In this document: positions 1 to 64,000 of the stretch, one piece after another
Layout: every line of letters starts with the position of its first letter
Position numbering within the stretch: the first letter of the stretch is position 1
Source: Prostheceraeus crozeri
Lineage: Eukaryota; Platyhelminthes; Polycladida; Euryleptidae
NCBI GenBank assembly: GCA_907163375.1
Contig: CAJQUW010005778.1
Location: 62,001-126,000 of the forward strand
Length of the DNA stretch: 64,000 nt
Direction of reading: 5' to 3'
The notes under the pieces: generated by a model
The model's database searches: none
The model's input: the letters and a program-made list of their open reading frames with translations, nothing else
What the model was told of the DNA's origin: nothing
Translations under genes and position numbers: made by a program

Positions 1-600
1 CCGCTTTTCTGGATGAAGTATTTGGCAGTCATTCAGGACTTTTTAGTCATATGGGAGCTTTTGTAGTAGATATTGACTGCCGTTGCATAAAATTGCACAC
101 ACTCATGACGGAAGGTCAGAGTTTCCTGATCAGTAATCCGGTTCTCGACAAGAAGACATCGCGTTTTTGTTCCAATCTCCATAGACGTAATGCGTTTTCG
201 ATTATTCTTATCTCGCACATTCAATTTCGCTAGTTCTTGGATAGGTAGTTGCTTCAAATTGGTTGATCCCTCCTCCTCTTTAGCGATGCACTTGTCAGAC
301 ACGAACTTCTGGATTAAAGTAATCAATAATGCACCCATGCACGAATACAGAACGTGAACCATTGGCTCTCCTTTGAAGCTTCAATATGAACGCTTCGAAG
401 TCCTGTGTGGCGAATGCTACAAAGGACAAATAAGACGGCATCAATTTGTCTTTCAAGAGTGCGACGATTCGCTTGTATCAATACGGTCGCTGAATTTCAC
501 GTTTGAAATTTTTATGATTTGGCAAAATTTGAATGAAATACACTTATATTCGGGAGATGATCAAGAATTCGCAAAATCGCAGGTTAAACAATCAGCCATC
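1..600. other. No recognisable gene
   Basis: A 109-codon open frame runs on the minus strand (33-362), rich in charged residues, but I recognise no family and see no convincing splice sites. It could be an exon or a transposon relic. Nothing else in this stretch is supported. Confidence 0.3.
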
Positions 601-679
601 TTGAGTTAACTGGGGTGAGTTGCCGTGGGGATTGAAATTTGAGTCCCCACCCCATACCCACAGGAAAACCTGTTTTTTT

Positions 680-1255
680 CTCTTAAAGACAAATATTTCC
701 CATAGTTGCCAGAACTAAGTGCCCTATTCCGTGCATCGGACAAGGCATTGAGGGAAGGGGTGATCCACGGAGGTTCGTTACTTCTCATGCGAACACGCCT
801 TTCTGGGAAGAAAGTGGTGTAAAGGAACCGAGCAAGTCTTTGAAACTCATCAACAGCTTTGTTGACATCACGAAAGCGAAGACAGCATTCATCCCAATCA
901 ACGGACATTAGAGTTTGGCGACACGAAGCAAACGAGGCAGGGGTGAAGGAGCGAAACTTAACTTTACGAACAGTGATAGGCTTAGTAATACTAGGTCTAA
1001 CCAAGATACCACGGTGATCTGAGCGACCGAGTGGGGTCGAAAGAGCTGTCAAATCAAAATGAAACAATTGACCGGAGATAATGACATCGAAGACACCATT
1101 GCCTCTCGTAGGAACACGTACGTACATGTTGATTCTAATAATTAAATTGACAAAAATCAGATATTTTGCGAAGTAAGTCATTGACATCTCCAGATAACAA
1201 AAAACAAGAATACAAATGTTCATCGCAAAGGTCTTGAATGAAGTCGAGCGTGTGA
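680..1255 (-). pseudogene. Non-LTR retrotransposon fragment (endonuclease and linker)
   Basis: This is a fragment of a LINE polyprotein. It keeps the C-terminal half of the APE-type endonuclease and the linker before the reverse transcriptase. Reading down the minus strand, a GDVND segment (the GDFN motif) is followed, after a frame change near 1140, by PTRGNGVFDVI, then LGRSDH (catalytic SDH), then PPWITPSLNALSDARNRAL, typical of the post-endonuclease linker. The reading frame is interrupted and no RT domain follows, so it is a dead, truncated copy. The clade is not certain; CR1/Jockey-like is most likely. Confidence 0.75.
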
Positions 1256-1864
1256 TTGGACCTATACAAAATGGACTTTTCTTTCTTTGCAGTTAGTGTT
1301 CTTTACAATTCAGGAAATTAGCACCTCTTAGAATTAATTCTAGGTGTAATAGACTGCAGTTGTTGCAAAATTCACGAATTTTTAACTAAAATGCATCAAG
1401 CCGCTAGGTTCAAAACTGCAGGAGGCCTAAATATACAAACAGGCCAGCACTTCAAAACGCAATAACTGACACGATTAGTTGTTTAGAAGTATACTTAATA
1501 CCGCAATGTGAGAAAAACGAATTTTACTCTATCATGTCGTAAACATCGTAGATGGCCCATGTCTCCCCACCATGTGGCCCATGCCACCCACCTTAAATTA
1601 AAAAGTCAGAATTTTTTAGCTTTTTACATCTGATTTCCATTTAAGTTTTATGGGTACCTAAGGTGTTAGTTGTTTTCTGGTCTAGAGAAAAGACTACATC
1701 GCTCTGATGGGTCATCTATGTGACTACACCGGAGTGATGGCCCATCTCTCCTCACTTTCCCCTAAGCAACAGGGTGAGTGACAATCACTAAGTAAGTGTG
1801 ATTGGATTGTTCATGTGATATTCTTCAATCATCTTAAAATAGATGTCAGAAGACAGATGATTTT
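1256..1864. other. No gene; possible MITE end
   Basis: There is no coding signal. Around 1550-1760 the phrase ATGGCCCATGTCTCCCC and close variants recur (for example GATGGCCCATCTCTCC near 1737). They resemble the G-rich ends of pogo-type miniature elements, but I could not pair two termini. Confidence 0.3.
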
Positions 1865-2240
1865 TCACTTAGATTTTACTTTACTCTTGAAGGCTCTGCA
1901 ACTGCTCCAGAACTATTATTCTCTGCATGCCTCTTCTTTTGCTCATGTAAGTATCTCTCTACCTCAAAAAATGAAACAGAAAGATGTGTGAATCAACTGT
2001 TTAATGTAACGTACTTCGGTCAGTTTAGTGTCCAATGCATCTTTTCACTTATAAGACTTATAAGAATTTTGAGGTCAAAGTCAATCAATTGTTTTGATCT
2101 ACATTTCAGACAATGATCTGCCATGGCACTTGAATCAAAATTACTTTTATCTACAGCACGCCTGTGTTCATTAAAATGATGTTTAAAAGGTCGCGAGCTC
2201 TGACCAATATAAAAGTCTTTACAATGGTTGGATGTAAATT
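1865..2240 (-). pseudogene. Penelope-like GIY-YIG endonuclease remnant
   Basis: On the minus strand a short open segment encodes CKDFYIGQSSRPFKHHFNEH followed by SAMADHCL. This is the GIY-YIG endonuclease pattern of Penelope-like retroelements (YIGQ, the basic Arg, and the EH helix). It continues into a basic tail (YLHEQKKRHAE) after a stop near 2030. No RT domain adjoins it at higher coordinates, so only the 3' end of the element survives. A second, better Penelope remnant lies at 7150-7998. Confidence 0.65.
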
Positions 2241-2994
2241 TACATCGGTCATCCGAAACGCCTAAAGCAAAATGAAGCTATGACATAGGTAGTGTTAAGT
2301 GTATTCATCATTCGACATAATCACCTTTTAAATCGATACATTTCCGCATTTCACATTGACTTTTATATATCAGTTATTGTGAAGTATATCGGACTCGGTC
2401 GGAAAGATCAACCGAGTCCGAAGCCCTGATCTGAGCAACATGTAACACAAAGAGTAATTATTAATTATATATCAAGTACTATAGCTGAATCGACTGTCGC
2501 TTGCACAGATGCCAACGCTTTTAGCTACTTTCAGTGAAAATCCAGAATTTCAAACATGTTGCAATGTCACTTTAAGGTAGTAACGAACGAAAAGTGGCTA
2601 TAAATCAAAAGATGACGGTTGAAATACTTTTTGACCTGCCGACGCGAAACGATTTGAATTTTTCTCGAATCGAATAGAATGTCAAAGCTTCACAGGTCCC
2701 TACTTAAATGACCTGATGATTTGCATGACGCCATCATTTATTAACAAATTTATAAAACCGATTGATTATAGATAATAATAAATCAATGCTGCAAATGAAT
2801 CACGGCTTTTGATTTATGTTGAAATACTCTGAGAATGCATGATTATTCAATGCAGTGAGTTAAAGACTAAGTTTCTGAACTTTTCTTTAGGTAAACGGAC
2901 GAAATACGACAAATTCGTAGTATTAGAAGACAAAACAAGCGAAGAATCATCGTTTATAAAAAATATGATTGTTATTGATAAATTATAAAATATA
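2241..2994. other. No recognisable gene
   Basis: AT-rich sequence with stops in all frames. I see no domain, TIR or tandem repeat that I can support. Confidence 0.4.
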
Positions 2995-3143
2995 TGACAA
3001 AAAATATCATTATTATTTTACGTGTAATTTAAAAATGCATCTTTTACTAAACGAGTCGCATTTTTCTGCCAAACTAAACCGAACTTGCTCGTGGAACTAT
3101 TCTATACAATTACGCTTTCAAGACAATTACATTCAGTGTAATA
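2995..3143 (-). pseudogene. Possible Ig-exon relic cut by a Tc1 element
   Basis: Bases 3037-3070 match 4627-4660 inside the Ig exon with only a few differences (shared core TCTTTTACTAAA, then GAGTCGCA). A second patch near 3113-3142 matches the exon's region around 4705-4735. The similarity stops where the Tc1 element begins at 3144. This fits a diverged duplicate of the Ig exon that was interrupted by the transposon. The frame is broken. Inference from visual alignment only. Confidence 0.35.
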
Positions 3144-4172
3144 TACTCGTGCCCCAAGAAAAAAACGAGGACACCAGAAGAAGTCCTCTTTATTGACAAA
3201 TCAAAACACTCATGCCTACACTGTTGTAACCGGTTCGGGACACTATTCAGCAGGTCGAAATCACTGTCAATAAAATCAACGCTTTAACGCTGGTGGAATG
3301 GCTATCGGTTAGACGGGCACGTTCAACGTAGGCAGGGAAGCGGGCGACCGCGATTGACATCTGCACAAGATCGAAAGTTGGTGGTGAATATAAAGAAGAA
3401 CAGATTTTCTCTAGTGTCTCGCCTCTCTAGAGAAAGGGAACGTGAATGCGTTATCTCTATCTCTCTGCGAACTACGAACGGCCACAAGATGTGCTGTGAT
3501 GACTGGAATTCCTGTGCGTCGACCATTCCTGTCACCCATTGACAGGAAGACGCGGATTCCGTTGTCTCCAATTCACAAGCGTCGTCGGAAGCAGTGGTGT
3601 CTTGATCATCTCAGTTGGAGTTCAAAATGGGATGGAGTTCTGTGGACAGACGAAAGCCGATTTTGCCAATGGACGAGAGAGAGAGAGAGAGAGTTCGGTG
3701 AATGGCAAATGAGAGGTACGCAGCGGACTGCATTTGTGAGCACAATAGGTATCATGGCGGCTATGTGATGATTTGGAGTGGAATATGTAGGAACGGGAGA
3801 ACAACGGCAATCTCAACTCCGTAGGATATGTCTCCACCTTACGTTGCACACATCGTTACGGAGACGTTGGAGCAATCATCCGCTGTTGCAATGGCCAGCG
3901 TGCAGTCCAGACCTGTCCGCAAATGAACACCTGTGGGATGTGATGGGACGAGGACTCTATCACGAAGATCAACCAAGTCCTCCAACAATTTTTAGAACAC
4001 TTGCGCAGCGACTGGTGGACGAGTGAAACACGATACCTCAAACTGTCATTCACGACCTTCTGAGGAGTGTCCCGAACCGGTTGCGTTAGGTGGCCACACA
4101 TCTTTTTAAACGTTTAATTCGTTAATAAAGATGACTTCATCTCTTTTTTTCAATATTTTTGGCCGCGACTAA
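3144..4172 (+). mobile_element. Decayed Tc1-type DNA transposon
   Basis: The ends carry degraded inverted repeats. The left end contains GAAGTCCTCTTTATTGAC (about 3178-3195) and the right end, on the opposite strand, GAAGTCATCTTTATTAAC (about 4119-4136). Outer ends read ACTCGTGCCCC and, inverted, AGTCGCGGCC. The element lies in TA-rich flanks as expected for TA-targeting Tc1/mariner elements. Exact termini are uncertain by a few bases because of decay. It carries one broken transposase gene and an internal (GA)n run at about 3673-3691. Confidence 0.65.
3325..4090 (+). pseudogene. Tc1-like transposase, broken
   Basis: Fragments in different frames line up with a Tc1 transposase. GRPRLTSAQDRKLV is the GRPR hinge after the DNA-binding domain. 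RRKQWCLDHLSW and WTDESRFCQ carry the first catalytic Asp. WPACSPDLSANEHLWD carries the last part of the DDE/D triad, and LVDE leads to the C-terminal LLRSVPNRLR. The middle catalytic block is interrupted by the expanded (GA)n tract near 3680 and by several frame changes. The gene cannot encode an active enzyme. Confidence 0.8.
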
Positions 4173-4486
4173 ACGTAAAATATACAGATTTTTGTTTAAA
4201 TGTTTCATCTGTTTTAAATGAAGAAGTGTGTCCTCAGGCAATCAGTGCAGTTCCGGCTGTTTTCAAGACACTCATCCAACATTCTTAAGGCGGGACCACG
4301 ATAACTGCTAAAACATAATTATGATTACCATCAAAAAGCTTACATTTCATTATTGAAATTACTACTTAAGCATATGACATCTCATTACTGAAAATACTGC
4401 TGAAACATGATATTTCATTACCCGAAAACGGTGCATCAACAAGGGGAAATGTACATAAGAATTGAAAACATAAAATGCGAACTCAC

Positions 4487-4798
4487 CTACTACGGTTAGT
4501 ATCAGCTGAGAATAATTCATTCCGTAGTAACAAGACCAGTTTCCCCTATCATCCCAACGAACAGGTTCTATGATAAAGTCATAGTAAGGAGGATCTTTTG
4601 ATTTACCGGCTGGACATTCAGCCTTATATCTTTTACTAAATGAGTCGCAGTTTTCTCCCAACATTTTTTTGGAATGCATCCAGTTCGTCTTCAAGTTTCG
4701 TTCTACCCCCGTTTCAACCGAACAACGCAGTGTAACTTTTCCACCAATAATCACTGTTGTTGATGGTTTTGCTGTCAAGTTGAGGTTGGATGCCGACA
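4487..4798 (-). CDS. Immunoglobulin-domain exon of a host gene
   Basis: A single 312-bp exon (104 codons) encodes one Ig fold. Key residues are the B-strand Cys in VTLRCSVE, the core Trp in TNWMHSKKM, and the F-strand Cys in DDRGNWSCYYG; the usual Tyr before this Cys is a Trp. Extra cysteines (ENCDSF, AECPAG) may form a second disulfide. On the minus strand a polypyrimidine tract ending TTTCAG precedes the exon and GGTGAGT follows it. Both junctions are phase 1, the classic symmetrical phase of metazoan Ig-domain exons. No neighbouring exon could be recognised, so the parent gene (receptor, adhesion or secreted immune protein) is unknown. This is the only convincing host coding sequence in the window. 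Confidence 0.75.
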
Positions 4799-5799
4799 CT
4801 GAAAGTAAACAAAACGTAGGTTGAGGTGTGGACAAAATATTAGAATGTGTGTAAGCATCACTCTACCCGTATGATTGTAAAATGGCATTTAAGTACGATT
4901 CATTTGACATAATCAGTTAGTTGTCGTACATAAACAGCTCGGTTATTAAAACCCCTATCAGACCACGGTTTTCGGACGCCTGTGTTGGCCATGTGCCTAC
5001 ATTTTGTCAACAACACCTATTTCTTCAGAAATTGACCATTTATGACGTACTCTGCATGTCCTATTGAATGAATGCTCATGATAGATTATAATAAATGCTG
5101 ATACATTGAATGAATATGCTAACATACCATTAGAAAATCTGGGAATAGGCCAGGTGTTTATTTTGATAGGAAATATGAAGAATGTACGAACTAGAAAAAT
5201 TGTAGCAAACTCCGATAAATATTTCATTGACCACCGGTCAATATCATCAGGGAGTATAAAATATATGCTTATAAGCTTGGTAGAGTGGTACATGGACCAA
5301 TGGGAAGTTGGTGCACGAAAACAAGTTACTGGGACGAACTGAATAACCTGTGCGGCATGATGATATTGGCGGCTACGCAGGTAGCTGAAGATAGGAGCTG
5401 ATGGAAAACCATGATGCGGAGGGCAACAGCTGGTCGCGACCGACCAATCCATCAATGAAGATGTTGGATAAACGATTTGCTTTGATCAGTTATCGCATTA
5501 TAAAGTAAAGGAAGTATTGGGAATATGTCTGATTGGATTGAGAAATTAAGTCATGCTGTATACAACTCAAATAGAGCCTTTTGAAGATACATGAAAATTA
5601 CAAATAGTCTGCTAGAATCTCAGCTATATATTGAACAGAAAAAAACAGTAGCTCCTCATCGAAATAAATGAATACACCGAAAACAACATTTTGACTTGGG
5701 ATGCATTAATTGTAGCATATAACTGACAGTATAATATTATAAATCTGTTGTAAGTAGTGTTAACATGTTATTGATATTATTCATATGATATGTGCTATT

Positions 5800-6100
5800 T
5801 ATCAACGGATGCGTGTAAAGCTGTGGTGTGTACTAGTATTCTTTCTCGAATTGATTATAGTAATTCAATTCTATACAACCTCATTTTCCTATGCTGCACC
5901 CGTATTGTGGAATTCCTTACCAAGAGACGTGAGGAACTCTGCATCCCTGCACTCCTTTGAAGGATCTTTGAAGACATTTTATTTCTTGCAATCGCCGGCG
6001 TGTTGATCTTTTTACATGTAATGTTGTATGATTTTTTTGCGCCATAGGCTCACCCAGTAATGGCGCTCTATACATATGCAGTTGTTATTATAATTACATA
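5800..6100 (+). pseudogene. LINE 3' fragment (RT C-terminus, internal deletion)
   Basis: SRIDYSNSILYNL resembles the RDYCNSLLYG block after the RT domain of CR1/L2-type LINEs. It is joined almost directly to SFSYAAPVLWNSLP and a SFEGSLKTF tail, which lie about 100 residues further on in intact elements, so an internal deletion has occurred. The 3' UTR phrase TGGCGCTCTATACA follows at about 6061. The reading frame ends in a stop at 6006. Confidence 0.7.
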
Positions 6101-7149
6101 TATGAAGATACATTCGTAGATGAATGAGCATGATAACCATAACTTCATTTTGTACTTTGTCAATGGTTTATAAGTCAATTGAATTTATTAAGATGCCTAT
6201 ACTAAACTTGTAAGAAATTGACAAAAAAGCTTGATTTTCAAAGAGTACTGTACTTTGAATAAGGCCTGAAAATCGAATTTTTGACGTTCCCATTGGCCAA
6301 ATTTGAAAAAATTGGGATGTTATCAGAAATACTACAAGTCACGCAAAACTAGAATCGTAGCCATTATAGTTTGGAGCAATATCAAAAAATGACTAGTTAA
6401 GGTCCTGGATCCCCCTGGGTAAAAGAGGGTTAAGCCTTATTATGTTATGAGAATAGAAGCAATAAATCAAATCAAGTTCGATTTATAAAAAGCTTTTATC
6501 TTAATTATCTTGTTTCAAGATGGCAAGACGTTGCGGTTTAAAAGTAGATGAGAATCATCAAAAATTCATGTGTAAAGAGGCCTTCGGTCATTTGTAGCCG
6601 ACTTTATCTTCGATTTCATCGACAACACAGAACAGAGATCATAAGATCACTTGCTTCCTTTCCTTCGAACTCTAGGATTTCCATCATTTGTATAGAGATA
6701 TCATTTTGTTTATCTCTCTATTCTACCCCCATGCATGAATTTTGAATTATGTCTCCCTATAAAATTCTTCCTTCTGATAATGACCAAAGAGCTGGTCGAA
6801 ATACGAGTATATAAAGGTTTATAACAACAAAAAATATTTTACAATACTTGGGTTCCTAACTTAGATGTACAACAAAAATTCAATTTACGCAGCACTTCCA
6901 CTTTTTACCCCATTTACGCAGAAAAATCGCGATTTGCGCAGCCATAGGACGACTGGTTACGATTTCCTTTATCAATGGGTTGATGTAAAACAGGGTAAAA
7001 TCATTTTTATGTTAGATGAAATGAATTGAACACAGCTAAAATGGCGTCAGATAGCAATGTACAGATGAGAGAGAAAAAGGACAGACATGCAATTGCGTAG
7101 TTTGAATCCGATGACATAGCTATAGATTCAACAAAAGTGGAAAGGAACA
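6101..7149. other. No recognisable gene
   Basis: No domain is visible in six frames. ATTTACGCAG occurs twice near 6888-6925, followed by ATTTGCGCAG near 6930, with no repeat array around it. Confidence 0.4.
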
Positions 7150-7998
7150 TTCTCTATTGCTAAGTAAATTATCATTGTTTTTAGTGAGAATCGATTCGAG
7201 AATCTTGCGATTGTTGGTGGACGCGATGACTTTAAATTCTTTCCCTCCAACATGTGTGGATGAACCGATATTTCAGTGGGCACTGGGCACCCCTTGATGT
7301 GCTCTGTGATGCGACTAATGAAATGTCTAGAAGTCTCCCCGATATAGACACATTCACATTATCCACAGGTGTACGCATATGCACATTTTGATTTCAGGTC
7401 GGAGGGAATAATATCTTTGTTTCTAAAGAACATGCTGGTCTCCAACGTTTGAAAGACCGCTCTGGTTTTTATACTGCTGGTCAACACTTCGTTTAATTTA
7501 TGTATTCTGCTTTTCAGAACTGGCGCCTTCTCACGAACAAAAGGAAATAGCCAATTGATTATTCTTAAATTTTCAGGTCTAGCTTCTTTTTCAACTACAA
7601 ACTGATCATCAACTTTAGTTTTAACTTTGTCAATGGTATGTTCATCATACCCATTATCAATAAAAATTAACTTGATTTTCAAGCAAGAATTTTGATAAAT
7701 CTCAGAATTTGACGAAGTGCGCCTAGCGCGATAAAACAGCGAACGCATGGCAACCAATTTGTACTATATTGGAGCGTGAGAGCAACTAATAATGTAAACC
7801 TCAGTATTTGTCTCCTTTTGATACCAAGAAGTAACAAAGTGACTAAGTGATTGTCTTCACGTTTAATCATGATATCAAGGAAACAAATACCTAAGTTGTC
7901 TTTCTCATTTTCCAATTGTAAATTTGATGTCATTATCCAACGTGTTTATAAATTCAAAGAACTTTTTGGCAGCATCAGGAGTCTTGAATATTGAATAT
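7150..7998 (-). pseudogene. Penelope-like retroelement, 5'-truncated
   Basis: Reading from 7998 downwards, FKTPDAAKKFFEFINTLDND and LGICFLDIMIKREDN match the late palm region of Penelope RT (IKFT...LNFLDV block). This is followed by KLVAMRSLFYRARR and LIFIDNGYDEHTIDKV of the linker. Then NWLFPFVREKAP, SMFFRNKDIIPSDLKSKCAY and CVYIGETSRHFISRITEH form the GIY-YIG endonuclease. Several frame changes and a stop within the Cys block (about 7355) show it is inactive. RT motifs up to the catalytic YxDD are missing, typical of 5' truncation. Confidence 0.8.
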
Positions 7999-9125
7999 TT
8001 CAAAATTAGTTCAAAATATAATAATAATATTAGTTATACAATAATCAATCATTATCATTAGTTAGCGAACAAAATAGAGCACAAACATGACATCAACCCT
8101 CAGAGTTTTGATAGGACCCACTGGAACCCGGAGCAATGTCTTTCTATTTTGCATTTATCATTGATGATATATCAATGGTTCATACTCATGCAAAATGATC
8201 ATTTTTTACAATGATTCCTTATGCAACTTTTCATGTCAGTTGAATTACTAGAAGTATGATAGATAGCCAAAGGGGTCGATTGGACCCGCGCTTAGGTCTC
8301 TCGTGTGGAATTTCTTTTCCAAAAAATCATCTACAATTACATTGAGACTGATTTTAAGCATGTCTGCGTGAATGCATTATCTTAGTGAGAAATTCACTCA
8401 TTTACTGTTTATATTATCATGATCATGCATGTTGTGCTAGAAGACCGCGAATGAAAGCCTGTTGCTTTTGCGAGTGATCGCATGTGAATGGCTGGTCTAC
8501 ATGCAGATGAAGGTTATCATATCCACAGCTGGGCGTTAAAGACAGACTATAGACTGTTGATCAAGTTTTCCCTCCACATATTAATGAATTTGAGATATTC
8601 ACAGGTGTTTCGAGAAACGTTTTATGAGCTTGAAGCCGTTTCGGTTACTGACGAATCATTCATCACTGATAATGAATTTCCAGATTGTAAAGTGATTTCG
8701 TTTATGATTTAATGTTCCAAAACAGTTATCGAACATAAAGAGTAAATCATTATCTCAAAATGACATCTTTGTCAGTAAAGATATATTGGCAGCATGAGAG
8801 TTATTCAGAATCAGGTAAACATGTCATCGATGACAAATAATGTGATACATTTATGATAGAATTTACGATATACAATTGTTAAAACGCTTAAGGGCCGTTA
8901 AAGAATTACGCAATTGCTATATTAGAAATGTTGGTCCCCCTCCCCCATAATCGGTTCTGTGATCGCCATTGACCCTCCCCTAAACGACACTGATTACGTA
9001 ATTGCCGGTCCATCCCCTCCATAGAAGATCGATTTTTCACTCTTTTAGCTGCGATTGCAACCTCGAGGCGTGTACATCTCTTGTTCGTTTGAAAGGCCGA
9101 TTTTGCGTACATGCGTGCTCACAAG
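7999..9125. other. No recognisable gene
   Basis: A 74-codon open frame at 8488-8712 has no recognisable family. GTTGGTCCCCCTCCCCC near 8930 is a short C-rich stretch. I support no other feature. Confidence 0.35.
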
Positions 9126-9185
9126 CCAGCTCGTGTTTCCTGTTCATACCTGGATTCTTAGTCCCGAACAGGAAACACGAGCTGG
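9126..9185. repeat. Perfect 20-bp hairpin
   Basis: CCAGCTCGTGTTTCCTGTTC (9126-9145) is followed by a 20-base loop and its exact reverse complement (9166-9185). A perfect 20-bp stem in otherwise old, decayed DNA is unexpected. It may be a small RNA precursor or the centre of a young inverted duplication. Confidence 0.85.
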
Positions 9186-9379
9186 TAGGTTGACGGATGC
9201 CGGCAACTAAGTGATTGATTCGAACAGTATTAGAACCACTCCACATTTGCACAATCGTCACTTGTTTTTTCTGGCACTGAGACTGCATGTGTCAATCACG
9301 AAACATAAACATAACGTGCATTACGCAGCTGAATACAATTTTATGTCGCAAGGTAGGATTGTAGCATCACATTGTATAA

Positions 9380-9406
9380 TAGGCCTACTGTCACTGTAGG
9401 CCTACT
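9380..9406. repeat. TAGGCCTAC inverted repeat
   Basis: TAGGCCTAC, seven bases, then GTAGGCCTA. The AGGCCTA word recurs through the window (for example near 13706, 18995, 19098, 32549 and 36131). This looks like a genome-wide word bias rather than a local element. Confidence 0.6.
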
Positions 9407-9779
9407 TAATTAAGCTTCTGAACGAAATGAGAAGATTTAGCAAAAGACAGGAGGCAGAGATTTTGTGAGTAACAAAATAGACAGGTCATGATTGCTCGAA
9501 CGAGAACAGGCATTGCACAACATGACACTCTAGAACAAGGAAGAATTCGGTGTTGTCTTGATTTGCGGCAGTGTGAGTCTTTAACTTCGATTAGAGACAA
9601 AAGGTAGGTGGGAAGAATGTGTCGGTTTTTCAAAACGAAATGTCTGACAAGTCCCTGTGCCAACATGCTTCTTAGATCTGAAATATCCAACATCGAGCAC
9701 CTATTACAATAGCAAACATCAAACCCATGTACTATGAAAAAAGCTCTTTTGCAGAAACGCGACAATTTGTGATCAAGAG

Positions 9780-12275
9780 TAGGGTTGCACTGGATAGTGA
9801 AAATTTTGCTATCCGACATCCGGTAGCGAACGGTGATCTATGAAAACTTTGCATATTCATTGACAGTTAATTGATATAAAACAAATTTCATTATATTATA
9901 GTCTCGATGTATTAAATTAGTGCGGTAATGGAAGATTGCGTAGTTGTCACCGTAAAATCAGTGTCGACGGGGAACTTTACCTAATTATGAATTTGTGATG
10001 GCAGAACCAATAACATTAGAGATACACATTATATGTGAATTCGGGTACATAGAAAGGGCTAAAAAAACATAGATTAATAGACTTATCTTTCTACATGTCA
10101 TTTAAAACTTGACAGTTATGAATATGAATATTGTGCCTCATAAATCAATCATATTATTCCTACAGAAATGCATGCTACATGCTTATCAGGGCACCCACAG
10201 AGGTTCAATCATAAAATCGCGCAGGACCTCAAAATAAGCGCAGGGGTCTAATCGTCATGATGCAGTAGAAAACTGGGCACTATCGCAATTTACAGGTCCC
10301 ATGTTTCACTCTATCACAATTTACAGATCCCATGTTTCACTCCATCGCAATTTACGGGCCCAATCAATGACAATTAAAAATATTGACAAATCCACACACG
10401 AATGTGACTGTTCCCCCCCGGTCGACGATGAATATGTACAGTCATGTCCGTAAACCGGTAGATAATTTTACGATTACGAAAACCTGTGAATATAGCTACA
10501 GTACACTTATTCTTCATCAAATAAAATGATGACACTTTTCAAAAACGGATAATCAAGAAATGGTCATGAAGATAAACAATCAAACAGTAAAAAGCAGTGC
10601 TCAAAAACTGTTCATCTTCTCTGGAACTTCGGCAGGGTAGCCTTCTCGAAACTCATAGCTCGTTTCACAGCACTTGTGATCAGCTCTTTCTCGCTCTCCT
10701 CTCACAATAGCTTTTCCTGTTTCGCAACATTTTGCTAGACTTTTCATGGCATTTGGTAGCGGCCTTCAACATTTCTTGTGCCACTGAGATCTTCTTTTGC
10801 GCATACTCTCTCTCCTTATCCAAGGACTCCAATGACCTTCCTTCATTTTTCCTCAATTCATCCATGCATTTCTTTTTGTGCAGCTTCAATGACAGCTTTT
10901 TCTGACGAGACACGGGCCTTTTTCTCTTTCTTCCAATTCTCGCTTTTGCCTCTCACTTTTCAAGCGTTTCTCATAAGCATGTCGAACATCAAAACATTTT
11001 TTCAAAAGTGATTTTGTGATTGACATTATCTCTGGAAGCCATTCAAAGGCATATATAACAAACTTTGTTACTACAAGAGAATGAATTGTCAGCTCTTTCA
11101 AACATGATCGGTCTGCAGCTACAACTTTGACCACCTGCTTGAGAATACGCTCGCTGTCTGCATCGTCATGTGGCATACCCAGATCGACGGTTGCAAGCTC
11201 AGTTAGGCACGGATACTTTCCACCAAACTTTATCCAAAATTTCATCAAATCCATCGAATCTTCGCTCGCTATGGCCTTCCCCACTTTCCTATGAATGCCA
11301 ATCTGTGAGTTTCTTCGTTCAATGATTGAAGGTTGTCCTCTGACAAAAATGTTTTGAAGTGTTTTGCAACTTTCAGAGCGTGCGCTACAAAAACAGCATC
11401 ATTGATAAGTACTACACATTGTGTCCACAATCATAGAGTTTCTGGGTAAGTGATTGTCTGCATTTCCATAATCCACCTTCCGAACCGTTTTCTCTTTCAA
11501 ACATTCAGATCTCAAATAGCAAACCAAAAAATTAGCGCAGCTGCGTCAAAAGGCGCAGCTGTGGGAGCCCTGATGCTTATCCGATGCTTCTTGATTTTAA
11601 AGTAGGGGTATCTTGTCCTAAAGGATGAGCTAAGGATGAATATGTTTGACAATATTTTATTCCAAATGGACACTTAAATCCTATCTTCCCGATTGCCTTC
11701 CATATAGATTTGAAAACTAGTTAATAAATCTGTTTAATCCAATACTCTAACCAAAAGGCCAGTACAATGATCCATGATTTTTCTACAAAATTTATGCTAC
11801 TGTGGAGAAAGAGTCCAAAACGTGGCATAATCATGCAGCAAGACGACTTTTGTTGACGAAATGCACCATCATATCGGAAATTTGAAGATTAAGTTTCATG
11901 CGCATTTACTTATAATGTGGACCCAAGATGAATATAATATATCATAGAGTGCTTTGAACATGTCTGTAGACATTTCTCTTAATAAAATACATACTGCCTG
12001 AGGCCACACAGTGCTGTCGCCGAAAAATCTCGCGCTGGAAAAGAAACTGGAAAGCCTCAACTTGAAATAATGTTTATTCAATTTCTTTCTGTTTCAAGGA
12101 GTGGTTGTTTACGGTGAAACCGATCAACATACGTGTAAATGTACAATATGCAATATCATTACATAACAGTTGTCTAACATATGAACTATCCGGCACTCGG
12201 TACCAGATAGACAACTATCTGTTTTTTGTACTATCCGGTTACTAGATAACAAAACCTCTATCCGGTGCAACCCTA
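9780..12275 (-). mobile_element. hAT DNA transposon with intact ends
   Basis: The left end begins TAGGGTTGCAC (9780) and the right end is its inverted copy, GTGCAACCCTA (ending 12275). The element is flanked on both sides by the exact 8-bp duplication ATCAAGAG (9772-9779 and 12276-12283). Eight-base duplications and ends of this type are diagnostic of hAT elements. Several CTATCC/GGATAG subterminal motifs follow each end and are likely transposase-binding sites. Total length is 2496 bp, with one decayed transposase gene on the minus strand. Confidence 0.9.
10680..11520 (-). pseudogene. hAT-type transposase C-terminus, broken
   Basis: The minus strand encodes TVRKVDYGNADNHLPR, then FWIKFGGKYPCLTELA and LGMPHDDADSERILKQV. 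These match the hAT C-terminal dimerisation region (the LA..L.IP...A.SER pattern). A Lys/Glu-rich coiled coil follows (KRLKSERQKRELEEREK) and continues after a frame change near 10900 (LDKEREYAQKKISVAQEML). A stop and frame changes separate the blocks. The N-terminal BED finger and first catalytic Asp are not visible, so the gene is internally deleted. It lies between the TIRs of the element at 9780-12275. Confidence 0.7.
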
Positions 12276-12283
12276 ATCAAGAG

Positions 12284-14390
12284 TAACACCAGGGTTGATA
12301 AAAACAGGTGATTCATAGCCCATGATAGATCGGACGATGGAATTATGAACGATCAAAAGTTGTTCATCCACCCCCCCCCCTGTAAGTCATACTTCCATTC
12401 TATACTTCCAAGCATTGTAAATAAGAACACATGGTGTTTCTGACTACACAATTAATTTTTATTCAATTTTTTTATTCCAAGTTATATTTTTACGAAAATT
12501 TAAGCGCTCTTTTTGCAAATGGGTAAGTCATGCTTGAGCACCAATTGAGATTTTGGCTGTGGACATATAGCATGGTTAATCATCTTCGAGAAAACAAAAG
12601 CAGTTGTCTAAAATATATCACCCATTTTCTAGCAAGTTTATTTTGTAAGTATACTTATGGTGGGGAGTTATGGCCACCCCATAATTCACCGTAATATCTT
12701 AAAAGTCGTCAGAAAAAAATAATTTCCTTCATTCTACTCAAGCGCAAACATAGCCAACAGGGTATGCAACAAGCGAACGAGAATTCGATAATGTTCTTGC
12801 ATTGCATGATTATCCTCATGACTTCATTCAATCCACAAAAGAAAGAACAATTTACACATACAAAACAAGAAGAAGAATGATAATCGCATGTTCCTTCGAT
12901 TACCCTTCATTTCCGACAAAGTAAATCGTGATATGAAACGAATTTTCAGAAATGAGAAGATAAACATTAAGCTATTTCGCCGCAATCAACCTTTAAAAAG
13001 CGTGATAGACAATAAACGCAGAACTGATAAAAACTGCGCATTAACCCAATGTCCCATACAAGACAAGGGATAGATACTTCCAGAAGAATTTTATACATAA
13101 AATCGCATGTATGAAATATGAAAAATTATTTTAAATTGGAAGCTCAATAAGACCATTACATATACAGGTTCAAGAGCACCTTACCATCAATCGCTCACCT
13201 CTACATAGACACCTTCAACAATGCGGTAATAACTCACGCAATATCAAAGTTGACATCATTTGCCGGGACAATGATAGTGCAAATCGCAATTTCCGTGAAG
13301 CTGTTTATATAGATAAGTATAAACCCATAAGCAGCCGGGATGAGATGGAAGACTACGGAGATTTCTTATATTGCTAAATGCAATCTGTAGGCCCTTATCA
13401 ATATCGGCATCGTTTTGAAATTTGTACTTAGCTCATATTACGAAGTCACAATTTTTTTAAAACTCCCTGACCGGTGGTCAATGGAACACGTATCGGAACT
13501 CAACATCATAATACTTTGCATCATTTGTAAAGTTTTTATATTTTCTACACCTGACCGATTACCAGTTTTATATTTATTTTATAGACAACAGGAATATACA
13601 TTACAGCACGTTGTTGTGAAAGGTTGCCGAAAGTTAAATCTATGTAAGCAAGAAGAAGCCTAACAAGTCGAGCCATCGCGTGAAAAAGGAGTGATATGAG
13701 TAATAGGCCTAGTTCGCATTAGAATCATAATTATAGTTTTACTGAAGTTTCACCATACAAGTAATCGGTTAGAGACTTTACAAAGAAGAACGGGAGGCGC
13801 GATGGCGGGGGGGGAAATCACGTCACACTGCACCTAGATAAAGCCGTTGATAAGTGGGGTAGATGACAAAGCAAGGATATGCAGATGGACACTCTATCGT
13901 GTTCAGTCTAGATGCGATAAAGTGAGAATGCACATAAAGGCGAACACATTGTGTTGATGACTAAGCGAGTAAATATGACGTCCATGGCTGGAGAGAGAAA
14001 GTAGAATAATTGTCCAGCGAAGAAGATAGCTGCAAAAGATAATCCATGAAAACATTTTGACGAAGCTGTTGTAATATCTACAGTTCAGTGAGAGCAGATA
14101 AGTTCCAGTGGCAAGTGAAAATAAAGCAAAATAAAAATGGACTATAAATGCGAGCAGTGCAGGCGAAGCAGATCAAAGCGAAAGCTTGCCGCAGACAGGA
14201 GCCGTGTATGCGCGTGCGACCGCTTGACAGCCTGTCTAAGAGGCGAATGAATGTTTTGCACACGGCCGCGCCTAACGGTATGTTAGTACAATCACGTAAT
14301 TATCTTGACTGCCTTCTCAAGCTGCAATATAGTAAATCAACAGGTTGTTTCGTGTCAGTGTGTTTTATCATATTTACAAACAACATTATC
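12284..14390. other. No recognisable gene
   Basis: Contains a poly-C run near 12369-12380 and scattered short open frames without recognisable domains. The segment at about 13460-13500 (GACCGGTGGTCAATG) matches a minus-strand segment near 5210-5250; see findings. Confidence 0.35.
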
Positions 14391-14393
14391 TGT

Positions 14394-14502
14394 GCTCCTA
14401 GATCTGTCATGTGCTTTCGATACTATCGATCACAACATCTTATGAAGTCGGTAGAAGATTGAGTATGGCATTGATGGTGCTGCTTTATCTTGATAAAATT
14501 AA
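14394..14502 (+). pseudogene. LINE reverse-transcriptase scrap (motif A)
   Basis: A short open stretch encodes LLDLSCAFDTIDHNIL, the RT motif A of CR1/Jockey-type LINEs with its catalytic Asp, followed by KIEYGIDGAAL. Stops lie between and after. No other RT motif is adjacent, so this is a small fragment. Confidence 0.65.
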
Positions 14503-15179
14503 CCGATGAAATTAAGTCATACAAAATAAGTTGAAAATGACACCAACTCCCTGCTTTCTCGACTACACCGCGTGTAACTTGGGTTCGAGCTTCGAACACA
14601 GGTTGGCTATAAAGATAGGCAAGCACTCTCTTCATTGTAGTAACTCTACTACACAAGATGCCTTAATTCAACATATTTTACCAGGCATATATTATTAAGC
14701 TGCTCACAATTGGTCATCGGAACAGATCTACTAATATTAAACAGCAGCACTTGCCTAGGTTTCTAGCTGACTTATGCTCGAATCCTGGTCGGACGCATTG
14801 CGACACATTTCTATTTTTTTAAAAAAGAAGTCGGCGTTGAAACTGATTGTTTCATCTCAGCTGTGTAACCGGCAATATAATAATTGCACTATGAAGAAAT
14901 TAGTTGGAATCATTCCTCTGTCTAAGCCGCATCTCGCAGGGATAAATCATGACAAATAAAATAATACGTTCAAAACATTGATTTGACTAGAAATTGTCTT
15001 GATTTGATAGAAAAATCTTGATTTGACGTCAGCTAACTGTCAATATTAAATCAGTCAGTAGTAGTGGCATAATAAATGTCCAATCATTAGAATTTATACC
15101 ACCTAATGTTATTGATAAAATTATTTTATTCTGATGTTCCTGATAACACTTTAAACTAAGACATAATTCACATCTGAAT

Positions 15180-15745
15180 AACTTCATCTGAATCTTCATC
15201 TGAGTCTTCGATCCTTGCACTTAGCATTCGCTTCACCACATTATCCACAATTCTATTTCTCTTTTTCTCTTCTTGACCGCGAACTTTTTCAAGTTCCGCA
15301 TCTACTAAGCGCCTTTGTCAAGTTCCGCATCTGCCGAGCGCATAATGTCTATTCCGATAAAATGTCTAAGCTTGCTGCAAGTGTTCTTCAGCTCTCTATC
15401 TTCTTGTATCTTGGGCATTTTTCTCAATAAGGAATTCCTCTTCCTTTGACACTAACTTCTGAAGATCATGACTCGTATTTTCCTCCAACGAGATTTCAGC
15501 TCGCAATCTTTTTTCGGCTTTATTCTTCTACTCGTACCGCATCCTTTTCCTTACATCTAGCTTCACTCATTGTGGTATGATTTCCTTTCAACAGGGAAAT
15601 CAATGATGGGGTGAAGGAAATTTAATGCGACTTTACATCCTTTGACAGTAGATGACCTTTCACGAAATGGACTTTGTTCAGAGATGAGTGGAAGATCTAT
15701 TCTCAAAAATGTCGGCATCAGGTGAATAACACAAAATATCACCAA
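15180..15745 (-). pseudogene. Coiled-coil relic of unknown origin
   Basis: The minus strand encodes Lys/Glu-rich helical sequence (LEENTSHDLQKLVSKEEEF, and near 15240 ELEKVRGQEEKKRNRIVD) in shifting frames. Upstream lies an open stretch with LPLISEQSPFRERSS. The composition recalls the coiled-coil tail of the hAT gene at 10680, but I cannot establish homology. No start, stop or splice structure is convincing. Confidence 0.3.
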
Positions 15746-15899
15746 AATCGTTCAGATAAAAATGCCTGAAATAGTTCATCTGGGGAGAACTGAAACATAT
15801 GCACTAATCAAACAGTTTATCTTATTCGAGTTTTTAAATTTTATGATTGTGTAGTCAATGCTATTCGACTTCTCATGTTCAATAGAAACAACAACTGGA

Positions 15900-16110
15900 A
15901 AGACTTAATGAGAAGCATAAATCAACGCACCAACCAACACCCTAACGTTCGTCAGACGTATTATCACCCGCATAATTGCTAAAAGCGTATATCCATTTAT
16001 ATTTTTTGAGAAGTCACTTTTAATGTTGCAAGACAGCCATATTTCGGTTACACAAATGAAGATGGTTGTATAAACAGAAAAAAAATTGCAGCTCATCAAG
16101 TTTGTAAAAA
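15900..16110 (-). pseudogene. LINE endonuclease scrap
   Basis: ICVTEIWLSCNIKSDF followed by INGYTLL is the TETWL...GY block of APE-type LINE endonucleases (catalytic Glu in VTE). The following GGGV block is recognisable only in a shifted frame with a stop. It is a short, dead fragment, perhaps from the same family as the scrap at 14394-14502. Confidence 0.6.
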
Positions 16111-16867
16111 GGAGAGGTGGTATTACACAGGAGCAATCATGCGTCACGTACATTTGTTCTACAATAACACTCAGCAATTTAGTAGGTCTACAGATAAGAG
16201 TGCTAAAATGGATTCAAAAATTTTGAATTTGGTTCCCTTGAATAACTCGATCATGGAAGATTGCGACATCATCACCCTTACATATACGACTCTTGACTTC
16301 CCTAAATTTCTTGAGCCGAACTCCCTGGAATTGAGTTTTATCGGCATTGATGAAGACACCCCTATAATCAGGAAAGGATCTCAAGTTCTTGGCTTCTCAA
16401 AGGACCATAATTTTTGTTTTGATATTCTTGAGAACTACTTTTATGGGCCTGTTTTTCCATCTCCTGGTTTACCAACTCTGAACATTTACTATCTCATCAG
16501 CGCCATGAATATCCAGCATAGTCTGTAGTTGCTCGCATTTTGAAAGGTGATGTTGTCTATGAGTATCTAAAATATTTGAAGTCATACTTTTTATGCCTAA
16601 AAATTTTCATCGTCTTTAATACTTCGGATACACGGTGTTTGCAATCATGTACATATCAAATGAGTCACAAGTGTCATTCCTAGCAATTTCAACTGTTTTT
16701 CAGTAAACGTTTCGTTTTTCGAGAATTTAATACTGAAAAATATCACATCAAGTCAATTTTTTGCGATGAACATGCTAGATTTCGGTTGAACTACTGTTGG
16801 TGTAAGTGCTCAACTCCTAGATTTGATGAGAGTAGAGATAGTTTTGGCATCTGTGCCCAAATTCTCG

Positions 16868-17005
16868 ACACAGGATAACCCCTATCCGATAGCTATCCGA
16901 CACGCACGCCGGATAACTTCATATTCTAGAGATCAGATGGGGTTATCCGGATAACCATTGGATAAGGAAACACCCTATCCTGGTCGTGACCAGGATAAGA
17001 GCGTG
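16868..17005. repeat. Cluster of inverted TATCC/GGATA words
   Basis: About a dozen TATCC or GGATA words occur within 135 bases (for example CCTATCCGATAGCTATCCG and TTATCCGGATAACC). The cluster ends about 45 bases before the Harbinger transposase start. It looks like a subterminal binding-site array of a DNA transposon, but the partner terminus was not found. Confidence 0.5.
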
Positions 17006-17050
17006 CATAATTGATTGTGATCTGTCGTAAAGTTGCAGTGAAAACTAGAG

Positions 17051-17950
17051 ATGGCTCAGTTTATGGACATTTATCCTGATTTGGAGGTTCCATGACAACG
17101 TGCCAGTATTTTTAGTTTAGACGAGCGAAAATTCTTCAATTTGTATCGATTTGATAAAGATTCCTTTTCGCATATTGTTGATTTGGTAAAAGGTTCCGGT
17201 AACATTGAAGACAGCCACCGACTACCATGCGAAATGCAGGTAGCCGCTGCATAACGATACTACGCTTCGGATTGTTTTCAAACCGATGTTGCGGAAGGTT
17301 TGATGATAAGTCAACCGTCGGTCTATCGTTCCATAAAGAACGTTGGGAACGCTCTTCAAAGCAAGATGGATGATTTTATCAAATGGCCTGATTATGAGGT
17401 GATGCGTAGGAATCAGGTGGAGTTCCATCGCATTGCAAATTTTCCCAAAGTGTTTCGTGCCATCGATTGCACCCATATACGCATCATGCGTCCGTCTGTT
17501 GATGAAAACAATTATGTGAATAGAAAGTTTATCACTCCATCAATGTTCAGGCCATTTGTGGCCCCCATGGACTTCTACACAACATTTATGTTAATTGGTT
17601 CGGGAGCTCGCATGACTCTTTCATTTTACGACAGAGTGAAGTATGGAATATCATGGAGAGTTCTTCTAGCAATGGTGTTTTACTAGGAGACTCGGCCTAT
17701 CCCGTCAGATCATGGCTTCTAACTCCTTTAGCAAATCCACAAACCTCCTCTGAAATTTCCTACAATATTTCTCACAAGAAAACTAGAGTGGTAATTGAAA
17801 ATACTTTTGGAAGATTGAAACGTCGATTTCATTTGAAAACGACGGCGAACTGTAGAAAGTGTTGTGACTAACATTTGTGCTTGCTGCGTATTGTACAATA
17901 TAGCTATTATCCGACAACAGGAGGTAATGGATTGCAATAATCCTAACGAA
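17051..17950 (+). pseudogene. PIF/Harbinger transposase, broken
   Basis: This is a HARBI1-type transposase. From the ATG at 17051 it reads SLDERKFFNLYRFDKDSF. An HTH region follows (AEGLMISQPSVYRSIK), then FPKVFRAIDCTHIRI (first catalytic Asp), ENNYVNRKF, GVLLGDSAYPVRSWLLTPL (second Asp), and KKTRVVIENTFGRLKRRFH (catalytic Glu). Stops near 17094 and 17250 and frame changes near 17560-17660 break it. Its likely partner, a Myb/SANT protein, lies 0.8 kb away in convergent orientation (18760-19521), the usual two-gene layout of Harbinger elements. No TIR pair was identified. Confidence 0.8.
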
Positions 17951-18759
17951 GATCAGCCTGCTCCATTCATTTATGACGGATCATTAAACAACTATCAGAG
18001 GAGACAATAGATAATATCGGACTATTTTTGAATGGAGGTCTTTGGATTCCGAATAAATTATTTCACTGGAATACATGCACATTGTTTTCAAACCACATGA
18101 CTAATATGATTATGATGGGACTGCTTAAATATGCTAGGCACCATTAGGGCCTACAGCACGCTGGGAATTTAATCCTGAAATAGGGCGGTGGCATGGGATA
18201 AAAGTTTACAATGCTACATGTATCCTCACTGTCAATGCTACATGTATGTTTAATGATTTATCATATGACATTTTCTCTTGTTCCAAGCTCATGTGATCTG
18301 ATGGTTTTCTGATGGTCAGAGTTTTTTCAGACTACATCTATCGTAACTACGATATGTTAGTTAATACAATATTATTGCAATATGTAATGTACCTGCAGTA
18401 TATTCATCATAAACGCAACTGTATTCATCACGGGTGCCATTATATGTAGCCTACTATGATATTAATAAGCTCACAATGGATGCACTATCACTACTATTTA
18501 TGTATCGGCATTTATCATACATACATGTATGTTCGAGAATGTCCTAGAAGCCCAAATTAAAAATAAAAGCCATATACTGTATGTACCCGAGCCACACGTA
18601 GAGAAAACAAATTATGATACATTTTTAAATCCATCTTATCTATTAGATCAACACAATCAAAGTACATTATATTGATATACAGTAGAAAGGTCTTAAACAA
18701 GTAACAACGTTGATCTGTTATATATAACATAGAACAATTCAAGAATTCAAATACTGTTA
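17951..18759. other. Spacer between Harbinger genes
   Basis: AT-rich, with no coding domain. It lies between two convergent genes and probably holds their 3' ends. Confidence 0.4.
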
Positions 18760-19521
18760 TTAACAAAAATCTTTCAGCACATCACGATTCAAATCGGGGA
18801 GGTGTAGTCCAATACTGTTGACTAAAGAAGAAATGCTCGGCAAGACTTGGTTAATCCTCGAACAGGTATGAACAACAGCCTGATTTGCTCTTATTTGCGA
18901 TTCGAGAGCAGCAACTTGCAGACGTCGGATTTTTCTCACAGATAAGTCCTCACTGAAATTGTCTTGCCTTCCATCTCTTGAGACTTCATCAAGTAGGCCT
19001 ACATCTTCTGACCCCGAAGACTGTGGCACGTTAGAAGGATCCACAGAATCCAAAGTCGCTGATGTTGTCTTGCTGAAGGTTGACGTCATGTTGCCAGTAG
19101 GCCTATCCCGCGAGACCGAGGACGAGCAGCCACCTGGAACTCCATCCCAGCCTGCTGAGCCATTATTGATGCTGGCCAGCTTGCCATCAGTCTGCGACAA
19201 CACATTCTTCTTAGGGGGCTCTCCCCCTCCGGTGTCCTTCGCGCTCCTCTTCATGGTGGTGTAGTTTCCCTTAGCATTGGACTTGAGGTTTTTCATTTTT
19301 GTCTTAATTTGTTCGACGGATCTCTTATAGCTTGAGATGGCATTCATCGAATCTGTGATCTCCTTCCAGGTCCTGGCTTTTTTTCTCCCGGCCTCAACAG
19401 TCATTTCATCACTGTCTAATATATCCTTCCGACTCGCAAATTCATCAATAAGGATGGAGCACTCCTCCTCGCTCATGCCTGCTGAGGGACACCTTTGGCA
19501 TATAGGCTCATCTTCCCTCAA
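18760..19521 (-). CDS. Myb/SANT-like DNA-binding protein of Harbinger
   Basis: An intact 253-residue protein. The N-terminal third (about residues 15-90) is a Myb/SANT-like trihelix: EEECSILIDEFASRKDIL, then RKKARTWKEITDSMNAI, and SVEQIKTKMKNLKSNAKG with conserved Trp and hydrophobic spacing. A low-complexity Ser/Gly-rich middle follows, then a C-terminal helical region (VRKIRRLQVAALESQI). Harbinger elements encode such a protein, which brings the transposase to the ends. Unlike the transposase opposite, this frame is open throughout. It may therefore have decayed more slowly or belong to a different copy. Confidence 0.7.
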   Translation of the reverse strand: MREDEPICQRCPSAGMSEEECSILIDEFASRKDILDSDEMTVEAGRKKARTWKEITDSMNAISSYKRSVEQIKTKMKNLKSNAKGNYTTMKRSAKDTGGGEPPKKNVLSQTDGKLASINNGSAGWDGVPGGCSSSVSRDRPTGNMTSTFSKTTSATLDSVDPSNVPQSSGSEDVGLLDEVSRDGRQDNFSEDLSVRKIRRLQVAALESQIRANQAVVHTCSRINQVLPSISSLVNSIGLHLPDLNRDVLKDFC

Positions 19522-19805
19522 ACTTTGATTTAAAAAAAAGGCAAATGACGTTCAGAGAGTGTCTGTCAGGACAGATGCATGTCGCGGTTTGCAGTATCTC
19601 CGAGCAAATAATTTTGAGTAAAGCTACCGCACGTATTACTAACTGCTTTAAGATCCCTCCGCTAGGACAATGTCATATATATAGTGCAATTTATTTTGTA
19701 ACATTCATGAACTCTGAGACTTACGGAACTCTTATAACTTAGCAGTGATTATGTAAAAGAATTAACAATACTATATTATTCAGGGTCCAATGAATATAAG
19801 CACTA

Positions 19806-19810
19806 GCAAC
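19806..19810. other. 5-bp target-site duplication (left)
   Basis: GCAAC directly precedes the 5' LTR and is repeated after the 3' LTR (24926-24930), as expected for integrase-mediated insertion. Confidence 0.85.
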
Positions 19811-19969
19811 TAGACAATATCTCATCGGACTTGTTAGCATCTTTATGTGTGTTTTGATGTATAACTTCACGTACGTGAAATGACGACACGTAGCTCTAGT
19901 TGCAACCTTGCCTTTCAGCTTTGTTCATTCACAATAAATTTGTCAATCGAAAAAGCGTGTGCTTATTTA
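19811..19969 (+). repeat. 5' LTR
   Basis: The LTR starts TAGACAATAT and ends GCTTATTTA, not the usual TG...CA. The boundaries are fixed by the target duplication and by divergence from the 3' copy. It includes a 14-bp perfect palindrome, TTCACGTACGTGAA (19866-19879), a possible enhancer site, and AATAAA at 19933 as a candidate polyadenylation signal. It differs from the 3' LTR by one base in the GTGTGTTTTG stretch. Confidence 0.9.
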
Positions 19970-19982
19970 TGAACAAAGCACG

Positions 19983-20870
19983 ATGCCAATCTACGACTGT
20001 CCGTTCCCGCTCTGTGGATACCAAAGTTCTGACGTATCCGACACATTGGCAGCTACACTACTGCAAATACACGCCTCTGGAAGACACGTCAGCTCGCCCA
20101 CATCCAGCGCTACAGCAAAGATGGATCGGGTACGCCGTCCAACTGTCTCATCGGCCGGTTCAAGCGAAGACTGGTCATACTTCCTCACCCGCTGGCAGGA
20201 CTATAAGGATGCCACCAAGCTCATTGGGAAGGATGTCATGATACAGCTATTAGAATGTTGTGAAGAAGACCTTCGAAAAGATCTCACACGTTCTGTGGGC
20301 GGCAGCCTAATTAATCTATCCGAAACAAATGTGTTAGCGGCGATGAAGACTCTGGCCGTCAGAGAGGAAAACACTATGGTTGCCCGAGTTGCCCTCTACG
20401 AAATGCGACAGGATCGCGATGAAACAATTCGATCATTCGGCGCCCGCATCCGCGGACAAGCTGGTGTATGCAAGTACGCAATGGAATGCACTAGCTGTAA
20501 ATCGAGCGTAAACTACACAAACCAAATTCTTCGCGACGTCCTTATCCGTGGTGTGGCTGATTCGGAGATTCAACTGGAACTGCTTGGCCACACAAACCAA
20601 AACATGTCCCTAGAAGCAGTGTTTCAGTTCATCGAAGCGAAAGAAGCTGGAAAACGTTCCGCAAACAAGCTTCTTGAGACGCAGGGAGCAACAGCAGCCA
20701 TGGCCCGCAGTCAATATCGCCGTCAACAAACAAAAGATCTTCGTGAAGCCAAAATCAACGGTGCAGATATCTGCTCTTACTGTGGTCGTCGAGGACATGG
20801 ACAGAAAGCTCCACCTGCCTACAGAAAAACTCACTGCCCTCATGCAGTCGTCTCCATCACGTCAGTAAGA
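19983..20870 (+). pseudogene. gag: Gag polyprotein, damaged at second zinc knuckle
   Basis: From the ATG at 19983 the protein starts with a C2H2-like motif (CPFPLCGYQSSDV...HASGRH). Next comes a capsid-like helical region (EDWSYFLTRWQDYKDAT, VREENTMVARVALYEMRQ, SFGARIRGQAGVC), then a first zinc knuckle, CSYCGRRGHGQ. The second knuckle survives only in another frame (CSRLHHVSKMC), so a small deletion and frameshift lie near 20840. This N-terminal finger plus capsid is typical of a Gypsy lineage widespread in aquatic animals. Gag would form the particle that packages the RNA. Confidence 0.8.
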
Positions 20871-22575
20871 TGTGTCGCAGCAAAGACAGGACAAAACCCC
20901 CTGTCCCCGAGGAAGCTGCGATCTTCGACACTCTCTGTGCCTCAACCCAGGACACATCTAACTGCAGCATCGCTTTAGACCATCATCTCTACTGTGAGCT
21001 CAATGATCGCTGGAAGCGAGGGCCTTCGAAAGAACAACCAGTTGTCGAAATCAACGCGTCAACCCACACTGAAGACTACCATGCCCTTGGATTACAACTC
21101 TCCGTACCACCAGCATCTATCCGACTTAATGCTATCGCTGATACTGGTTGCCAAAGCTGCCTCATCGGAACCAACCTTACTCGACGACTCGGAATGTCGA
21201 ACTCTCAACTAGTTCCGGTCAGGATGCGAATGCGAGCGGTTAATGAACACAGTATTGGCATCCTTGGTGCTGTCATTCTCCGACTTTCTGGCAAATCCTC
21301 GAGCGGGCAAACCTACGAAACTCGCGTAATAACCTATGTGACTGACGACTCAGACAAACTGTTTATCAGTCGAGAAGCCTGCACCAAACTCGGCCTAATA
21401 TCGGACACTTTTCCGACAATCGGAGAAGCTGTCTCTAGCCAGCCAGCGTCCCCTGCAGCCACTGCCAGCAGTACGTCGGACTCAGCCATCACAGCTCAAT
21501 GCCAATGCCCACGCCGCAACCCTCCGCCTGAGAAACCGACGACCCTACCTTTCCCAGCAACTGCAGAGAACCGCGAACGTCTTCAAACATGGCTGCTACA
21601 ACACTACAAGTCAAGCACGTTCAACGTTTGCAATCGCCAACCGCTTCCAATGATGGAGGGACCACCTTTACGAATCATGATCGATCCAAATGCGGAACCT
21701 GTCGCGTTTCACACACCTATTCCGGTCCCCCTTCATTGGCAAGATGACGTCAAAGCTGGTCTACTCCAGGACACACGTCTTGGTGTTATAGAACCAGTGC
21801 CGGTCGGTGAACCTGTCACCTGGTGTCATCGCATGGTTATCTGTGCAAAGAAAAACGGTCAACCACGACGCACCGTAGATTTCCAACCTCTTAATTCATT
21901 TGCCACTCGCGAAACTCATCATACACAATCGCCGTATCATCAGGCCCGCTCTGTGCCTCCAAACAAGGTGAAAACGGTGTTTGACTGCTGGAATGGTTAT
22001 CACAGTGTCCCACTTCATGAAAACGACCGTCACCTTACGACTTTCATCACACCATGGGGACGATTTCGCTATCGTGTCGCACCTCAAGGATACATCGCAT
22101 CCGGTGATGGCTACTCGAGAAGATTCGACGAAATTGTCACTGACATCCCAAATAAAACGAAGTGCATCGACGACACACTTTTATGGTCGGATAGCATTGA
22201 AGAAAGCTTTTTTCAAGCTGTTGAGTGGCTAGACACTTGCGGACGCCACGGAATAACACTCAATCCCGACAAATTCGTCTTCGCGTCTCATACCGTCACA
22301 TTTGCCGGATTCGAAATCTCCACAGACAGTGTTCGTCCTTGTCGCCGATTCCTTGACGCCATTCAAAATTTCCCAAAACCGAAAAATGTTTCGGACATCC
22401 GCTCCTGGTTCGGCCTTATCAACCAAGTCGCCTACGCTTTCGCATCCACTGAACGTATGCTTCCTTTCCGCCATCTGCTAAAACCCAACACACCCTTCCA
22501 ATGGAGCGATGAACTGAATCTGCTGTTCGAGGAGTCAAAGGCCATTATCCTGCGTGAAATTGAAAAGAGTTGTAC
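20870..22575 (+). CDS. pol: Pol: aspartic protease and reverse transcriptase
   Basis: After MCRSKDRTK, the aspartic protease active site is ADTGCQSC (about residue 95 of this frame), with the later ILGAVILRLSG strand. The RT follows: PRRTVDFQPLN, then FDCWNGYHSVPL (motif A Asp), FRYRVAPQGYIASGDGY (motif B) and KCIDDTLLW (catalytic DD; Cys replaces the usual Tyr/Phe, a feature of this Gypsy group). Then CGRHGITLNPDKFVFA and SWFGLINQVAYAF follow. The true frame leaves this open frame near 22570, so the RNase H is read from another frame. The stop at 22669 is not the natural end. Confidence 0.85.
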
Positions 22576-23105
22576 GTATCTTCGACAAAAGCAAACCTAC
22601 TTGCTTAGCCACCGATTGGTCGAAATCAGGCATCGGCTTCTGGCTCCTTCAAAAGCACTGCTCCTGTGACCGTACCACGCCCTTCTGTTGCCCAGTTGGT
22701 TGGAAGACGACTCTAGTGGGCAGTCGATTCACTCACAGCGCTGAATCCCGATATGCCCCGATCGAAGGCGAGGCACTCGCTGTTGCAGATGCCCTCGAGA
22801 AAACGCGTTTTTTCGTCCTTGGTTGCCACCACCTCACTATCGCCGTTGACCACAAGCCACTCTTCAAAGTTTTTGGCGACCGCTCTCTAGACGATATCCC
22901 TAACAACCGACTTAGGAACCTGAAGGAAAAGACCCTTCGCTACAGATTTACAATGGTCCACATACCTGGTGTGAAGCACAAAGCCGCTGACACCCTCTCT
23001 CGCTTCCCATCTGGCCCCACTGAACCGGAACTCATGCCGCTACCAGACGACGTGGCATACAGCAACGAATCGCACCTCTTTCCATTCACGTCCTCATTCG
23101 GTCTG
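22570..23105 (+). pseudogene. Pol: RNase H segment in a shifted frame
   Basis: RIFDKSKPTCLATDWSKSG gives the first catalytic Asp of RNase H. ESRYAPIEGEALAVADALEK gives the Glu and GCHHLTIAVDHKPLFKVFGD the next Asp. DTLSRFP ends the tether region. It directly continues the RT but one frame over. The real frame changes again near 23100, where EHSPSISDDDLVFAAA leads into the integrase frame. Confidence 0.85.
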
Positions 23106-24694
23106 AAGAACATTCACCGTCAATCTCCGACGACGATCTCGTCTTCGCCGCCGCATCAGCCCTTGACTCGTTGCAACCTAACGCTATCACTTGGAATAAG
23201 GTCCGACTAGCAACCACCAGCGACCCAGACATGCAACAACTTCTACGCTTGATTGAAGACGGTTTCCCCGAACCGTACAATGCTTTACCGCCAGCTGTAC
23301 GTGAATTCCACCGTTTCAAGCATCACCTTTCCTCTGTCGACGGTGTCATCCTCTATAAGGATCGCATAGTGATACCAAAATCGCTCCAACAAAATGTCCT
23401 CTCAACGCTTCACTCTGCTCACCAAGGAGTCACTTCTATGTTAGCCCGCGCAGACTCCACAGTGTTCTGGCCTGGCATCACAACAGACGTCAGCGCACAA
23501 CGGAACAACTGCAGCGACTGCAATCGCAACGCTCCTTCTCAGCCTAGCGCCCCACCTACTGAATTGATGTTGCCGTCGTACCCCTTCCAATGTATATGCG
23601 CAGACTACTTCAAATATAAGGGACACAACTACCTCGTCATAGTCGACCGATATTCCAACTGGCTCATCATTGAACGTGCACACAACGGTACCCAAGGCCT
23701 TATAACCAGTCTACGCAGAATTTTTGTCACATATGGTATCCCTGATGAATGTGCATCCGACGGCGGTCCTGAATTCACTTCGTCATCCGCATCCACGTTC
23801 CTCAAAAATTGGGGTGTACACCATCGTCTGTCATCTGTCGCGCACCCACACTCCAACACAAGAGCGGAAATTGGTGTCAAAACGGCGAAGCGCCTCATTG
23901 CTTCCAACACGGGCCCTAATGGCGAACTAGACACGGATACATTTCAGAGAGCCGTCCTACAGTATCGCAACACTCCGGATCCCGACACTAAATTATCCCC
24001 AGCGATGTGCCTATTTGGTCGACCAATTAAAGACTTCATCCCCATCCTGCCAGGACGATATCAACCTCACCCAACTTGGATTGATATCCTCAATGCTCGC
24101 GAAGAAGCATTACGAAACCGACACCAAAAAGTGCTGGAACGTCTAAGCGAACACACAAAACGTCTGCCACCCTTAGCTGTCGGAGATCACGTACTCCTTC
24201 AGAACCAGACTGGCCCACATCCGACAAAATGGGACCGCACTGGAAAGATAATTGAGGTGAGGCAGTTTGACCAATACGTAGTCCGGGTGGATGGCTCTGG
24301 ACGCATAACGCTCCGCAATCGCAAATTCTTAAGGAAGTATTTACCAGCTCATCCTCCGACACCGACACGCCGTATTACCGATGATTTGAAGTTCCTTCCA
24401 ACATTGAACTTCGACCCCGAACTCAGAATCCTCAAGCCAGCATCTACGATACCGCCATCTAACACAGCTCCGCCAACACCAGACCACTCAATCTCCGAAG
24501 AAGCCAACGATCTTCCTGCACCCGCGAGCCCTGAACGAGAAACCTCAATGATAGGGAACAAACTGGATCGTCAACAAACCGTGAACAATCCGCACACTCC
24601 ACCTCCTGCTGGTCCCGCCAATGCATCCCGCCCGAAACCTCCACTTGCCCTCCGTCGTCTGATGGACTACAACCCCCCTGGCCGAAAGTGGTAG
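23100..24694 (+). pseudogene. Pol: integrase segment in a third frame
   Basis: It has an HHCC-type zinc domain (LHSAHQGVTSM then CSDC), then the rve core with CADYFKYKGHNY (first Asp), YGIPDECASDGGPEFT (second Asp) and HPHSNTRAEIGVKTAKR (Glu). A C-terminal DNA-binding region with LAVGDHVLLQNQTG follows, then a Pro-rich tail ending LMDYNPPGRKW. All catalytic residues are present. The domain itself is uninterrupted for about 507 codons, but it is out of frame with the upstream RNase H. Confidence 0.88.
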
Positions 24695-24766
24695 TGCTTA
24701 ACATTTCAAACGTCTTAAACGAACGCCATGTATTCTCCGACCGGCCCGTTTAGACTGGGGAGGAGG

Positions 24767-24925
24767 TAGACAATATCTCATCGGACTTGTTAGCATCTTT
24801 ATGTGTTTTTTGATGTATAACTTCACGTACGTGAAATGACGACACGTAGCTCTAGTTGCAACCTTGCCTTTCAGCTTTGTTCATTCACAATAAATTTGTC
24901 AATCGAAAAAGCGTGTGCTTATTTA
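24767..24925 (+). repeat. 3' LTR
   Basis: 159 bp, one difference from the 5' LTR (TGTTTTTT instead of TGTGTTTT). It is preceded by the purine tract and followed by the duplicated GCAAC (24926-24930). Confidence 0.9.
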
Positions 24926-25086
24926 GCAACTTTAGATATCTTCCCTTTAAACATTTCTATTGTTGCCTCGACCTTCACTATTGACAAGGATAACATCAAC
25001 CTTCTTTTATTGATGAAACTTTTGCAGTTTGGCTTCATTGGAATTTTGCATTATAAATAATTCATTAACATGAAAGACCCGTAGTA

Positions 25087-26883
25087 CAGGGTGATTCAGA
25101 AGTAGTCTACTGGTTTCAACTAGCTGTAATTTCTTTAGTACTGCAGATATCAACTTGAAATTTGTTGTGCTTAGGCAGAAGACTGGGAAATTTTGCCTGA
25201 CAAATCCCTAGTTCATGATAACAGATAATTGACCCAGTAAAATACATGTACATGTACATGTGCTATTAACACCTGTAATAATCGCAGATTTTAAGTAATG
25301 AAGTCATTTGAAGTTTCTCACACTGCTTTTCATCGTCAATTATGTGCATTGCGAGCAACCACAGTGTTTCAACTCTTCAAGTGTTAGCTTTCTATGTCAT
25401 ATGCCATCAGCTATCTATTTAAATTCACTCATGTCGTCTCTTATTCATCAACAATAATTGTCAATCGATAGCTTAAGCTTCAAGTTCAAAATTGAATCTG
25501 TGAATCGTTCTCTTTTATTCATTCTTGTTCAGTAGACAGAAGCATTGTGTCAGCTATGGAACGCCGTACTCCAGTGGAACGCTATTTCTTAGCTCATTTG
25601 ATGGATACACACGATAGTGCAACGACAGTGCAGAGAGAATTCGCGAAGCGTTTTGGACTCAGATCACGTGATCCGCGACCCTGTCCGGCTACCATCCGAA
25701 AAGCCCAAGAAGATGCCCACACATTAGGACTGGCATCATTACCGAGGAATGGACGCGACCGTGACGCAAGGAGCGATGAGAACGTTTCTCGTGTCCTTCA
25801 ATCCATTGAAGATAATCCTCAGACTTCACAGCGCCGTTTATCGAACGAGCACAACTCATCGCAGCCTACTGTGAATCGCATACTCAAGGAGGCGAAATTC
25901 CATCCCTATAGACTACGAGCCGTCCATTCCATGAATGAGGAGGATCATGAAAATCGTGTTGACTTTGCTTCAGAAATGTTAAATGAACTCGAACGCAATC
26001 CTAACTTTTTCCGGCAAATTCTTTTCAGTGATGAAGCAATGTTCCACACGTGTGGTGGAGTAAACAAGTGGAATACCCGTTATTATGCTCTTTCCGATCC
26101 GAATTTCAATATCGAAAAGCCTCTACACTCGGCAAAAGTCTGTGTCTGGGTGGGTGTAACATGGGATCGCATATTCGGTCCATACTTCTTTACCGACGAC
26201 AAAGGAAATTACGCCAACGTTGAAGGCCAAGGCTACAGGAAATGCTTGAGACATGGCTATACCCTCAACTGCAGCTATTCGAACCCTTTGAGAATGGTAC
26301 GCTTTTCTTCCAGCAGGACGGTGCTACACCCCATACTTCGAAGATTGCGTGCGAGTTTCTCCGCGACATCTTCCCCGGTAGACTAATTTCACGGAGGGGA
26401 GATATCCACTGGCCAGCTCGGAGTCCAGACTTAACACCCCTTGACTTCTGGCTTTGGGGCGACATCAAAGCGAAAGTTTACACAACTCACATTGCCAATC
26501 TGAATGAGTTGAAGAGACGTATTGAGCTGGAAATAAGAAGAATTTCACCTCAAACACGAAGGAATGCTATCACTGCATTTGAAAGTCGTCTGCAGCACCT
26601 ACTCCAAGTCGAGGGAAGACATATTGAATGACACTACTCAGGCATTAATGACTAATTAGTAATTATATTTTTTAAGCTAAATTATCGAGACTTCTTAATT
26701 AATGTAAATGTATAATTTTTACATGTATTTTACTAGATCTTTTATCTGTTATCATAGACGAGGGATTTGTCAGGCAAAATTTCCCAGTCTTCAGCCTAAG
26801 CACAGCAAATTTCAAGTTGATATCTGCAGTACTAAAGAAATTACAGCTAGTTGAAACCAGTAGACTACTTCTGTATCACCCTG
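25087..26883 (+). mobile_element. Mariner/IS630-type transposon with long TIRs
   Basis: The left end starts CAGGGTGATTCAGAAGTAG and the right end is the inverted copy, CAGGGTGATACAGAAGTAG. The inverted repeats run about 165 bp (25087-25251 and 26719-26883) with few mismatches. TA flanks both sides (25085-25086 and 26884-26885), the Tc1/mariner target. It holds a single transposase gene with one frameshift. The high TIR identity suggests fairly recent activity. Confidence 0.9.
25556..26631 (+). pseudogene. Mariner-family transposase with one frameshift
   Basis: From the ATG at 25556 there is an HTH region (TTVQREFAKRFGLRS), a second helical domain (QTSQRRLSNEHNSSQPTVNR), then ILFSDEAMFHTCGGVN (first Asp). 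After a single frame change near 26235-26245 the protein continues with FFQQDGATPHTS (second Asp) and WPARSPDLTPLDFWLWG (third catalytic Asp, 36 residues after the second). The C-terminal helix NELKRRIELEIRRI follows. All three catalytic positions are intact. One base change of length would restore continuity, so a sequencing error is possible. Confidence 0.88.
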
Positions 26884-26889
26884 TATAAA

Positions 26890-28750
26890 ATGCGGTTTGA
26901 CTTAAAATTGCAGTCAACTTAGCAAGTCACTTACACACCCTGATTTTATCCGCCGTAAACTACTAACACCGACCTCCTGCTACAATGACGTTTCGATATT
27001 ACACCGGTTCTCATGCCTATTTTCAAAAATTATAAGAACCAGCCTACTCCTAATCCGCAAACCTAACTCACGGTTGAAAAAAAACTTCTGGTTGGGAATA
27101 GGATTGGCATACTGAAATTGCTTATTTGTATTGGATACACGTATTATACTCCCAAATCACAACTTTGTAATAACTTTGCATTTCGATTTTTTAGAAGCTT
27201 CATTGTGTAAGTCTACAGTATAGGTGCACTATACCGTCTACATGCAACATTCAGGCCTATGACATAAAGGATCGCATTAAGTTAAGCAATGCATGTTGCG
27301 TTAATGTAAAATTGTATTTATAGCTGCATAAATAGTTTGCGATACCATAGACTAATGCATTTTTCAAAACCAAAAACATTGCCCGAAAGGAAGACCTATC
27401 TCAAATTAGACCTACACGAAATTGCAATGAATTTCAATCGTAACTCATTATTTTATATGCACATGATTGCAACTCTCAATCAAGGACGTAGTTCGGTCGA
27501 TCTTTAGACTTCGTCTCAATTTTTTCTCAGGAGTAAAGCGTGGCACTTCTCAGCATGTCAAGTAGCGCCGTTTGGGCACAGAAGTTGAAAACATATTTGA
27601 TGATGATGTCATCGCGAACAGGCGCAGGAAAGAGATAATCATTCGCTACTGGGTGCATAGAGAGAAGAGGCTAAAGCCAGGCGCTGAAGTGTGCCATAAA
27701 ACTACGCGTCGGAAGTAAAAGTCACATGCTCATCTTCGGTTCGAACGCCATCATGGTGTAGCGTTTTTTTTAGCAAAAATAAGTGAGCAATATCAATTAT
27801 CAGTGTTTCTACAGATTTCCAACAGACAAGAAAATGCGGAATGTCAAAGTGTCCATGAAGTGTCCAATGAGTAACTGGTTTTTGTTTAACCATAGATTCT
27901 TCAACTTTTAGATTGAAAAGTTAAAGTCCTACACTTTATCAAATTTTTGAGATATTATTTATCAAAAATGACATCATTTAAGAGACTTAACTCTCATATT
28001 TTATAGTGGTTCAATTTGATTTGATAGCTCAATTGATCCTGTAAATTCTCAATTAAGGCTGGAATGTTAGAGCTGCTTCAAAGATATCGAGAAGCACGTA
28101 ATGCTAATGATAAGTGTTAACATAGCGCTGAAATGTTGACTTATATATCTTCTAATTTATATCAAAATTTGCAAGTTGAAAGTTGAACTCAAAACAATTA
28201 CCTGCAATCAATATGAAAGCGTTCTTCGGCTAGTCATCGCACCAGAATGACTTTTACATGTCATGACACCGCTGGAAATTTCTTTTCCTCACATAATGAA
28301 ATCATTATTAATGATTCAACACAGTTAACACAGTTTAGCGACAGCAGCCCGTTAAAAAATGTATATGCTTTCACTAATTTGGACCCACCAATTCCAAGAG
28401 ACGTAATTTTTGAAAAGAGAAGCCTGAAATGACAACTTCAGGGAATTGCCAAAAACAGTCAAGATTTTGTGACTGTACTCGAACAGGAAGTGTCTCTAAA
28501 TTCAAGAAAGAAAAGAGTTGGAAAATACACGGCCACGTTTTGTGGCCAACTGTATATATTGAGAGGAGATGAAGGGCAGCAGGTTTTTGGGAGGTACTTG
28601 GAAGCAAACCTTGGTCGGGTGAAAGCTAAAAGTTTTAAATAGATACACAATGCATTCTTGTGACACTCAGCACTGAAACAATGAGAGTGGGATAAATAAC
28701 AACTCGGCCACATGAAGGAACGGCTCCGTGCCTTCTGTACTTCTGTGTAT
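26890..28750. other. No recognisable gene
   Basis: Short open stretches exist on both strands (for example 28247-28660 plus, with NLDPPIPRDVIFEKRSL). None matches a family I know and none has convincing splice sites. Confidence 0.35.
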
Positions 28751-28754
28751 AAAC

Positions 28755-29375
28755 AATTTTCATTTTGCCTCATTTGGACTATTGTCTAACTGTCTGGGGT
28801 TTTTCCAGTTCTGCGGATCTAAAGCGTCTTGACAGACTTGTTTGTAAGGCTTTGAGGCTTATCCTCGATTTGAATTCTAAGACGAATATATGTGCGTCTA
28901 GGAAAACTTTATACAAAAAGTTTAATCTTCTCCCTCTTCAGGAGTATGTTAAATACAGGACTTGTGTTCTAGTTTTCAAAGCCTTGAACGGTTTAGCTCC
29001 TAGCTACATTGCGGAACTGTTATCGTATAGCCTTCCTAACCGTGATCTTCGTTCTTCAAATGACAAGAAACTTCATATTCCGTTTGGTCGAACTGCTCTG
29101 TCTCATAGTAGTTTCTCGTGTAAAGGCCCTTCTCTCTTCAATGATTTGCCACTTCATATCAGACAATGTGATTCGTTAACTTCTTTCAAAAATTGTGTTT
29201 CGAGTATTATTTTTCTAAATTCATTGATTGTGTATGACGCGCTACACGATGTGTACAATATGTTTGATTTCCTTTTATCATGTATTCTGTTACTTGCTCG
29301 ACCACATTGAAAAAAGGCTTGCCTATTGTGCTTTCGAGGGTAAATAAAGTCTATTATTATTATTATTATTATTAT
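28755..29375 (+). pseudogene. 5'-truncated LINE with (ATT)n tail
   Basis: A single 181-codon frame begins abruptly at PHLDYCLTVWG, the block right after the RT fingers and palm. It continues through RLDRLVCKALRLIL, LPLQEYVKYRTCVLVFKALN and SLFNDLPLHIRQCDSLTSF, the normal C-terminus of CR1/Jockey-type LINEs. AATAAA at 29342 and an (ATT)n microsatellite (29352-29374) form the 3' end. The abrupt start and simple-repeat tail are the marks of a truncated target-primed insertion. Confidence 0.85.
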
Positions 29376-29431
29376 GTTCATTTATTCATTTGCTTTATTA
29401 GATGCTTCATCAGTTTAGCTTTCTTTTAATA

Positions 29432-32400
29432 GGGTAGGATGGGGTAGTTTGGGTCTACATAAGTTGTTAGTTATGGAACTGTGAGTATTTCACCAATCAA
29501 TCTGAAATTTTATCTGATGCTAACCAATGCATTAACCTAACTTAACATCACATTAGTTCAAATTTGTGCCTCATAGTAAAGGAGTGAGATGGTTTATCTT
29601 AGAGAACTATGTACTGTTGATTAAGTACTAGTGACGAACTTCTCTGTAGAGACGACAAATATAGTTCGACAAACTAACTAAATGTACTAAATCTTTAATC
29701 ATCATGCTAAAAATTGGTGACTCAACTCCAAGTCAATAATGAGCCATAGTCACTTGAAGACCATGGGGTAATTTGGGTCTATAGCCTATTATTTCATTAT
29801 ATTATATTAGACCCTTGATACATTTCAACTCATCCTTTTCAGACATGCATATTTCATTTAAAACATGCCGATGCCTCAATTCGTTCTTGGAATTCACAAG
29901 TTCTTAGAAATCTTCTTCGAGAGGCAGTCATTAGACAATTTCTTCAAATGAAAGCAGCCAATCACGATTGGCATTTAACAACGTTACAACGGCAACCCAA
30001 TCTGTTCTTGGAATTCCTCTAATTTCTTGGAAATCGATTGAACAATAATGTTAAGATAACAGAGAAAAGCGAACAATTCATCGATCGGCTGATACCACGG
30101 AATATCACGGAATGCCACGCAACTATCAAAGAAAGTAAAGTGCGAAATATACGACTTGAGGAGCTGAATCAAGCGGTAACAGAAGTCAATGAAGGGAACT
30201 CTATTTACGGTGCGGCGAAAAATTTCCCAAACGTACCGAAAGAAACCACCAGAAGAAGAGTTATGGTGCCGTCGACGAAGAGTACGAGAGGTCGTCAAAC
30301 GGCGTTGACCGAAGACAAGGAACGAAAAGTAGTGGACTCCATCCTCTACTTAGGAGACTGTGGTTTTCCTGTCGACAGATTTGATTTGCAGAAAATCGTA
30401 GCTTCGTTTCTCCAACGTCAAGGTCGAGGTGGACCCACTTCACTAACGATGTTGAACTTTCACTAACGGTGTACCTGGCATTGACTGGTTGATTGTCTTC
30501 GAAAGGCGATGGAAAACTCAATTGTCAAGGCGTAAATCTGAAGTGCTCAGCAAGGAAAATGCACAAAGCTTAACAACTCCAGTGGTCGAACTATTCTTCA
30601 TGTAGAAAGTTCTTAGAGATAACAATCTACAGGCCTCTCCAGACCGCATTTACAATCTCGATGAAACAGATTTGAACACTGATCCTACCAGTGGGAAAAT
30701 CTTCACAAGACGTGGCAAAGACAGCTCTCAATTGTTTCCAACATGCGGTAAGAGCATGTTCTCTGCTCTCTTTGCTGGATCGTCGAGCGGGCATATGATG
30801 GCTCCTTTTGTCATCTATAAAGGACAGCATCTATACGACACTTGGTGTACTGGTGGACCTCCTGGTTGTCTATGGGCGTAACTCGATGGCGTAACACTAT
30901 CGGGTTGGATGCAGGACTTAGTCTTTGAGTCTTGGATGTGCTCTTTCGACAAGAAAACTGCGAATCAAAAGAAGCCTATTCTTCTGCTTATGGATGGTCA
31001 TAACAGCCACCTGACTTACACTTCCGTGCAGATTGCGATGTCCAAAAGTATCATCATATGTCTACCTCCTAATACAAGTCATGTATTGCAGCCACTCGAT
31101 GTGGGTGTCTTCAAGCCGTTGAAAACGAAATGGCGATCAATTCTAAAGAACTGGTATCGGGAGAGCCGCATGAAAAGTGTAGATAAATCAGTCTTTCCTA
31201 CACTCATTAGAAGTCTGTTCGATCAAATCACTGGCAGTTGGATTACTGCCGGTTTCAGCGGCAGTGGTCTTTATCCAGCAAATGAGAACAAACCTCTGAA
31301 ACATGCGATCGATTCTAGACAGACTGATCAAGAAATTCTGTCGGATTATCAGTTGCGTGACGATTTACGTGAGGCAATCGTTGATGTTTTGTGTCCAGAA
31401 CAAACGGAAACGAAGATCGAAACTCTGTCAAGCTCAGCAAGGAAAGACAAAGAGTTTAAGGAAGCATGGTGAGGCATTGACACGTGCCGATGTGCTTAGA
31501 CGCCTAGAAAATGAGAAACTAAAGCGACAGAAACAAGCGACTCTGTTTAAACAAGACGGTCCAACATTCGATGATCAACAGCCTAGTACATCGCAATCGT
31601 TGATTGGCAATGAAAATCTTGTTCCGTCTATTGTAGGAATTTCCGATTGTGATACTGGTGCTTGCGAAATGGATGACTATTGACTATTGAAGAAGGCATC
31701 GTAGACCTTATTTCACCTAGAGACCTTATTTTCTTGATCAGGTAGTCAATAGCAGTTGGTAAAATTGATATTCAGTAAAATTTATGTTTTCCTTTCATTG
31801 CCTAATTCAAGTATTCCAGCATATAGGGTTAGGTTTGACATAGTTAGCGTGTGGCAGCCCAGTTAAATTATATACGAGTACTTGCTAATTCTAACTTTTT
31901 TCACCTATCCACACGATCGCCTAACAGAAGAGGCTTCAACTCTTTTAGACAGAGGATACCGTTTTATGTCTAGGTAAGCCCTAATATGTAGGACCCATAG
32001 ACTAATCTAAATCGCTCGAGAAATTCGAATCCCTATTTAATGGTACAAGTTTCAGAACATATGTAGTGGTAATCAGAACTAATTCATCAAAAATATGATC
32101 TCACTTTAAGTCCACTTTGAATCAGGATAATGTGACATTTTCTAAGCGCAGATTACAGAATAACATGAGGAGCATCTGATCTAACATAGATGGCTGAATT
32201 ATTAGGGAACATAATATCTGAATGCAACTTATGACAGAAAAATCAAAATGGATCCAAATAAGCCCATGTATGGGGTAAATTGGGTCTAATTTTTACCCTT
32301 CAAATCCAGATCTCTGAATAGACGATATATTCGCTATGAATCAAAATGTTTATGAATTACACACACAAGGTGCACATCTGAGAGATAAACGGAATCTCAA

Positions 32401-32474
32401 GCATCTCTTTATTAAGAGTTATGAATATCTAAACAAAAAAATGAAATTTAGACCCAAATTACCCCATCTCACCC
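29432..32474 (+). mobile_element. Pogo/Tigger-type transposon
   Basis: The left end reads GGGTAGGATGGGGTAGTTTG and the right end, inverted, GGGTGAGATGGGGTAATTTG. A TA lies outside the left end; the right-hand one has decayed. The word GGGGTAATTTGGGTCT or a close variant recurs inside at 29441, 29765 and 32272 in direct orientation, which would fit subterminal binding sites. The element encodes a CENP-B/Tigger-type transposase with several breaks. Confidence 0.8.
30038..31683 (+). pseudogene. Tigger/CENP-B-type transposase, broken
   Basis: The N-terminal psq-type HTH is clear (ELNQAVTEVNEGNSIYGAAK, then RGRQTALTEDKERKVVDSIL), followed by DLQKIVASFLQRQGR. After stops near 30465-30600, the DDE_1 catalytic domain follows: IYNLDETDLNTDPTSGKIF (first Asp), GKSMFSALFAGSSSGHMMAP, then ILLLMDGHNSHLT (second Asp), CLPPNTSHVLQPLDVGVFK (third), and FSGSGLYPANENK. 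A stop sits at 30879. The C-terminal stretch (EALTRADVLRRLENEKLKRQ) is in another frame from about 31440. At least three breaks make it inactive. Confidence 0.88.
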
Positions 32475-32620
32475 GTTACTTCCTATTTTTTTCGGGCGTC
32501 GTTTTAGCGTGCACATTCGATAGGTTGGATAATTATTCTTCAGTGATTTTTAGGCCTATTGACCAATCATTCATGAATACCATTGTCCTACCTCGTTTAA
32601 TTGCTCATTTGCAGAAGCAA

Positions 32621-32853
32621 TGGGATTCAGCTGGCGCACCACATGTACGGATTCCATTTTTGTGATGGGAAGCTTTGTTGACCTGCCTTGGGCAGATAAG
32701 TAAGGAAGCAAATTACATACATCATTTTTCGGCAGTTGAATACAAAAATGATGCATGTAATTTGCTTCCGTACCTATCTGCTCAAGGGAGGTCAATAAAG
32801 CTTCCCTATCACACAAATGGAATCCGTCCATGTGGTGCGCCAGCTGAATTCCA
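32621..32853. repeat. Long imperfect hairpin, arms about 110 bp
   Basis: The left arm (32621-32732) and right arm (about 32748-32853) are inverted copies with roughly 10% mismatches. The centre is AAGCAAATTACAT paired with ATGTAATTTGCTT around a loop of about 15 bases. The outer ends pair TGGGATTCAGCTGGCGCACC with GGTGCGCCAGCTGAATTCCA. It starts 147 bases after the Tigger element. It could be a fold-back MITE or a hairpin RNA source. Confidence 0.8.
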
Positions 32854-32859
32854 CCAGCG

Positions 32860-34336
32860 CGCCATACGCAAGATTTCCTCGAAGAAAATGTGCACGCAAG
32901 GACGCCTTTTCGCTTCTAAATGGACCGTCCGATAAATCGGGCGCAACCATGCATTTCTCTCCGCAAACACGTTGCGCCTATCTCAATTGGGCGTGACACC
33001 GATGACGTCATCACCCAACTTTTCCACGCTCCTGCGCAGCAGAGTTAATAAATTAGATGGAAAGACGTGGCGAAGAAGCATCAAATATACAACTACAATT
33101 GATTGAGAGAAAAAAAACCAACGTGTAGAACTTGGACGAACTAGCCTACATCTTTCAGACTATGACAAAGTAAGAAATTTCAGTTACTTGATTTGCACTT
33201 ACCGGTGGCTGTTATTAATATGAACAGCACATCCCTAACTTGATATGGTTGCATGATTCACTCAATGCCAAAGGCAAAGGAGAGTTGACAAAAGTTAAGA
33301 TTATCAGTAATGCCGGTACCCAACAGCAGTATTTCCTGTGAGTAACTCAAATTGTTGTTTATCCTGAAAGTTGATTCATTTATATCGTCATGCATGTAAA
33401 CAAGAAGGGATACAAAAAGAAGAATGGAATTTCTTGGAACTAGGGAAATATGACCGAATCAGCGATTACTCTGGTGAAGCCATCTTCTATCCATCCCCCA
33501 GTCAGATATTTCAAAATACACACCACTGTAACGACTGATTCTTGAGTTGTTAATTCTTTATGCATAATTCACACAACACATCCAGAATGAGCAGCATGAA
33601 ATCCATTTCTTGGAGGAATCTTGGAAAATATTGGAAAATTATGGAAAATTTTGAAAGTTTTGATTTTTTTGATAGGCCTTATAATTTGAGCGCTTCCACT
33701 GCCGAGGCAGCTACCTACCAATAAATTGCGTCTAAAACTCTTAAATTCGTCATTATTTCGATTAAAGCGATCGTAGCAATACGAGTTCCATCCGCGGATT
33801 TTTGAGCATTCCTTTTCCACCAGTGGCTTGTGCCATTATGTTAGCATTTTTATACAGACACCGTTTGGGATAACGTAAATCTTTGGTAAATCTTGCTTTA
33901 CTATAAATGTATAATTTCATGCAATGTGAAAGATCTGGAGCAAAAATATGTACTTCACTTTGGAATTTGCTAATTTTTAACTTGAAAGCTAAGCTTTATT
34001 ATGCAGCGTTGATCAGTGATACAAATTCTTCATGTGTTGATGAACAAGTGAAGTATGTGTAAGAGTTATTACTTTTGTTTTAACGTGTCATTTAATTACT
34101 CGATTTTCTCATGACCTTATATGAAATTTCGCGAGTTGATCGCATTTTTATTATCGGCTGAACCTAGAAATCTTGCGTTCGCGGTAACATTGATATTTGA
34201 TGGTAAGTTGATATAGCTATGCGATCCTGGACTGTATATAGAATCTAAGCGTTAGTGTTTTTGTAACAGACTATGGGTGGGTTTCTGCGGCATCTGATTT
34301 TGCAGGTTAACGTTGTTTAAATGCTAGAATGACGTG
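32860..34336. other. No recognisable gene
   Basis: AT-rich sequence without recognisable domains. It contains GGAAAATATTGGAAAATTATGG near 33615-33640, a short local repeat. Confidence 0.35.
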
Positions 34337-34345
34337 GTTGACTTC
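34337..34345. other. 9-bp target-site duplication of the fold-back element
   Basis: GTTGACTTC lies immediately before the left terminus (ACGTGTGTGAAG) and is repeated exactly after the right terminus at 38856-38864. Nine bases is the usual duplication of Mutator-like (MULE) elements. Confidence 0.85.
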
Positions 34346-37300
34346 ACGTGTGTGAAGTTAGCGGAACCACTCAGCGGAACCATTTTTTATTATAGCTTAA
34401 TTCTATTCGAAACAGCTGCTAATTTGTCAATTTCAGTCTCCTGATTACGAATCTGAGCTCAGATTTCACAAATTCACGGTCGCTTTTGAGAAATTCAAGT
34501 TTAAAGATAAAAGTGGTCCCGCTGTGAAGTTAGCGGAACCATCCAGCAGAACCAATTGCTGAGTCTCGCTGATTGACGCAGTAAATCAATTTCTTTTGGT
34601 CACTACCCGATCAATTTTGTTGTGCTAATCACGAATATGTGCCTCATCTTTCAAAACAGTGCAGATTTCACCCGGAAATCTGAATTTTACCTTTTCTGCA
34701 AGCTGATTGTGAAGTTAGCGGAACCATTTTTCAATACAAAGAATTTCTCAGCGAAATCCATCCTCTCCTACTAATTTGAAGCTCCTAATCACAAATCTGT
34801 AATCAGATTTGCAAAACTCGCCCGCATTGCAAAGATATTCCTCTATCTGGGTCCGCTGTGAAGTGCCCGGAACCACCTACTGGCATTAAAATTTCAAATT
34901 CTAATTTTTGCACAGAATCACTGCAATAGACATACCAAGAGAATGGAATTGCTTCACTGATCACGGTTTGCCGTCCGATTTCACGGGAGAATAAGTACTT
35001 GCCGAGAAAAATGGATTTTACAGTTTTCAAGGATTTCATCGGAATCTCAGAAAAAATCCAACCCTCTCCAGATCAGCCGAACCATCATTTATTACAGCAC
35101 AATTCTATTGCACCATCACAATGTGTAATTACCTTTTGTGCGCTTTCCTTCTCGGTGCATGCTGTTGTGCCTCTGAAGTCATTAGATGTTTGAAGAAGAC
35201 GCTAATTTCTCCATGTTTGTTGTTTGTAATTACGAGGTTAGTTAAAGAAAAACTTTCATGTTGTCCTAAAAAGGATTCAGAATCGCTTCATTGTTGAAAG
35301 ATTGCAATGCTTTGTAGCTATTGTGCATATTAATTCATTTCGTATCAAAAAACATAAAGTCTTAGTAGGATAACATTTTTCGGTTCCATGCTGTCAAATC
35401 TCTGCAGCGGATTGGTAATTCATTAGTTGCATAATATCCTGAGGTGACAAAAGATAAGAAACTTGCTAATAAGTGCGATTCTTGCATAATGAAAAAATCA
35501 CGTGTGAGAAGTTGGCGCAACCACTCAGCGCAACCATTTTTGTTTTTACTGTGCCACTCCCAAAAATCACATAAACCACACAATTAGAGGTCGCTGATTA
35601 TGTGCCACTACTCGGTTTCACGAAATTCAGCCTCCTTTGGCCAGAAAACGCAATTCAAATTTCAAATTGGTTGCGCTGTGAAGTTGGCGCAACCAATTTT
35701 TCTGACTTTCATAAATTTAGCGCATCAAGCAACAAAACTCATAACAAAACGATGAAATATCCATGCCTAATTATGTGCCACGCAAAAAATTACTAAAAAT
35801 AATCGATCTTCATGTAAAAATCAAGTTTCAAAATTTTATTTCACCGAAGTGTGAAGTTGGCGCAACCAAATTTGAAATCAAAATTACTCAGCACACAGGC
35901 AGTTATGCTTCACATAAATAGTACCAGCGGATGTACCAGGTCAACATTCATCAGAATCAATCAAACAAAAGCAGTCTTTCACCCGCTCTAACGCCGTTTC
36001 ACATCAAATAAATAGCACCATCGGGTGTGCCAGGTCAATATTCATCAGAATCGACCAAACACTCGTACCTATTCACTTGCTAAATCAGAAAATATCATCC
36101 TTCAAAAACACATGATTTCCTGCCATGTATAGGCCTAGACATGATCGAGCTGAAGCTCAGATCAATTCGAGTCAGCGCAACCAATTTTCATTTCGAGTGT
36201 TTGGTCGATTCTGATGAATATTGACCTGGCACACCCGATGGTGCTATTTATTTGATGTGAAACGGCGTTTTAGCAGAGTAATTTCAACTTGAAAAGTGGT
36301 TGCGCTGGAATTATTGTGTGATGTAGTTGAACTTTGAATTGAGTTTTCCGAGTGAAGGAGGCCGAATTTAGTAAAACTGATGCGTGGCACATAATCAGCG
36401 ACCCCAAATTGTACTAGAAACATGCATTTCAGGAGTGACACACTCGAAATGAAAAATGGTTGCGCGGGTTGTGCAATATTTTATTATAAGCTTTGTCATG
36501 TGATTTGATGTTTAATGTTTTCTTTTAGAGCGGGTGAAAGACTGCTTTTGTTTGATTGATTCTGATGAATGTTGACCTGGTACATCCGCTGGTACTATTT
36601 ATGTGAAGCATAACTGCCTGTGTGCTGAGTAATTTTGATTTCAAATTTGGTTGCGCCAACTTCACACTTCGGTGAAATAAAATTTTGAAACTTGATTTTT
36701 ACATGAAGATCGATTATTTTTAGTAATTTTTTGCGTGGCACATAATTAGGCATGGATATTTCATCGTTTGTTATGAGTTTTGTTGCTTGATGCGCTAAAT
36801 TTATGAAAGTCAGAAAAATTGGTTGCGCCAACTTCACAGCGCAACCAATTTGAAATTTGAATTGCGTTTTCTGGCCAAAGGAGGCTGAATTTCGTGAAAC
36901 CGAGTAGTGGCACATAATCAGCGACCTCTAATTGTGTGGTTTATGTGATTTTTGGGAGTGGCACAGTAAAAACAAAAATGGTTGCGCTGAGTGGTTGCGC
37001 CAACTTCACACACGTGATTTTTTCATTATGCAAGAATCGCACTTATTAGCAAGTTTCTTATCTTTTGTCACCTCAGGATATTATGCAACTAATGAATTAC
37101 CAATCCGCTGCAGAGATTTGACAGCATGGAACCGAAAAATGTTATCCTACTAAGACTTTATGTTTTTTGATACGAAATGAATTAATATGCACAATAGCTA
37201 CAAAGCATTGCAATCTTTCAACAATGAAGCGATTCTGAATCCTTTTTAGGACAACATGAAAGTTTTTCTTTAACTAACCTCGTAATTACAAACAACAAAC

Positions 37301-38855
37301 ATGGAGAAATTAGCGTCTTCTTCAAACATCTAATGACTTCAGAGGCACAACAGCATGCACCGAGAAGGAAAGCGCACAAAAGGTAATTACACATTGTGAT
37401 GGTGCAATAGAATTGTGCTGTAATAAATGATGGTTCGGCTGATCTGGAGAGGGTTGGATTTTTTCTGAGATTCCGATGAAATCCTTGAAAACTGTAAAAT
37501 CCATTTTTCTCGGCAAGTACTTATTCTCCCGTGAAATCGGACGGCAAACCGTGATCAGTGAAGCAATTCCATTCTCTTGGTATGTCTATTGCAGTGATTC
37601 TGTGCAAAAATTAGAATTTGAAATTTTAATGCCAGTAGGTGGTTCCGGGCACTTCACAGCGGACCCAGATAGAGGAATATCTTTGCAATGCGGGCGAGTT
37701 TTGCAAATCTGATTACAGATTTGTGATTAGGAGCTTCAAATTAGTAGGAGAGGATGGATTTCGCTGAGAAATTCTTTGTATTGAAAAATGGTTCCGCTAA
37801 CTTCACAATCAGCTTGCAGAAAAGTCCATGATAACCGTAAAATCCATTTCTCTCAGCAAGTACTTATTCTCCCGTGAAATCGGACGGCAAACCGTGATCA
37901 GTGAAGCAATTCCATTCTCTTGGTATGTCTATTGCAGTGATTCTGTGCAAAAATTAGAATTTGAAATTTTAATGCCAGTAGGTGGTTCCGGGCACTTCAC
38001 AGCGGACCCAGATAGAGGAATATCTTTGCAATGCGGGCGAGTTTTGCAAATCTGATTACAGATTTGTGATTAGGAGCTTCAAATTAGTAGGAGAGGATGG
38101 ATTTCGCTGAGAAATTCTTTGTATTGAAAAATGGTTCCGCTAACTTCACAATCAGCTTGCAGAAAAGTCCGTGATAACCGTAAAATCCATTTTTCTCGGC
38201 AAGTACTTATTCTCCCGTGAAATCGGACGGCAAACCGTGATCAGTGAAGCAATTCCATTCTCTTGGTATGTCTATTGCAGTGATTCTGTGCAAAAATTAG
38301 AATTTGAAATTTTAATGCCAGTAGGTGGTTCCGGGCACTTCACAGCGGACCCAGATAGAGGAATATCTTTGCAATGCGGGCGAGTTTTGCAAATCTGATT
38401 ACAGATTTGTGATTAGGAGCTTCAAATTAGTAGGAGAGGATGGATTTCGCTGAGAAATTCTTTGTATTGAAAAATGGTTCCGCTAACTTCACAATCAGCT
38501 TGCAGAAAAGGTAAAATTCAGATTTCCGGGTGAAATCTGCACTGTTTTGAAAGATGAGGCACATATTCGTGATTAGCACAACAAAATTGATCGGGTAGTG
38601 ACCAAAAGAAATTGATTTACTGCGTCAATCAGCGAGACTCAGCAATTGGTTCTGCTGGATGGTTCCGCTAACTTCACAGCGGGACCACTTTTATCTTTAA
38701 ACTTGAATTTCTCAAAAGCGACCGTGAATTTGTGAAATCTGAGCTCAGATTCGTAATCAGGAGACTGAAATTGACAAACTAGCAGCTGTTTCGAATAGAA
38801 TTAAGCTATAATAAAAAATGGTTCCGCTGAGTGGTTCCGCTAACTTCACACACGT
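34346..38855. mobile_element. 4.5-kb fold-back (MULE-like, non-autonomous) element
   Basis: The left arm (34346-36066) and right arm (36196-38855) are near-identical inverted copies around a 129-base spacer. Termini are ACGTGTGTGAAG and CTTCACACACGT, flanked by the 9-bp duplication GTTGACTTC. The arms carry repeated words. Outer parts use GAAGTTAGCGGAACCA (for example 34362, 34530, 34712); inner parts use GAAGTTGGCGCAACCA (for example 35508, 35677, 35853). The right arm has a 343-bp unit in three tandem copies where the left has one, and the left arm lacks about 245 bp. No transposase is encoded; open frames of 64-78 codons appear as mirror pairs and look fortuitous. It must be moved in trans. 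Confidence 0.88.
37473..38515. repeat. 343-bp tandem triplication in the right arm
   Basis: Three copies of a unit containing GTAAAATCCATTT, CTCCCGTGAAATCGG and GGTGGTTCCGGGCACTTC occur at a spacing of 343 bases, with the second and third starting near 37814 and 38157. The left arm has one copy (about 34700-35040). The copies are almost identical, so the amplification is recent. Confidence 0.9.
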
Positions 38856-39047
38856 GTTGACTTCACATATGAGTTTCTACGTTTGTTTTACGGACGACAA
38901 CGTGATCGAGATTTTGGTCAAAATTTAGACAAGGTCTCCCACCCTGTTTTAAGCTGTAGTTAGGGTTATTGACTTGATTGGTTGACAACTTAGGAAAATT
39001 CTCGTCATTTGTACTTCACTTTCACGTCTGCTGTCGCTGTGAATGTG

Positions 39048-39836
39048 ATGGATTCATCCGATGATTACTACGAAACGTACGCCGAACAACTTGCAAGACA
39101 ACACATTTTTCGAAGCTTGCGCGATCATTTAAATCCAGTCTCAAAATTCAGTGATCGAAATTTCCGTTTCCGATTCCGAATGGATAAAGAACAATTTCTT
39201 CAGTTGCGACAAATGCTTTCTTCTAGAAAAACTTTGACAAATCCCTTAACGGATTTATTAGTGGCCTTGGATTGTTACGCTACTGGGTCCTACCAAATGT
39301 GTGTCGGCGATCATTATGGACTTCATAAAAGTACGGTGTGTAGAATATTACAGGGAATAAGCCGAGATATTGCAAGCTTGCGATCACAATTTGTATTCTT
39401 TCCTAAAGACGACGAAAAAATGGCGATCAGCGAGGGATTCAGAAAGCTGTCTAAGATGAATAACATAATCGATGCGATCGACTGCACTCATGTTAAAATT
39501 CAATCACCGGGTGGCCGAAATGAAACTGCATTTGTAAATCGCAAAGGATATTATTCATTAAATGTTCAGGTTGTTGGCGATACCGAATATCGCATTCGCA
39601 ACATTGTTGCTCGCTGGCCAGGTGCGACACATGACTCTAAAATCTTCAATGAGTCGTCCTTAAAATCAAAACTGGAAAATGGATCTATCTCAGGAATTTT
39701 ACTGGGAGACGGAGGATATGCTGCCAAGACATATATGTTGACTCCTGTAACGAATCCATCCTCACACGAAGAAAAGCAGTACAATTTTTTTCACAGCGTA
39801 GCTAGAAATGTGTTTGAACGGTTATTCGGTATTTGA
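39048..39836 (+). CDS. PIF/Harbinger (HARBI1-type) transposase, C-truncated
   Basis: The ATG at 39048 gives a 262-residue protein. It has the HTH region (FRMDKEQFLQLRQML; DHYGLHKSTVCRILQGISRD), then MNNIIDAIDCTHVKIQSPGG (first Asp), AFVNRKGYYSLNVQVVGD, NIVARWPGATHDSKIF, GILLGDGGYAAKTYMLTPV (second Asp), and NVFERLFGI (third acid). Intact relatives continue past the LFG with a W.RRFP block. Here a stop follows at once, though PSIMEPPQTPLREMHF in another frame may be the missing tail. No accompanying Myb gene or TIRs were found nearby. Confidence 0.8.
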   Translation: MDSSDDYYETYAEQLARQHIFRSLRDHLNPVSKFSDRNFRFRFRMDKEQFLQLRQMLSSRKTLTNPLTDLLVALDCYATGSYQMCVGDHYGLHKSTVCRILQGISRDIASLRSQFVFFPKDDEKMAISEGFRKLSKMNNIIDAIDCTHVKIQSPGGRNETAFVNRKGYYSLNVQVVGDTEYRIRNIVARWPGATHDSKIFNESSLKSKLENGSISGILLGDGGYAAKTYMLTPVTNPSSHEEKQYNFFHSVARNVFERLFGI

Positions 39837-40480
39837 CACAGATAGGGGTTCCTTCAATAATGGAACCGCCTCAAACACCACTGAGGGAAATGCATTTCGC
39901 AGGAGCATCATTATTTCTCATTTTAGAAGATGAATGCCTATGTCATCCAGTGCTATAAGAGTTTCACATACATGTACATTTCGTGTTTCTGCAGTTTATT
40001 TTCATATTAATGTTAATACGTGAAGTATGTATTAGTGCTCAATGAACACATTGTGAATGATTAGAAAAAGATTATATTCCATGAAACATGATTGTATTTT
40101 TCATTTTATGGCTCAAAATCCACAAATCCTAATCATAGGAAGAGTTCGCATGATTCAGATTATGAAGTGTTTTGACGATATCCATCTCACATGCATCAGA
40201 AGTTGTTGCCCTCATGGCTGACAGCATTTCATGCTCAATGATGAAATCTTCGCTTCGTGTGCTCCACTAAGATGCACTTGTCCCTCAAACTTAGATTTCT
40301 TTTTCCTTCTGAAATAGAAAAAATATGAGAGAGAGAGAGAGAGAGATAGCTTTATTACCCATATAACAAAACAAGTATATGTGGTTTACAATCGTAATGA
40401 CATCATCGTACAATTCAAGACAGTCATCGCCAGACATTTTAATACTAAACATCGTCAAAACATACTCAGAAGCGATCATA
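39837..40480. other. No gene; (GA)n microsatellite
   Basis: Non-coding between the Harbinger gene and the minus-strand LINE. A pure GA run lies at about 40329-40347, near the LINE 3' end, and may be its tail region. Confidence 0.5.
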
Positions 40481-40489
40481 CTCTCCATG

Positions 40490-42850
40490 TCATGCTGTCT
40501 GCATTTCTGCCATCGAGTTGATTTCCTTTGAGACTGTCACAATAAAACACTTGCTTCGAAGAGCACTGCGGTGTTGTGGTACACGTAAATGATGACCTGT
40601 GCGAGTTTTTCTTCCTGAAGTGTCTTCATTTTTGGCTGGGATGAGATGGTGGAGAGGGTGACAGCTTTTTCGCATGCCCAGGAAATACCTCTGTCCAAGG
40701 CCTTCTAGGTGGGTCAGGATCGGGGGCATACCACATTTCTTGAGGGCTTCATTATACGATAGGTCTGCAAAGATGACCTTGAGGGCGCATTTCTCCACTC
40801 GTTCGATGATTGATCGAAGTGACTTTGACGTGTGACTGTACCAGGCCGGTGAGGCGTATTCGAATAGACTGCGAATGTTTGACTGGTATAATTGGATCAG
40901 TCCGGTGTCACTGCCTCCGTGTTTCTTTAATGTCCTCAACCAGAATATTCGTTGGTTTCCCTTTCTGCGACAGTTCTCAACGTGCTTGGTGAATGTGAGA
41001 TGCCTGTCAGTTGTTACGCCGAGGAGCTTGATTTCATTCACCTGTTTGATTATAGCGTTTCCGTTGATTGATAGGGGCTGGACTTTTCTATCTGATCTTG
41101 CGGTGATGATCATCTCGACCGTTTCATTACTGTTCAGGGACATGTGGTTTTGGATGCACCATTGAGTGATGTTGTTGATGGAGTTTTGGGCAGATTCCCT
41201 GATGGCAGTTTCGTTCCTTTCTAGGATGGACATCGTTACATCATCAGCATAAAGGTCATAGTTAGTGCAAGGTTTAAGGTCGGAGATGTACGTGATCCAC
41301 AACCACGGACCCAGCACAGATCCCTGAGGCACACCTCCATGCACTTCCTTGATGTTCGAGTAGCTGCCTTTGAAAAATACTGTTATTCGTCGATTAGTCA
41401 GGAAGTTTCGAGTTAAGGAGATGAGAGCGGGGCTGATTCCATACTCTTTCCTGCTTCGCCAGTAGCCGGTCAGGATGCATTTTATCGAAAGCCTTTGACA
41501 TGTCTGCCATGATGGCGCTGACATATGGAGCTCCTTCGTCGAGTGCTTTGGTCCATTTGTCGAAGATCGATATCAGGGCGCATGTAGTGCCACCTCCAGC
41601 GATGTAAGCATGCTGGCTGGAAAGGTGATTTGTCAGTTCACGACGGTAACGATTACAGATTAGTTTTTCAGTGATCTTCGACAGTGGTTCGAGAAGGGAT
41701 ATCGGGCGGTAGTCGGTCGCTTTGGAAGGACAAGTCTTTTTCGGGATTGGACGCACTTTAGCTATTTTCCATGTATTAGGGAAGTTGCAAGTTGAGAAGA
41801 TGTTATTGACTATGGACATGAAAGGACGTATGATTGCGTACCTCCCTCGCTTGAGTAGCCAAGATGGAATGTTGGTTAGGCTGGCGATTTGTTATTATCA
41901 AGGGCTTCTAGTAGTTTCAGCACTTCAGATTCAGATGGAGGGTGTAGGTGAGAGTTGAAAGGACACTCCAGATCGCTGCCCAGTTGTGGGGCAGTCCGCG
42001 GTGGATGCGAAGTAGGAACTGAGTCTTTCCGCTGAGTCTTCTGGGCTGAGCCATTCTTCGTCGAGGAGGATGGCTTTAGTAATTTGGTTTTGCTCGGTTT
42101 GGCGTTTGTTGAGCAGGAGGTTGATGTTTCTCCACCACTGCCTCGGTTTGATCTCTCCGTTCAGCTTCGAGTTGACAAATTTTTTCTTTTTTGTTGTTAT
42201 TCGCTCATTGATGAGGTTATTGAAGAAAGCAACTTTGTTCATGTTTCGCTGCCGGAATGCTGCTGTCTTGGCCCGTCTCCATTTTAGAATGGTCTCATCT
42301 ATCCATGGAGATTGTTGCACTGATGAAATTGTTACATAGTGGCGTGACTGATTTAATACTTGGCTAATGGTGCTGTTTAATAACAAAATACTTGCTTGTC
42401 TACGTCGTTTTCAGTCATGATGTCACCCCAGTCCTGTTCGACCAGCAAACGCAATGCCTTTTCCTTGTCTTCTTTCACAGTGGTCTTGGTGAGGTGGAGT
42501 TTGATTTGTGGCCGAGGATATCTGGTCACTGAAATGCATGCGTGGTCTCCACGACTTATGGGACTCAGTTTCGAAATTCTCCATGTTGAAGTGGGAAGGT
42601 CGCAGAAGATAAGGTCTAGGTGAGCCTCTTTCCTCGTCGGAAAGTTCACAATTTGGTTGAGGTTATGGGTCTCTGCGAGCTCGTCATGTTTGAGGCTGTT
42701 GAAATCACCAACGATCACTATGTTTAAGGTCTCTTTAATCTCACTGGAGATATAGTTGTTTAGGAAATCAAGTGTTGTATAATCTTCTGCGTTCGGAGGG
42801 TGATATACGACCACGACAACTATTGATTTCGAAGAGTAACAAATGGTCAC
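40490..42850 (-). pseudogene. LINE (endonuclease-RT) with frameshifts
   Basis: Going down the minus strand, the APE endonuclease appears first (VVVVYHPPNA, IVIVGDFN, VNFPTRKEAHLDLIF, SRGDHACISV). The linker follows (QQSPWIDETILKWRRAKTAA). Then comes the RT: KVRPIPKK, DYRPISLLEPLSKITEKLI, AIMADMSKAFDKMHPD (motif A), EVHGGVPQGSVLGPWLW (motif B) and DLYADDVTMSIL (catalytic ADD). The C-terminal tail ends near 40490. Frame changes lie near 42380, 41930 and 41430. The N-terminal half of the endonuclease is absent where the sequence meets an AT microsatellite at 42855. Confidence 0.88.
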
Positions 42851-42854
42851 GCAT

Positions 42855-42945
42855 AATATATATTATAATTATAATATATTATATTAATATATAATAATTA
42901 ATATATTATAATATATAATTATTATATATATTATAATATAATATA
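42855..42945. repeat. (AT)-rich simple repeat
   Basis: Almost pure A/T with TATAATATAT words, between the truncated LINE and the Polinton left flank. Confidence 0.8.
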
Positions 42946-43270
42946 TGCTACAACTTAAAATTGGATATACTACATGTAGGGAAATACTATTCAATTGGAG
43001 GATTATTAAATCAACGGGTAAACTAATAATAACTGAACACTCAAGTAATGGGTAAAAGACCGTTCCAGGACACCATAAAATCAAAAAAATTGGTATCTTT
43101 AAAAACGACATAAATTCATGAATTTGAACCCTTTTTCAGGTTTTTAAGACCTAAGTACATGAATTTAGTCCATTCAAAAAGTACCATTTTTTCAAAAAAT
43201 GGTATTTTTAAAAACGACATAAATTCATGAATTTGAACCCTTTTTCAGGTTATGAAGACCTAAATTCATA

Positions 43271-43304
43271 AATCGGCTAAAGCCAGAGGAGCTTCGCTCC
43301 GATT
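43271..43304. repeat. Double-hairpin palindrome in left TIR
   Basis: ATCGGCTAAAGCC joined to AGAGGAGCTTCGCTCCGAT. The inner hairpins are GGCTAAAGCC and GGAGCTTCGCTCC; the outer ATCGG/CCGAT also pairs. The inverse copy is in the right TIR (61107-61140). Confidence 0.85.
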
Positions 43305-43366
43305 TGGGCGTTTTTAAAAATACCCAATTTTCAAATTTTTCAAAATCTCAAAATTTGAGAATTACA

Positions 43367-43398
43367 ATCGGGCGAAGCCCTAGAACCTTCGGTTCGAT
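43367..43398. repeat. Double-hairpin palindrome in left TIR
   Basis: ATCGGGCGAAGCCC joined to TAGAACCTTCGGTTCGAT: hairpins GGGCGAAGCCC and GAACCTTCGGTTC. The inverse copy is at 61012-61043. Confidence 0.85.
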
Positions 43399-43611
43399 TT
43401 TCATTGCTTAAATCATGACCGTTCCAGGACACCAAAAATCATAAAAGTTGAGAATTTCAAATTTGTGATTATGACATTTTTCATTGCTTAAATCATGACC
43501 GTTCCAGGTCATGTAAAACCGGACACCGAAAATCATAAAAGTTGAGAATTTCAAATTCATGAATTTTATCCATCTTTCAGGTTTTTAAAATATATCATGT
43601 GACTAAAAATA

Positions 43612-43672
43612 TTTGAAGGAATTGACATATTCTTAACAATAAGTTTAGGTACTTTTACAATTGTCATTCAAG
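43612..43672 (+). repeat. Duplicate of part of the membrane-protein gene
   Basis: The stretch from AGGAATTGACATATTC to CTTTTACAATTGTC matches 45657-45710, the first transmembrane segment of the gene at 45430, with about four changes in 52 bases. It lies just inside the left TIR in the same orientation and has no open frame of its own. Copy 2 has it too (about 62036-62095). Confidence 0.8.
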
Positions 43673-43904
43673 GGTAGAGAACATCTGCTTCCCGCATTTA
43701 TGAATAAAATGCATTTCAGTGTAAGGAGCTGTGTCCTCCAACTCAAACATTTGAAAGGAAACAATGTATGAAAGAACAAACAGCTGCTACACCCACTTAT
43801 TCATTTGTAAAGACGTGGCGTATAATTGCAGCATGTAGGAAGTAAGACTTCATTTACAATTCCATTAATCATAACTAGTGACTGTTTTCTTTCCTTATTG
43901 CAAA

Positions 43905-44510
43905 ATGCCAAAACGTACTGCCGCAGAAGCTTTTTCGTTTTACATGCCGATTTTACTAAACTTAATTAAAGAAGAGCACAAGGAAACTGCGAATAAATAC
44001 TTTGAAGAGTGGAAGTTAGAAATTCAATCGAGAAAGAAGAACAAATTGGACTCTCAAAAACAAGTGGAGGATATTACAGTAAAAATAGAACAGTATCTTA
44101 ACACTACTACAATTCCTCAGTTCAATGTTACAAAAGAACATTTCATTACCATCGAAGATAGTGCTACTATGATTTCAAAACTGATTGCAAGTGATAAAGT
44201 GCACCATGGGTCGTTGCTGAGAAGTGCTGCTTATCAAGGTTATGGATTTAAAAGAATTCTGGAATTGAGTGACAATAAAAAAAACAGATTTGTGGCAAAC
44301 TTGGAACTATTTAGAATTTCCTATAACGTAAGTTATTGTTATTTCTTGATGAACTTATCAGATCTAATTCTACCACACGTATTATTTTTAAATTCATCAA
44401 TGCCCATTAGTTTTGTTAGAAAACATTTTAAAGAAATCAAAATTTATATAGAAAAATTGAATCAACCGACAACTATAGAAGAAATGAGGTTTGGTTCCCA
44501 AGATGAATGA
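43905..44510 (+). CDS. Unknown Polinton protein, 201 aa
   Basis: I do not recognise this protein. I chose the ATG at 43905 (MPKRTAAEAFSFYMPIL); the frame extends upstream only through a GTG. It is mostly helical and basic, with no signal peptide or clear transmembrane segment. The middle has ITIEDSATMISKLIASDK, which could bind DNA, but that is only a guess. It is intact, and the copy in the second element (62326-62931) is identical in sequence. This conservation contrasts with the frameshifts in the core genes. Unlike most genes here it lacks the T-run plus TAAAAATG start context. Confidence 0.7.
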   Translation: MPKRTAAEAFSFYMPILLNLIKEEHKETANKYFEEWKLEIQSRKKNKLDSQKQVEDITVKIEQYLNTTTIPQFNVTKEHFITIEDSATMISKLIASDKVHHGSLLRSAAYQGYGFKRILELSDNKKNRFVANLELFRISYNVSYCYFLMNLSDLILPHVLFLNSSMPISFVRKHFKEIKIYIEKLNQPTTIEEMRFGSQDE

Positions 44511-44601
44511 ACATTAACTGTGTTGTTTCACTTTTTAAGATATGTGCAATGTACATACATATTTGATGTATACATATTTATGAAGACTTCTTTATAAGTA
44601 G

Positions 44602-45172
44602 TAACGCATTTTGGATTATTTTGAAATGTAATTAAATTTTCTTTTGTTCTCCAGTCTAATGGTAGTAGACTGACATTGTACAATTGTATGATAAGATTGA
44701 TTGTTGTATTATTATATTTGATATTTAAGAATGATTCATGGAACTTAGTAGTATTGCATTTTGGATTATTTTGAAATGTAATTAAATTTTCTTTTGTTCT
44801 CCAGTCTAATGGTAGTAGACTGACATTGTACAATTGTATGATAAGATTGATTGTTGTATTATTATATTTGATATTTAAGAATGATTCATGGAACTTAGTA
44901 GTATTGCATTTTGGATTATTTTGAAATGTAATTAAATTTTCTTTTGTTCTCCAGTCTAATGGTAGTAGACTGACATTGTACAATTGTATGATAAGATTGA
45001 TTGTTGTATTATTATATTTGATATTTAAGAATGATTCATGGAACTAATTAGTATTGCATTTTGGATTATTTTGAAATGTAATTAAATTTTCTTTTGTTCT
45101 CCAGTCTAATGGTAGTAGACTGACATTGTACAATTGTATGATAAGATTGATTGTTGTATTATTATATTTGAT
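44602..45172. repeat. 150-bp tandem repeat, about 3.8 copies
   Basis: Units start GCATTTTGGATTATTTTG at 44606, 44756, 44906 and 45056. Copies are nearly identical. Because 150 is divisible by three, one minus-strand frame stays open through the array and reads a 50-residue repeat (each with LLPLDWRTKENLITFQNNPK). The second element has the same array with a different first spacer. Whether the repeat protein is made is unknown. Confidence 0.9.
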
Positions 45173-45253
45173 GCAAAATACACTGCCGTTGTTTTCATTT
45201 TCCTGTACAAGAAGTAGACATTATTACAGTTATTGGAATTTATTTCATTTAAA

Positions 45254-45502
45254 ATGAATGATGAAAATCCGACAGTTATACTGAGTAATATAGGTGATAT
45301 ATTACCTCAGGTTAATAACATGACTGAGTTCTTAGAAATATACGACAAACAAACAACTACGTATTTCGATTTAAATAGCATTTCAGAAGATTGTTTTCAA
45401 AATATTTATTCAAAATATTTCTTTAAAAAATGGAAGAAACAAAAATGGAAGAAACCGCAAGAATATATCCTTCGTTATCATATGAACGTAGTTCTACTTT
45501 AA
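45254..45502 (+). CDS. Small unknown Polinton protein, 82 aa
   Basis: The ATG at 45254 sits in TTTAAAATG, the start context shared by most genes of the element. The N-terminal half is acidic and hydrophobic (PTVILSNIGDILPQVNNM), with a basic, aromatic end (KYFFKKWKKQKWKKPQEY). It overlaps the next gene by 73 bases in another frame. It is identical in copy 2 (63669-63917). Function unknown. Confidence 0.5.
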   Translation: MNDENPTVILSNIGDILPQVNNMTEFLEIYDKQTTTYFDLNSISEDCFQNIYSKYFFKKWKKQKWKKPQEYILRYHMNVVLL

Positions 45503-46122
45503 TGGACATTGAAAAGATTAACATTGAAAAAATGAACATTGAAAAACACAAAGATAGAGTACGCTATATGAAAGATAAGGAATCTCAATTATTATTAAGA
45601 TTAGAGCATTATAAAAAATTAAGAAAGAGATGGACTAAAGTTAAGAATGTAACACAAGGAATTGGCATATTCTTAACAATAAGTTTAGGTGCTTTGACAA
45701 TTGTTATATCTTCAGGTGTTTTAGTAATTCCAGTAGTTGCTACAGCTTTAACAGGTACGGGTGTTTTTGCAACTTCACTTGTTACAATGTTAGATAAATC
45801 TTTAATAACTAAGAAACGAAAATCATTAAAAACTAAGCATTTACATATTAAAGAAGTCTATGATAAACTACATTACTACTTTCAAAGAGTATGTGATGAT
45901 AATGTTATTACGTTAGATGAGATTGAAAAATTTGATCTAATAGCTAATGAAGTAAATCAAACCTTTCAATTACAGTCCGAAAAAGTTGATGATAAGAATA
46001 GACAGGATGGCAAAATTTCTAGTGATGGCAAAATTTCTAATGAAGAAAATGACAAAATTTTTTTAGAAGAGCTAAAAACTTTAAGCGAAAATTTAAGCAA
46101 AACTTTATTGAACAAAACTTAA
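45430..46122 (+). CDS. Coiled-coil protein with a membrane hairpin, 230 aa
   Basis: The ATG at 45430 lies in TTTAAAAAATG. The N-terminal 80 residues are a charged coiled coil (EKHKDRVRYMKDKESQLLLR). Residues about 77-120 form two closely spaced hydrophobic segments (GIFLTISLGALTIVISSG and LVIPVVATALTGTGVF), a likely membrane hairpin. A second coiled coil and an acidic tail with a short repeat (DGKISSDGKIS) follow. It is a plausible membrane-associated or morphogenesis protein. I know of no assigned function. The DNA for its first membrane segment is duplicated beside the left TIR. Confidence 0.65.
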   Translation: MEETKMEETARIYPSLSYERSSTLMDIEKINIEKMNIEKHKDRVRYMKDKESQLLLRLEHYKKLRKRWTKVKNVTQGIGIFLTISLGALTIVISSGVLVIPVVATALTGTGVFATSLVTMLDKSLITKKRKSLKTKHLHIKEVYDKLHYYFQRVCDDNVITLDEIEKFDLIANEVNQTFQLQSEKVDDKNRQDGKISSDGKISNEENDKIFLEELKTLSENLSKTLLNKT

Positions 46123-46243
46123 AACGAGAAAACTTTAAACGAAAAGATGTCAAACAACAAAGCAATAAAAAAATAATTTGTTCAGTAAAATGTTTTTGCT
46201 GTATTCCAATGTTACCACAAAATTCAAATATTATATTTTAAAA

Positions 46244-47061
46244 ATGGATAAAATTAGAGCTGATAATTTTAAAAGAATAAAACAATTAGAAGAGTTAATA
46301 AAACAAAGAAATATTATGAAAGAAAATCATCTTCAACATAGAATGATAAAAGCTGGTATTCAATCTGATATGTTTGAACAAATGCAGCAAACCGAGCAAG
46401 TAAAAACTGATTTTGAAAAAACTATGAAACCATTTAAAACTCTTGAAAAAGAACTTAATGATAAACAAATTGATATAACAGATCCAGAGCACAAAACTAT
46501 ATTAGATGACTATGGATTACTAGAATCAAACATTAATAAGAAATTACCAAAATCTATGCAATTTGAACATTCTATCTCATTATAGATGGAAAAACAATAC
46601 CTAGATTTTATCTCGGACAAAAAGAAATATTTCCACAACCTTTTCGAGGTTTAATTTTTTCACCAGATAAATCTCCTTTTAATTTAGATAGAAATTTTGT
46701 TAATCTTTTAAGAGGAGCAGATTTAAATAATTATGCTGTAGAAGATCTCATAAAATATAAAGCTATGTTAGACAGAGTTGGTGCAGTAAAATCTCTTAGA
46801 CGTTATAAACAATTAGAAAATTTATTATCAACGGGAGTTAAAGTAGGAAAAGGTTTATCTGAAAAACAGAAAACTGAAACAACTGTATTTTTACCAGATG
46901 ATCCACAAGAATTACTAAATAGATTAAATATTTTAATATCTGCAATAAAAGAAGGACATAATTCTAGTTTCAATGAAATTCATGCTATATTGAAAAGACT
47001 GTTAGAAAAGAAGATTCTAAATGAAGAGGATTATAAAAGTATAACGAACCGAATGATCTAG
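46244..47061 (+). pseudogene. Unknown Polinton protein with one frameshift
   Basis: The start is at 46244 (MDKIRADNFKRI) in TTTTAAAAATG. The first part is coiled-coil (LEELIKQRNIMKE). A single frame change near 46575 separates it from IIDGKTIPRFYLGQKEIFP and a long helical C-terminus (TTVFLPDDPQELLNRLNILI). If continuous it would have about 270 residues. The stop codon (TAG, 47059-47061) is part of a double-hairpin palindrome, so the palindrome may have trimmed the C-terminus. Function unknown. Confidence 0.6.
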
Positions 47062-47110
47062 GGCTTCGCCCGAACCGGACATCTCTGATGTCCTCCAGGG
47101 CTTCGCCCGT
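47058..47110. repeat. Triple-hairpin palindrome at gene end
   Basis: GGGCTTCGCCC, then GGACATCTCTGATGTCC, then GGGCTTCGCCC again. Its first bases (CTAG) supply the stop codon of the upstream gene. Confidence 0.85.
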
Positions 47111-47176
47111 AGCTGAAATATGTTGTTGTTTTACTTTTTTCATAAAAAAATATTTATTTAATTTTTTAGTTTAAAA

Positions 47177-47965
47177 ATGTGTTCAGCAGATTTAGACAAA
47201 ATTAATAATCATTTAGAAAATTTGATAGAGATTTTGGGTTCATCAAAATTTAGTACGACGTTAAAAATTATAACAACTACTTCATCACACACTTGTAATT
47301 TAGAACCCATTCTACATTTGGAACAAAATAAAAATTATCAAATTGCATTGACTAGTTTCTCTACATTTAACACTATTCAAAACGTTATCAAAGATGTGAA
47401 AGATCAATTTAGATATTCTACTGATAAAGGCAAAACATGGAAAATACTAACTTTTCTTCCTGGTTCTTACGAAGTTGAATCAATATCAAATGAAATTAAG
47501 AGAAATTTAGGTATATCATTTAAAGATAAGAAACAATTACATTTTGCAGTTGAACCGGCAGTTAATAAATTTTCTCTTACTTTAGACGAAAATCATCAAG
47601 TTGATTTTAATCATGATAGATCATTGTCAAAGCTATTAGGATTTAATAAACAAACCTATAGTCAAGGTTATCATTTAGGTGAGAAGATTCCAAAAATAAC
47701 TGAAATAAATTCAATTGTTGTACATTGTGACATTATTGAAGGAGGATATATAAATGGTAAATTATCAAATTTAATATTCAGTTTTCCAGCTTTTACTGTA
47801 CCCATTGGTTATAGATTAAATGTATTTCCACAAACATTAATATATTTTCCTATTACAAGAAAAACTATTAACAACATTAACATTAGAATCACTGATGAAA
47901 AAGGACAAGAAATAAATTTTGGAGGTGAAGAGATTATGATAGATCTTTTGGTTCGGGAGGTATAA
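47177..47965 (+). CDS. Probable penton / minor capsid protein, 262 aa
   Basis: The start is at 47177 in TTTAAAAATG. The protein is intact and beta-rich. The stretch YQIALTSFSTFNTIQNV, then FRYSTDKGKTWK, and FLPGSYEVESISNEIKRNLG follows the pattern I associate with the single-jelly-roll minor capsid (penton) protein of Polintons and adintoviruses. The C-terminus (INFGGEEIMIDLLVREV) fits a final capsid strand. It lies directly upstream of the packaging ATPase, as in other elements. I am moderately sure; a structure prediction would decide. It is one of the few core genes here without a break. Confidence 0.6.
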   Translation: MCSADLDKINNHLENLIEILGSSKFSTTLKIITTTSSHTCNLEPILHLEQNKNYQIALTSFSTFNTIQNVIKDVKDQFRYSTDKGKTWKILTFLPGSYEVESISNEIKRNLGISFKDKKQLHFAVEPAVNKFSLTLDENHQVDFNHDRSLSKLLGFNKQTYSQGYHLGEKIPKITEINSIVVHCDIIEGGYINGKLSNLIFSFPAFTVPIGYRLNVFPQTLIYFPITRKTINNINIRITDEKGQEINFGGEEIMIDLLVREV

Positions 47966-48018
47966 ACTCCTACGCGAAGCTAGAGAAGTTTAAACTCCCA
48001 CGCGAAGCTAGAGAAGTT
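47948..48018. repeat. Palindromic tandem at gene end
   Basis: GGAGGTATAAACTCC spans the penton stop codon. It is followed by two copies of AAACTCC-ACGCGAAGCTAGAGAAGTT-type sequence. Position and composition match the other 3'-end palindromes. Confidence 0.6.
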
Positions 48019-48074
48019 TAATTTTCTTCATCTTTAGAAACAAAAAAAATAAAAATAAAATTTTTTATTAAAAA

Positions 48075-48841
48075 ATGAGTGAAGTACTACCATTAAATAA
48101 AAAAAAACTTAAATTTAATCATCATCCAAATTTATCTAATAAAGTTTTGTCAGTTATTTGTGGAAGATCAGGTTGTGGAAAAACGTATCTATTATTTAAA
48201 ATTTTAACGACTCCAAATTTTTTGGATTATAATAATCTTATAATTTATACAACAACAGCAGAACAACCCGTCTATCAATTTTTAAAATATGGATTTGAAA
48301 ATAATCTTAAAAAAACAGCAATTGCTTCATTATTCAAAGAATATGAAAAATCTGAAGATGAAGAAGAAATAAGTTCGTGGTGTGAAGAAGCAGCAAAAAA
48401 TAATCAGTTAGTAGAATCTAATAAAAATAACCATATAAAGATACAATTAATAGATGATAGTGGTAATATGCAAGATCCTAGTAAACTAGATAAAACAATG
48501 AAACATTGTGTAATTTTTGATGATTGTGTTAATGATAGAAATCAGTCAGTACATAGAAATTATTTCACAAGAGGTAGACATAATAACTTTGTGTTTTTTA
48601 TTTAACACAAAGTATGTATTCATTAGACGGAAGTGTTATTAGAAAGAATGCAAATATATTTATACTATTTGAAATAAATGCAAGAAACTTAAGTGATTTG
48701 TTAAGAGATTTATGCGTAAGAAATAAAGATGAATTTAAACAATCGTGTAATAATGCTTGGTCAAAAGATTATGGCTTCATTACAATTAATATTGATAAAA
48801 AAATTCATGAAAGAGTTATCGAAAATATTTTCGCGGAGTGA
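48075..48841 (+). pseudogene. A32/FtsK-like packaging ATPase, one frameshift
   Basis: The start is at 48075 in TTATTAAAAAATG. Walker A is CGRSGCGKTYLLFK (about residues 30-43) and Walker B is KHCVIFDDCVND (about residues 143-154). A sensor-like FTRGRHNN follows. The first frame ends at 48605, but the protein continues in another frame (YLTQSMYSLDGSVIRKNANI, then a helical end). The change lies at a run of six T (48594-48599), so an assembly error is possible. Together the parts give about 255 residues, the normal size. Such ATPases pump DNA into virions. Confidence 0.85.
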
Positions 48842-48923
48842 TAAAAATATACAAATATAGTGTTACAATATTTTTTTTTATTTTATATATATATCAAATT
48901 TGTCTATCTTAGAAATTAGAAAA
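48842..48923. terminator. Convergent gene-end spacer
   Basis: A short AT-rich spacer between the 3' ends of the ATPase (plus) and polymerase (minus), with a T8 run and ATATATAT. No palindrome of the GC family is present. Its role as a transcript end is inferred from position. Confidence 0.35.
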
Positions 48924-49155
48924 TTAAAAAGGTTCAGTAGTTATTCCATCAGGTAAAATTTTTCTTTTATCATCAAATGGATCTAATGCTAATTTATGTT
49001 CTTCTTTTAAATACATGTTATGTTTTTTTGAATTAAGTCTATAATTACATGCTGTTTTTATTTCATTATTAAATAATACATTTTTATAATCTTGAAATGT
49101 TATTTGATTAGCCACTGATGCCTTTGAAATTCCTTTTAATGTTTTATGTGTTTTA

Positions 49156-49189
49156 ACGGGCGAAGCCCTGGAAGACATCTCCGATGTCC
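49156..49189. repeat. In-frame double-hairpin palindrome (polymerase)
   Basis: ACGGGCGAAGCCC then GACATCTCCGATGTC. Read on the coding strand it gives TSEMSSRASPV, between the motif C region and the C-terminus. Confidence 0.85.
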
Positions 49190-50092
49190 TAATATTATTA
49201 GTTGTATCATAACAGTAACATTTAGATTTTAAAAATATAGCTTCTGTTATGAAATCTTCATTTCCTTCTAATTCATCTTTTACTTTACATAAATCAGAAG
49301 GATGAATGATATCTTTTATTTTATCTATTTCTTCATCAAGTGTAGAATTATACGGTATTGTTAATTCTAAGAAAACAGAATCGGTATCTGTAAAGTGTAA
49401 TTTATAGTTTTTTGCCATAAGCAGGTGCTAAATAATCATATATAAATCTATACATAAATAGTTTAGCTAATTCTAATATAGTGAAACCAATAAAATTAAA
49501 CTTATCATGTTTTACGCTAATTCGACGTAAATGTGCAGCACATAGTTCATCACTAAATCTAGTAGTTCTTTTATATGTAGGTTTCCTTGTTAAATTTTGA
49601 AACCTATCTTTATCATAAACTATTTCAATATTTTGTCTATTACGCACATTTTCTAAAGTCTTACCATAAAATGCATTATTCATTAATTTGAAGAACACGT
49701 TTCCAAAATCATCTTTATTTCTTTTAGCTATTTTACGTTTTTCAATATTGAACTCTATATAATTTTTTAACCATTTAGATTTTCTATACTCTAGTTTTCG
49801 ATGTATTTTGGTGAGAATCATTCCATGATCTAAATACCAATCTAGCATTCTTCCTTCAACAACATACTTTCCTTTATTGCTTTGTGTTAACATAAGTTTT
49901 TTTGTTGGTCTATATTTCTTAGGAATTAAAGATTTTTGATAATCTGAAAAATCTTCTATATTAGGAATTTTGTTTTCGGGACAGAAAGGAAAATATTTTG
50001 TTTTATCTTTTATATAATCAGGGTATACTAAATCAACTTCATATACATAACCAAAATTATTTTCACCATCATATGTTCTTTGATAATCTAGA

Positions 50093-50128
50093 ACGGGCGA
50101 AGCCCTAGTAGACATCTCTGATGTCGTA
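50093..50128. repeat. In-frame double-hairpin palindrome (polymerase)
   Basis: ACGGGCGAAGCCC then GACATCTCTGATGTC. The coding strand reads TSEMSTRASPV, shortly after motif A. Confidence 0.85.
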
Positions 50129-50467
50129 CGAATATTACACCATGACATTTCACCTGTTGGTAATTCTTGTATCATGCAAGAAGAATATAAGCTATTAAAA
50201 TCATAATATAACAAATAGTTTTCTCTCATGAATTCATCAATTGCTTTTTCACGTTCTACTCCTTCTCGTTTCGTTCGAAAAATTTCTAATATTTTTTCTT
50301 TTTCTTCTGGAGATAAAGGTTTCATTATTCCATATTCTTGTGGATTTACTTTCTTATTATAACATTTAACATATCTATTACCTAAAACTGATGAAACTCC
50401 ACCTCTAATTCCAGATTCAAAAAATAATAATTTATCATATGTATTTTCTTTATAATGTTTAAGTTTA

Positions 50468-50498
50468 ACGGACTTTGTCCTAGAGCCATCGGCTTGAA
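50468..50498. repeat. In-frame double-hairpin palindrome (polymerase)
   Basis: GGACTTTGTCC then AGCCATCGGCT. The coding strand reads QADGSRTKSVK, after the WLAGLKHTG block. More diverged than the others. Confidence 0.65.
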
Positions 50499-51218
50499 CA
50501 CCAGTATGTTTTAATCCTGCTAGCCATGTTAAACCTGGTGTAGAATAACAATAACATGGATCTATTCCGTAATATTCTAAACACATATCACGAAAGTTTT
50601 CAAAAAGATCAGCTAGTATTAATACATCTATCTGTAGATATTTCATTGTATAATCATACATTGTTTTACAATTTAACTCTCTCCAATTTTTTTCAGCTTC
50701 TGCATAGTCTTCGTCAGATAATTTTGATTGTTTTAATGTTGATTTAAATTTATTTATTGGAGGAAGTTGTTCTTCTTCCATAATTTTATTCACAGAATTA
50801 AAATCTGTCTTCGACTGTGAACCACAGGTTTTATCTCCAGTTATATACTCATACGGAAATATTCCTTTTAAAGGTTTTAAATTATATTTATTTAATATTT
50901 TACATTGTTCAGATTTCAAAGTTTTTCCCATAACATCTAATGAATAAGGAGTAAAAAATCTAAATGCATCTAAAATTCTAATGCAACCTAATTGCATTGA
51001 AAAATATTCTTCTTCTGTTTTACATAGTACATTTATTTGTTGTTGTTGTAATTTTTCAGATGAAAATAAATCTTTCATTACTAGATGGAAATCATATTTA
51101 GAACCATTGTAGAAATATATAGGAAACAAAGTTATATTTAAATTTATTAGCATTAAGATTACAAGAATTATGTGCTGCACCTCTATATAATCCATTTAGA
51201 TGATCATGATCTTTTACC

Positions 51219-51250
51219 TTGACGGCAGAGCCGTCGCTTCGCTTGTCAAG
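51219..51250. repeat. In-frame nested palindrome (polymerase)
   Basis: GACGGCAGAGCCGTC inside a longer CTTGAC...GTCAAG pair. The coding strand reads LDKRSDGSAVK, directly before the HNH-like KDHDHLNG. Confidence 0.75.
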
Positions 51251-51613
51251 ATATCTACCTTTGCCATTTTTATAATTTTTTGTAAATTCTCTTCCACAGT
51301 AATAACATTTTGTTTCATTAATAAAATTTAATTTTTCTTTTTCTGTTAATGGCATCATTGGAATATTTGTTTCAAGCAATTGTGAAAAACGTCCTTGTAA
51401 TTCTTCTACTTTCTTTGTAAACATTTCTGAACTATCTTCACCATAGTATTGTAAATATTCTGATTTAAATAATTCAGGATAATTTGAATGAATGTACATT
51501 CCCCAACATAATGGTTTTTGTTCAAATAAATATTTTTCTTTACTTTGTTCAGCTGAACTTTTTCCAGGTGCACTTTTTTCAGAATTATAATTTTCAGAAT
51601 TATAATTTTCAGA

Positions 51614-51645
51614 ATCGGGTGAAGCCCTGGAACTTTCCGTTCGAT
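51614..51645. repeat. In-frame double-hairpin palindrome (polymerase)
   Basis: ATCGGGTGAAGCCC then GAACTTTCCGTTCGAT. The coding strand reads NRTESSRASPD, after the exonuclease CDFEAYN motif. A tandem short repeat (TCAGAATTATAATT) adjoins it. Confidence 0.8.
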
Positions 51646-52117
51646 TTTGTGTCATATTAACATTATATGCTTCAAAATCACAATAAATAGTAAAGGGTAC
51701 TTTATTTTTAAAATACCATTTATTATATTCTAAATAATCATCTTTAGGAAAAGTATTTTGAACTGCTTCATTTTGTTGGCAATTCTCCAAATGTCTATTC
51801 ATTTCTTCTAAAGTTCTAAAACTTGTCATACATTGAAGACAAGGAAAATTTTTATTATCTGAAGTTTTTGTAAATATAGAAACATCTTTACACAATATAA
51901 AATGACCCTGATAATATAATATATTCGCTTGTGCTGGTGTTTTGACTGTTCTAGTTTTTCAAATTTATCTTGATATATTTCATGTGTTTCATTAATTTCT
52001 TTTGTAATATTAAATGTATTTTGATGATAATTTTGATTTAATATTTGTAGCTGATAAATATATTCTTTATCATATTGTTCTTTATATTGTTGTAGACATT
52101 TTTTTAAACATTCATTT

Positions 52118-52151
52118 AATCGGAGCGAAGCTCCTCTGGCTTTAGCCGATT
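52118..52151. repeat. In-frame double-hairpin palindrome (polymerase)
   Basis: AATCGGAGCGAAGCTCC then TCTGGCTTTAGCCGATT, identical in type to the TIR palindromes. The coding strand reads ESAKARGASLRLN. Confidence 0.85.
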
Positions 52152-53286
52152 CTTTATTTTCTTCATTATTTAATTCTTTATTATTTTCTTCATTTAATTT
52201 TTGAATTGTTTCTATCTCATTTTGATATTTATGGTGATATTCTTGTAGCAACATTTTATTTGTTGTTGATAATCTATTTTACATTTTTGTAAACTTTTAT
52301 TTAAATTTTCTAATTTTTGTTGATATTCTGAAGATAAAGATGAATATTTGTAATTATAATCATCAGTACGTCCTTTATAATTATTATGATTAATCATTAT
52401 TGGTGATAGTGTTTTAACAAGTTCAAATTTTTCAGTACATATTATTTTTCCTTGGTAAAAAATATTATGATGCATGTAATTTCCTCTATCATTATATACT
52501 ATTTCTGATTGACATAAATTTTTATTATTCAAATAAAATTTTTTTGAATCTGAGTAAAGTGGAGTAATTTTACCAATAGAAACATAATTCACATTTAATT
52601 CAAAAACATTTACTTCTATTAAATTTTTATTCTTTTTATGAAACTTTATTAATCTATTATAATCATATGGAAATTCATCTAAGCCATCAGAAAGATCAAA
52701 TTCATTTATGTATTCTTCTTTATTATAATGACTTAGTCTTTCTTTATGATATTCTGCAGGATGTAAATGTGCTATAATACTCCACAGAAAACAATAATCA
52801 TCTTCATTTTTTATGTTGATTATTTGTGGTGAACTGAAAGGTAAAGAAACATAACTACCACCAGTATTATTTTTATATTTATCAATTACTATTTTCTTAG
52901 ATAGTATTTTAACAAATCTCCAACCAGATTCACGTAACTGGGCTTCAATTATACAATTTTCTAATTTAAGTATCATCGATTCAAATATGGGTTGTATATC
53001 ATTTACATTATGAATTTCTTGTGAATTTGTAAAATGTCCTTGTATTATTTCTTCAGGAATTCCATCAGGTCCATTTTTTGTATAAAGTACTTCTACATTC
53101 ATATAACATTTGAAAGATTTCTTAAATATATTATAAAAGTTGGTTAGAATATCAGAAAAAGTTTTATCGGTTTCATTATATTCAAAAGACTGATTAAATA
53201 AATATTTTATATTTGCTAAGGCTTCATCGTTTCGTTCAGCTTCATCAAATTCATCAGTATCGCCAAATAAATATCTTCCATCTGGT

Positions 53287-53320
53287 ACGGGCGAAGCCCT
53301 GGAAGACATCTCCGATGTCC
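53287..53320. repeat. In-frame double-hairpin palindrome (polymerase)
   Basis: ACGGGCGAAGCCC then GACATCTCCGATGTC. The coding strand reads TSEMSSRASPV. It is one of two tandem palindromes five bases apart. Confidence 0.85.
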
Positions 53321-53325
53321 CATGT

Positions 53326-53355
53326 ACGGGCGAAGCCCTAGAACCTTCGGTTTGT
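53326..53355. repeat. In-frame double-hairpin palindrome (polymerase)
   Basis: ACGGGCGAAGCCC then GAACCTTCGGTTTG. The coding strand reads QTEGSRASPV. It immediately neighbours the previous palindrome. Confidence 0.85.
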
Positions 53356-53606
53356 ATGGTCTCATCTTCACTATTAAAAACTTTTTTATATTCCGAATGT
53401 GAATAATCATCAAACATTTTTTTAACTTTTATATCAGTAGGCAATGTTTCTAGATAGTTTTTATAACTATTTAATTTTAATATATTTCCTTCATCAACTC
53501 GTTCTACATTTTGTAAATGCAATTTACTATTTAAATGAGATTGATAACTTCTTTTTGTTTGCAACTTTTTTTTACATAAGACACAATAAAACTTGGTATT
53601 TTCCAT

Positions 53607-53763
53607 TTTTTTATTTTTTAAGGAAAAATTTGTGTTTTAATTTTAGATATAAACATTCTAATATTTAGGACTTGAGTGTTATTTTATATTATTATATATT
53701 TCACGTTCTTTAGTTATTTTTTTCTTTATCACATTAAGTTTTATCATATTAAGTTTTATCTTA
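53607..53763 (-). promoter_or_regulatory. AT-rich upstream region of the polymerase gene
   Basis: On the minus strand the polymerase ATG is preceded by T-rich sequence ending TTTTTTAAAAAATAAAAAAATG-like context. Part of this spacer (53735-53775) is a short tandem repeat containing TTAAGTTT(T/C)ATCATA. The promoter role is inferred. Confidence 0.45.
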
Positions 53764-55059
53764 TTAAGTTTCATCATATAATGTTTTATCAAAAGATAAT
53801 TTAAATTTTTTTTCACTAACTATTGATTCATCATCATCATCATAAATTGTTTCTTCATCATCATCATAAATTGTTTCTTCATCATCATAAATTACACTTT
53901 TTGGTATAGGATGCCCTTCCATGATAGGATACCATTCTCTTATTGGAATATCTAATTCTAAATTACATCTTTTATCTGATAATAATATAATAGAGAAAAA
54001 TATTGGTCTTTGATCTCTTTTGGAAAATTTAATAACACCACCATAATTTGAATCACTTTTAGTTTTAGTTAAAGATGATAAAATTTTAAATTGATTAGAT
54101 GTAAATCCTAATTTAAATTTTGTAGACCCGACACATAGTTGTCTAACAGTATCTTCAACTATGCCATCATTATTATTTTCAATTGTAAGAAAATGAAATT
54201 TAGATAAATTTTTATAATTACTAATATTTTTATAATCTTTTTTACCATTTACACCTTTTTCAGATGTTACAGAATCATCATTATTATCATAAGATTCTCT
54301 AAGATCGGGCAAAGCCCTAGAACCTTCAGTTCGTTTATTATGAATATGATTATGGTCATTGTTAATAGTATAAGGTGTAGTCCACATATAAATTTTCTCT
54401 TGTTGAGCTAAACCATTTATATAAGATTTTAATAAATTAATATTTAAGTTGGAATATAATCCTATATACGTATCATCATCATATCTTTGGGGCATTTCTA
54501 ATGTTTCTTGTTTATAAATTGTGTCTCTATAATAAACTTGACATAATAATTCTTCATTATGTTTTTTACTTTCAATATGAATATTGTATTGATTTTGATC
54601 ATCAACAAATAATCTTATTTTTTCTTTGGAAAAAGATTTTAATTTTTTAACTAATTCTTTAATATTGATATAATTGATAATTTTAGTTTCTATCCAATCA
54701 GTATTACTAATTGGTAACACTGCTCTAATAAATCCATAAACATTATTATGACCTATTATAACCATATTTTCTTTATTTAATTCAACATAAGCTACATCAT
54801 TATATTTACTTACAATCTCCATAAATTTAATAAATGGATCCCCCGGAAATAAACAATAATTAGTTTCTATAGAAGGTAAACCTTTAGTCTGTTCTCTAAA
54901 TATTTCGGCTTGTAATTGAAATAAAATATTAACATCTATACATGGATTATTATTATTATTATTATCAAAACATTTATTTTCAAATCCCGTTGATCTCGTC
55001 GAATAAGAAGAACAGGATGATGCGGGCGAATATAATTTTTTTAAATTTGGATTTTCCAT
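53764..55059 (-). CDS. Unknown 431-aa protein, possibly sliding-clamp-like
   Basis: An intact protein, transcribed towards the polymerase gene. It starts at 55059 in TAAAAAAATGG. Two similar halves are suggested. Residues about 80-190 (VAYVELNKENMVIIGHNNV; INIKELVKKLKSFSKEKIRL) and 290-370 (FKLGFTSNQFKILSSLTKT; RPIFFSIILL) resemble the strand-helix-strand layout of PCNA-type clamps. This is inferred from pattern only. In between lies a palindrome-encoded insert (RTEGSRALPD). The C-terminus has a short acidic repeat (YDDDEETIYDDDDE). Its position beside the polymerase fits a replication accessory factor. It could instead be an unrelated structural protein. Confidence 0.45.
   Translation of the reverse strand: MENPNLKKLYSPASSCSSYSTRSTGFENKCFDNNNNNNPCIDVNILFQLQAEIFREQTKGLPSIETNYCLFPGDPFIKFMEIVSKYNDVAYVELNKENMVIIGHNNVYGFIRAVLPISNTDWIETKIINYINIKELVKKLKSFSKEKIRLFVDDQNQYNIHIESKKHNEELLCQVYYRDTIYKQETLEMPQRYDDDTYIGLYSNLNINLLKSYINGLAQQEKIYMWTTPYTINNDHNHIHNKRTEGSRALPDLRESYDNNDDSVTSEKGVNGKKDYKNISNYKNLSKFHFLTIENNNDGIVEDTVRQLCVGSTKFKLGFTSNQFKILSSLTKTKSDSNYGGVIKFSKRDQRPIFFSIILLSDKRCNLELDIPIREWYPIMEGHPIPKSVIYDDEETIYDDDEETIYDDDDESIVSEKKFKLSFDKTLYDET
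54304..54334. repeat. In-frame double-hairpin palindrome (clamp-like gene)
   Basis: ATCGGGCAAAGCCC then GAACCTTCAGTTCG. The coding strand reads RTEGSRALPDL. It sits between the two putative halves of the protein. Confidence 0.8.
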
Positions 55060-55248
55060 TTTTTTATTTTTATTAGAAAAAATTTTATTTTTTATTTTTA
55101 TTAGAAAAAATTTTATTTTTATCAGAAAAAATTTTATTAGAAAAAATTTTATTTTTTATTTTTATTAGAAAAAATTTTATTTTTATTAGAAAAAATTTTA
55201 TTTTTTTATTTTTATTAGAAAAAATTTTATTTTTTTATTGTTTTAAAA
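55060..55248. promoter_or_regulatory. Divergent promoter region with AT tandem repeat
   Basis: This spacer lies between two divergent genes. It consists of about eight copies of a short unit close to TTTTTATTAGAAAAAATTTTA. Both start codons sit at its edges in T-run plus TAAAAATG context, so it probably drives both genes. Confidence 0.6.
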
Positions 55249-55581
55249 ATGATGTTACCAAATGTTGGTGGAGGTGCATATATCCCGAATAATCGTGAAT
55301 TAGAAATAGAGATAGAAAATTATATTATGAAAACTGGAGACGTTTTATCTGGTCCATTGCATCTTTCTATTCTTCCACAACAAAATACAGAGTTAACAAA
55401 TAAACAATATGTTGATGCACAAATCAATGACTTAAAAGAAAAATATATAAACGATGTTTTGGTTCCACTGATGAATGAATTGAAGTTGCTTAAACTTAAT
55501 GACAAATCATTAAACGAAAAATTATTAAAACTTGATAAAAAGGATAGAGAGCTAGAAAGCAGATATAGCAAAACTTTTTAA
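55249..55581 (+). CDS. Small fibre-like protein, 110 aa
   Basis: The start is at 55249 in TTTTAAAAATG. Residues about 27-60 read MKTGDVLSGPLHLS then ELTNKQYVDAQI. This matches the collar motif of many phage tail-fibre proteins (GDxMTGPLxL...NKxYVD). The rest is a coiled coil (NELKLLKLNDKSLNEKLLK). A short trimeric fibre or spike on the particle is a reasonable inference. No receptor-binding head is present; one could be on the next gene or lost. The motif is short, so confidence is moderate. Confidence 0.55.
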   Translation: MMLPNVGGGAYIPNNRELEIEIENYIMKTGDVLSGPLHLSILPQQNTELTNKQYVDAQINDLKEKYINDVLVPLMNELKLLKLNDKSLNEKLLKLDKKDRELESRYSKTF

Positions 55582-55665
55582 AAAGATTTCTGAACAATCA
55601 AAAATTTTAATATACTTTCTTTAAATTTAAAATCTGCTGTAATTAAAAATAAACATCAGATAAAA

Positions 55666-56139
55666 ATGTTAAAAGAACAATTAGAAGATGAAATAGAAAA
55701 ACTACCTGAAAGAATTAAAAAAAATTTAAAGCAGTTACAAACTACATTCCAAAAAAGTGTTGATGAATTGAGTTCTAAAATTACTCAACAAATGAAAAAG
55801 ATGAATAGAATAATAAATGAAGTAAACTCACTTAATCAAAAAGTTGATAAAATGAAAACTCTTAAAATCAATTTAGAAAATGAATTAAAGAAAAATTTAC
55901 AAGAAAACTCTAAAGAAAATAAAGAACAGTTAGATTCTGTTAAAAGACAATTAGATGTTCTTAAAATTAAGTTAAATGCACTAAAACGGTTTCCGTTGAA
56001 GATTAATCAGCAGAAAATGCAAGTTAATAGAAAAGAAATTAAAGTACATCACACGCTGCTTGACGCAATAGATAAAGTGCAACAGTCAATTAATAAAGTT
56101 ATCTCGAAGTTGTTGTCCATTCACAAACGTAAATCTTGA
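55666..56139 (+). CDS. Coiled-coil protein, 157 aa
   Basis: The start is at 55666 in GATAAAAATG. It is almost wholly coiled coil (LEDEIEKLPERIKKNLKQLQ; KQLDSVK-like heptads) and highly charged, ending in a basic tail (SIHKRKS). It follows the fibre-like gene by 84 bases and may work with it as a stalk, but this is only positional inference. It is intact. Its stop codon is followed within 30 bases by a palindrome cluster. Confidence 0.6.
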   Translation: MLKEQLEDEIEKLPERIKKNLKQLQTTFQKSVDELSSKITQQMKKMNRIINEVNSLNQKVDKMKTLKINLENELKKNLQENSKENKEQLDSVKRQLDVLKIKLNALKRFPLKINQQKMQVNRKEIKVHHTLLDAIDKVQQSINKVISKLLSIHKRKS

Positions 56140-56164
56140 TCGACGAAGTCTTGGGTTTCTAACC

Positions 56165-56215
56165 TATCGGAGCGAAGCTCCTCGAGGCTTTAGCCGATCG
56201 GACCAAAGGTCCTCA
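56165..56215. repeat. Triple-hairpin palindrome at gene end
   Basis: ATCGGAGCGAAGCTCC, then GGCTTTAGCCGAT, then CGGACCAAAGGTCC. It lies 26 bases after the coiled-coil gene. The third hairpin, GGACCAAAGGTCC, is related to the one at 58930. Confidence 0.85.
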
Positions 56216-56271
56216 GGTTACTAACCAATCGTAAATATTTTTTTCTCAAAAGTCAAATTTAATCCTAAAAA

Positions 56272-56788
56272 ATGCCTATAATTTATAAACACAATCTTAA
56301 ACATTTTGCATCAAATAATAAAATTGCTCATGAACCATCTCAGAAACCTGTTGTACCATTATGATAGTGTAGAAACAGTCGGAACACAAAAGTTCCTAGG
56401 CACCGCAGGTGTCGTCCAAAAAGAAGGGGCTGGCATCTTTTCTGGTATTGGAAGTATCGTTAACTTAATTAAAAATAATAAAGATTTGATTACATCTGCT
56501 GCAAAAGGAGCAGCTGCTCTAGGTAGTACAGCTAGTGCAATATCAAATGCTGTTAAGTCTCAAAACGAATTAAAACAACTAGAAGCTATTCGTAAACTTA
56601 GGAATGATTCTGAAGAACTAAAAAATTTAAAAAAACTTTCAGATGAAACAAAAAATAAAATTGCTAACATAGCTGTGGGGGGTGAAACCTTGAGGAGCGG
56701 AGCTCCGTCTAATAGTAAACATAATGAAAATAAAAATAATAAAAAAACAATTGAAGAAATAAGAGGTAATGGGCTAGCAAAATTCTAA
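56272..56788 (+). pseudogene. pVI-like membrane-active virion protein, broken
   Basis: The ATG at 56272 (CCTAAAAAATG) opens MPIIYKHNLKHFASNN, which stops near 56363. The body is in another frame: GAGIFSGIGSIVNLIKNN, a glycine-rich amphipathic helix, then AAKGAAALGSTASAISNAV and a coiled coil (ELKQLEAIRKLRNDSEELK). This layout recalls adenovirus pVI-type and adintovirus small virion proteins that disrupt membranes. It lies directly before the major capsid gene. A palindrome at 56694-56706 adds LRSGAPS in frame near the C-terminus. The frame break near 56355 may be real. Confidence 0.5.
56694..56706. repeat. In-frame palindrome (pVI-like gene)
   Basis: GGAGCGGAGCTCC, a single hairpin of the family, read in frame as part of LRSGAPS on the plus strand. 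Confidence 0.7.
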
Positions 56789-56884
56789 AATTATATTTTA
56801 GTAAAATTATTTAAGTAAAATTTTTTTAGTAAAATTTTTTTCTGTCTGTGAGAAAAACAAAAAGTCAAATTATTTTTTATAAAA

Positions 56885-58215
56885 ATGTCTTCGCTTATCG
56901 AAAATAAATTTAGATTAGACGATCCTCCGTTCGTCAGTTATAATCAAAAAAAGAATGACTACATAAGAATTGCTATGAATCCCGGATCTTCCAGTAGAGT
57001 AAATACTGGAGGAGATTTAATTTTTGAAGTTGATAATCAGCAGAGTTATTTATATCTACCTGATTCATTTTTACACTGTGAATATTCTTTGTATAGTGAT
57101 GCCAATTTTACAACACCATTACCAGAAACCGATAATATTGCACTAGAGAATAATTTCTTTCCAAGATTATTTACACAAATGCGGTTAGATGTTGCAACTC
57201 AAAATATAGAAACAATAAGTGATTCTCCAGGTGTAATTGATACAATGCTTAGATTTGTAACAATTGGTGAAAATAATAAAAAGTATGAAATCGAAGGTTG
57301 GTTTCCTGATACTAATGATGGTATAATTGTTGATGATTTAACTCACGCTGGAGCAGATGCAGCAGGAATTGCGAAAGATGTAGAAAATATTGCAAAACAT
57401 TTAAATAAAACAAATAATGAAGCATATAAAGAAAGACGTGAATTTAACAAAAAAAGTAAACAGACAGTAAATTGGTCATTGTCTCCATTATTCGGATATT
57501 TAGATTATGATAAAATATCATATCAATTAAAATTTAAATTAATAATTCATCGTACAGCAAATAATGAATTAATCTTTTTGGTAAGACTGGGAAAAAAGCA
57601 TATTTAAAAATTGATAGACTTGAATGGTGGATTAAGCATATTACTCCTAGTTTAGAGGTTGAAACAGCTATTGCAAAAAGATTAAATACTAACAAACCAA
57701 TTCCAGTAAATTTTCTAAAGCGTACTGCTAGTTCAGTAACTTTTTCCGAACAAAGATTTAACTGGCATTTTACTAGAACTGCGAATACACCAAGATATTT
57801 ATTACTAACATTTCAAAGAAATAATTCTCCAAGTTTTGATAAGAACAACAATATTTTTCATATTAATACAATTCGAAGTTTACAAGTTTCATTAAATCAA
57901 ACCCGATATCCAATTGATCCATTAAGATTCGATGATACCAATAATCAATTTATGGAAGGATATGATTGTTATCGAAATCTTTGTACAGAATTTGGAGTTG
58001 AACCACAATTAACTCCTGGAGATTGGAGACATTTATATCCTGTTTTCTGTTTCGATTTAAGTGCACAATCTGAAGATATTATTAAAAATGGTTGTGATGT
58101 AACAATTAATATTGAAAGAAAGAATCCACCACATCATTGATGGCTTATGTTTATTGCTAGAAGATGTAAAATATTCTATTGAAATTCTTAATGGAAAGAT
58201 GGTAAGGATAGGCTA
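56885..58215 (+). pseudogene. Major capsid protein, double jelly roll, two frameshifts
   Basis: The start is at 56885 in TTTATAAAAATG. Beta-rich blocks match Polinton and adintovirus major capsid proteins: NDYIRIAMNPGSSSRVNTGG near the start, SYLYLPDSFLHCEYSLY, then a central linker and KQTVNWSLSPLFGYLDYDK. After a frame change near 57590 (at GGGAAAAAAG) come LEWWIKHITPSLEVETAI, TRYPIDPLRFDD and LYPVFCFDLSAQSED, then DVTINIERKNPP. A second change near 58135 leads to a final strand (EILNGKMVRIG). The TAA stop at 58213-58215 lies in a palindrome. Total about 443 residues. It forms the capsomers of the predicted icosahedral shell. Confidence 0.85.
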
Positions 58216-58240
58216 AAGCCAGAGGAGCTTCGCTCTGATA
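58210..58240. repeat. Double-hairpin palindrome supplying capsid stop codon
   Basis: TAGGCTAAAGCC then AGAGGAGCTTCGCTCTGATA. The TAA inside GGCTAAAGCC ends the capsid reading frame. Confidence 0.85.
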
Positions 58241-58244
58241 AGTT

Positions 58245-58430
58245 AATTAAAATTTTTTCATAACTAGAATAGATTAAAAATTCTTAACTTAAAAATTTTT
58301 CATAACTAGAATAGATTAAAAATTTTGGTAACTTAAAAGGTAACTAGAATAAATTAAAATTTTTTGGTAACTTGAAATTTTTTCATAACTAGAATAGATT
58401 TAAATTTTTGATAACTTAAAATTTTTTTAT
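58245..58430. promoter_or_regulatory. AT tandem repeat upstream of pX-like gene
   Basis: About five copies of a unit near TTTTTCATAACTAGAATAGA separated by TTAAAAATTT stretches. It fills the space before the gene at 58436 and probably contains its promoter. Confidence 0.5.
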
Positions 58431-58435
58431 TAAAA

Positions 58436-58921
58436 ATGTCGCAAGCGAAAAGTAATATTAATAATAAAACTGTTGAATTAAAATTACGTAATATTGTTGA
58501 CAAAAATACCCCTAAAACTATTACTATTAATAAAAAAAAGTATTACATAAGTAAACCAATGATAGAGAATATTCAATTACAAGAAGAAAAGAATGGCGGG
58601 ATTCTCCCATTAATTCCACTAATAATAGGTGGCATAGCTGCAGCAGGAAGTGTTGCAGGTGGGACAGCTGGTATTGTCCAAGCAGTAAATAAAAATAAAT
58701 CAGAGAAAGCAGCATTAGAAGAACAAAAACGACATAATAGAGAGTTAGAGAAAGTTGCTAGGGGTGAAGGAGTAGTAGATAATTTTATTAGTAAATTAAA
58801 ATTAGTTGATGAAGGAAAACGAGTTCTTAAAAATATTCTCCACAATGTTGATGATTTAATTGAAATTAAAGAAACTAAAGATGGTTCTGGAATATATCTA
58901 AGTCCTAGTATGATTCGGTAA
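58436..58921 (+). CDS. Small hydrophobic virion-type protein (pX/pVI-like), 161 aa
   Basis: The start is at 58436 in TTTTATTAAAAATG. After a basic N-terminus (ITINKKKYYISKP), residues about 55-85 form a Gly/Ala-rich hydrophobic helix (GILPLIPLIIGGIAAAGSVA, then GGTAGIVQAV). A charged coiled coil follows (KSEKAALEEQKRHNRELEK), and the C-terminus GSGIYLSPSMIR resembles the short G.GLYL.P ends of adintovirus small virion proteins. It is intact and precedes the PLA2 gene, a common arrangement. Likely a membrane-active minor virion protein. Confidence 0.6.
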   Translation: MSQAKSNINNKTVELKLRNIVDKNTPKTITINKKKYYISKPMIENIQLQEEKNGGILPLIPLIIGGIAAAGSVAGGTAGIVQAVNKNKSEKAALEEQKRHNRELEKVARGEGVVDNFISKLKLVDEGKRVLKNILHNVDDLIEIKETKDGSGIYLSPSMIR

Positions 58922-58923
58922 TA

Positions 58924-58949
58924 ACCTCAGGACCTTTGGTCCATAAGGT
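58924..58949. repeat. Palindrome at gene end
   Basis: ACCTCAGGACCTTTGGTCCATAAGGT; inner hairpin GGACCTTTGGTCC, outer ACCT/AGGT. It sits two bases after the stop of the pX-like gene. Confidence 0.8.
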
Positions 58950-58973
58950 AAAACATTTATTTTATCTTTTAAA

Positions 58974-59465
58974 ATGAATTCTACAAATTCCGAAAATTTA
59001 ACTAAATTAAAAATTTCTAATTTAGATTTATTGAATTATCTATTAAACAAAAATAAAAACTCACATTGTCAGGATATTGGAGGTGACAAGAACAAAGTTC
59101 CATACCACTTCGGTGGTGATATACAAAAAACATTAGAAAACTTTCCTGGATTTATTTGGAGTAAATATTCGAAAGAAAAACATCTTCCTGGTCATTCATA
59201 TACTGGTCCAGGAACTCGATTAGATATAAGACTAGATGAGAATAATAATCCGAAACCAGGTGAAGAACCAATAAATAGAGTAGATGCCGCAGCTTACAGG
59301 CATGATTAAGCTTATCGAAATCATGATCTAAGTTCTCGACATGCAGCTGATAAGAAGATGATTCAAGAATTAGATAGTATTCAGAATCCTACATTTAGAG
59401 AAAAAATTGAAAGAATGTTTGTTAAAAAAGCTTTACAAGCTAAATATTATTCGGTCAGGGTTTAA
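58974..59465 (+). pseudogene. Parvovirus-type phospholipase A2 domain protein, nonsense mutation
   Basis: The start is at 58974 in TTTTAAAATG. The PLA2 domain begins near residue 75: HSYTGPGTRLDIRLDE (calcium loop), PINRVDAAAYRHD (catalytic His-Asp), then AYRNHDLSSRHAADKKM after an in-frame TAA at 59307-59309. The frame runs on to 59465 and then meets integrase-type sequence in another frame (FGQGLNENHNLDVYASEIHK). The PLA2 and integrase segments may once have been one protein or closely spaced genes. In parvoviruses and adintoviruses this enzyme helps virions cross membranes. The nonsense codon truncates it at the active site. Confidence 0.8.
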
Positions 59466-60278
59466 ATGAAAATCATAATTTAGACGTTTATGCGTCTGAA
59501 ATCCACAAGGAATATAGAAGACCTAAATATTTATTGAAAGTAAAAGTATTTAATAAAGATGATATTTGGAGTGCTGATCTTATTCATATGCCGAATGAAA
59601 GGGACTACAAATACGCATTGACCGTTATAGATTTATATACACGATACGCTTGGGTAAAGCCTTTAAAAAATAAAAGTGGTCTATCAGTTAAATATGCGTT
59701 TGAAGGAATCTTTAAAGAAAGTAATAGAAAGCCAAGGAAATTGTTTGTTGATAAAGGATCGGAATTTTATAACCGAAACGTTCAGCCACTATTTGAAATT
59801 GGTTTATTCAACTGAAAATGCAGGAAAAGCTGTAGTGATAGAAAGATTCAATCGGACGTTAAAAAATAAATTATTCAAGAAATTTACTCAGCAAGGAAAT
59901 CAGAAATGGTTGAAGATATTACCAGGAGTTGTAGAAGAGTACAATAATAAAGTTCATTCTGGTATTGAAGAAACCCCAAAGAATGCTTCTGACGACCCTG
60001 ATTTGATACGAAAGAAAATATTCGAGAATAATAATTTGAATGAGAGTAATCCGAATTTGCAGAAACTTAAGCCGAAATTTAAAATTGGAGATAGAGTTAG
60101 AATATTTAAATATAAGAATAAATTTGAAAAAGGCTTTGTTGGCTATTGGACTAAAGAAATATTTGAAGTTTCTAAAATAAATCAAAGTTATCCGATTACT
60201 TATGAAATTAAAGATTTAGATAATGAGGATATCAGAGGTCGTTTTTATCAAAATGAATTACAGAAAACAGAGCTTTAA
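59447..60278 (+). pseudogene. Retroviral-type (rve) integrase, frameshifted
   Basis: IHKEYRRPKYLL leads into the catalytic core: DDIWSADLIHMPNE (first Asp), LTVIDLYTRYAWVKPLKNK, RKLFVDKGSEFYN (second Asp). After a frame change near 59800, ENAGKAVVIERFNRTLKNK (catalytic Glu) and EEYNNKVHSGIEETP follow. The C-terminal domain has KFKIGDRVRIFKYKN and ends NELQKTEL. All three acidic residues are present. Polinton integrases insert the linear element and make 6-bp duplications. No clear start codon is visible, which favours continuity with the PLA2 gene upstream. Confidence 0.85.
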
Positions 60279-60315
60279 CCTTTAGGTGGCGCTTTAGCTA
60301 GCTTCGCTTGAGTTA
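60276..60315. repeat. Diverged palindromes at gene end
   Basis: GGTGGCGCTTTAGCTAGCTTCGCTTGA, just after the integrase stop, contains AGCTAGCT and an imperfect GCTTTAGC/GCTTCGC pair. It looks like a decayed member of the family. Confidence 0.5.
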
Positions 60316-60341
60316 TAGATTGTTTAACTCTAACATAATAT

Positions 60342-60774
60342 CTAGAAATGATACTCTTTTTGTAATTTGTACAAAACGTATAAACATAATTGTCCACAAT
60401 AAGTAGTTCCCGGTTTTTGAATTTGAAACGTATTATAAATTCCATTGCCCAAGTATTTATGTTACTTCATTCGTAGGTGGAAGTCCGTATGAGTCAAAAT
60501 AATAATTTGAACAGTTTATATTTCTTTGTCCTGCTGACCAATGTACGCCTTTTTCATCTGACGTATGGAGATTGGTTACGAAATTTACAGTTATTGATGG
60601 AACTTTGTTCCGGGAACTGAAGGTTCCTGTTGGCTTATTTTTTAGGAATTGTAATTCGTCTCTCATTAGAACATGAAAATTCTTTATTCCTAATTCATTT
60701 GCGATTTTCTTTAGGTCGTAATTTGTCGTAGTTTGCGTTCCATATAATTTAAAAAACTTATTTATGTTGCTCAT
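60342..60774 (-). pseudogene. Adenain-like cysteine protease, one frameshift
   Basis: The start is at 60774 (TTATAAAATG on this strand). LKKIANELGIKNFHVLMRDE is the typical N-terminus. GVHWSAGQRN gives the catalytic His and YYFDSYGLPPTNEV the acidic residue. After a frame change near 60460 the protein continues in another frame with KYLGNGIYNTFQIQ and TYCGQLCLYVLYKL, which carries the catalytic Cys, to a stop at 60342-60344. About 143 residues in all. Such proteases mature capsid precursors. It is the only gene on the minus strand in the right part of the element. Confidence 0.8.
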
Positions 60775-60888
60775 TTTATAATAAAAAAATTTCTTAAGGG
60801 ACCCCTAGAAGACAGAAGGGAGGGGGTAGCAGAACTACGATCATATGATATTGAAGGATATATTCTTGCTGTTTCTTCCACTTTTAAA

Positions 60889-61365
60889 GAAATATTTTTA
60901 GACACATGATATATTTTAAAAACCTGAAAGATGGATAAAATTCATGAATTTGAAATTCTCAACTTTTATGATTTTTGGTGTCCTGGAACGGTCATGATTT
61001 AAGCAATGAAAATCGAACCGAAGGTTCTAGGGCTTCGCCCGATTGTAATTCTCAAATTTTGAGATTTTGAAAAATTTGAAAATTGGGTATTTTTAAAAAC
61101 GCCCAAATCGGAGCGAAGCTCCTCTGGCTTTAGCCGATTTATGAATTTAGGTCTTCATAACCTGAAAAAGGGTTCAAATTCATGAATTTATGTCGTTTTT
61201 AAAAATACCATTTTTTGAAAAAATGGTACTTTTTGAATGGACTAAATTCATGTATTTAGGTCTTAAAAACCTGAAAAAGGGTTCAAATTCATGAATTTAT
61301 GTCGTTTTTAAGATACCAATTTTTTTGCTTTTATGGTGTCCTGGAACGGTCTTTTACCCATTACT
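60889..61365 (-). repeat. Right terminal inverted repeat of Polinton
   Basis: The inverse of the left TIR, ending CCCATTACT directly at the gap. It carries the inverse copies of both TIR palindromes (61012-61043 and 61107-61140). It lacks the internal 100-bp duplication of the left copy. Confidence 0.9.
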
Positions 61366-61465
61366 NNNNNNNNNNNNNNNNNNNNNNNNNNNNNNNNNNN
61401 NNNNNNNNNNNNNNNNNNNNNNNNNNNNNNNNNNNNNNNNNNNNNNNNNNNNNNNNNNNNNNNNN
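61366..61465. other. Assembly gap of exactly 100 N
   Basis: One hundred N, the conventional size for a gap of unknown length. It separates the right end of Polinton copy 1 from the left end of copy 2. The last base before it and the first after it are inside TIRs, so the join is unverified. Confidence 0.95.
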
Positions 61466-62034
61466 TAATGGGTAAAAGACCGTTCCAGGACACCATAAAA
61501 TCAAAAAAATTGGTATCTTTAAAAACGACATAAATTCATGAATTTGAACCCTTTTTCAGGTTTTTAAGACCTAAATACATGAATTTAGTCCATTCAAAAA
61601 GTACCATTTTTTCAAAAAATGACATTTTTAAAAACGACATAAATTCATGAATTTGAACCCTTTTTCAGGTTATGAAGACCTAAATTCATAAATCGGCTAA
61701 AGCCAGAGGAGCTTCGCTCCGATTTGGGCGTTTTTAAAAATACCCAATTTTCAAATTTTTCAAAATCTCAAATTTGAGAATTACAATCGGGCGAAGCCCT
61801 AGAACCTTCGGTTCGATTTTCATTGCTTAAATCATGACCGTTCAAGGACACCGAAAAAATCATAAAAGTTAAGAATCTCAAATTTGTGATTATGACATTT
61901 TTCATTGCTTAAATCATGACCGTTCCAGGTCATGTAAAACCGGACACCGAAAATCATAAAAGTTGAGAATTTCAAATTCATGAATTTTATCCATCTTTCA
62001 GGTTTTTAAAATATATCATGTGTCTAAAAATATT
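61466..62034 (+). repeat. Left TIR of Polinton copy 2
   Basis: Same structure as 43044-43615, including the internal duplication and palindromes at about 61692-61725 and 61787-61818. Confidence 0.9.
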
Positions 62035-62325
62035 TGAAGGAATTGACATATTCTTAACAATAAGTTTAGGTACTTTTACAATTGTCATTCAAGGGTAGAG
62101 AACATCTGCTTCCCGCATTTATGAATAAAATGCATTTCAGTGTAAGGAGCTGTGTCCTCCAACTCAAACATTTGAAAGGAAACAATGTATGAAAGAACAA
62201 ACAGCTGCTACACCCACTTATTCATTTGTAAAGACGTGGCATATAATTGCAGCATGTAGGAAGTAAGACTTCATTTACAATTCCATTAATCATAACTAGT
62301 GACTGTTTTCTTTCCTTATTGCAAA

Positions 62326-62931
62326 ATGCCAAAACGTACTGCCGCAGAAGCTTTTTCGTTTTACATGCCGATTTTACTAAACTTAATTAAAGAAGAGCAC
62401 AAGGAAACTGCGAATAAATACTTTGAAGAGTGGAAGTTAGAAATTCAATCGAGAAAGAAGAACAAATTGGACTCTCAAAAACAAGTGGAGGATATTACAG
62501 TAAAAATAGAACAGTATCTTAACACTACTACAATTCCTCAGTTCAATGTTACAAAAGAACATTTCATTACCATCGAAGATAGTGCTACTATGATTTCAAA
62601 ACTGATTGCAAGTGATAAAGTGCACCATGGGTCGTTGCTGAGAAGTGCTGCTTATCAAGGTTATGGATTTAAAAGAATTCTGGAATTGAGTGACAATAAA
62701 AAAAACAGATTTGTGGCAAACTTGGAACTATTTAGAATTTCCTATAACGTAAGTTATTGTTATTTCTTGATGAACTTATCAGATCTAATTCTACCACACG
62801 TATTATTTTTAAATTCATCAATGCCCATTAGTTTTGTTAGAAAACATTTTAAAGAAATCAAAATTTATATAGAAAAATTGAATCAACCGACAACTATAGA
62901 AGAAATGAGGTTTGGTTCCCAAGATGAATGA
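62326..62931 (+). CDS. Unknown Polinton protein, 201 aa (copy 2)
   Basis: Identical protein to that at 43905-44510, with the same ATG (MPKRTAAEAF). See that entry for its features. It has no recognised domain. Confidence 0.7.
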   Translation: MPKRTAAEAFSFYMPILLNLIKEEHKETANKYFEEWKLEIQSRKKNKLDSQKQVEDITVKIEQYLNTTTIPQFNVTKEHFITIEDSATMISKLIASDKVHHGSLLRSAAYQGYGFKRILELSDNKKNRFVANLELFRISYNVSYCYFLMNLSDLILPHVLFLNSSMPISFVRKHFKEIKIYIEKLNQPTTIEEMRFGSQDE

Positions 62932-63023
62932 ACATTAACTGTGTTGTTTCACTTTTTAAGATATGTGCAATGTACATACATATTTGATGTATACATATTT
63001 ATGAAGACTTCTTTATAAGTAGT

Positions 63024-63587
63024 AACGCATTTTGGATTATTTTGAAATGTAATTAAATTTTCTTTTGTTCTCCAGTCTAATGGTAGTAGACTGCTATTGT
63101 ATAGATCTATATTTCAGTATGTAACATAATCTTTGGTATTTAAGAATGATTCATGGAACTTAGTAGTATTGCATTTTGGATTATTTTGAAATGTAATTAA
63201 ATTTTCTTTTGTTCTCCAGTCTAATGGTAGTAGACTGACATTGTACAATTGTATGATAAGATTGATTGTTGTATTATTATATTTGATATTTAAGAATGAT
63301 TCATGGAACTTAGTAGTATTGCATTTTGGATTATTTTGAAATGTAATTAAATTTTCTTTTGTTCTCCAGTCTAATGGTAGTAGACTGACATTGTACAATT
63401 GTATGATAAGATTGATTGTTGTATTATTATATTTGATATTTAAGAATGATTCATGGAACTTAGTAGTATTGCATTTTGGATTATTTTGAAATGTAATTAA
63501 ATTTTCTTTTGTTCTCCAGTCTAATGGTAGTAGACTGACATTGTACAATTGTGTGATAAGATTAATTGTTGTATTATTATATTTGAT
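63024..63587. repeat. 150-bp tandem repeat (copy 2)
   Basis: Units start at 63028, 63171, 63321 and 63471; the first spacing is 143 rather than 150 and contains unique sequence (63101-63140). Otherwise it is the same array as 44602-45172. The minus-strand frame again stays open. Confidence 0.9.
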
Positions 63588-63668
63588 GCAAAATACACTG
63601 CCGTTGTTTTCATTTTCCTGTACAAGAAGTAGACATTATTACAGTTATTGGAATTTATTTCATTTAAA

Positions 63669-63917
63669 ATGAATGATGAAAATCCGACAGTTATACTGAG
63701 TAATATAGGTGATATATTACCTCAGGTTAATAACATGACTGAGTTCTTAGAAATATACGACAAACAAACAACTACGTATTTCGATTTAAATAGCATTTCA
63801 GAAGATTGTTTTCAAAATATTTATTCAAAATATTTCTTTAAAAAATGGAAGAAACAAAAATGGAAGAAACCGCAAGAATATATCCTTCGTTATCATATGA
63901 ACGTAGTTCTACTTTAA
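63669..63917 (+). CDS. Small unknown Polinton protein, 82 aa (copy 2)
   Basis: Identical to the protein at 45254-45502, with the same TTTAAAATG start context and the same overlap with the next gene. Confidence 0.5.
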   Translation: MNDENPTVILSNIGDILPQVNNMTEFLEIYDKQTTTYFDLNSISEDCFQNIYSKYFFKKWKKQKWKKPQEYILRYHMNVVLL

Positions 63918-64000
63918 TGGACATTGAAAAGATTAACATTGAAAAAATGAACATTGAAAAACACAAAGATAGAGTACGCTATATGAAAGATAAGGAATCT
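63845..64000 (+). CDS. Membrane-hairpin protein (copy 2), partial
   Basis: The start of the gene described at 45430-46122; only the N-terminal coiled-coil part lies in the window. It is identical to copy 1 as far as it goes. Confidence 0.6.
   Translation, partial: MEETKMEETARIYPSLSYERSSTLMDIEKINIEKMNIEKHKDRVRYMKDKES

Follow-up and report, generated by a model that had tools for sequence, protein, structure and literature searches.

Double-hairpin palindromes in a Polinton of the flatworm Prostheceraeus crozeri are very probably non-autonomous micro-transposons

Results

The host Polinton and its genes

The window, a stretch of 64,000 nucleotides from contig CAJQUW010005778.1 of Prostheceraeus crozeri, contains one Polinton with the termini AG...CT, as read off the sequence (Table 1). 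A DNA_pol_B_2 domain is matched within it, together with weak matches to AAA/Pox_A32 and rve_3. One piece of the polymerase ORF bears an endonuclease VII-like motif, whose match to its Pfam family lies under the curated cut-off (E=0.0033) and whose spacing is 28 rather than the usual 10; the same family clears the cut-off in P0052, P0013 and P0014. Searches of the polymerase piece in phages (0 matches), of the ATPase piece in IMG/VR (0 relatives) and of ORF 53764–55059 recovered no relatives. A second Polinton copy begins to the right of an N gap in the window, which also contains retroelement reverse transcriptase (RT) domains.

Table 1. Coordinates of the Polinton, the candidate nuclease and the double-hairpin elements in the window.
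Feature	Position	Strand	Flanks	Context	Other Polinton copies or basis
Polinton (host element, one)	43044..61365	.		inverted repeats ~43044–43614 and 60890–61365	
28-bp type B	43274..43301	+	AT/AT	left TIR	fixed-geometry scan
28-bp type A	43369..43396	+	AT/AT	left TIR	fixed-geometry scan
28-bp type A	47045..47072	-	AA/AA	nested in edge of longer element; TAG stop at gene end (read off sequence)	un-nested allele in L080
Remainder of longer (36-bp) element	47075..47109	-		hit by the nested insertion	
34-bp long type	49157..49190	+	AA/AA	polymerase C-terminal ORF, +12 residues	empty in L031, L037
37-bp long type	50094..50130	+	AA/AA	polymerase ORF, +13 residues	empty in L025, L026, L031; type A in L037, L096
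28-bp type A variant, one compensated change per hairpin	50469..50496	+	AA/AA	polymerase ORF, +10 residues	empty in L025, L026, L037
Polymerase ORF piece with endonuclease VII (HNH) motif CxxC..DHDH..CN	51098..51895	-		putative mobilising nuclease	Pfam PF02945
22-bp element of a different type	51221..51242	+	TT/TT	within endonuclease VII-like domain, +8 residues	empty in 9 copies; filled in L024, L031, L033, L037
28-bp type A	51616..51643	+	AT/AT	polymerase ORF	
28-bp type B	52121..52148	+	AT/AT	polymerase ORF, +10 residues	
37-bp long type	53288..53324	+	TA/TA	polymerase ORF, tandem with 53327 element	alone in L024, L041
28-bp type A	53327..53354	+	TA/TA	one TA common with 53288 element	alone in L030, L036, L037
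28-bp type A	54306..54333	+	AT/TT	ORF 53764–55059	
29-bp type B	56168..56196	+	AT/AT	intergenic	unit number varies in L025, L026, L027, L030
29-bp element (GGACCAAAGGTCC + GGTTACTAACC)	56199..56227	+	AT/AT	tandem with 56168 element	
28-bp type B	58210..58237	-	AT/AT	gene end, gives TAA stop	stop read off sequence
Type A	61014..61041	-		right-TIR copy	
Type B	61109..61136	-		right-TIR copy	

Design and confinement of the elements

The palindromes in the Polinton are real. The first-pass annotation had described at least 16 of modular design, and a fixed-geometry count recovers 14 independent sites plus two right-TIR copies. The two-hairpin units hold up, while their fixed plan and flanking repeat had been missed: each unit reads C-hairpin-linker-hairpin-G with two adjoining hairpins, and the core, mostly 28 bp (range 22–37), has an A/T direct repeat of 2 bp at its borders. 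The cores are GC-rich hairpin units of a few tens of base pairs in AT-rich DNA. Degenerate-looking relatives at ~50803, 56694, 58930, 60599 and 47952 are left out of the count, as is a hairpin at 59104, a putative member of the family.

Within the window, GGGCGAAGCCC has 11 matches with at most one mismatch (0.15 expected) and CGGAGCGAAGCTCCTC has eight with at most three mismatches (0.11 expected); all 19 lie at or beyond 43286, in the Polinton or at the start of the second copy. A set of exact module hairpins has 20 matches in 43044–61365 and 0 in 1–43043, which bears out the earlier impression that the family is not found elsewhere in the window. A sequence-blind scan for double hairpins returns 10 in the Polinton, where 20 shuffles average 0.3; in the remainder of the window the count is 9 and the shuffle mean 8.85. 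The pairing statistics partly reflect selection, since the 11 hairpins were chosen, and covariation is weak when restricted to the six type-A cores (its score is attained in 38 of 500 shuffles). An Rfam search of the elements matched no family.

In the 2.05-Gb genome of the flatworm, three cores together have at least 7,441 exact copies (3341 + 1734 + 2366), and reversed-core controls in the same genome give 0. All 58 type-A and long-type copies examined lie within Polinton DNA (type A, 28/28 distinct copies; long type, 30/30) and none in organelle DNA; their contigs reach hundreds of kb in length. Module hairpins are absent both from the 43 kb of host DNA in the window and from other genome samples totalling 40 kb, so the motif does not reach equal density in the host DNA sampled. 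IMG/VR contains neither the type-A double hairpin nor type B or the long type, and the exact type-A core was not found in bacterial and archaeal genome contigs. The 13 IMG/VR matches of CGGGCGAAGCCCTRGAA, one each in stretches of 46–69% GC, are taken as chance; by eye, the family hairpin is absent from the 30 nt downstream of them. Two distant Polinton-like IMG/VR loci bear no GGGCGAAGCCC-type hairpin, and they contain 6 (L014) and 3 (L015) double hairpins, where shuffles average 3.0 and 2.1, respectively.

Target duplication and filled or empty alleles

The flanking dinucleotides are identical at 13 of the 14 sites, the exception being 54306, whereas 3-bp identity occurs at 0/14 and shifted controls agree at no more than 3/14. 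Hairpin geometry fixes the ends of the nine 28-bp cores, and eight of these have the repeat. The duplicated pairs are AT, AA, TA and TT; at the four sites flanked by AA/AA, two of which have 28-bp cores, the repeat is seen to be direct and not inverted. Seven of the 28 type-A genomic copies are genic; two of these (L055, L060) have identical flanks and the other five mismatch at one of the two bases. The right ends of the long type vary by 2–6 nt, and a repeat in 25 of the 30 long copies is weak evidence, as six offsets were allowed and the ends were chosen with the repeat in view.

Other Polinton copies of the same genome are 91–96% identical where aligned, and they provide clean filled and empty alleles at eight sites (49157, 50094, 50469, 50846, 51221, 52175, 53184 and 53217), with the dinucleotide single in the empty alleles. 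This agrees with the earlier suggestion of tiny mobile units. At 49157 (L031, L037), 52175 (window, L024, L030, L031) and 50846 (window, L024), the empty alleles have identical flanks over 30 nt. Left out are five 'empty' alleles at 53288, whose flanks match a neighbouring sequence, and site 51588, located inside a 15-bp repeat. In single-site data, insertion and precise excision look alike. Because type A in some copies alternates with the long type in others at five places (50094, 51616, 53185, 53218 and 53288), module exchange by recombination, or re-use of the target, also acts.

Insertions inside genes

Eight window copies are ORF-internal. As had been claimed, they keep the frame: all eight leave the ORF open, are multiples of 3 and are stop-free in the frame used. 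Together with the 2-bp duplication, a 28-bp core lengthens a gene by 30 bp, and therefore reading frames remain open. The net lengths are 24, 30, 36 and 39 bp in window genes and include 31, 37 and 38 outside ORFs; one genic copy, in L037 at 50094, is out of frame (27 bp, net 29). Seven of the eight share a single strand and reading phase. The peptides, which had been described as similar and of SRASP type, contain RASP in five, and the other three lack it. Of the 11 main-type genic sites, which fall in genes on either strand, 10 agree in strand and phase relative to their gene, with P ~1e-5 for 10/10 when the antisense site (51588, in L031, L037 and L041) is left out and sites are assumed independent.

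Protein relatives lack the encoded residues. At 50469, identical anchors span 28 or 30 residues in 44 of 55 homologs and 40 in the window; P0052 lacks exactly 23 residues at the tandem pair 53288/53327, and P0060 exactly the 10 encoded at 52121. SRASP-type and related motifs occur in none of the 68 homologs, so that no relative was found to carry the peptides without the palindromic DNA, and the unique insertions of other homologs bear, by eye, no resemblance to the family. In a predicted structure (mean pLDDT 70.7), two inserts fall in segments below 50, as do seven other segments.

Discussion

The elements are very probably non-autonomous micro-transposons that live in Polintons. The filled and empty alleles show that the unit inserts at an A/T dinucleotide and duplicates that pair. 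The element has no room for a transposase gene and would therefore be moved in trans. It probably spreads within and among Polinton copies, inserts beside or into earlier copies (nested at 47045; tandem at 53288/53327 and 56168/56199) and gains copy number by riding in TIRs. Since it adds 30 bp and the core is stop-free in most frames, ORF insertions persist as linkers of 8–13 residues, and the net lengths suggest that selection on working Polinton proteins retains mainly in-frame, one-strand, one-phase insertions.

Of the other routes considered, copy-and-paste spread through RNA, in which structured element RNA is copied by a host retroelement RT and inserted, is plausible though unlikely. 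In its favour, all but one of the 11 main-type genic sites are sense to their gene, whichever strand that gene occupies, the additional genomic copies at those sites are all sense, and RT domains are present in the window; passages of PMC4478555 discuss the same route for yeast GC42. The antisense site at 51588 is at odds with it, insertion of RNA is not expected to bias phase besides strand, and a host RT hardly explains the restriction to Polintons. We judge it rather improbable that the family is old and now immobile, with recombination between Polinton copies merely reshuffling presence and absence. Tandem and single states and the different modules at five positions do suggest recombination or conversion, and several copies are degenerate, but exact cores are common to many distinct sites, empty alleles match over 30 nt, and reshuffling alone creates no new sites.

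Hairpins at gene ends act as signals for transcription end or RNA processing in Mimivirus. The elements at 47045 and 58210 provide the stop codon at gene ends, and such copies may have a secondary use. A role as transcription-end or RNA-processing signals instead of mobile DNA is nevertheless very improbable: eight window copies are ORF-internal, and genic copies are missing from other Polintons and relatives. The RNA-processing or recombination signals proposed in the first-pass annotation are likewise unsupported as a primary role, because copies are polymorphic and many are ORF-internal. Skipping of the inserts at the RNA or ribosome level, as for the byps of Magnusiomyces mitochondria that are bypassed in translation, would suit GC-rich hairpins within ORFs of an AT-rich element, but the multiples of 3 and stop-free frames of all eight window genic inserts are not required by skipping, and we regard it as extremely improbable.

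For the micro-transposons, the leading candidate mobiliser would be the endonuclease VII-like domain of the Polinton's polymerase gene. Endonuclease VII cuts with a 2-nt offset, and the proposed link draws on this offset and on the domain match. The hairpins may extrude while the Polinton replicates; a junction-cutting nuclease would then cut with a 2-nt stagger, after which the hairpin strand could be ligated or copied into a different staggered cut. A bolder version is doubtful: a Polinton-dedicated hyperparasite, possibly the smallest nuclear mobile DNA, would consist of a 28-bp foldable unit with only its own hairpins as termini, be moved by the polymerase-linked endonuclease VII, whose 2-nt offset junction cut would determine the 2-bp duplication, and keep supplying viral replication proteins with in-frame linkers.

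The closest analogues by design are mitochondrial GC clusters and double-hairpin elements, together with Rickettsia palindromic elements. The former share a GC-rich hairpin unit in AT-rich DNA and a short direct repeat at the insertion point. Compared with the yeast GC clusters (GC42 and relatives), the Polinton elements differ in sequence, target (A/T pairs) and compartment, being chromosomal, in a virus-like transposon and often frame-preserving within ORFs. The Allomyces mitochondrial elements, cited in PMC7218506, also have two hairpins, with evidence of mobility; they are organellar, and the likeness to them is one of design. Rickettsia palindromic elements, according to passages of PMC10969869, place palindromic DNA in frame in unrelated genes with a conserved peptide. 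The Polinton elements likewise lie in frame in unrelated genes with a preferred frame, but the Rickettsia elements are bacterial and ~150 bp, whereas ours are 22–37 bp with a 2-bp duplication and are so far found in only one kind of mobile element. Like MITEs, the Polinton elements are short and non-autonomous with a target duplication; they are far smaller and lack a TIR pair of a known transposase family. Nor do they match a MITE of a known transposase superfamily in target duplication: Tc1/mariner, for example, duplicates TA, and the pair here is AT, AA, TA or TT. Excerpts from a full-text search of open-licence PMC papers contain no report of such elements in Polintons, in line with the earlier view that they are undescribed there.

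Small hairpin elements with short target duplications are a long-standing topic in work on mitochondria, and to our knowledge no enzyme is known for them. The same design is now found in a chromosomal virus-like element, with thousands of copies and clean filled and empty alleles. Because these alleles come with a candidate nuclease encoded alongside, the mechanism of mobility becomes testable, and the elements represent a steady supply of in-frame insertions into a viral-type polymerase.

Anatomy of the elements

The element core consists of two adjacent hairpins, usually with a C at the start and a G at the end. In the 28-bp type A, a C precedes a 13-nt hairpin, a 2-nt linker joins this to an 11-nt hairpin, and a G closes the core. 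Type B has the same plan with lengths of 10, 3 and 13 nt between C and G and is likewise 28 bp long, except at 56168 (29 bp). In the long type, the second hairpin is 15 nt and is followed by a 2–6 nt tail, for a total of 34–37 bp; its left end is constant and the tail before the right repeat varies (for example CT, CC, CAT, CCATG, CCGCG and CCGTG in the genomic loci L078–L107). A 22-bp unit of different make is located at 51221. DNA folding formed two hairpins in all six elements tested. Eleven 13-nt hairpins of different sequence, a set chosen as hairpins, keep 91% of their pairs and show 10 two-sided changes.

Positions were fixed at 14 independent sites of the window, to which two copies in the right terminal inverted repeat (TIR) are additional. 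At 13 of the 14 sites the same dinucleotide stands on either side of the core, and agreement never extends to three bases (0/14). Shifting either flank by 1–6 bases yields at most 3/14 identical dinucleotides. The repeat is present in 8/9 of the 28-bp cores, whose ends are set by the hairpins; for the three long cores, the choice of right end took the repeat into account. The four AA/AA sites have a direct rather than an inverted repeat, which therefore does not extend the palindrome.

Confinement to Polintons

The first-pass annotation placed the palindromes within the Polinton and saw none elsewhere, which agrees with the counts: exact module hairpins number 20 in the Polinton and 0 in the 43 kb of host sequence that precedes it on the left. 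Matches to GGGCGAAGCCC with up to one mismatch number 11 in the window (0.15 expected), and those to CGGAGCGAAGCTCCTC with up to three mismatches number 8 (0.11 expected). A sequence-blind search for adjacent pairs of GC-rich hairpins found 10 in the Polinton, which has 27% GC, versus a shuffle mean of 0.3 (20 shuffles); the rest of the window has 9 versus 8.85 in shuffles.

In the source genome (2.05 Gb), exact copies number at least 3341 for the type-A 26-mer, at least 1734 for a long-type 32-mer and at least 2366 for the type-B 28-mer, with 0 for all three reversed-sequence controls. All 58 copies examined lie in Polintons: 28 distinct type-A copies (32 sampled rows, four seen twice), 27 of them inside the alignment to the window Polinton and the 28th (L044) flanked on both sides by Polinton alignments, and 30 long-type copies, with Polinton sequence on both sides (23) or one side (7). 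Sixteen 2.5-kb genome samples contain no module hairpins.

Features of the window Polinton and its surroundings
Feature	Position	Description
Polinton	43044-61365	one element with inverted repeats
52-bp coding-region stretch	43616-43667 and 45656-45707	second occurrence (92% identity) next to the left inverted repeat
Tandem repeats	44597-45172	150 bp, nearly identical, between the first Polinton genes
DNA_pol_B_2 match	49402-51195	
Overlapping ORFs in different frames	49402-53606, 56885-58140, 59300-60278	polymerase, capsid-like and integrase genes
Endonuclease VII motif	51098-51895	CxxC to DHDH gap of 28 residues versus the usual 10
100-N gap and second Polinton copy	61366-64000	gap closes the Polinton; very similar copy, same orientation, left end from 61466

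The polymerase, capsid-like and integrase genes look split between frames, as in a decayed copy. The second copy right of the gap reflects either head-to-tail copies or a scaffolding join. The TIRs of some Polintons contain two or three type-A copies each, about 108 bp apart (G000:C205:1194014-1194255 and 1214803-1215045), so these TIRs seem to have expanded by element-containing repeats.

Filled and empty alleles

Comparison with 18 other Polinton copies (matches 16–22 kb apart, chosen among the first 100 matches listed; one 6.5–7.5 kb piece each; aligned parts 91–96% identical to the window) supports the earlier suggestion of tiny mobile units. Eight sites vary between filled and empty among the copies, with a single dinucleotide in the empty alleles. 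At 49157 the element is present in L033 and missing from L031 and L037, whose 30 flanking bases are all unchanged. Site 50094 is filled in L024 and L033 and empty in L025, L026 and L031 (AT replacing AA in L031); L037 has a genic, out-of-frame type-A copy of 27 bp there, and L096 the 28-bp version. At 50469, L024, L031 and L033 are filled and L025, L026 and L037 empty, and at 51221 four copies are filled and nine empty. The window itself is empty at 50846, 52175, 53184 and 53217, where other copies are filled. The tally leaves out site 51588, inside a 15-bp repeat, and five doubtful 'empty' alleles at 53288 with flanks that match a neighbouring sequence.

Depending on the copy, 53288/53327 carries both elements, the first alone or the second alone. 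In the window, the element at 47045 lies nested within the edge of a longer one, of which L080 carries the un-nested allele. Seven of the 28 type-A genomic copies are genic; flanking pairs are identical only in L055 and L060 and one base off in the other five. Type A in some Polintons alternates with the long type in others at 50094, 51616 (L078, L079, L085 and L105), 53185, 53218 and 53288 (several loci at the last three), which indicates, besides insertion, module exchange between copies or target re-use.

Empty sites, as the first-pass annotation had proposed to seek, are also found in proteins. The residues encoded at 50469 are missing in polymerase relatives (59 proteins): 44 of the 55 with letters at both anchors have identical anchors, with spans of 28 or 30 residues versus 40 in the window. 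In the homolog P0052 (60, 61 and 74% identity over three pieces), exactly 23 residues are missing at the point of the window's tandem net inserts (core plus duplicated dinucleotide) of 39 and 30 bp. Exactly 10 residues at 52121 are absent from the homolog P0060, which is 88 and 87% identical in the adjoining pieces and 63% identical in the alignment that covers this site. Most relatives are shorter at 49157 and 50094, where the loops are variable and a few are equally long or longer.

Reading frame and strand

The in-frame character noted earlier holds for window ORFs, with net inserts of 30, 36 or 39 bp (8/8) plus 24 bp at 51221; those outside ORFs include 31, 37 and 38 bp. Of 11 main-type genic sites with determined strand, ten share one strand and phase and encode ...SRASP...-like peptides, in line with the similar peptides noted earlier, and one (51588) is antisense. 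Seven of the ten belong to the window; 53184 and 53217 are occupied in other copies, and 58768 falls in a gene of opposite orientation. Further genomic copies at the same sites are all sense. Given open frames and A/T-pair codon positions, ten of ten would have P ~1e-5, with the antisense site outside the product. In our reading, this bias reflects selection acting on the protein once the element has inserted, not an insertion rule. At gene ends, stops fall within the element at 47045 and 58210.

Known systems and possible mechanism

Yeast mitochondrial GC clusters are similar in design; they have AG or ACT repeats at their flanks, and how they amplify is an open question (PMC4478555). The design also resembles that of Allomyces double-hairpin elements (cited in PMC7218506), and the in-gene behaviour resembles that of Rickettsia palindromic elements (PMC10969869). 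Compartment, size and sequence rule out membership in these families. Among the papers listed in literature searches that paired Polintons with palindromes or hairpins, none deals with such elements in Polintons, judging by title or abstract opening. Near the end of L014, a distant Polinton-like virus contig, lie GC-rich hairpins and, after them, four double hairpins in tandem that are nearly identical to each other (13780-14304); their sequences are unlike those of the window family.

The Polinton polymerase gene contains an endonuclease VII-like HNH motif, whose match in the window piece is weak (E = 0.0033); the domain is above cut-off in 3/5 relatives scanned. Of the 18 extra residues in the CxxC–DHDH gap, 8 are explained by the 22-bp element and 10 are unexplained. 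Phage T4 endonuclease VII cuts about 2 nt from the junction. In a hypothetical scheme, a hairpin-extruding unit cut at this distance by an endonuclease VII-like nuclease could yield the 2-bp duplication. Earlier work places this domain in insect Maverick polymerases (PMC5803895) and describes many branched DNAs as substrates of the T4 enzyme (PMC3157427). The main rival to such junction cutting is movement by an RNA route. The elements insert with a 2-bp duplication, are polymorphic, nest and have modular hairpins, and they appear to have been moved in trans.
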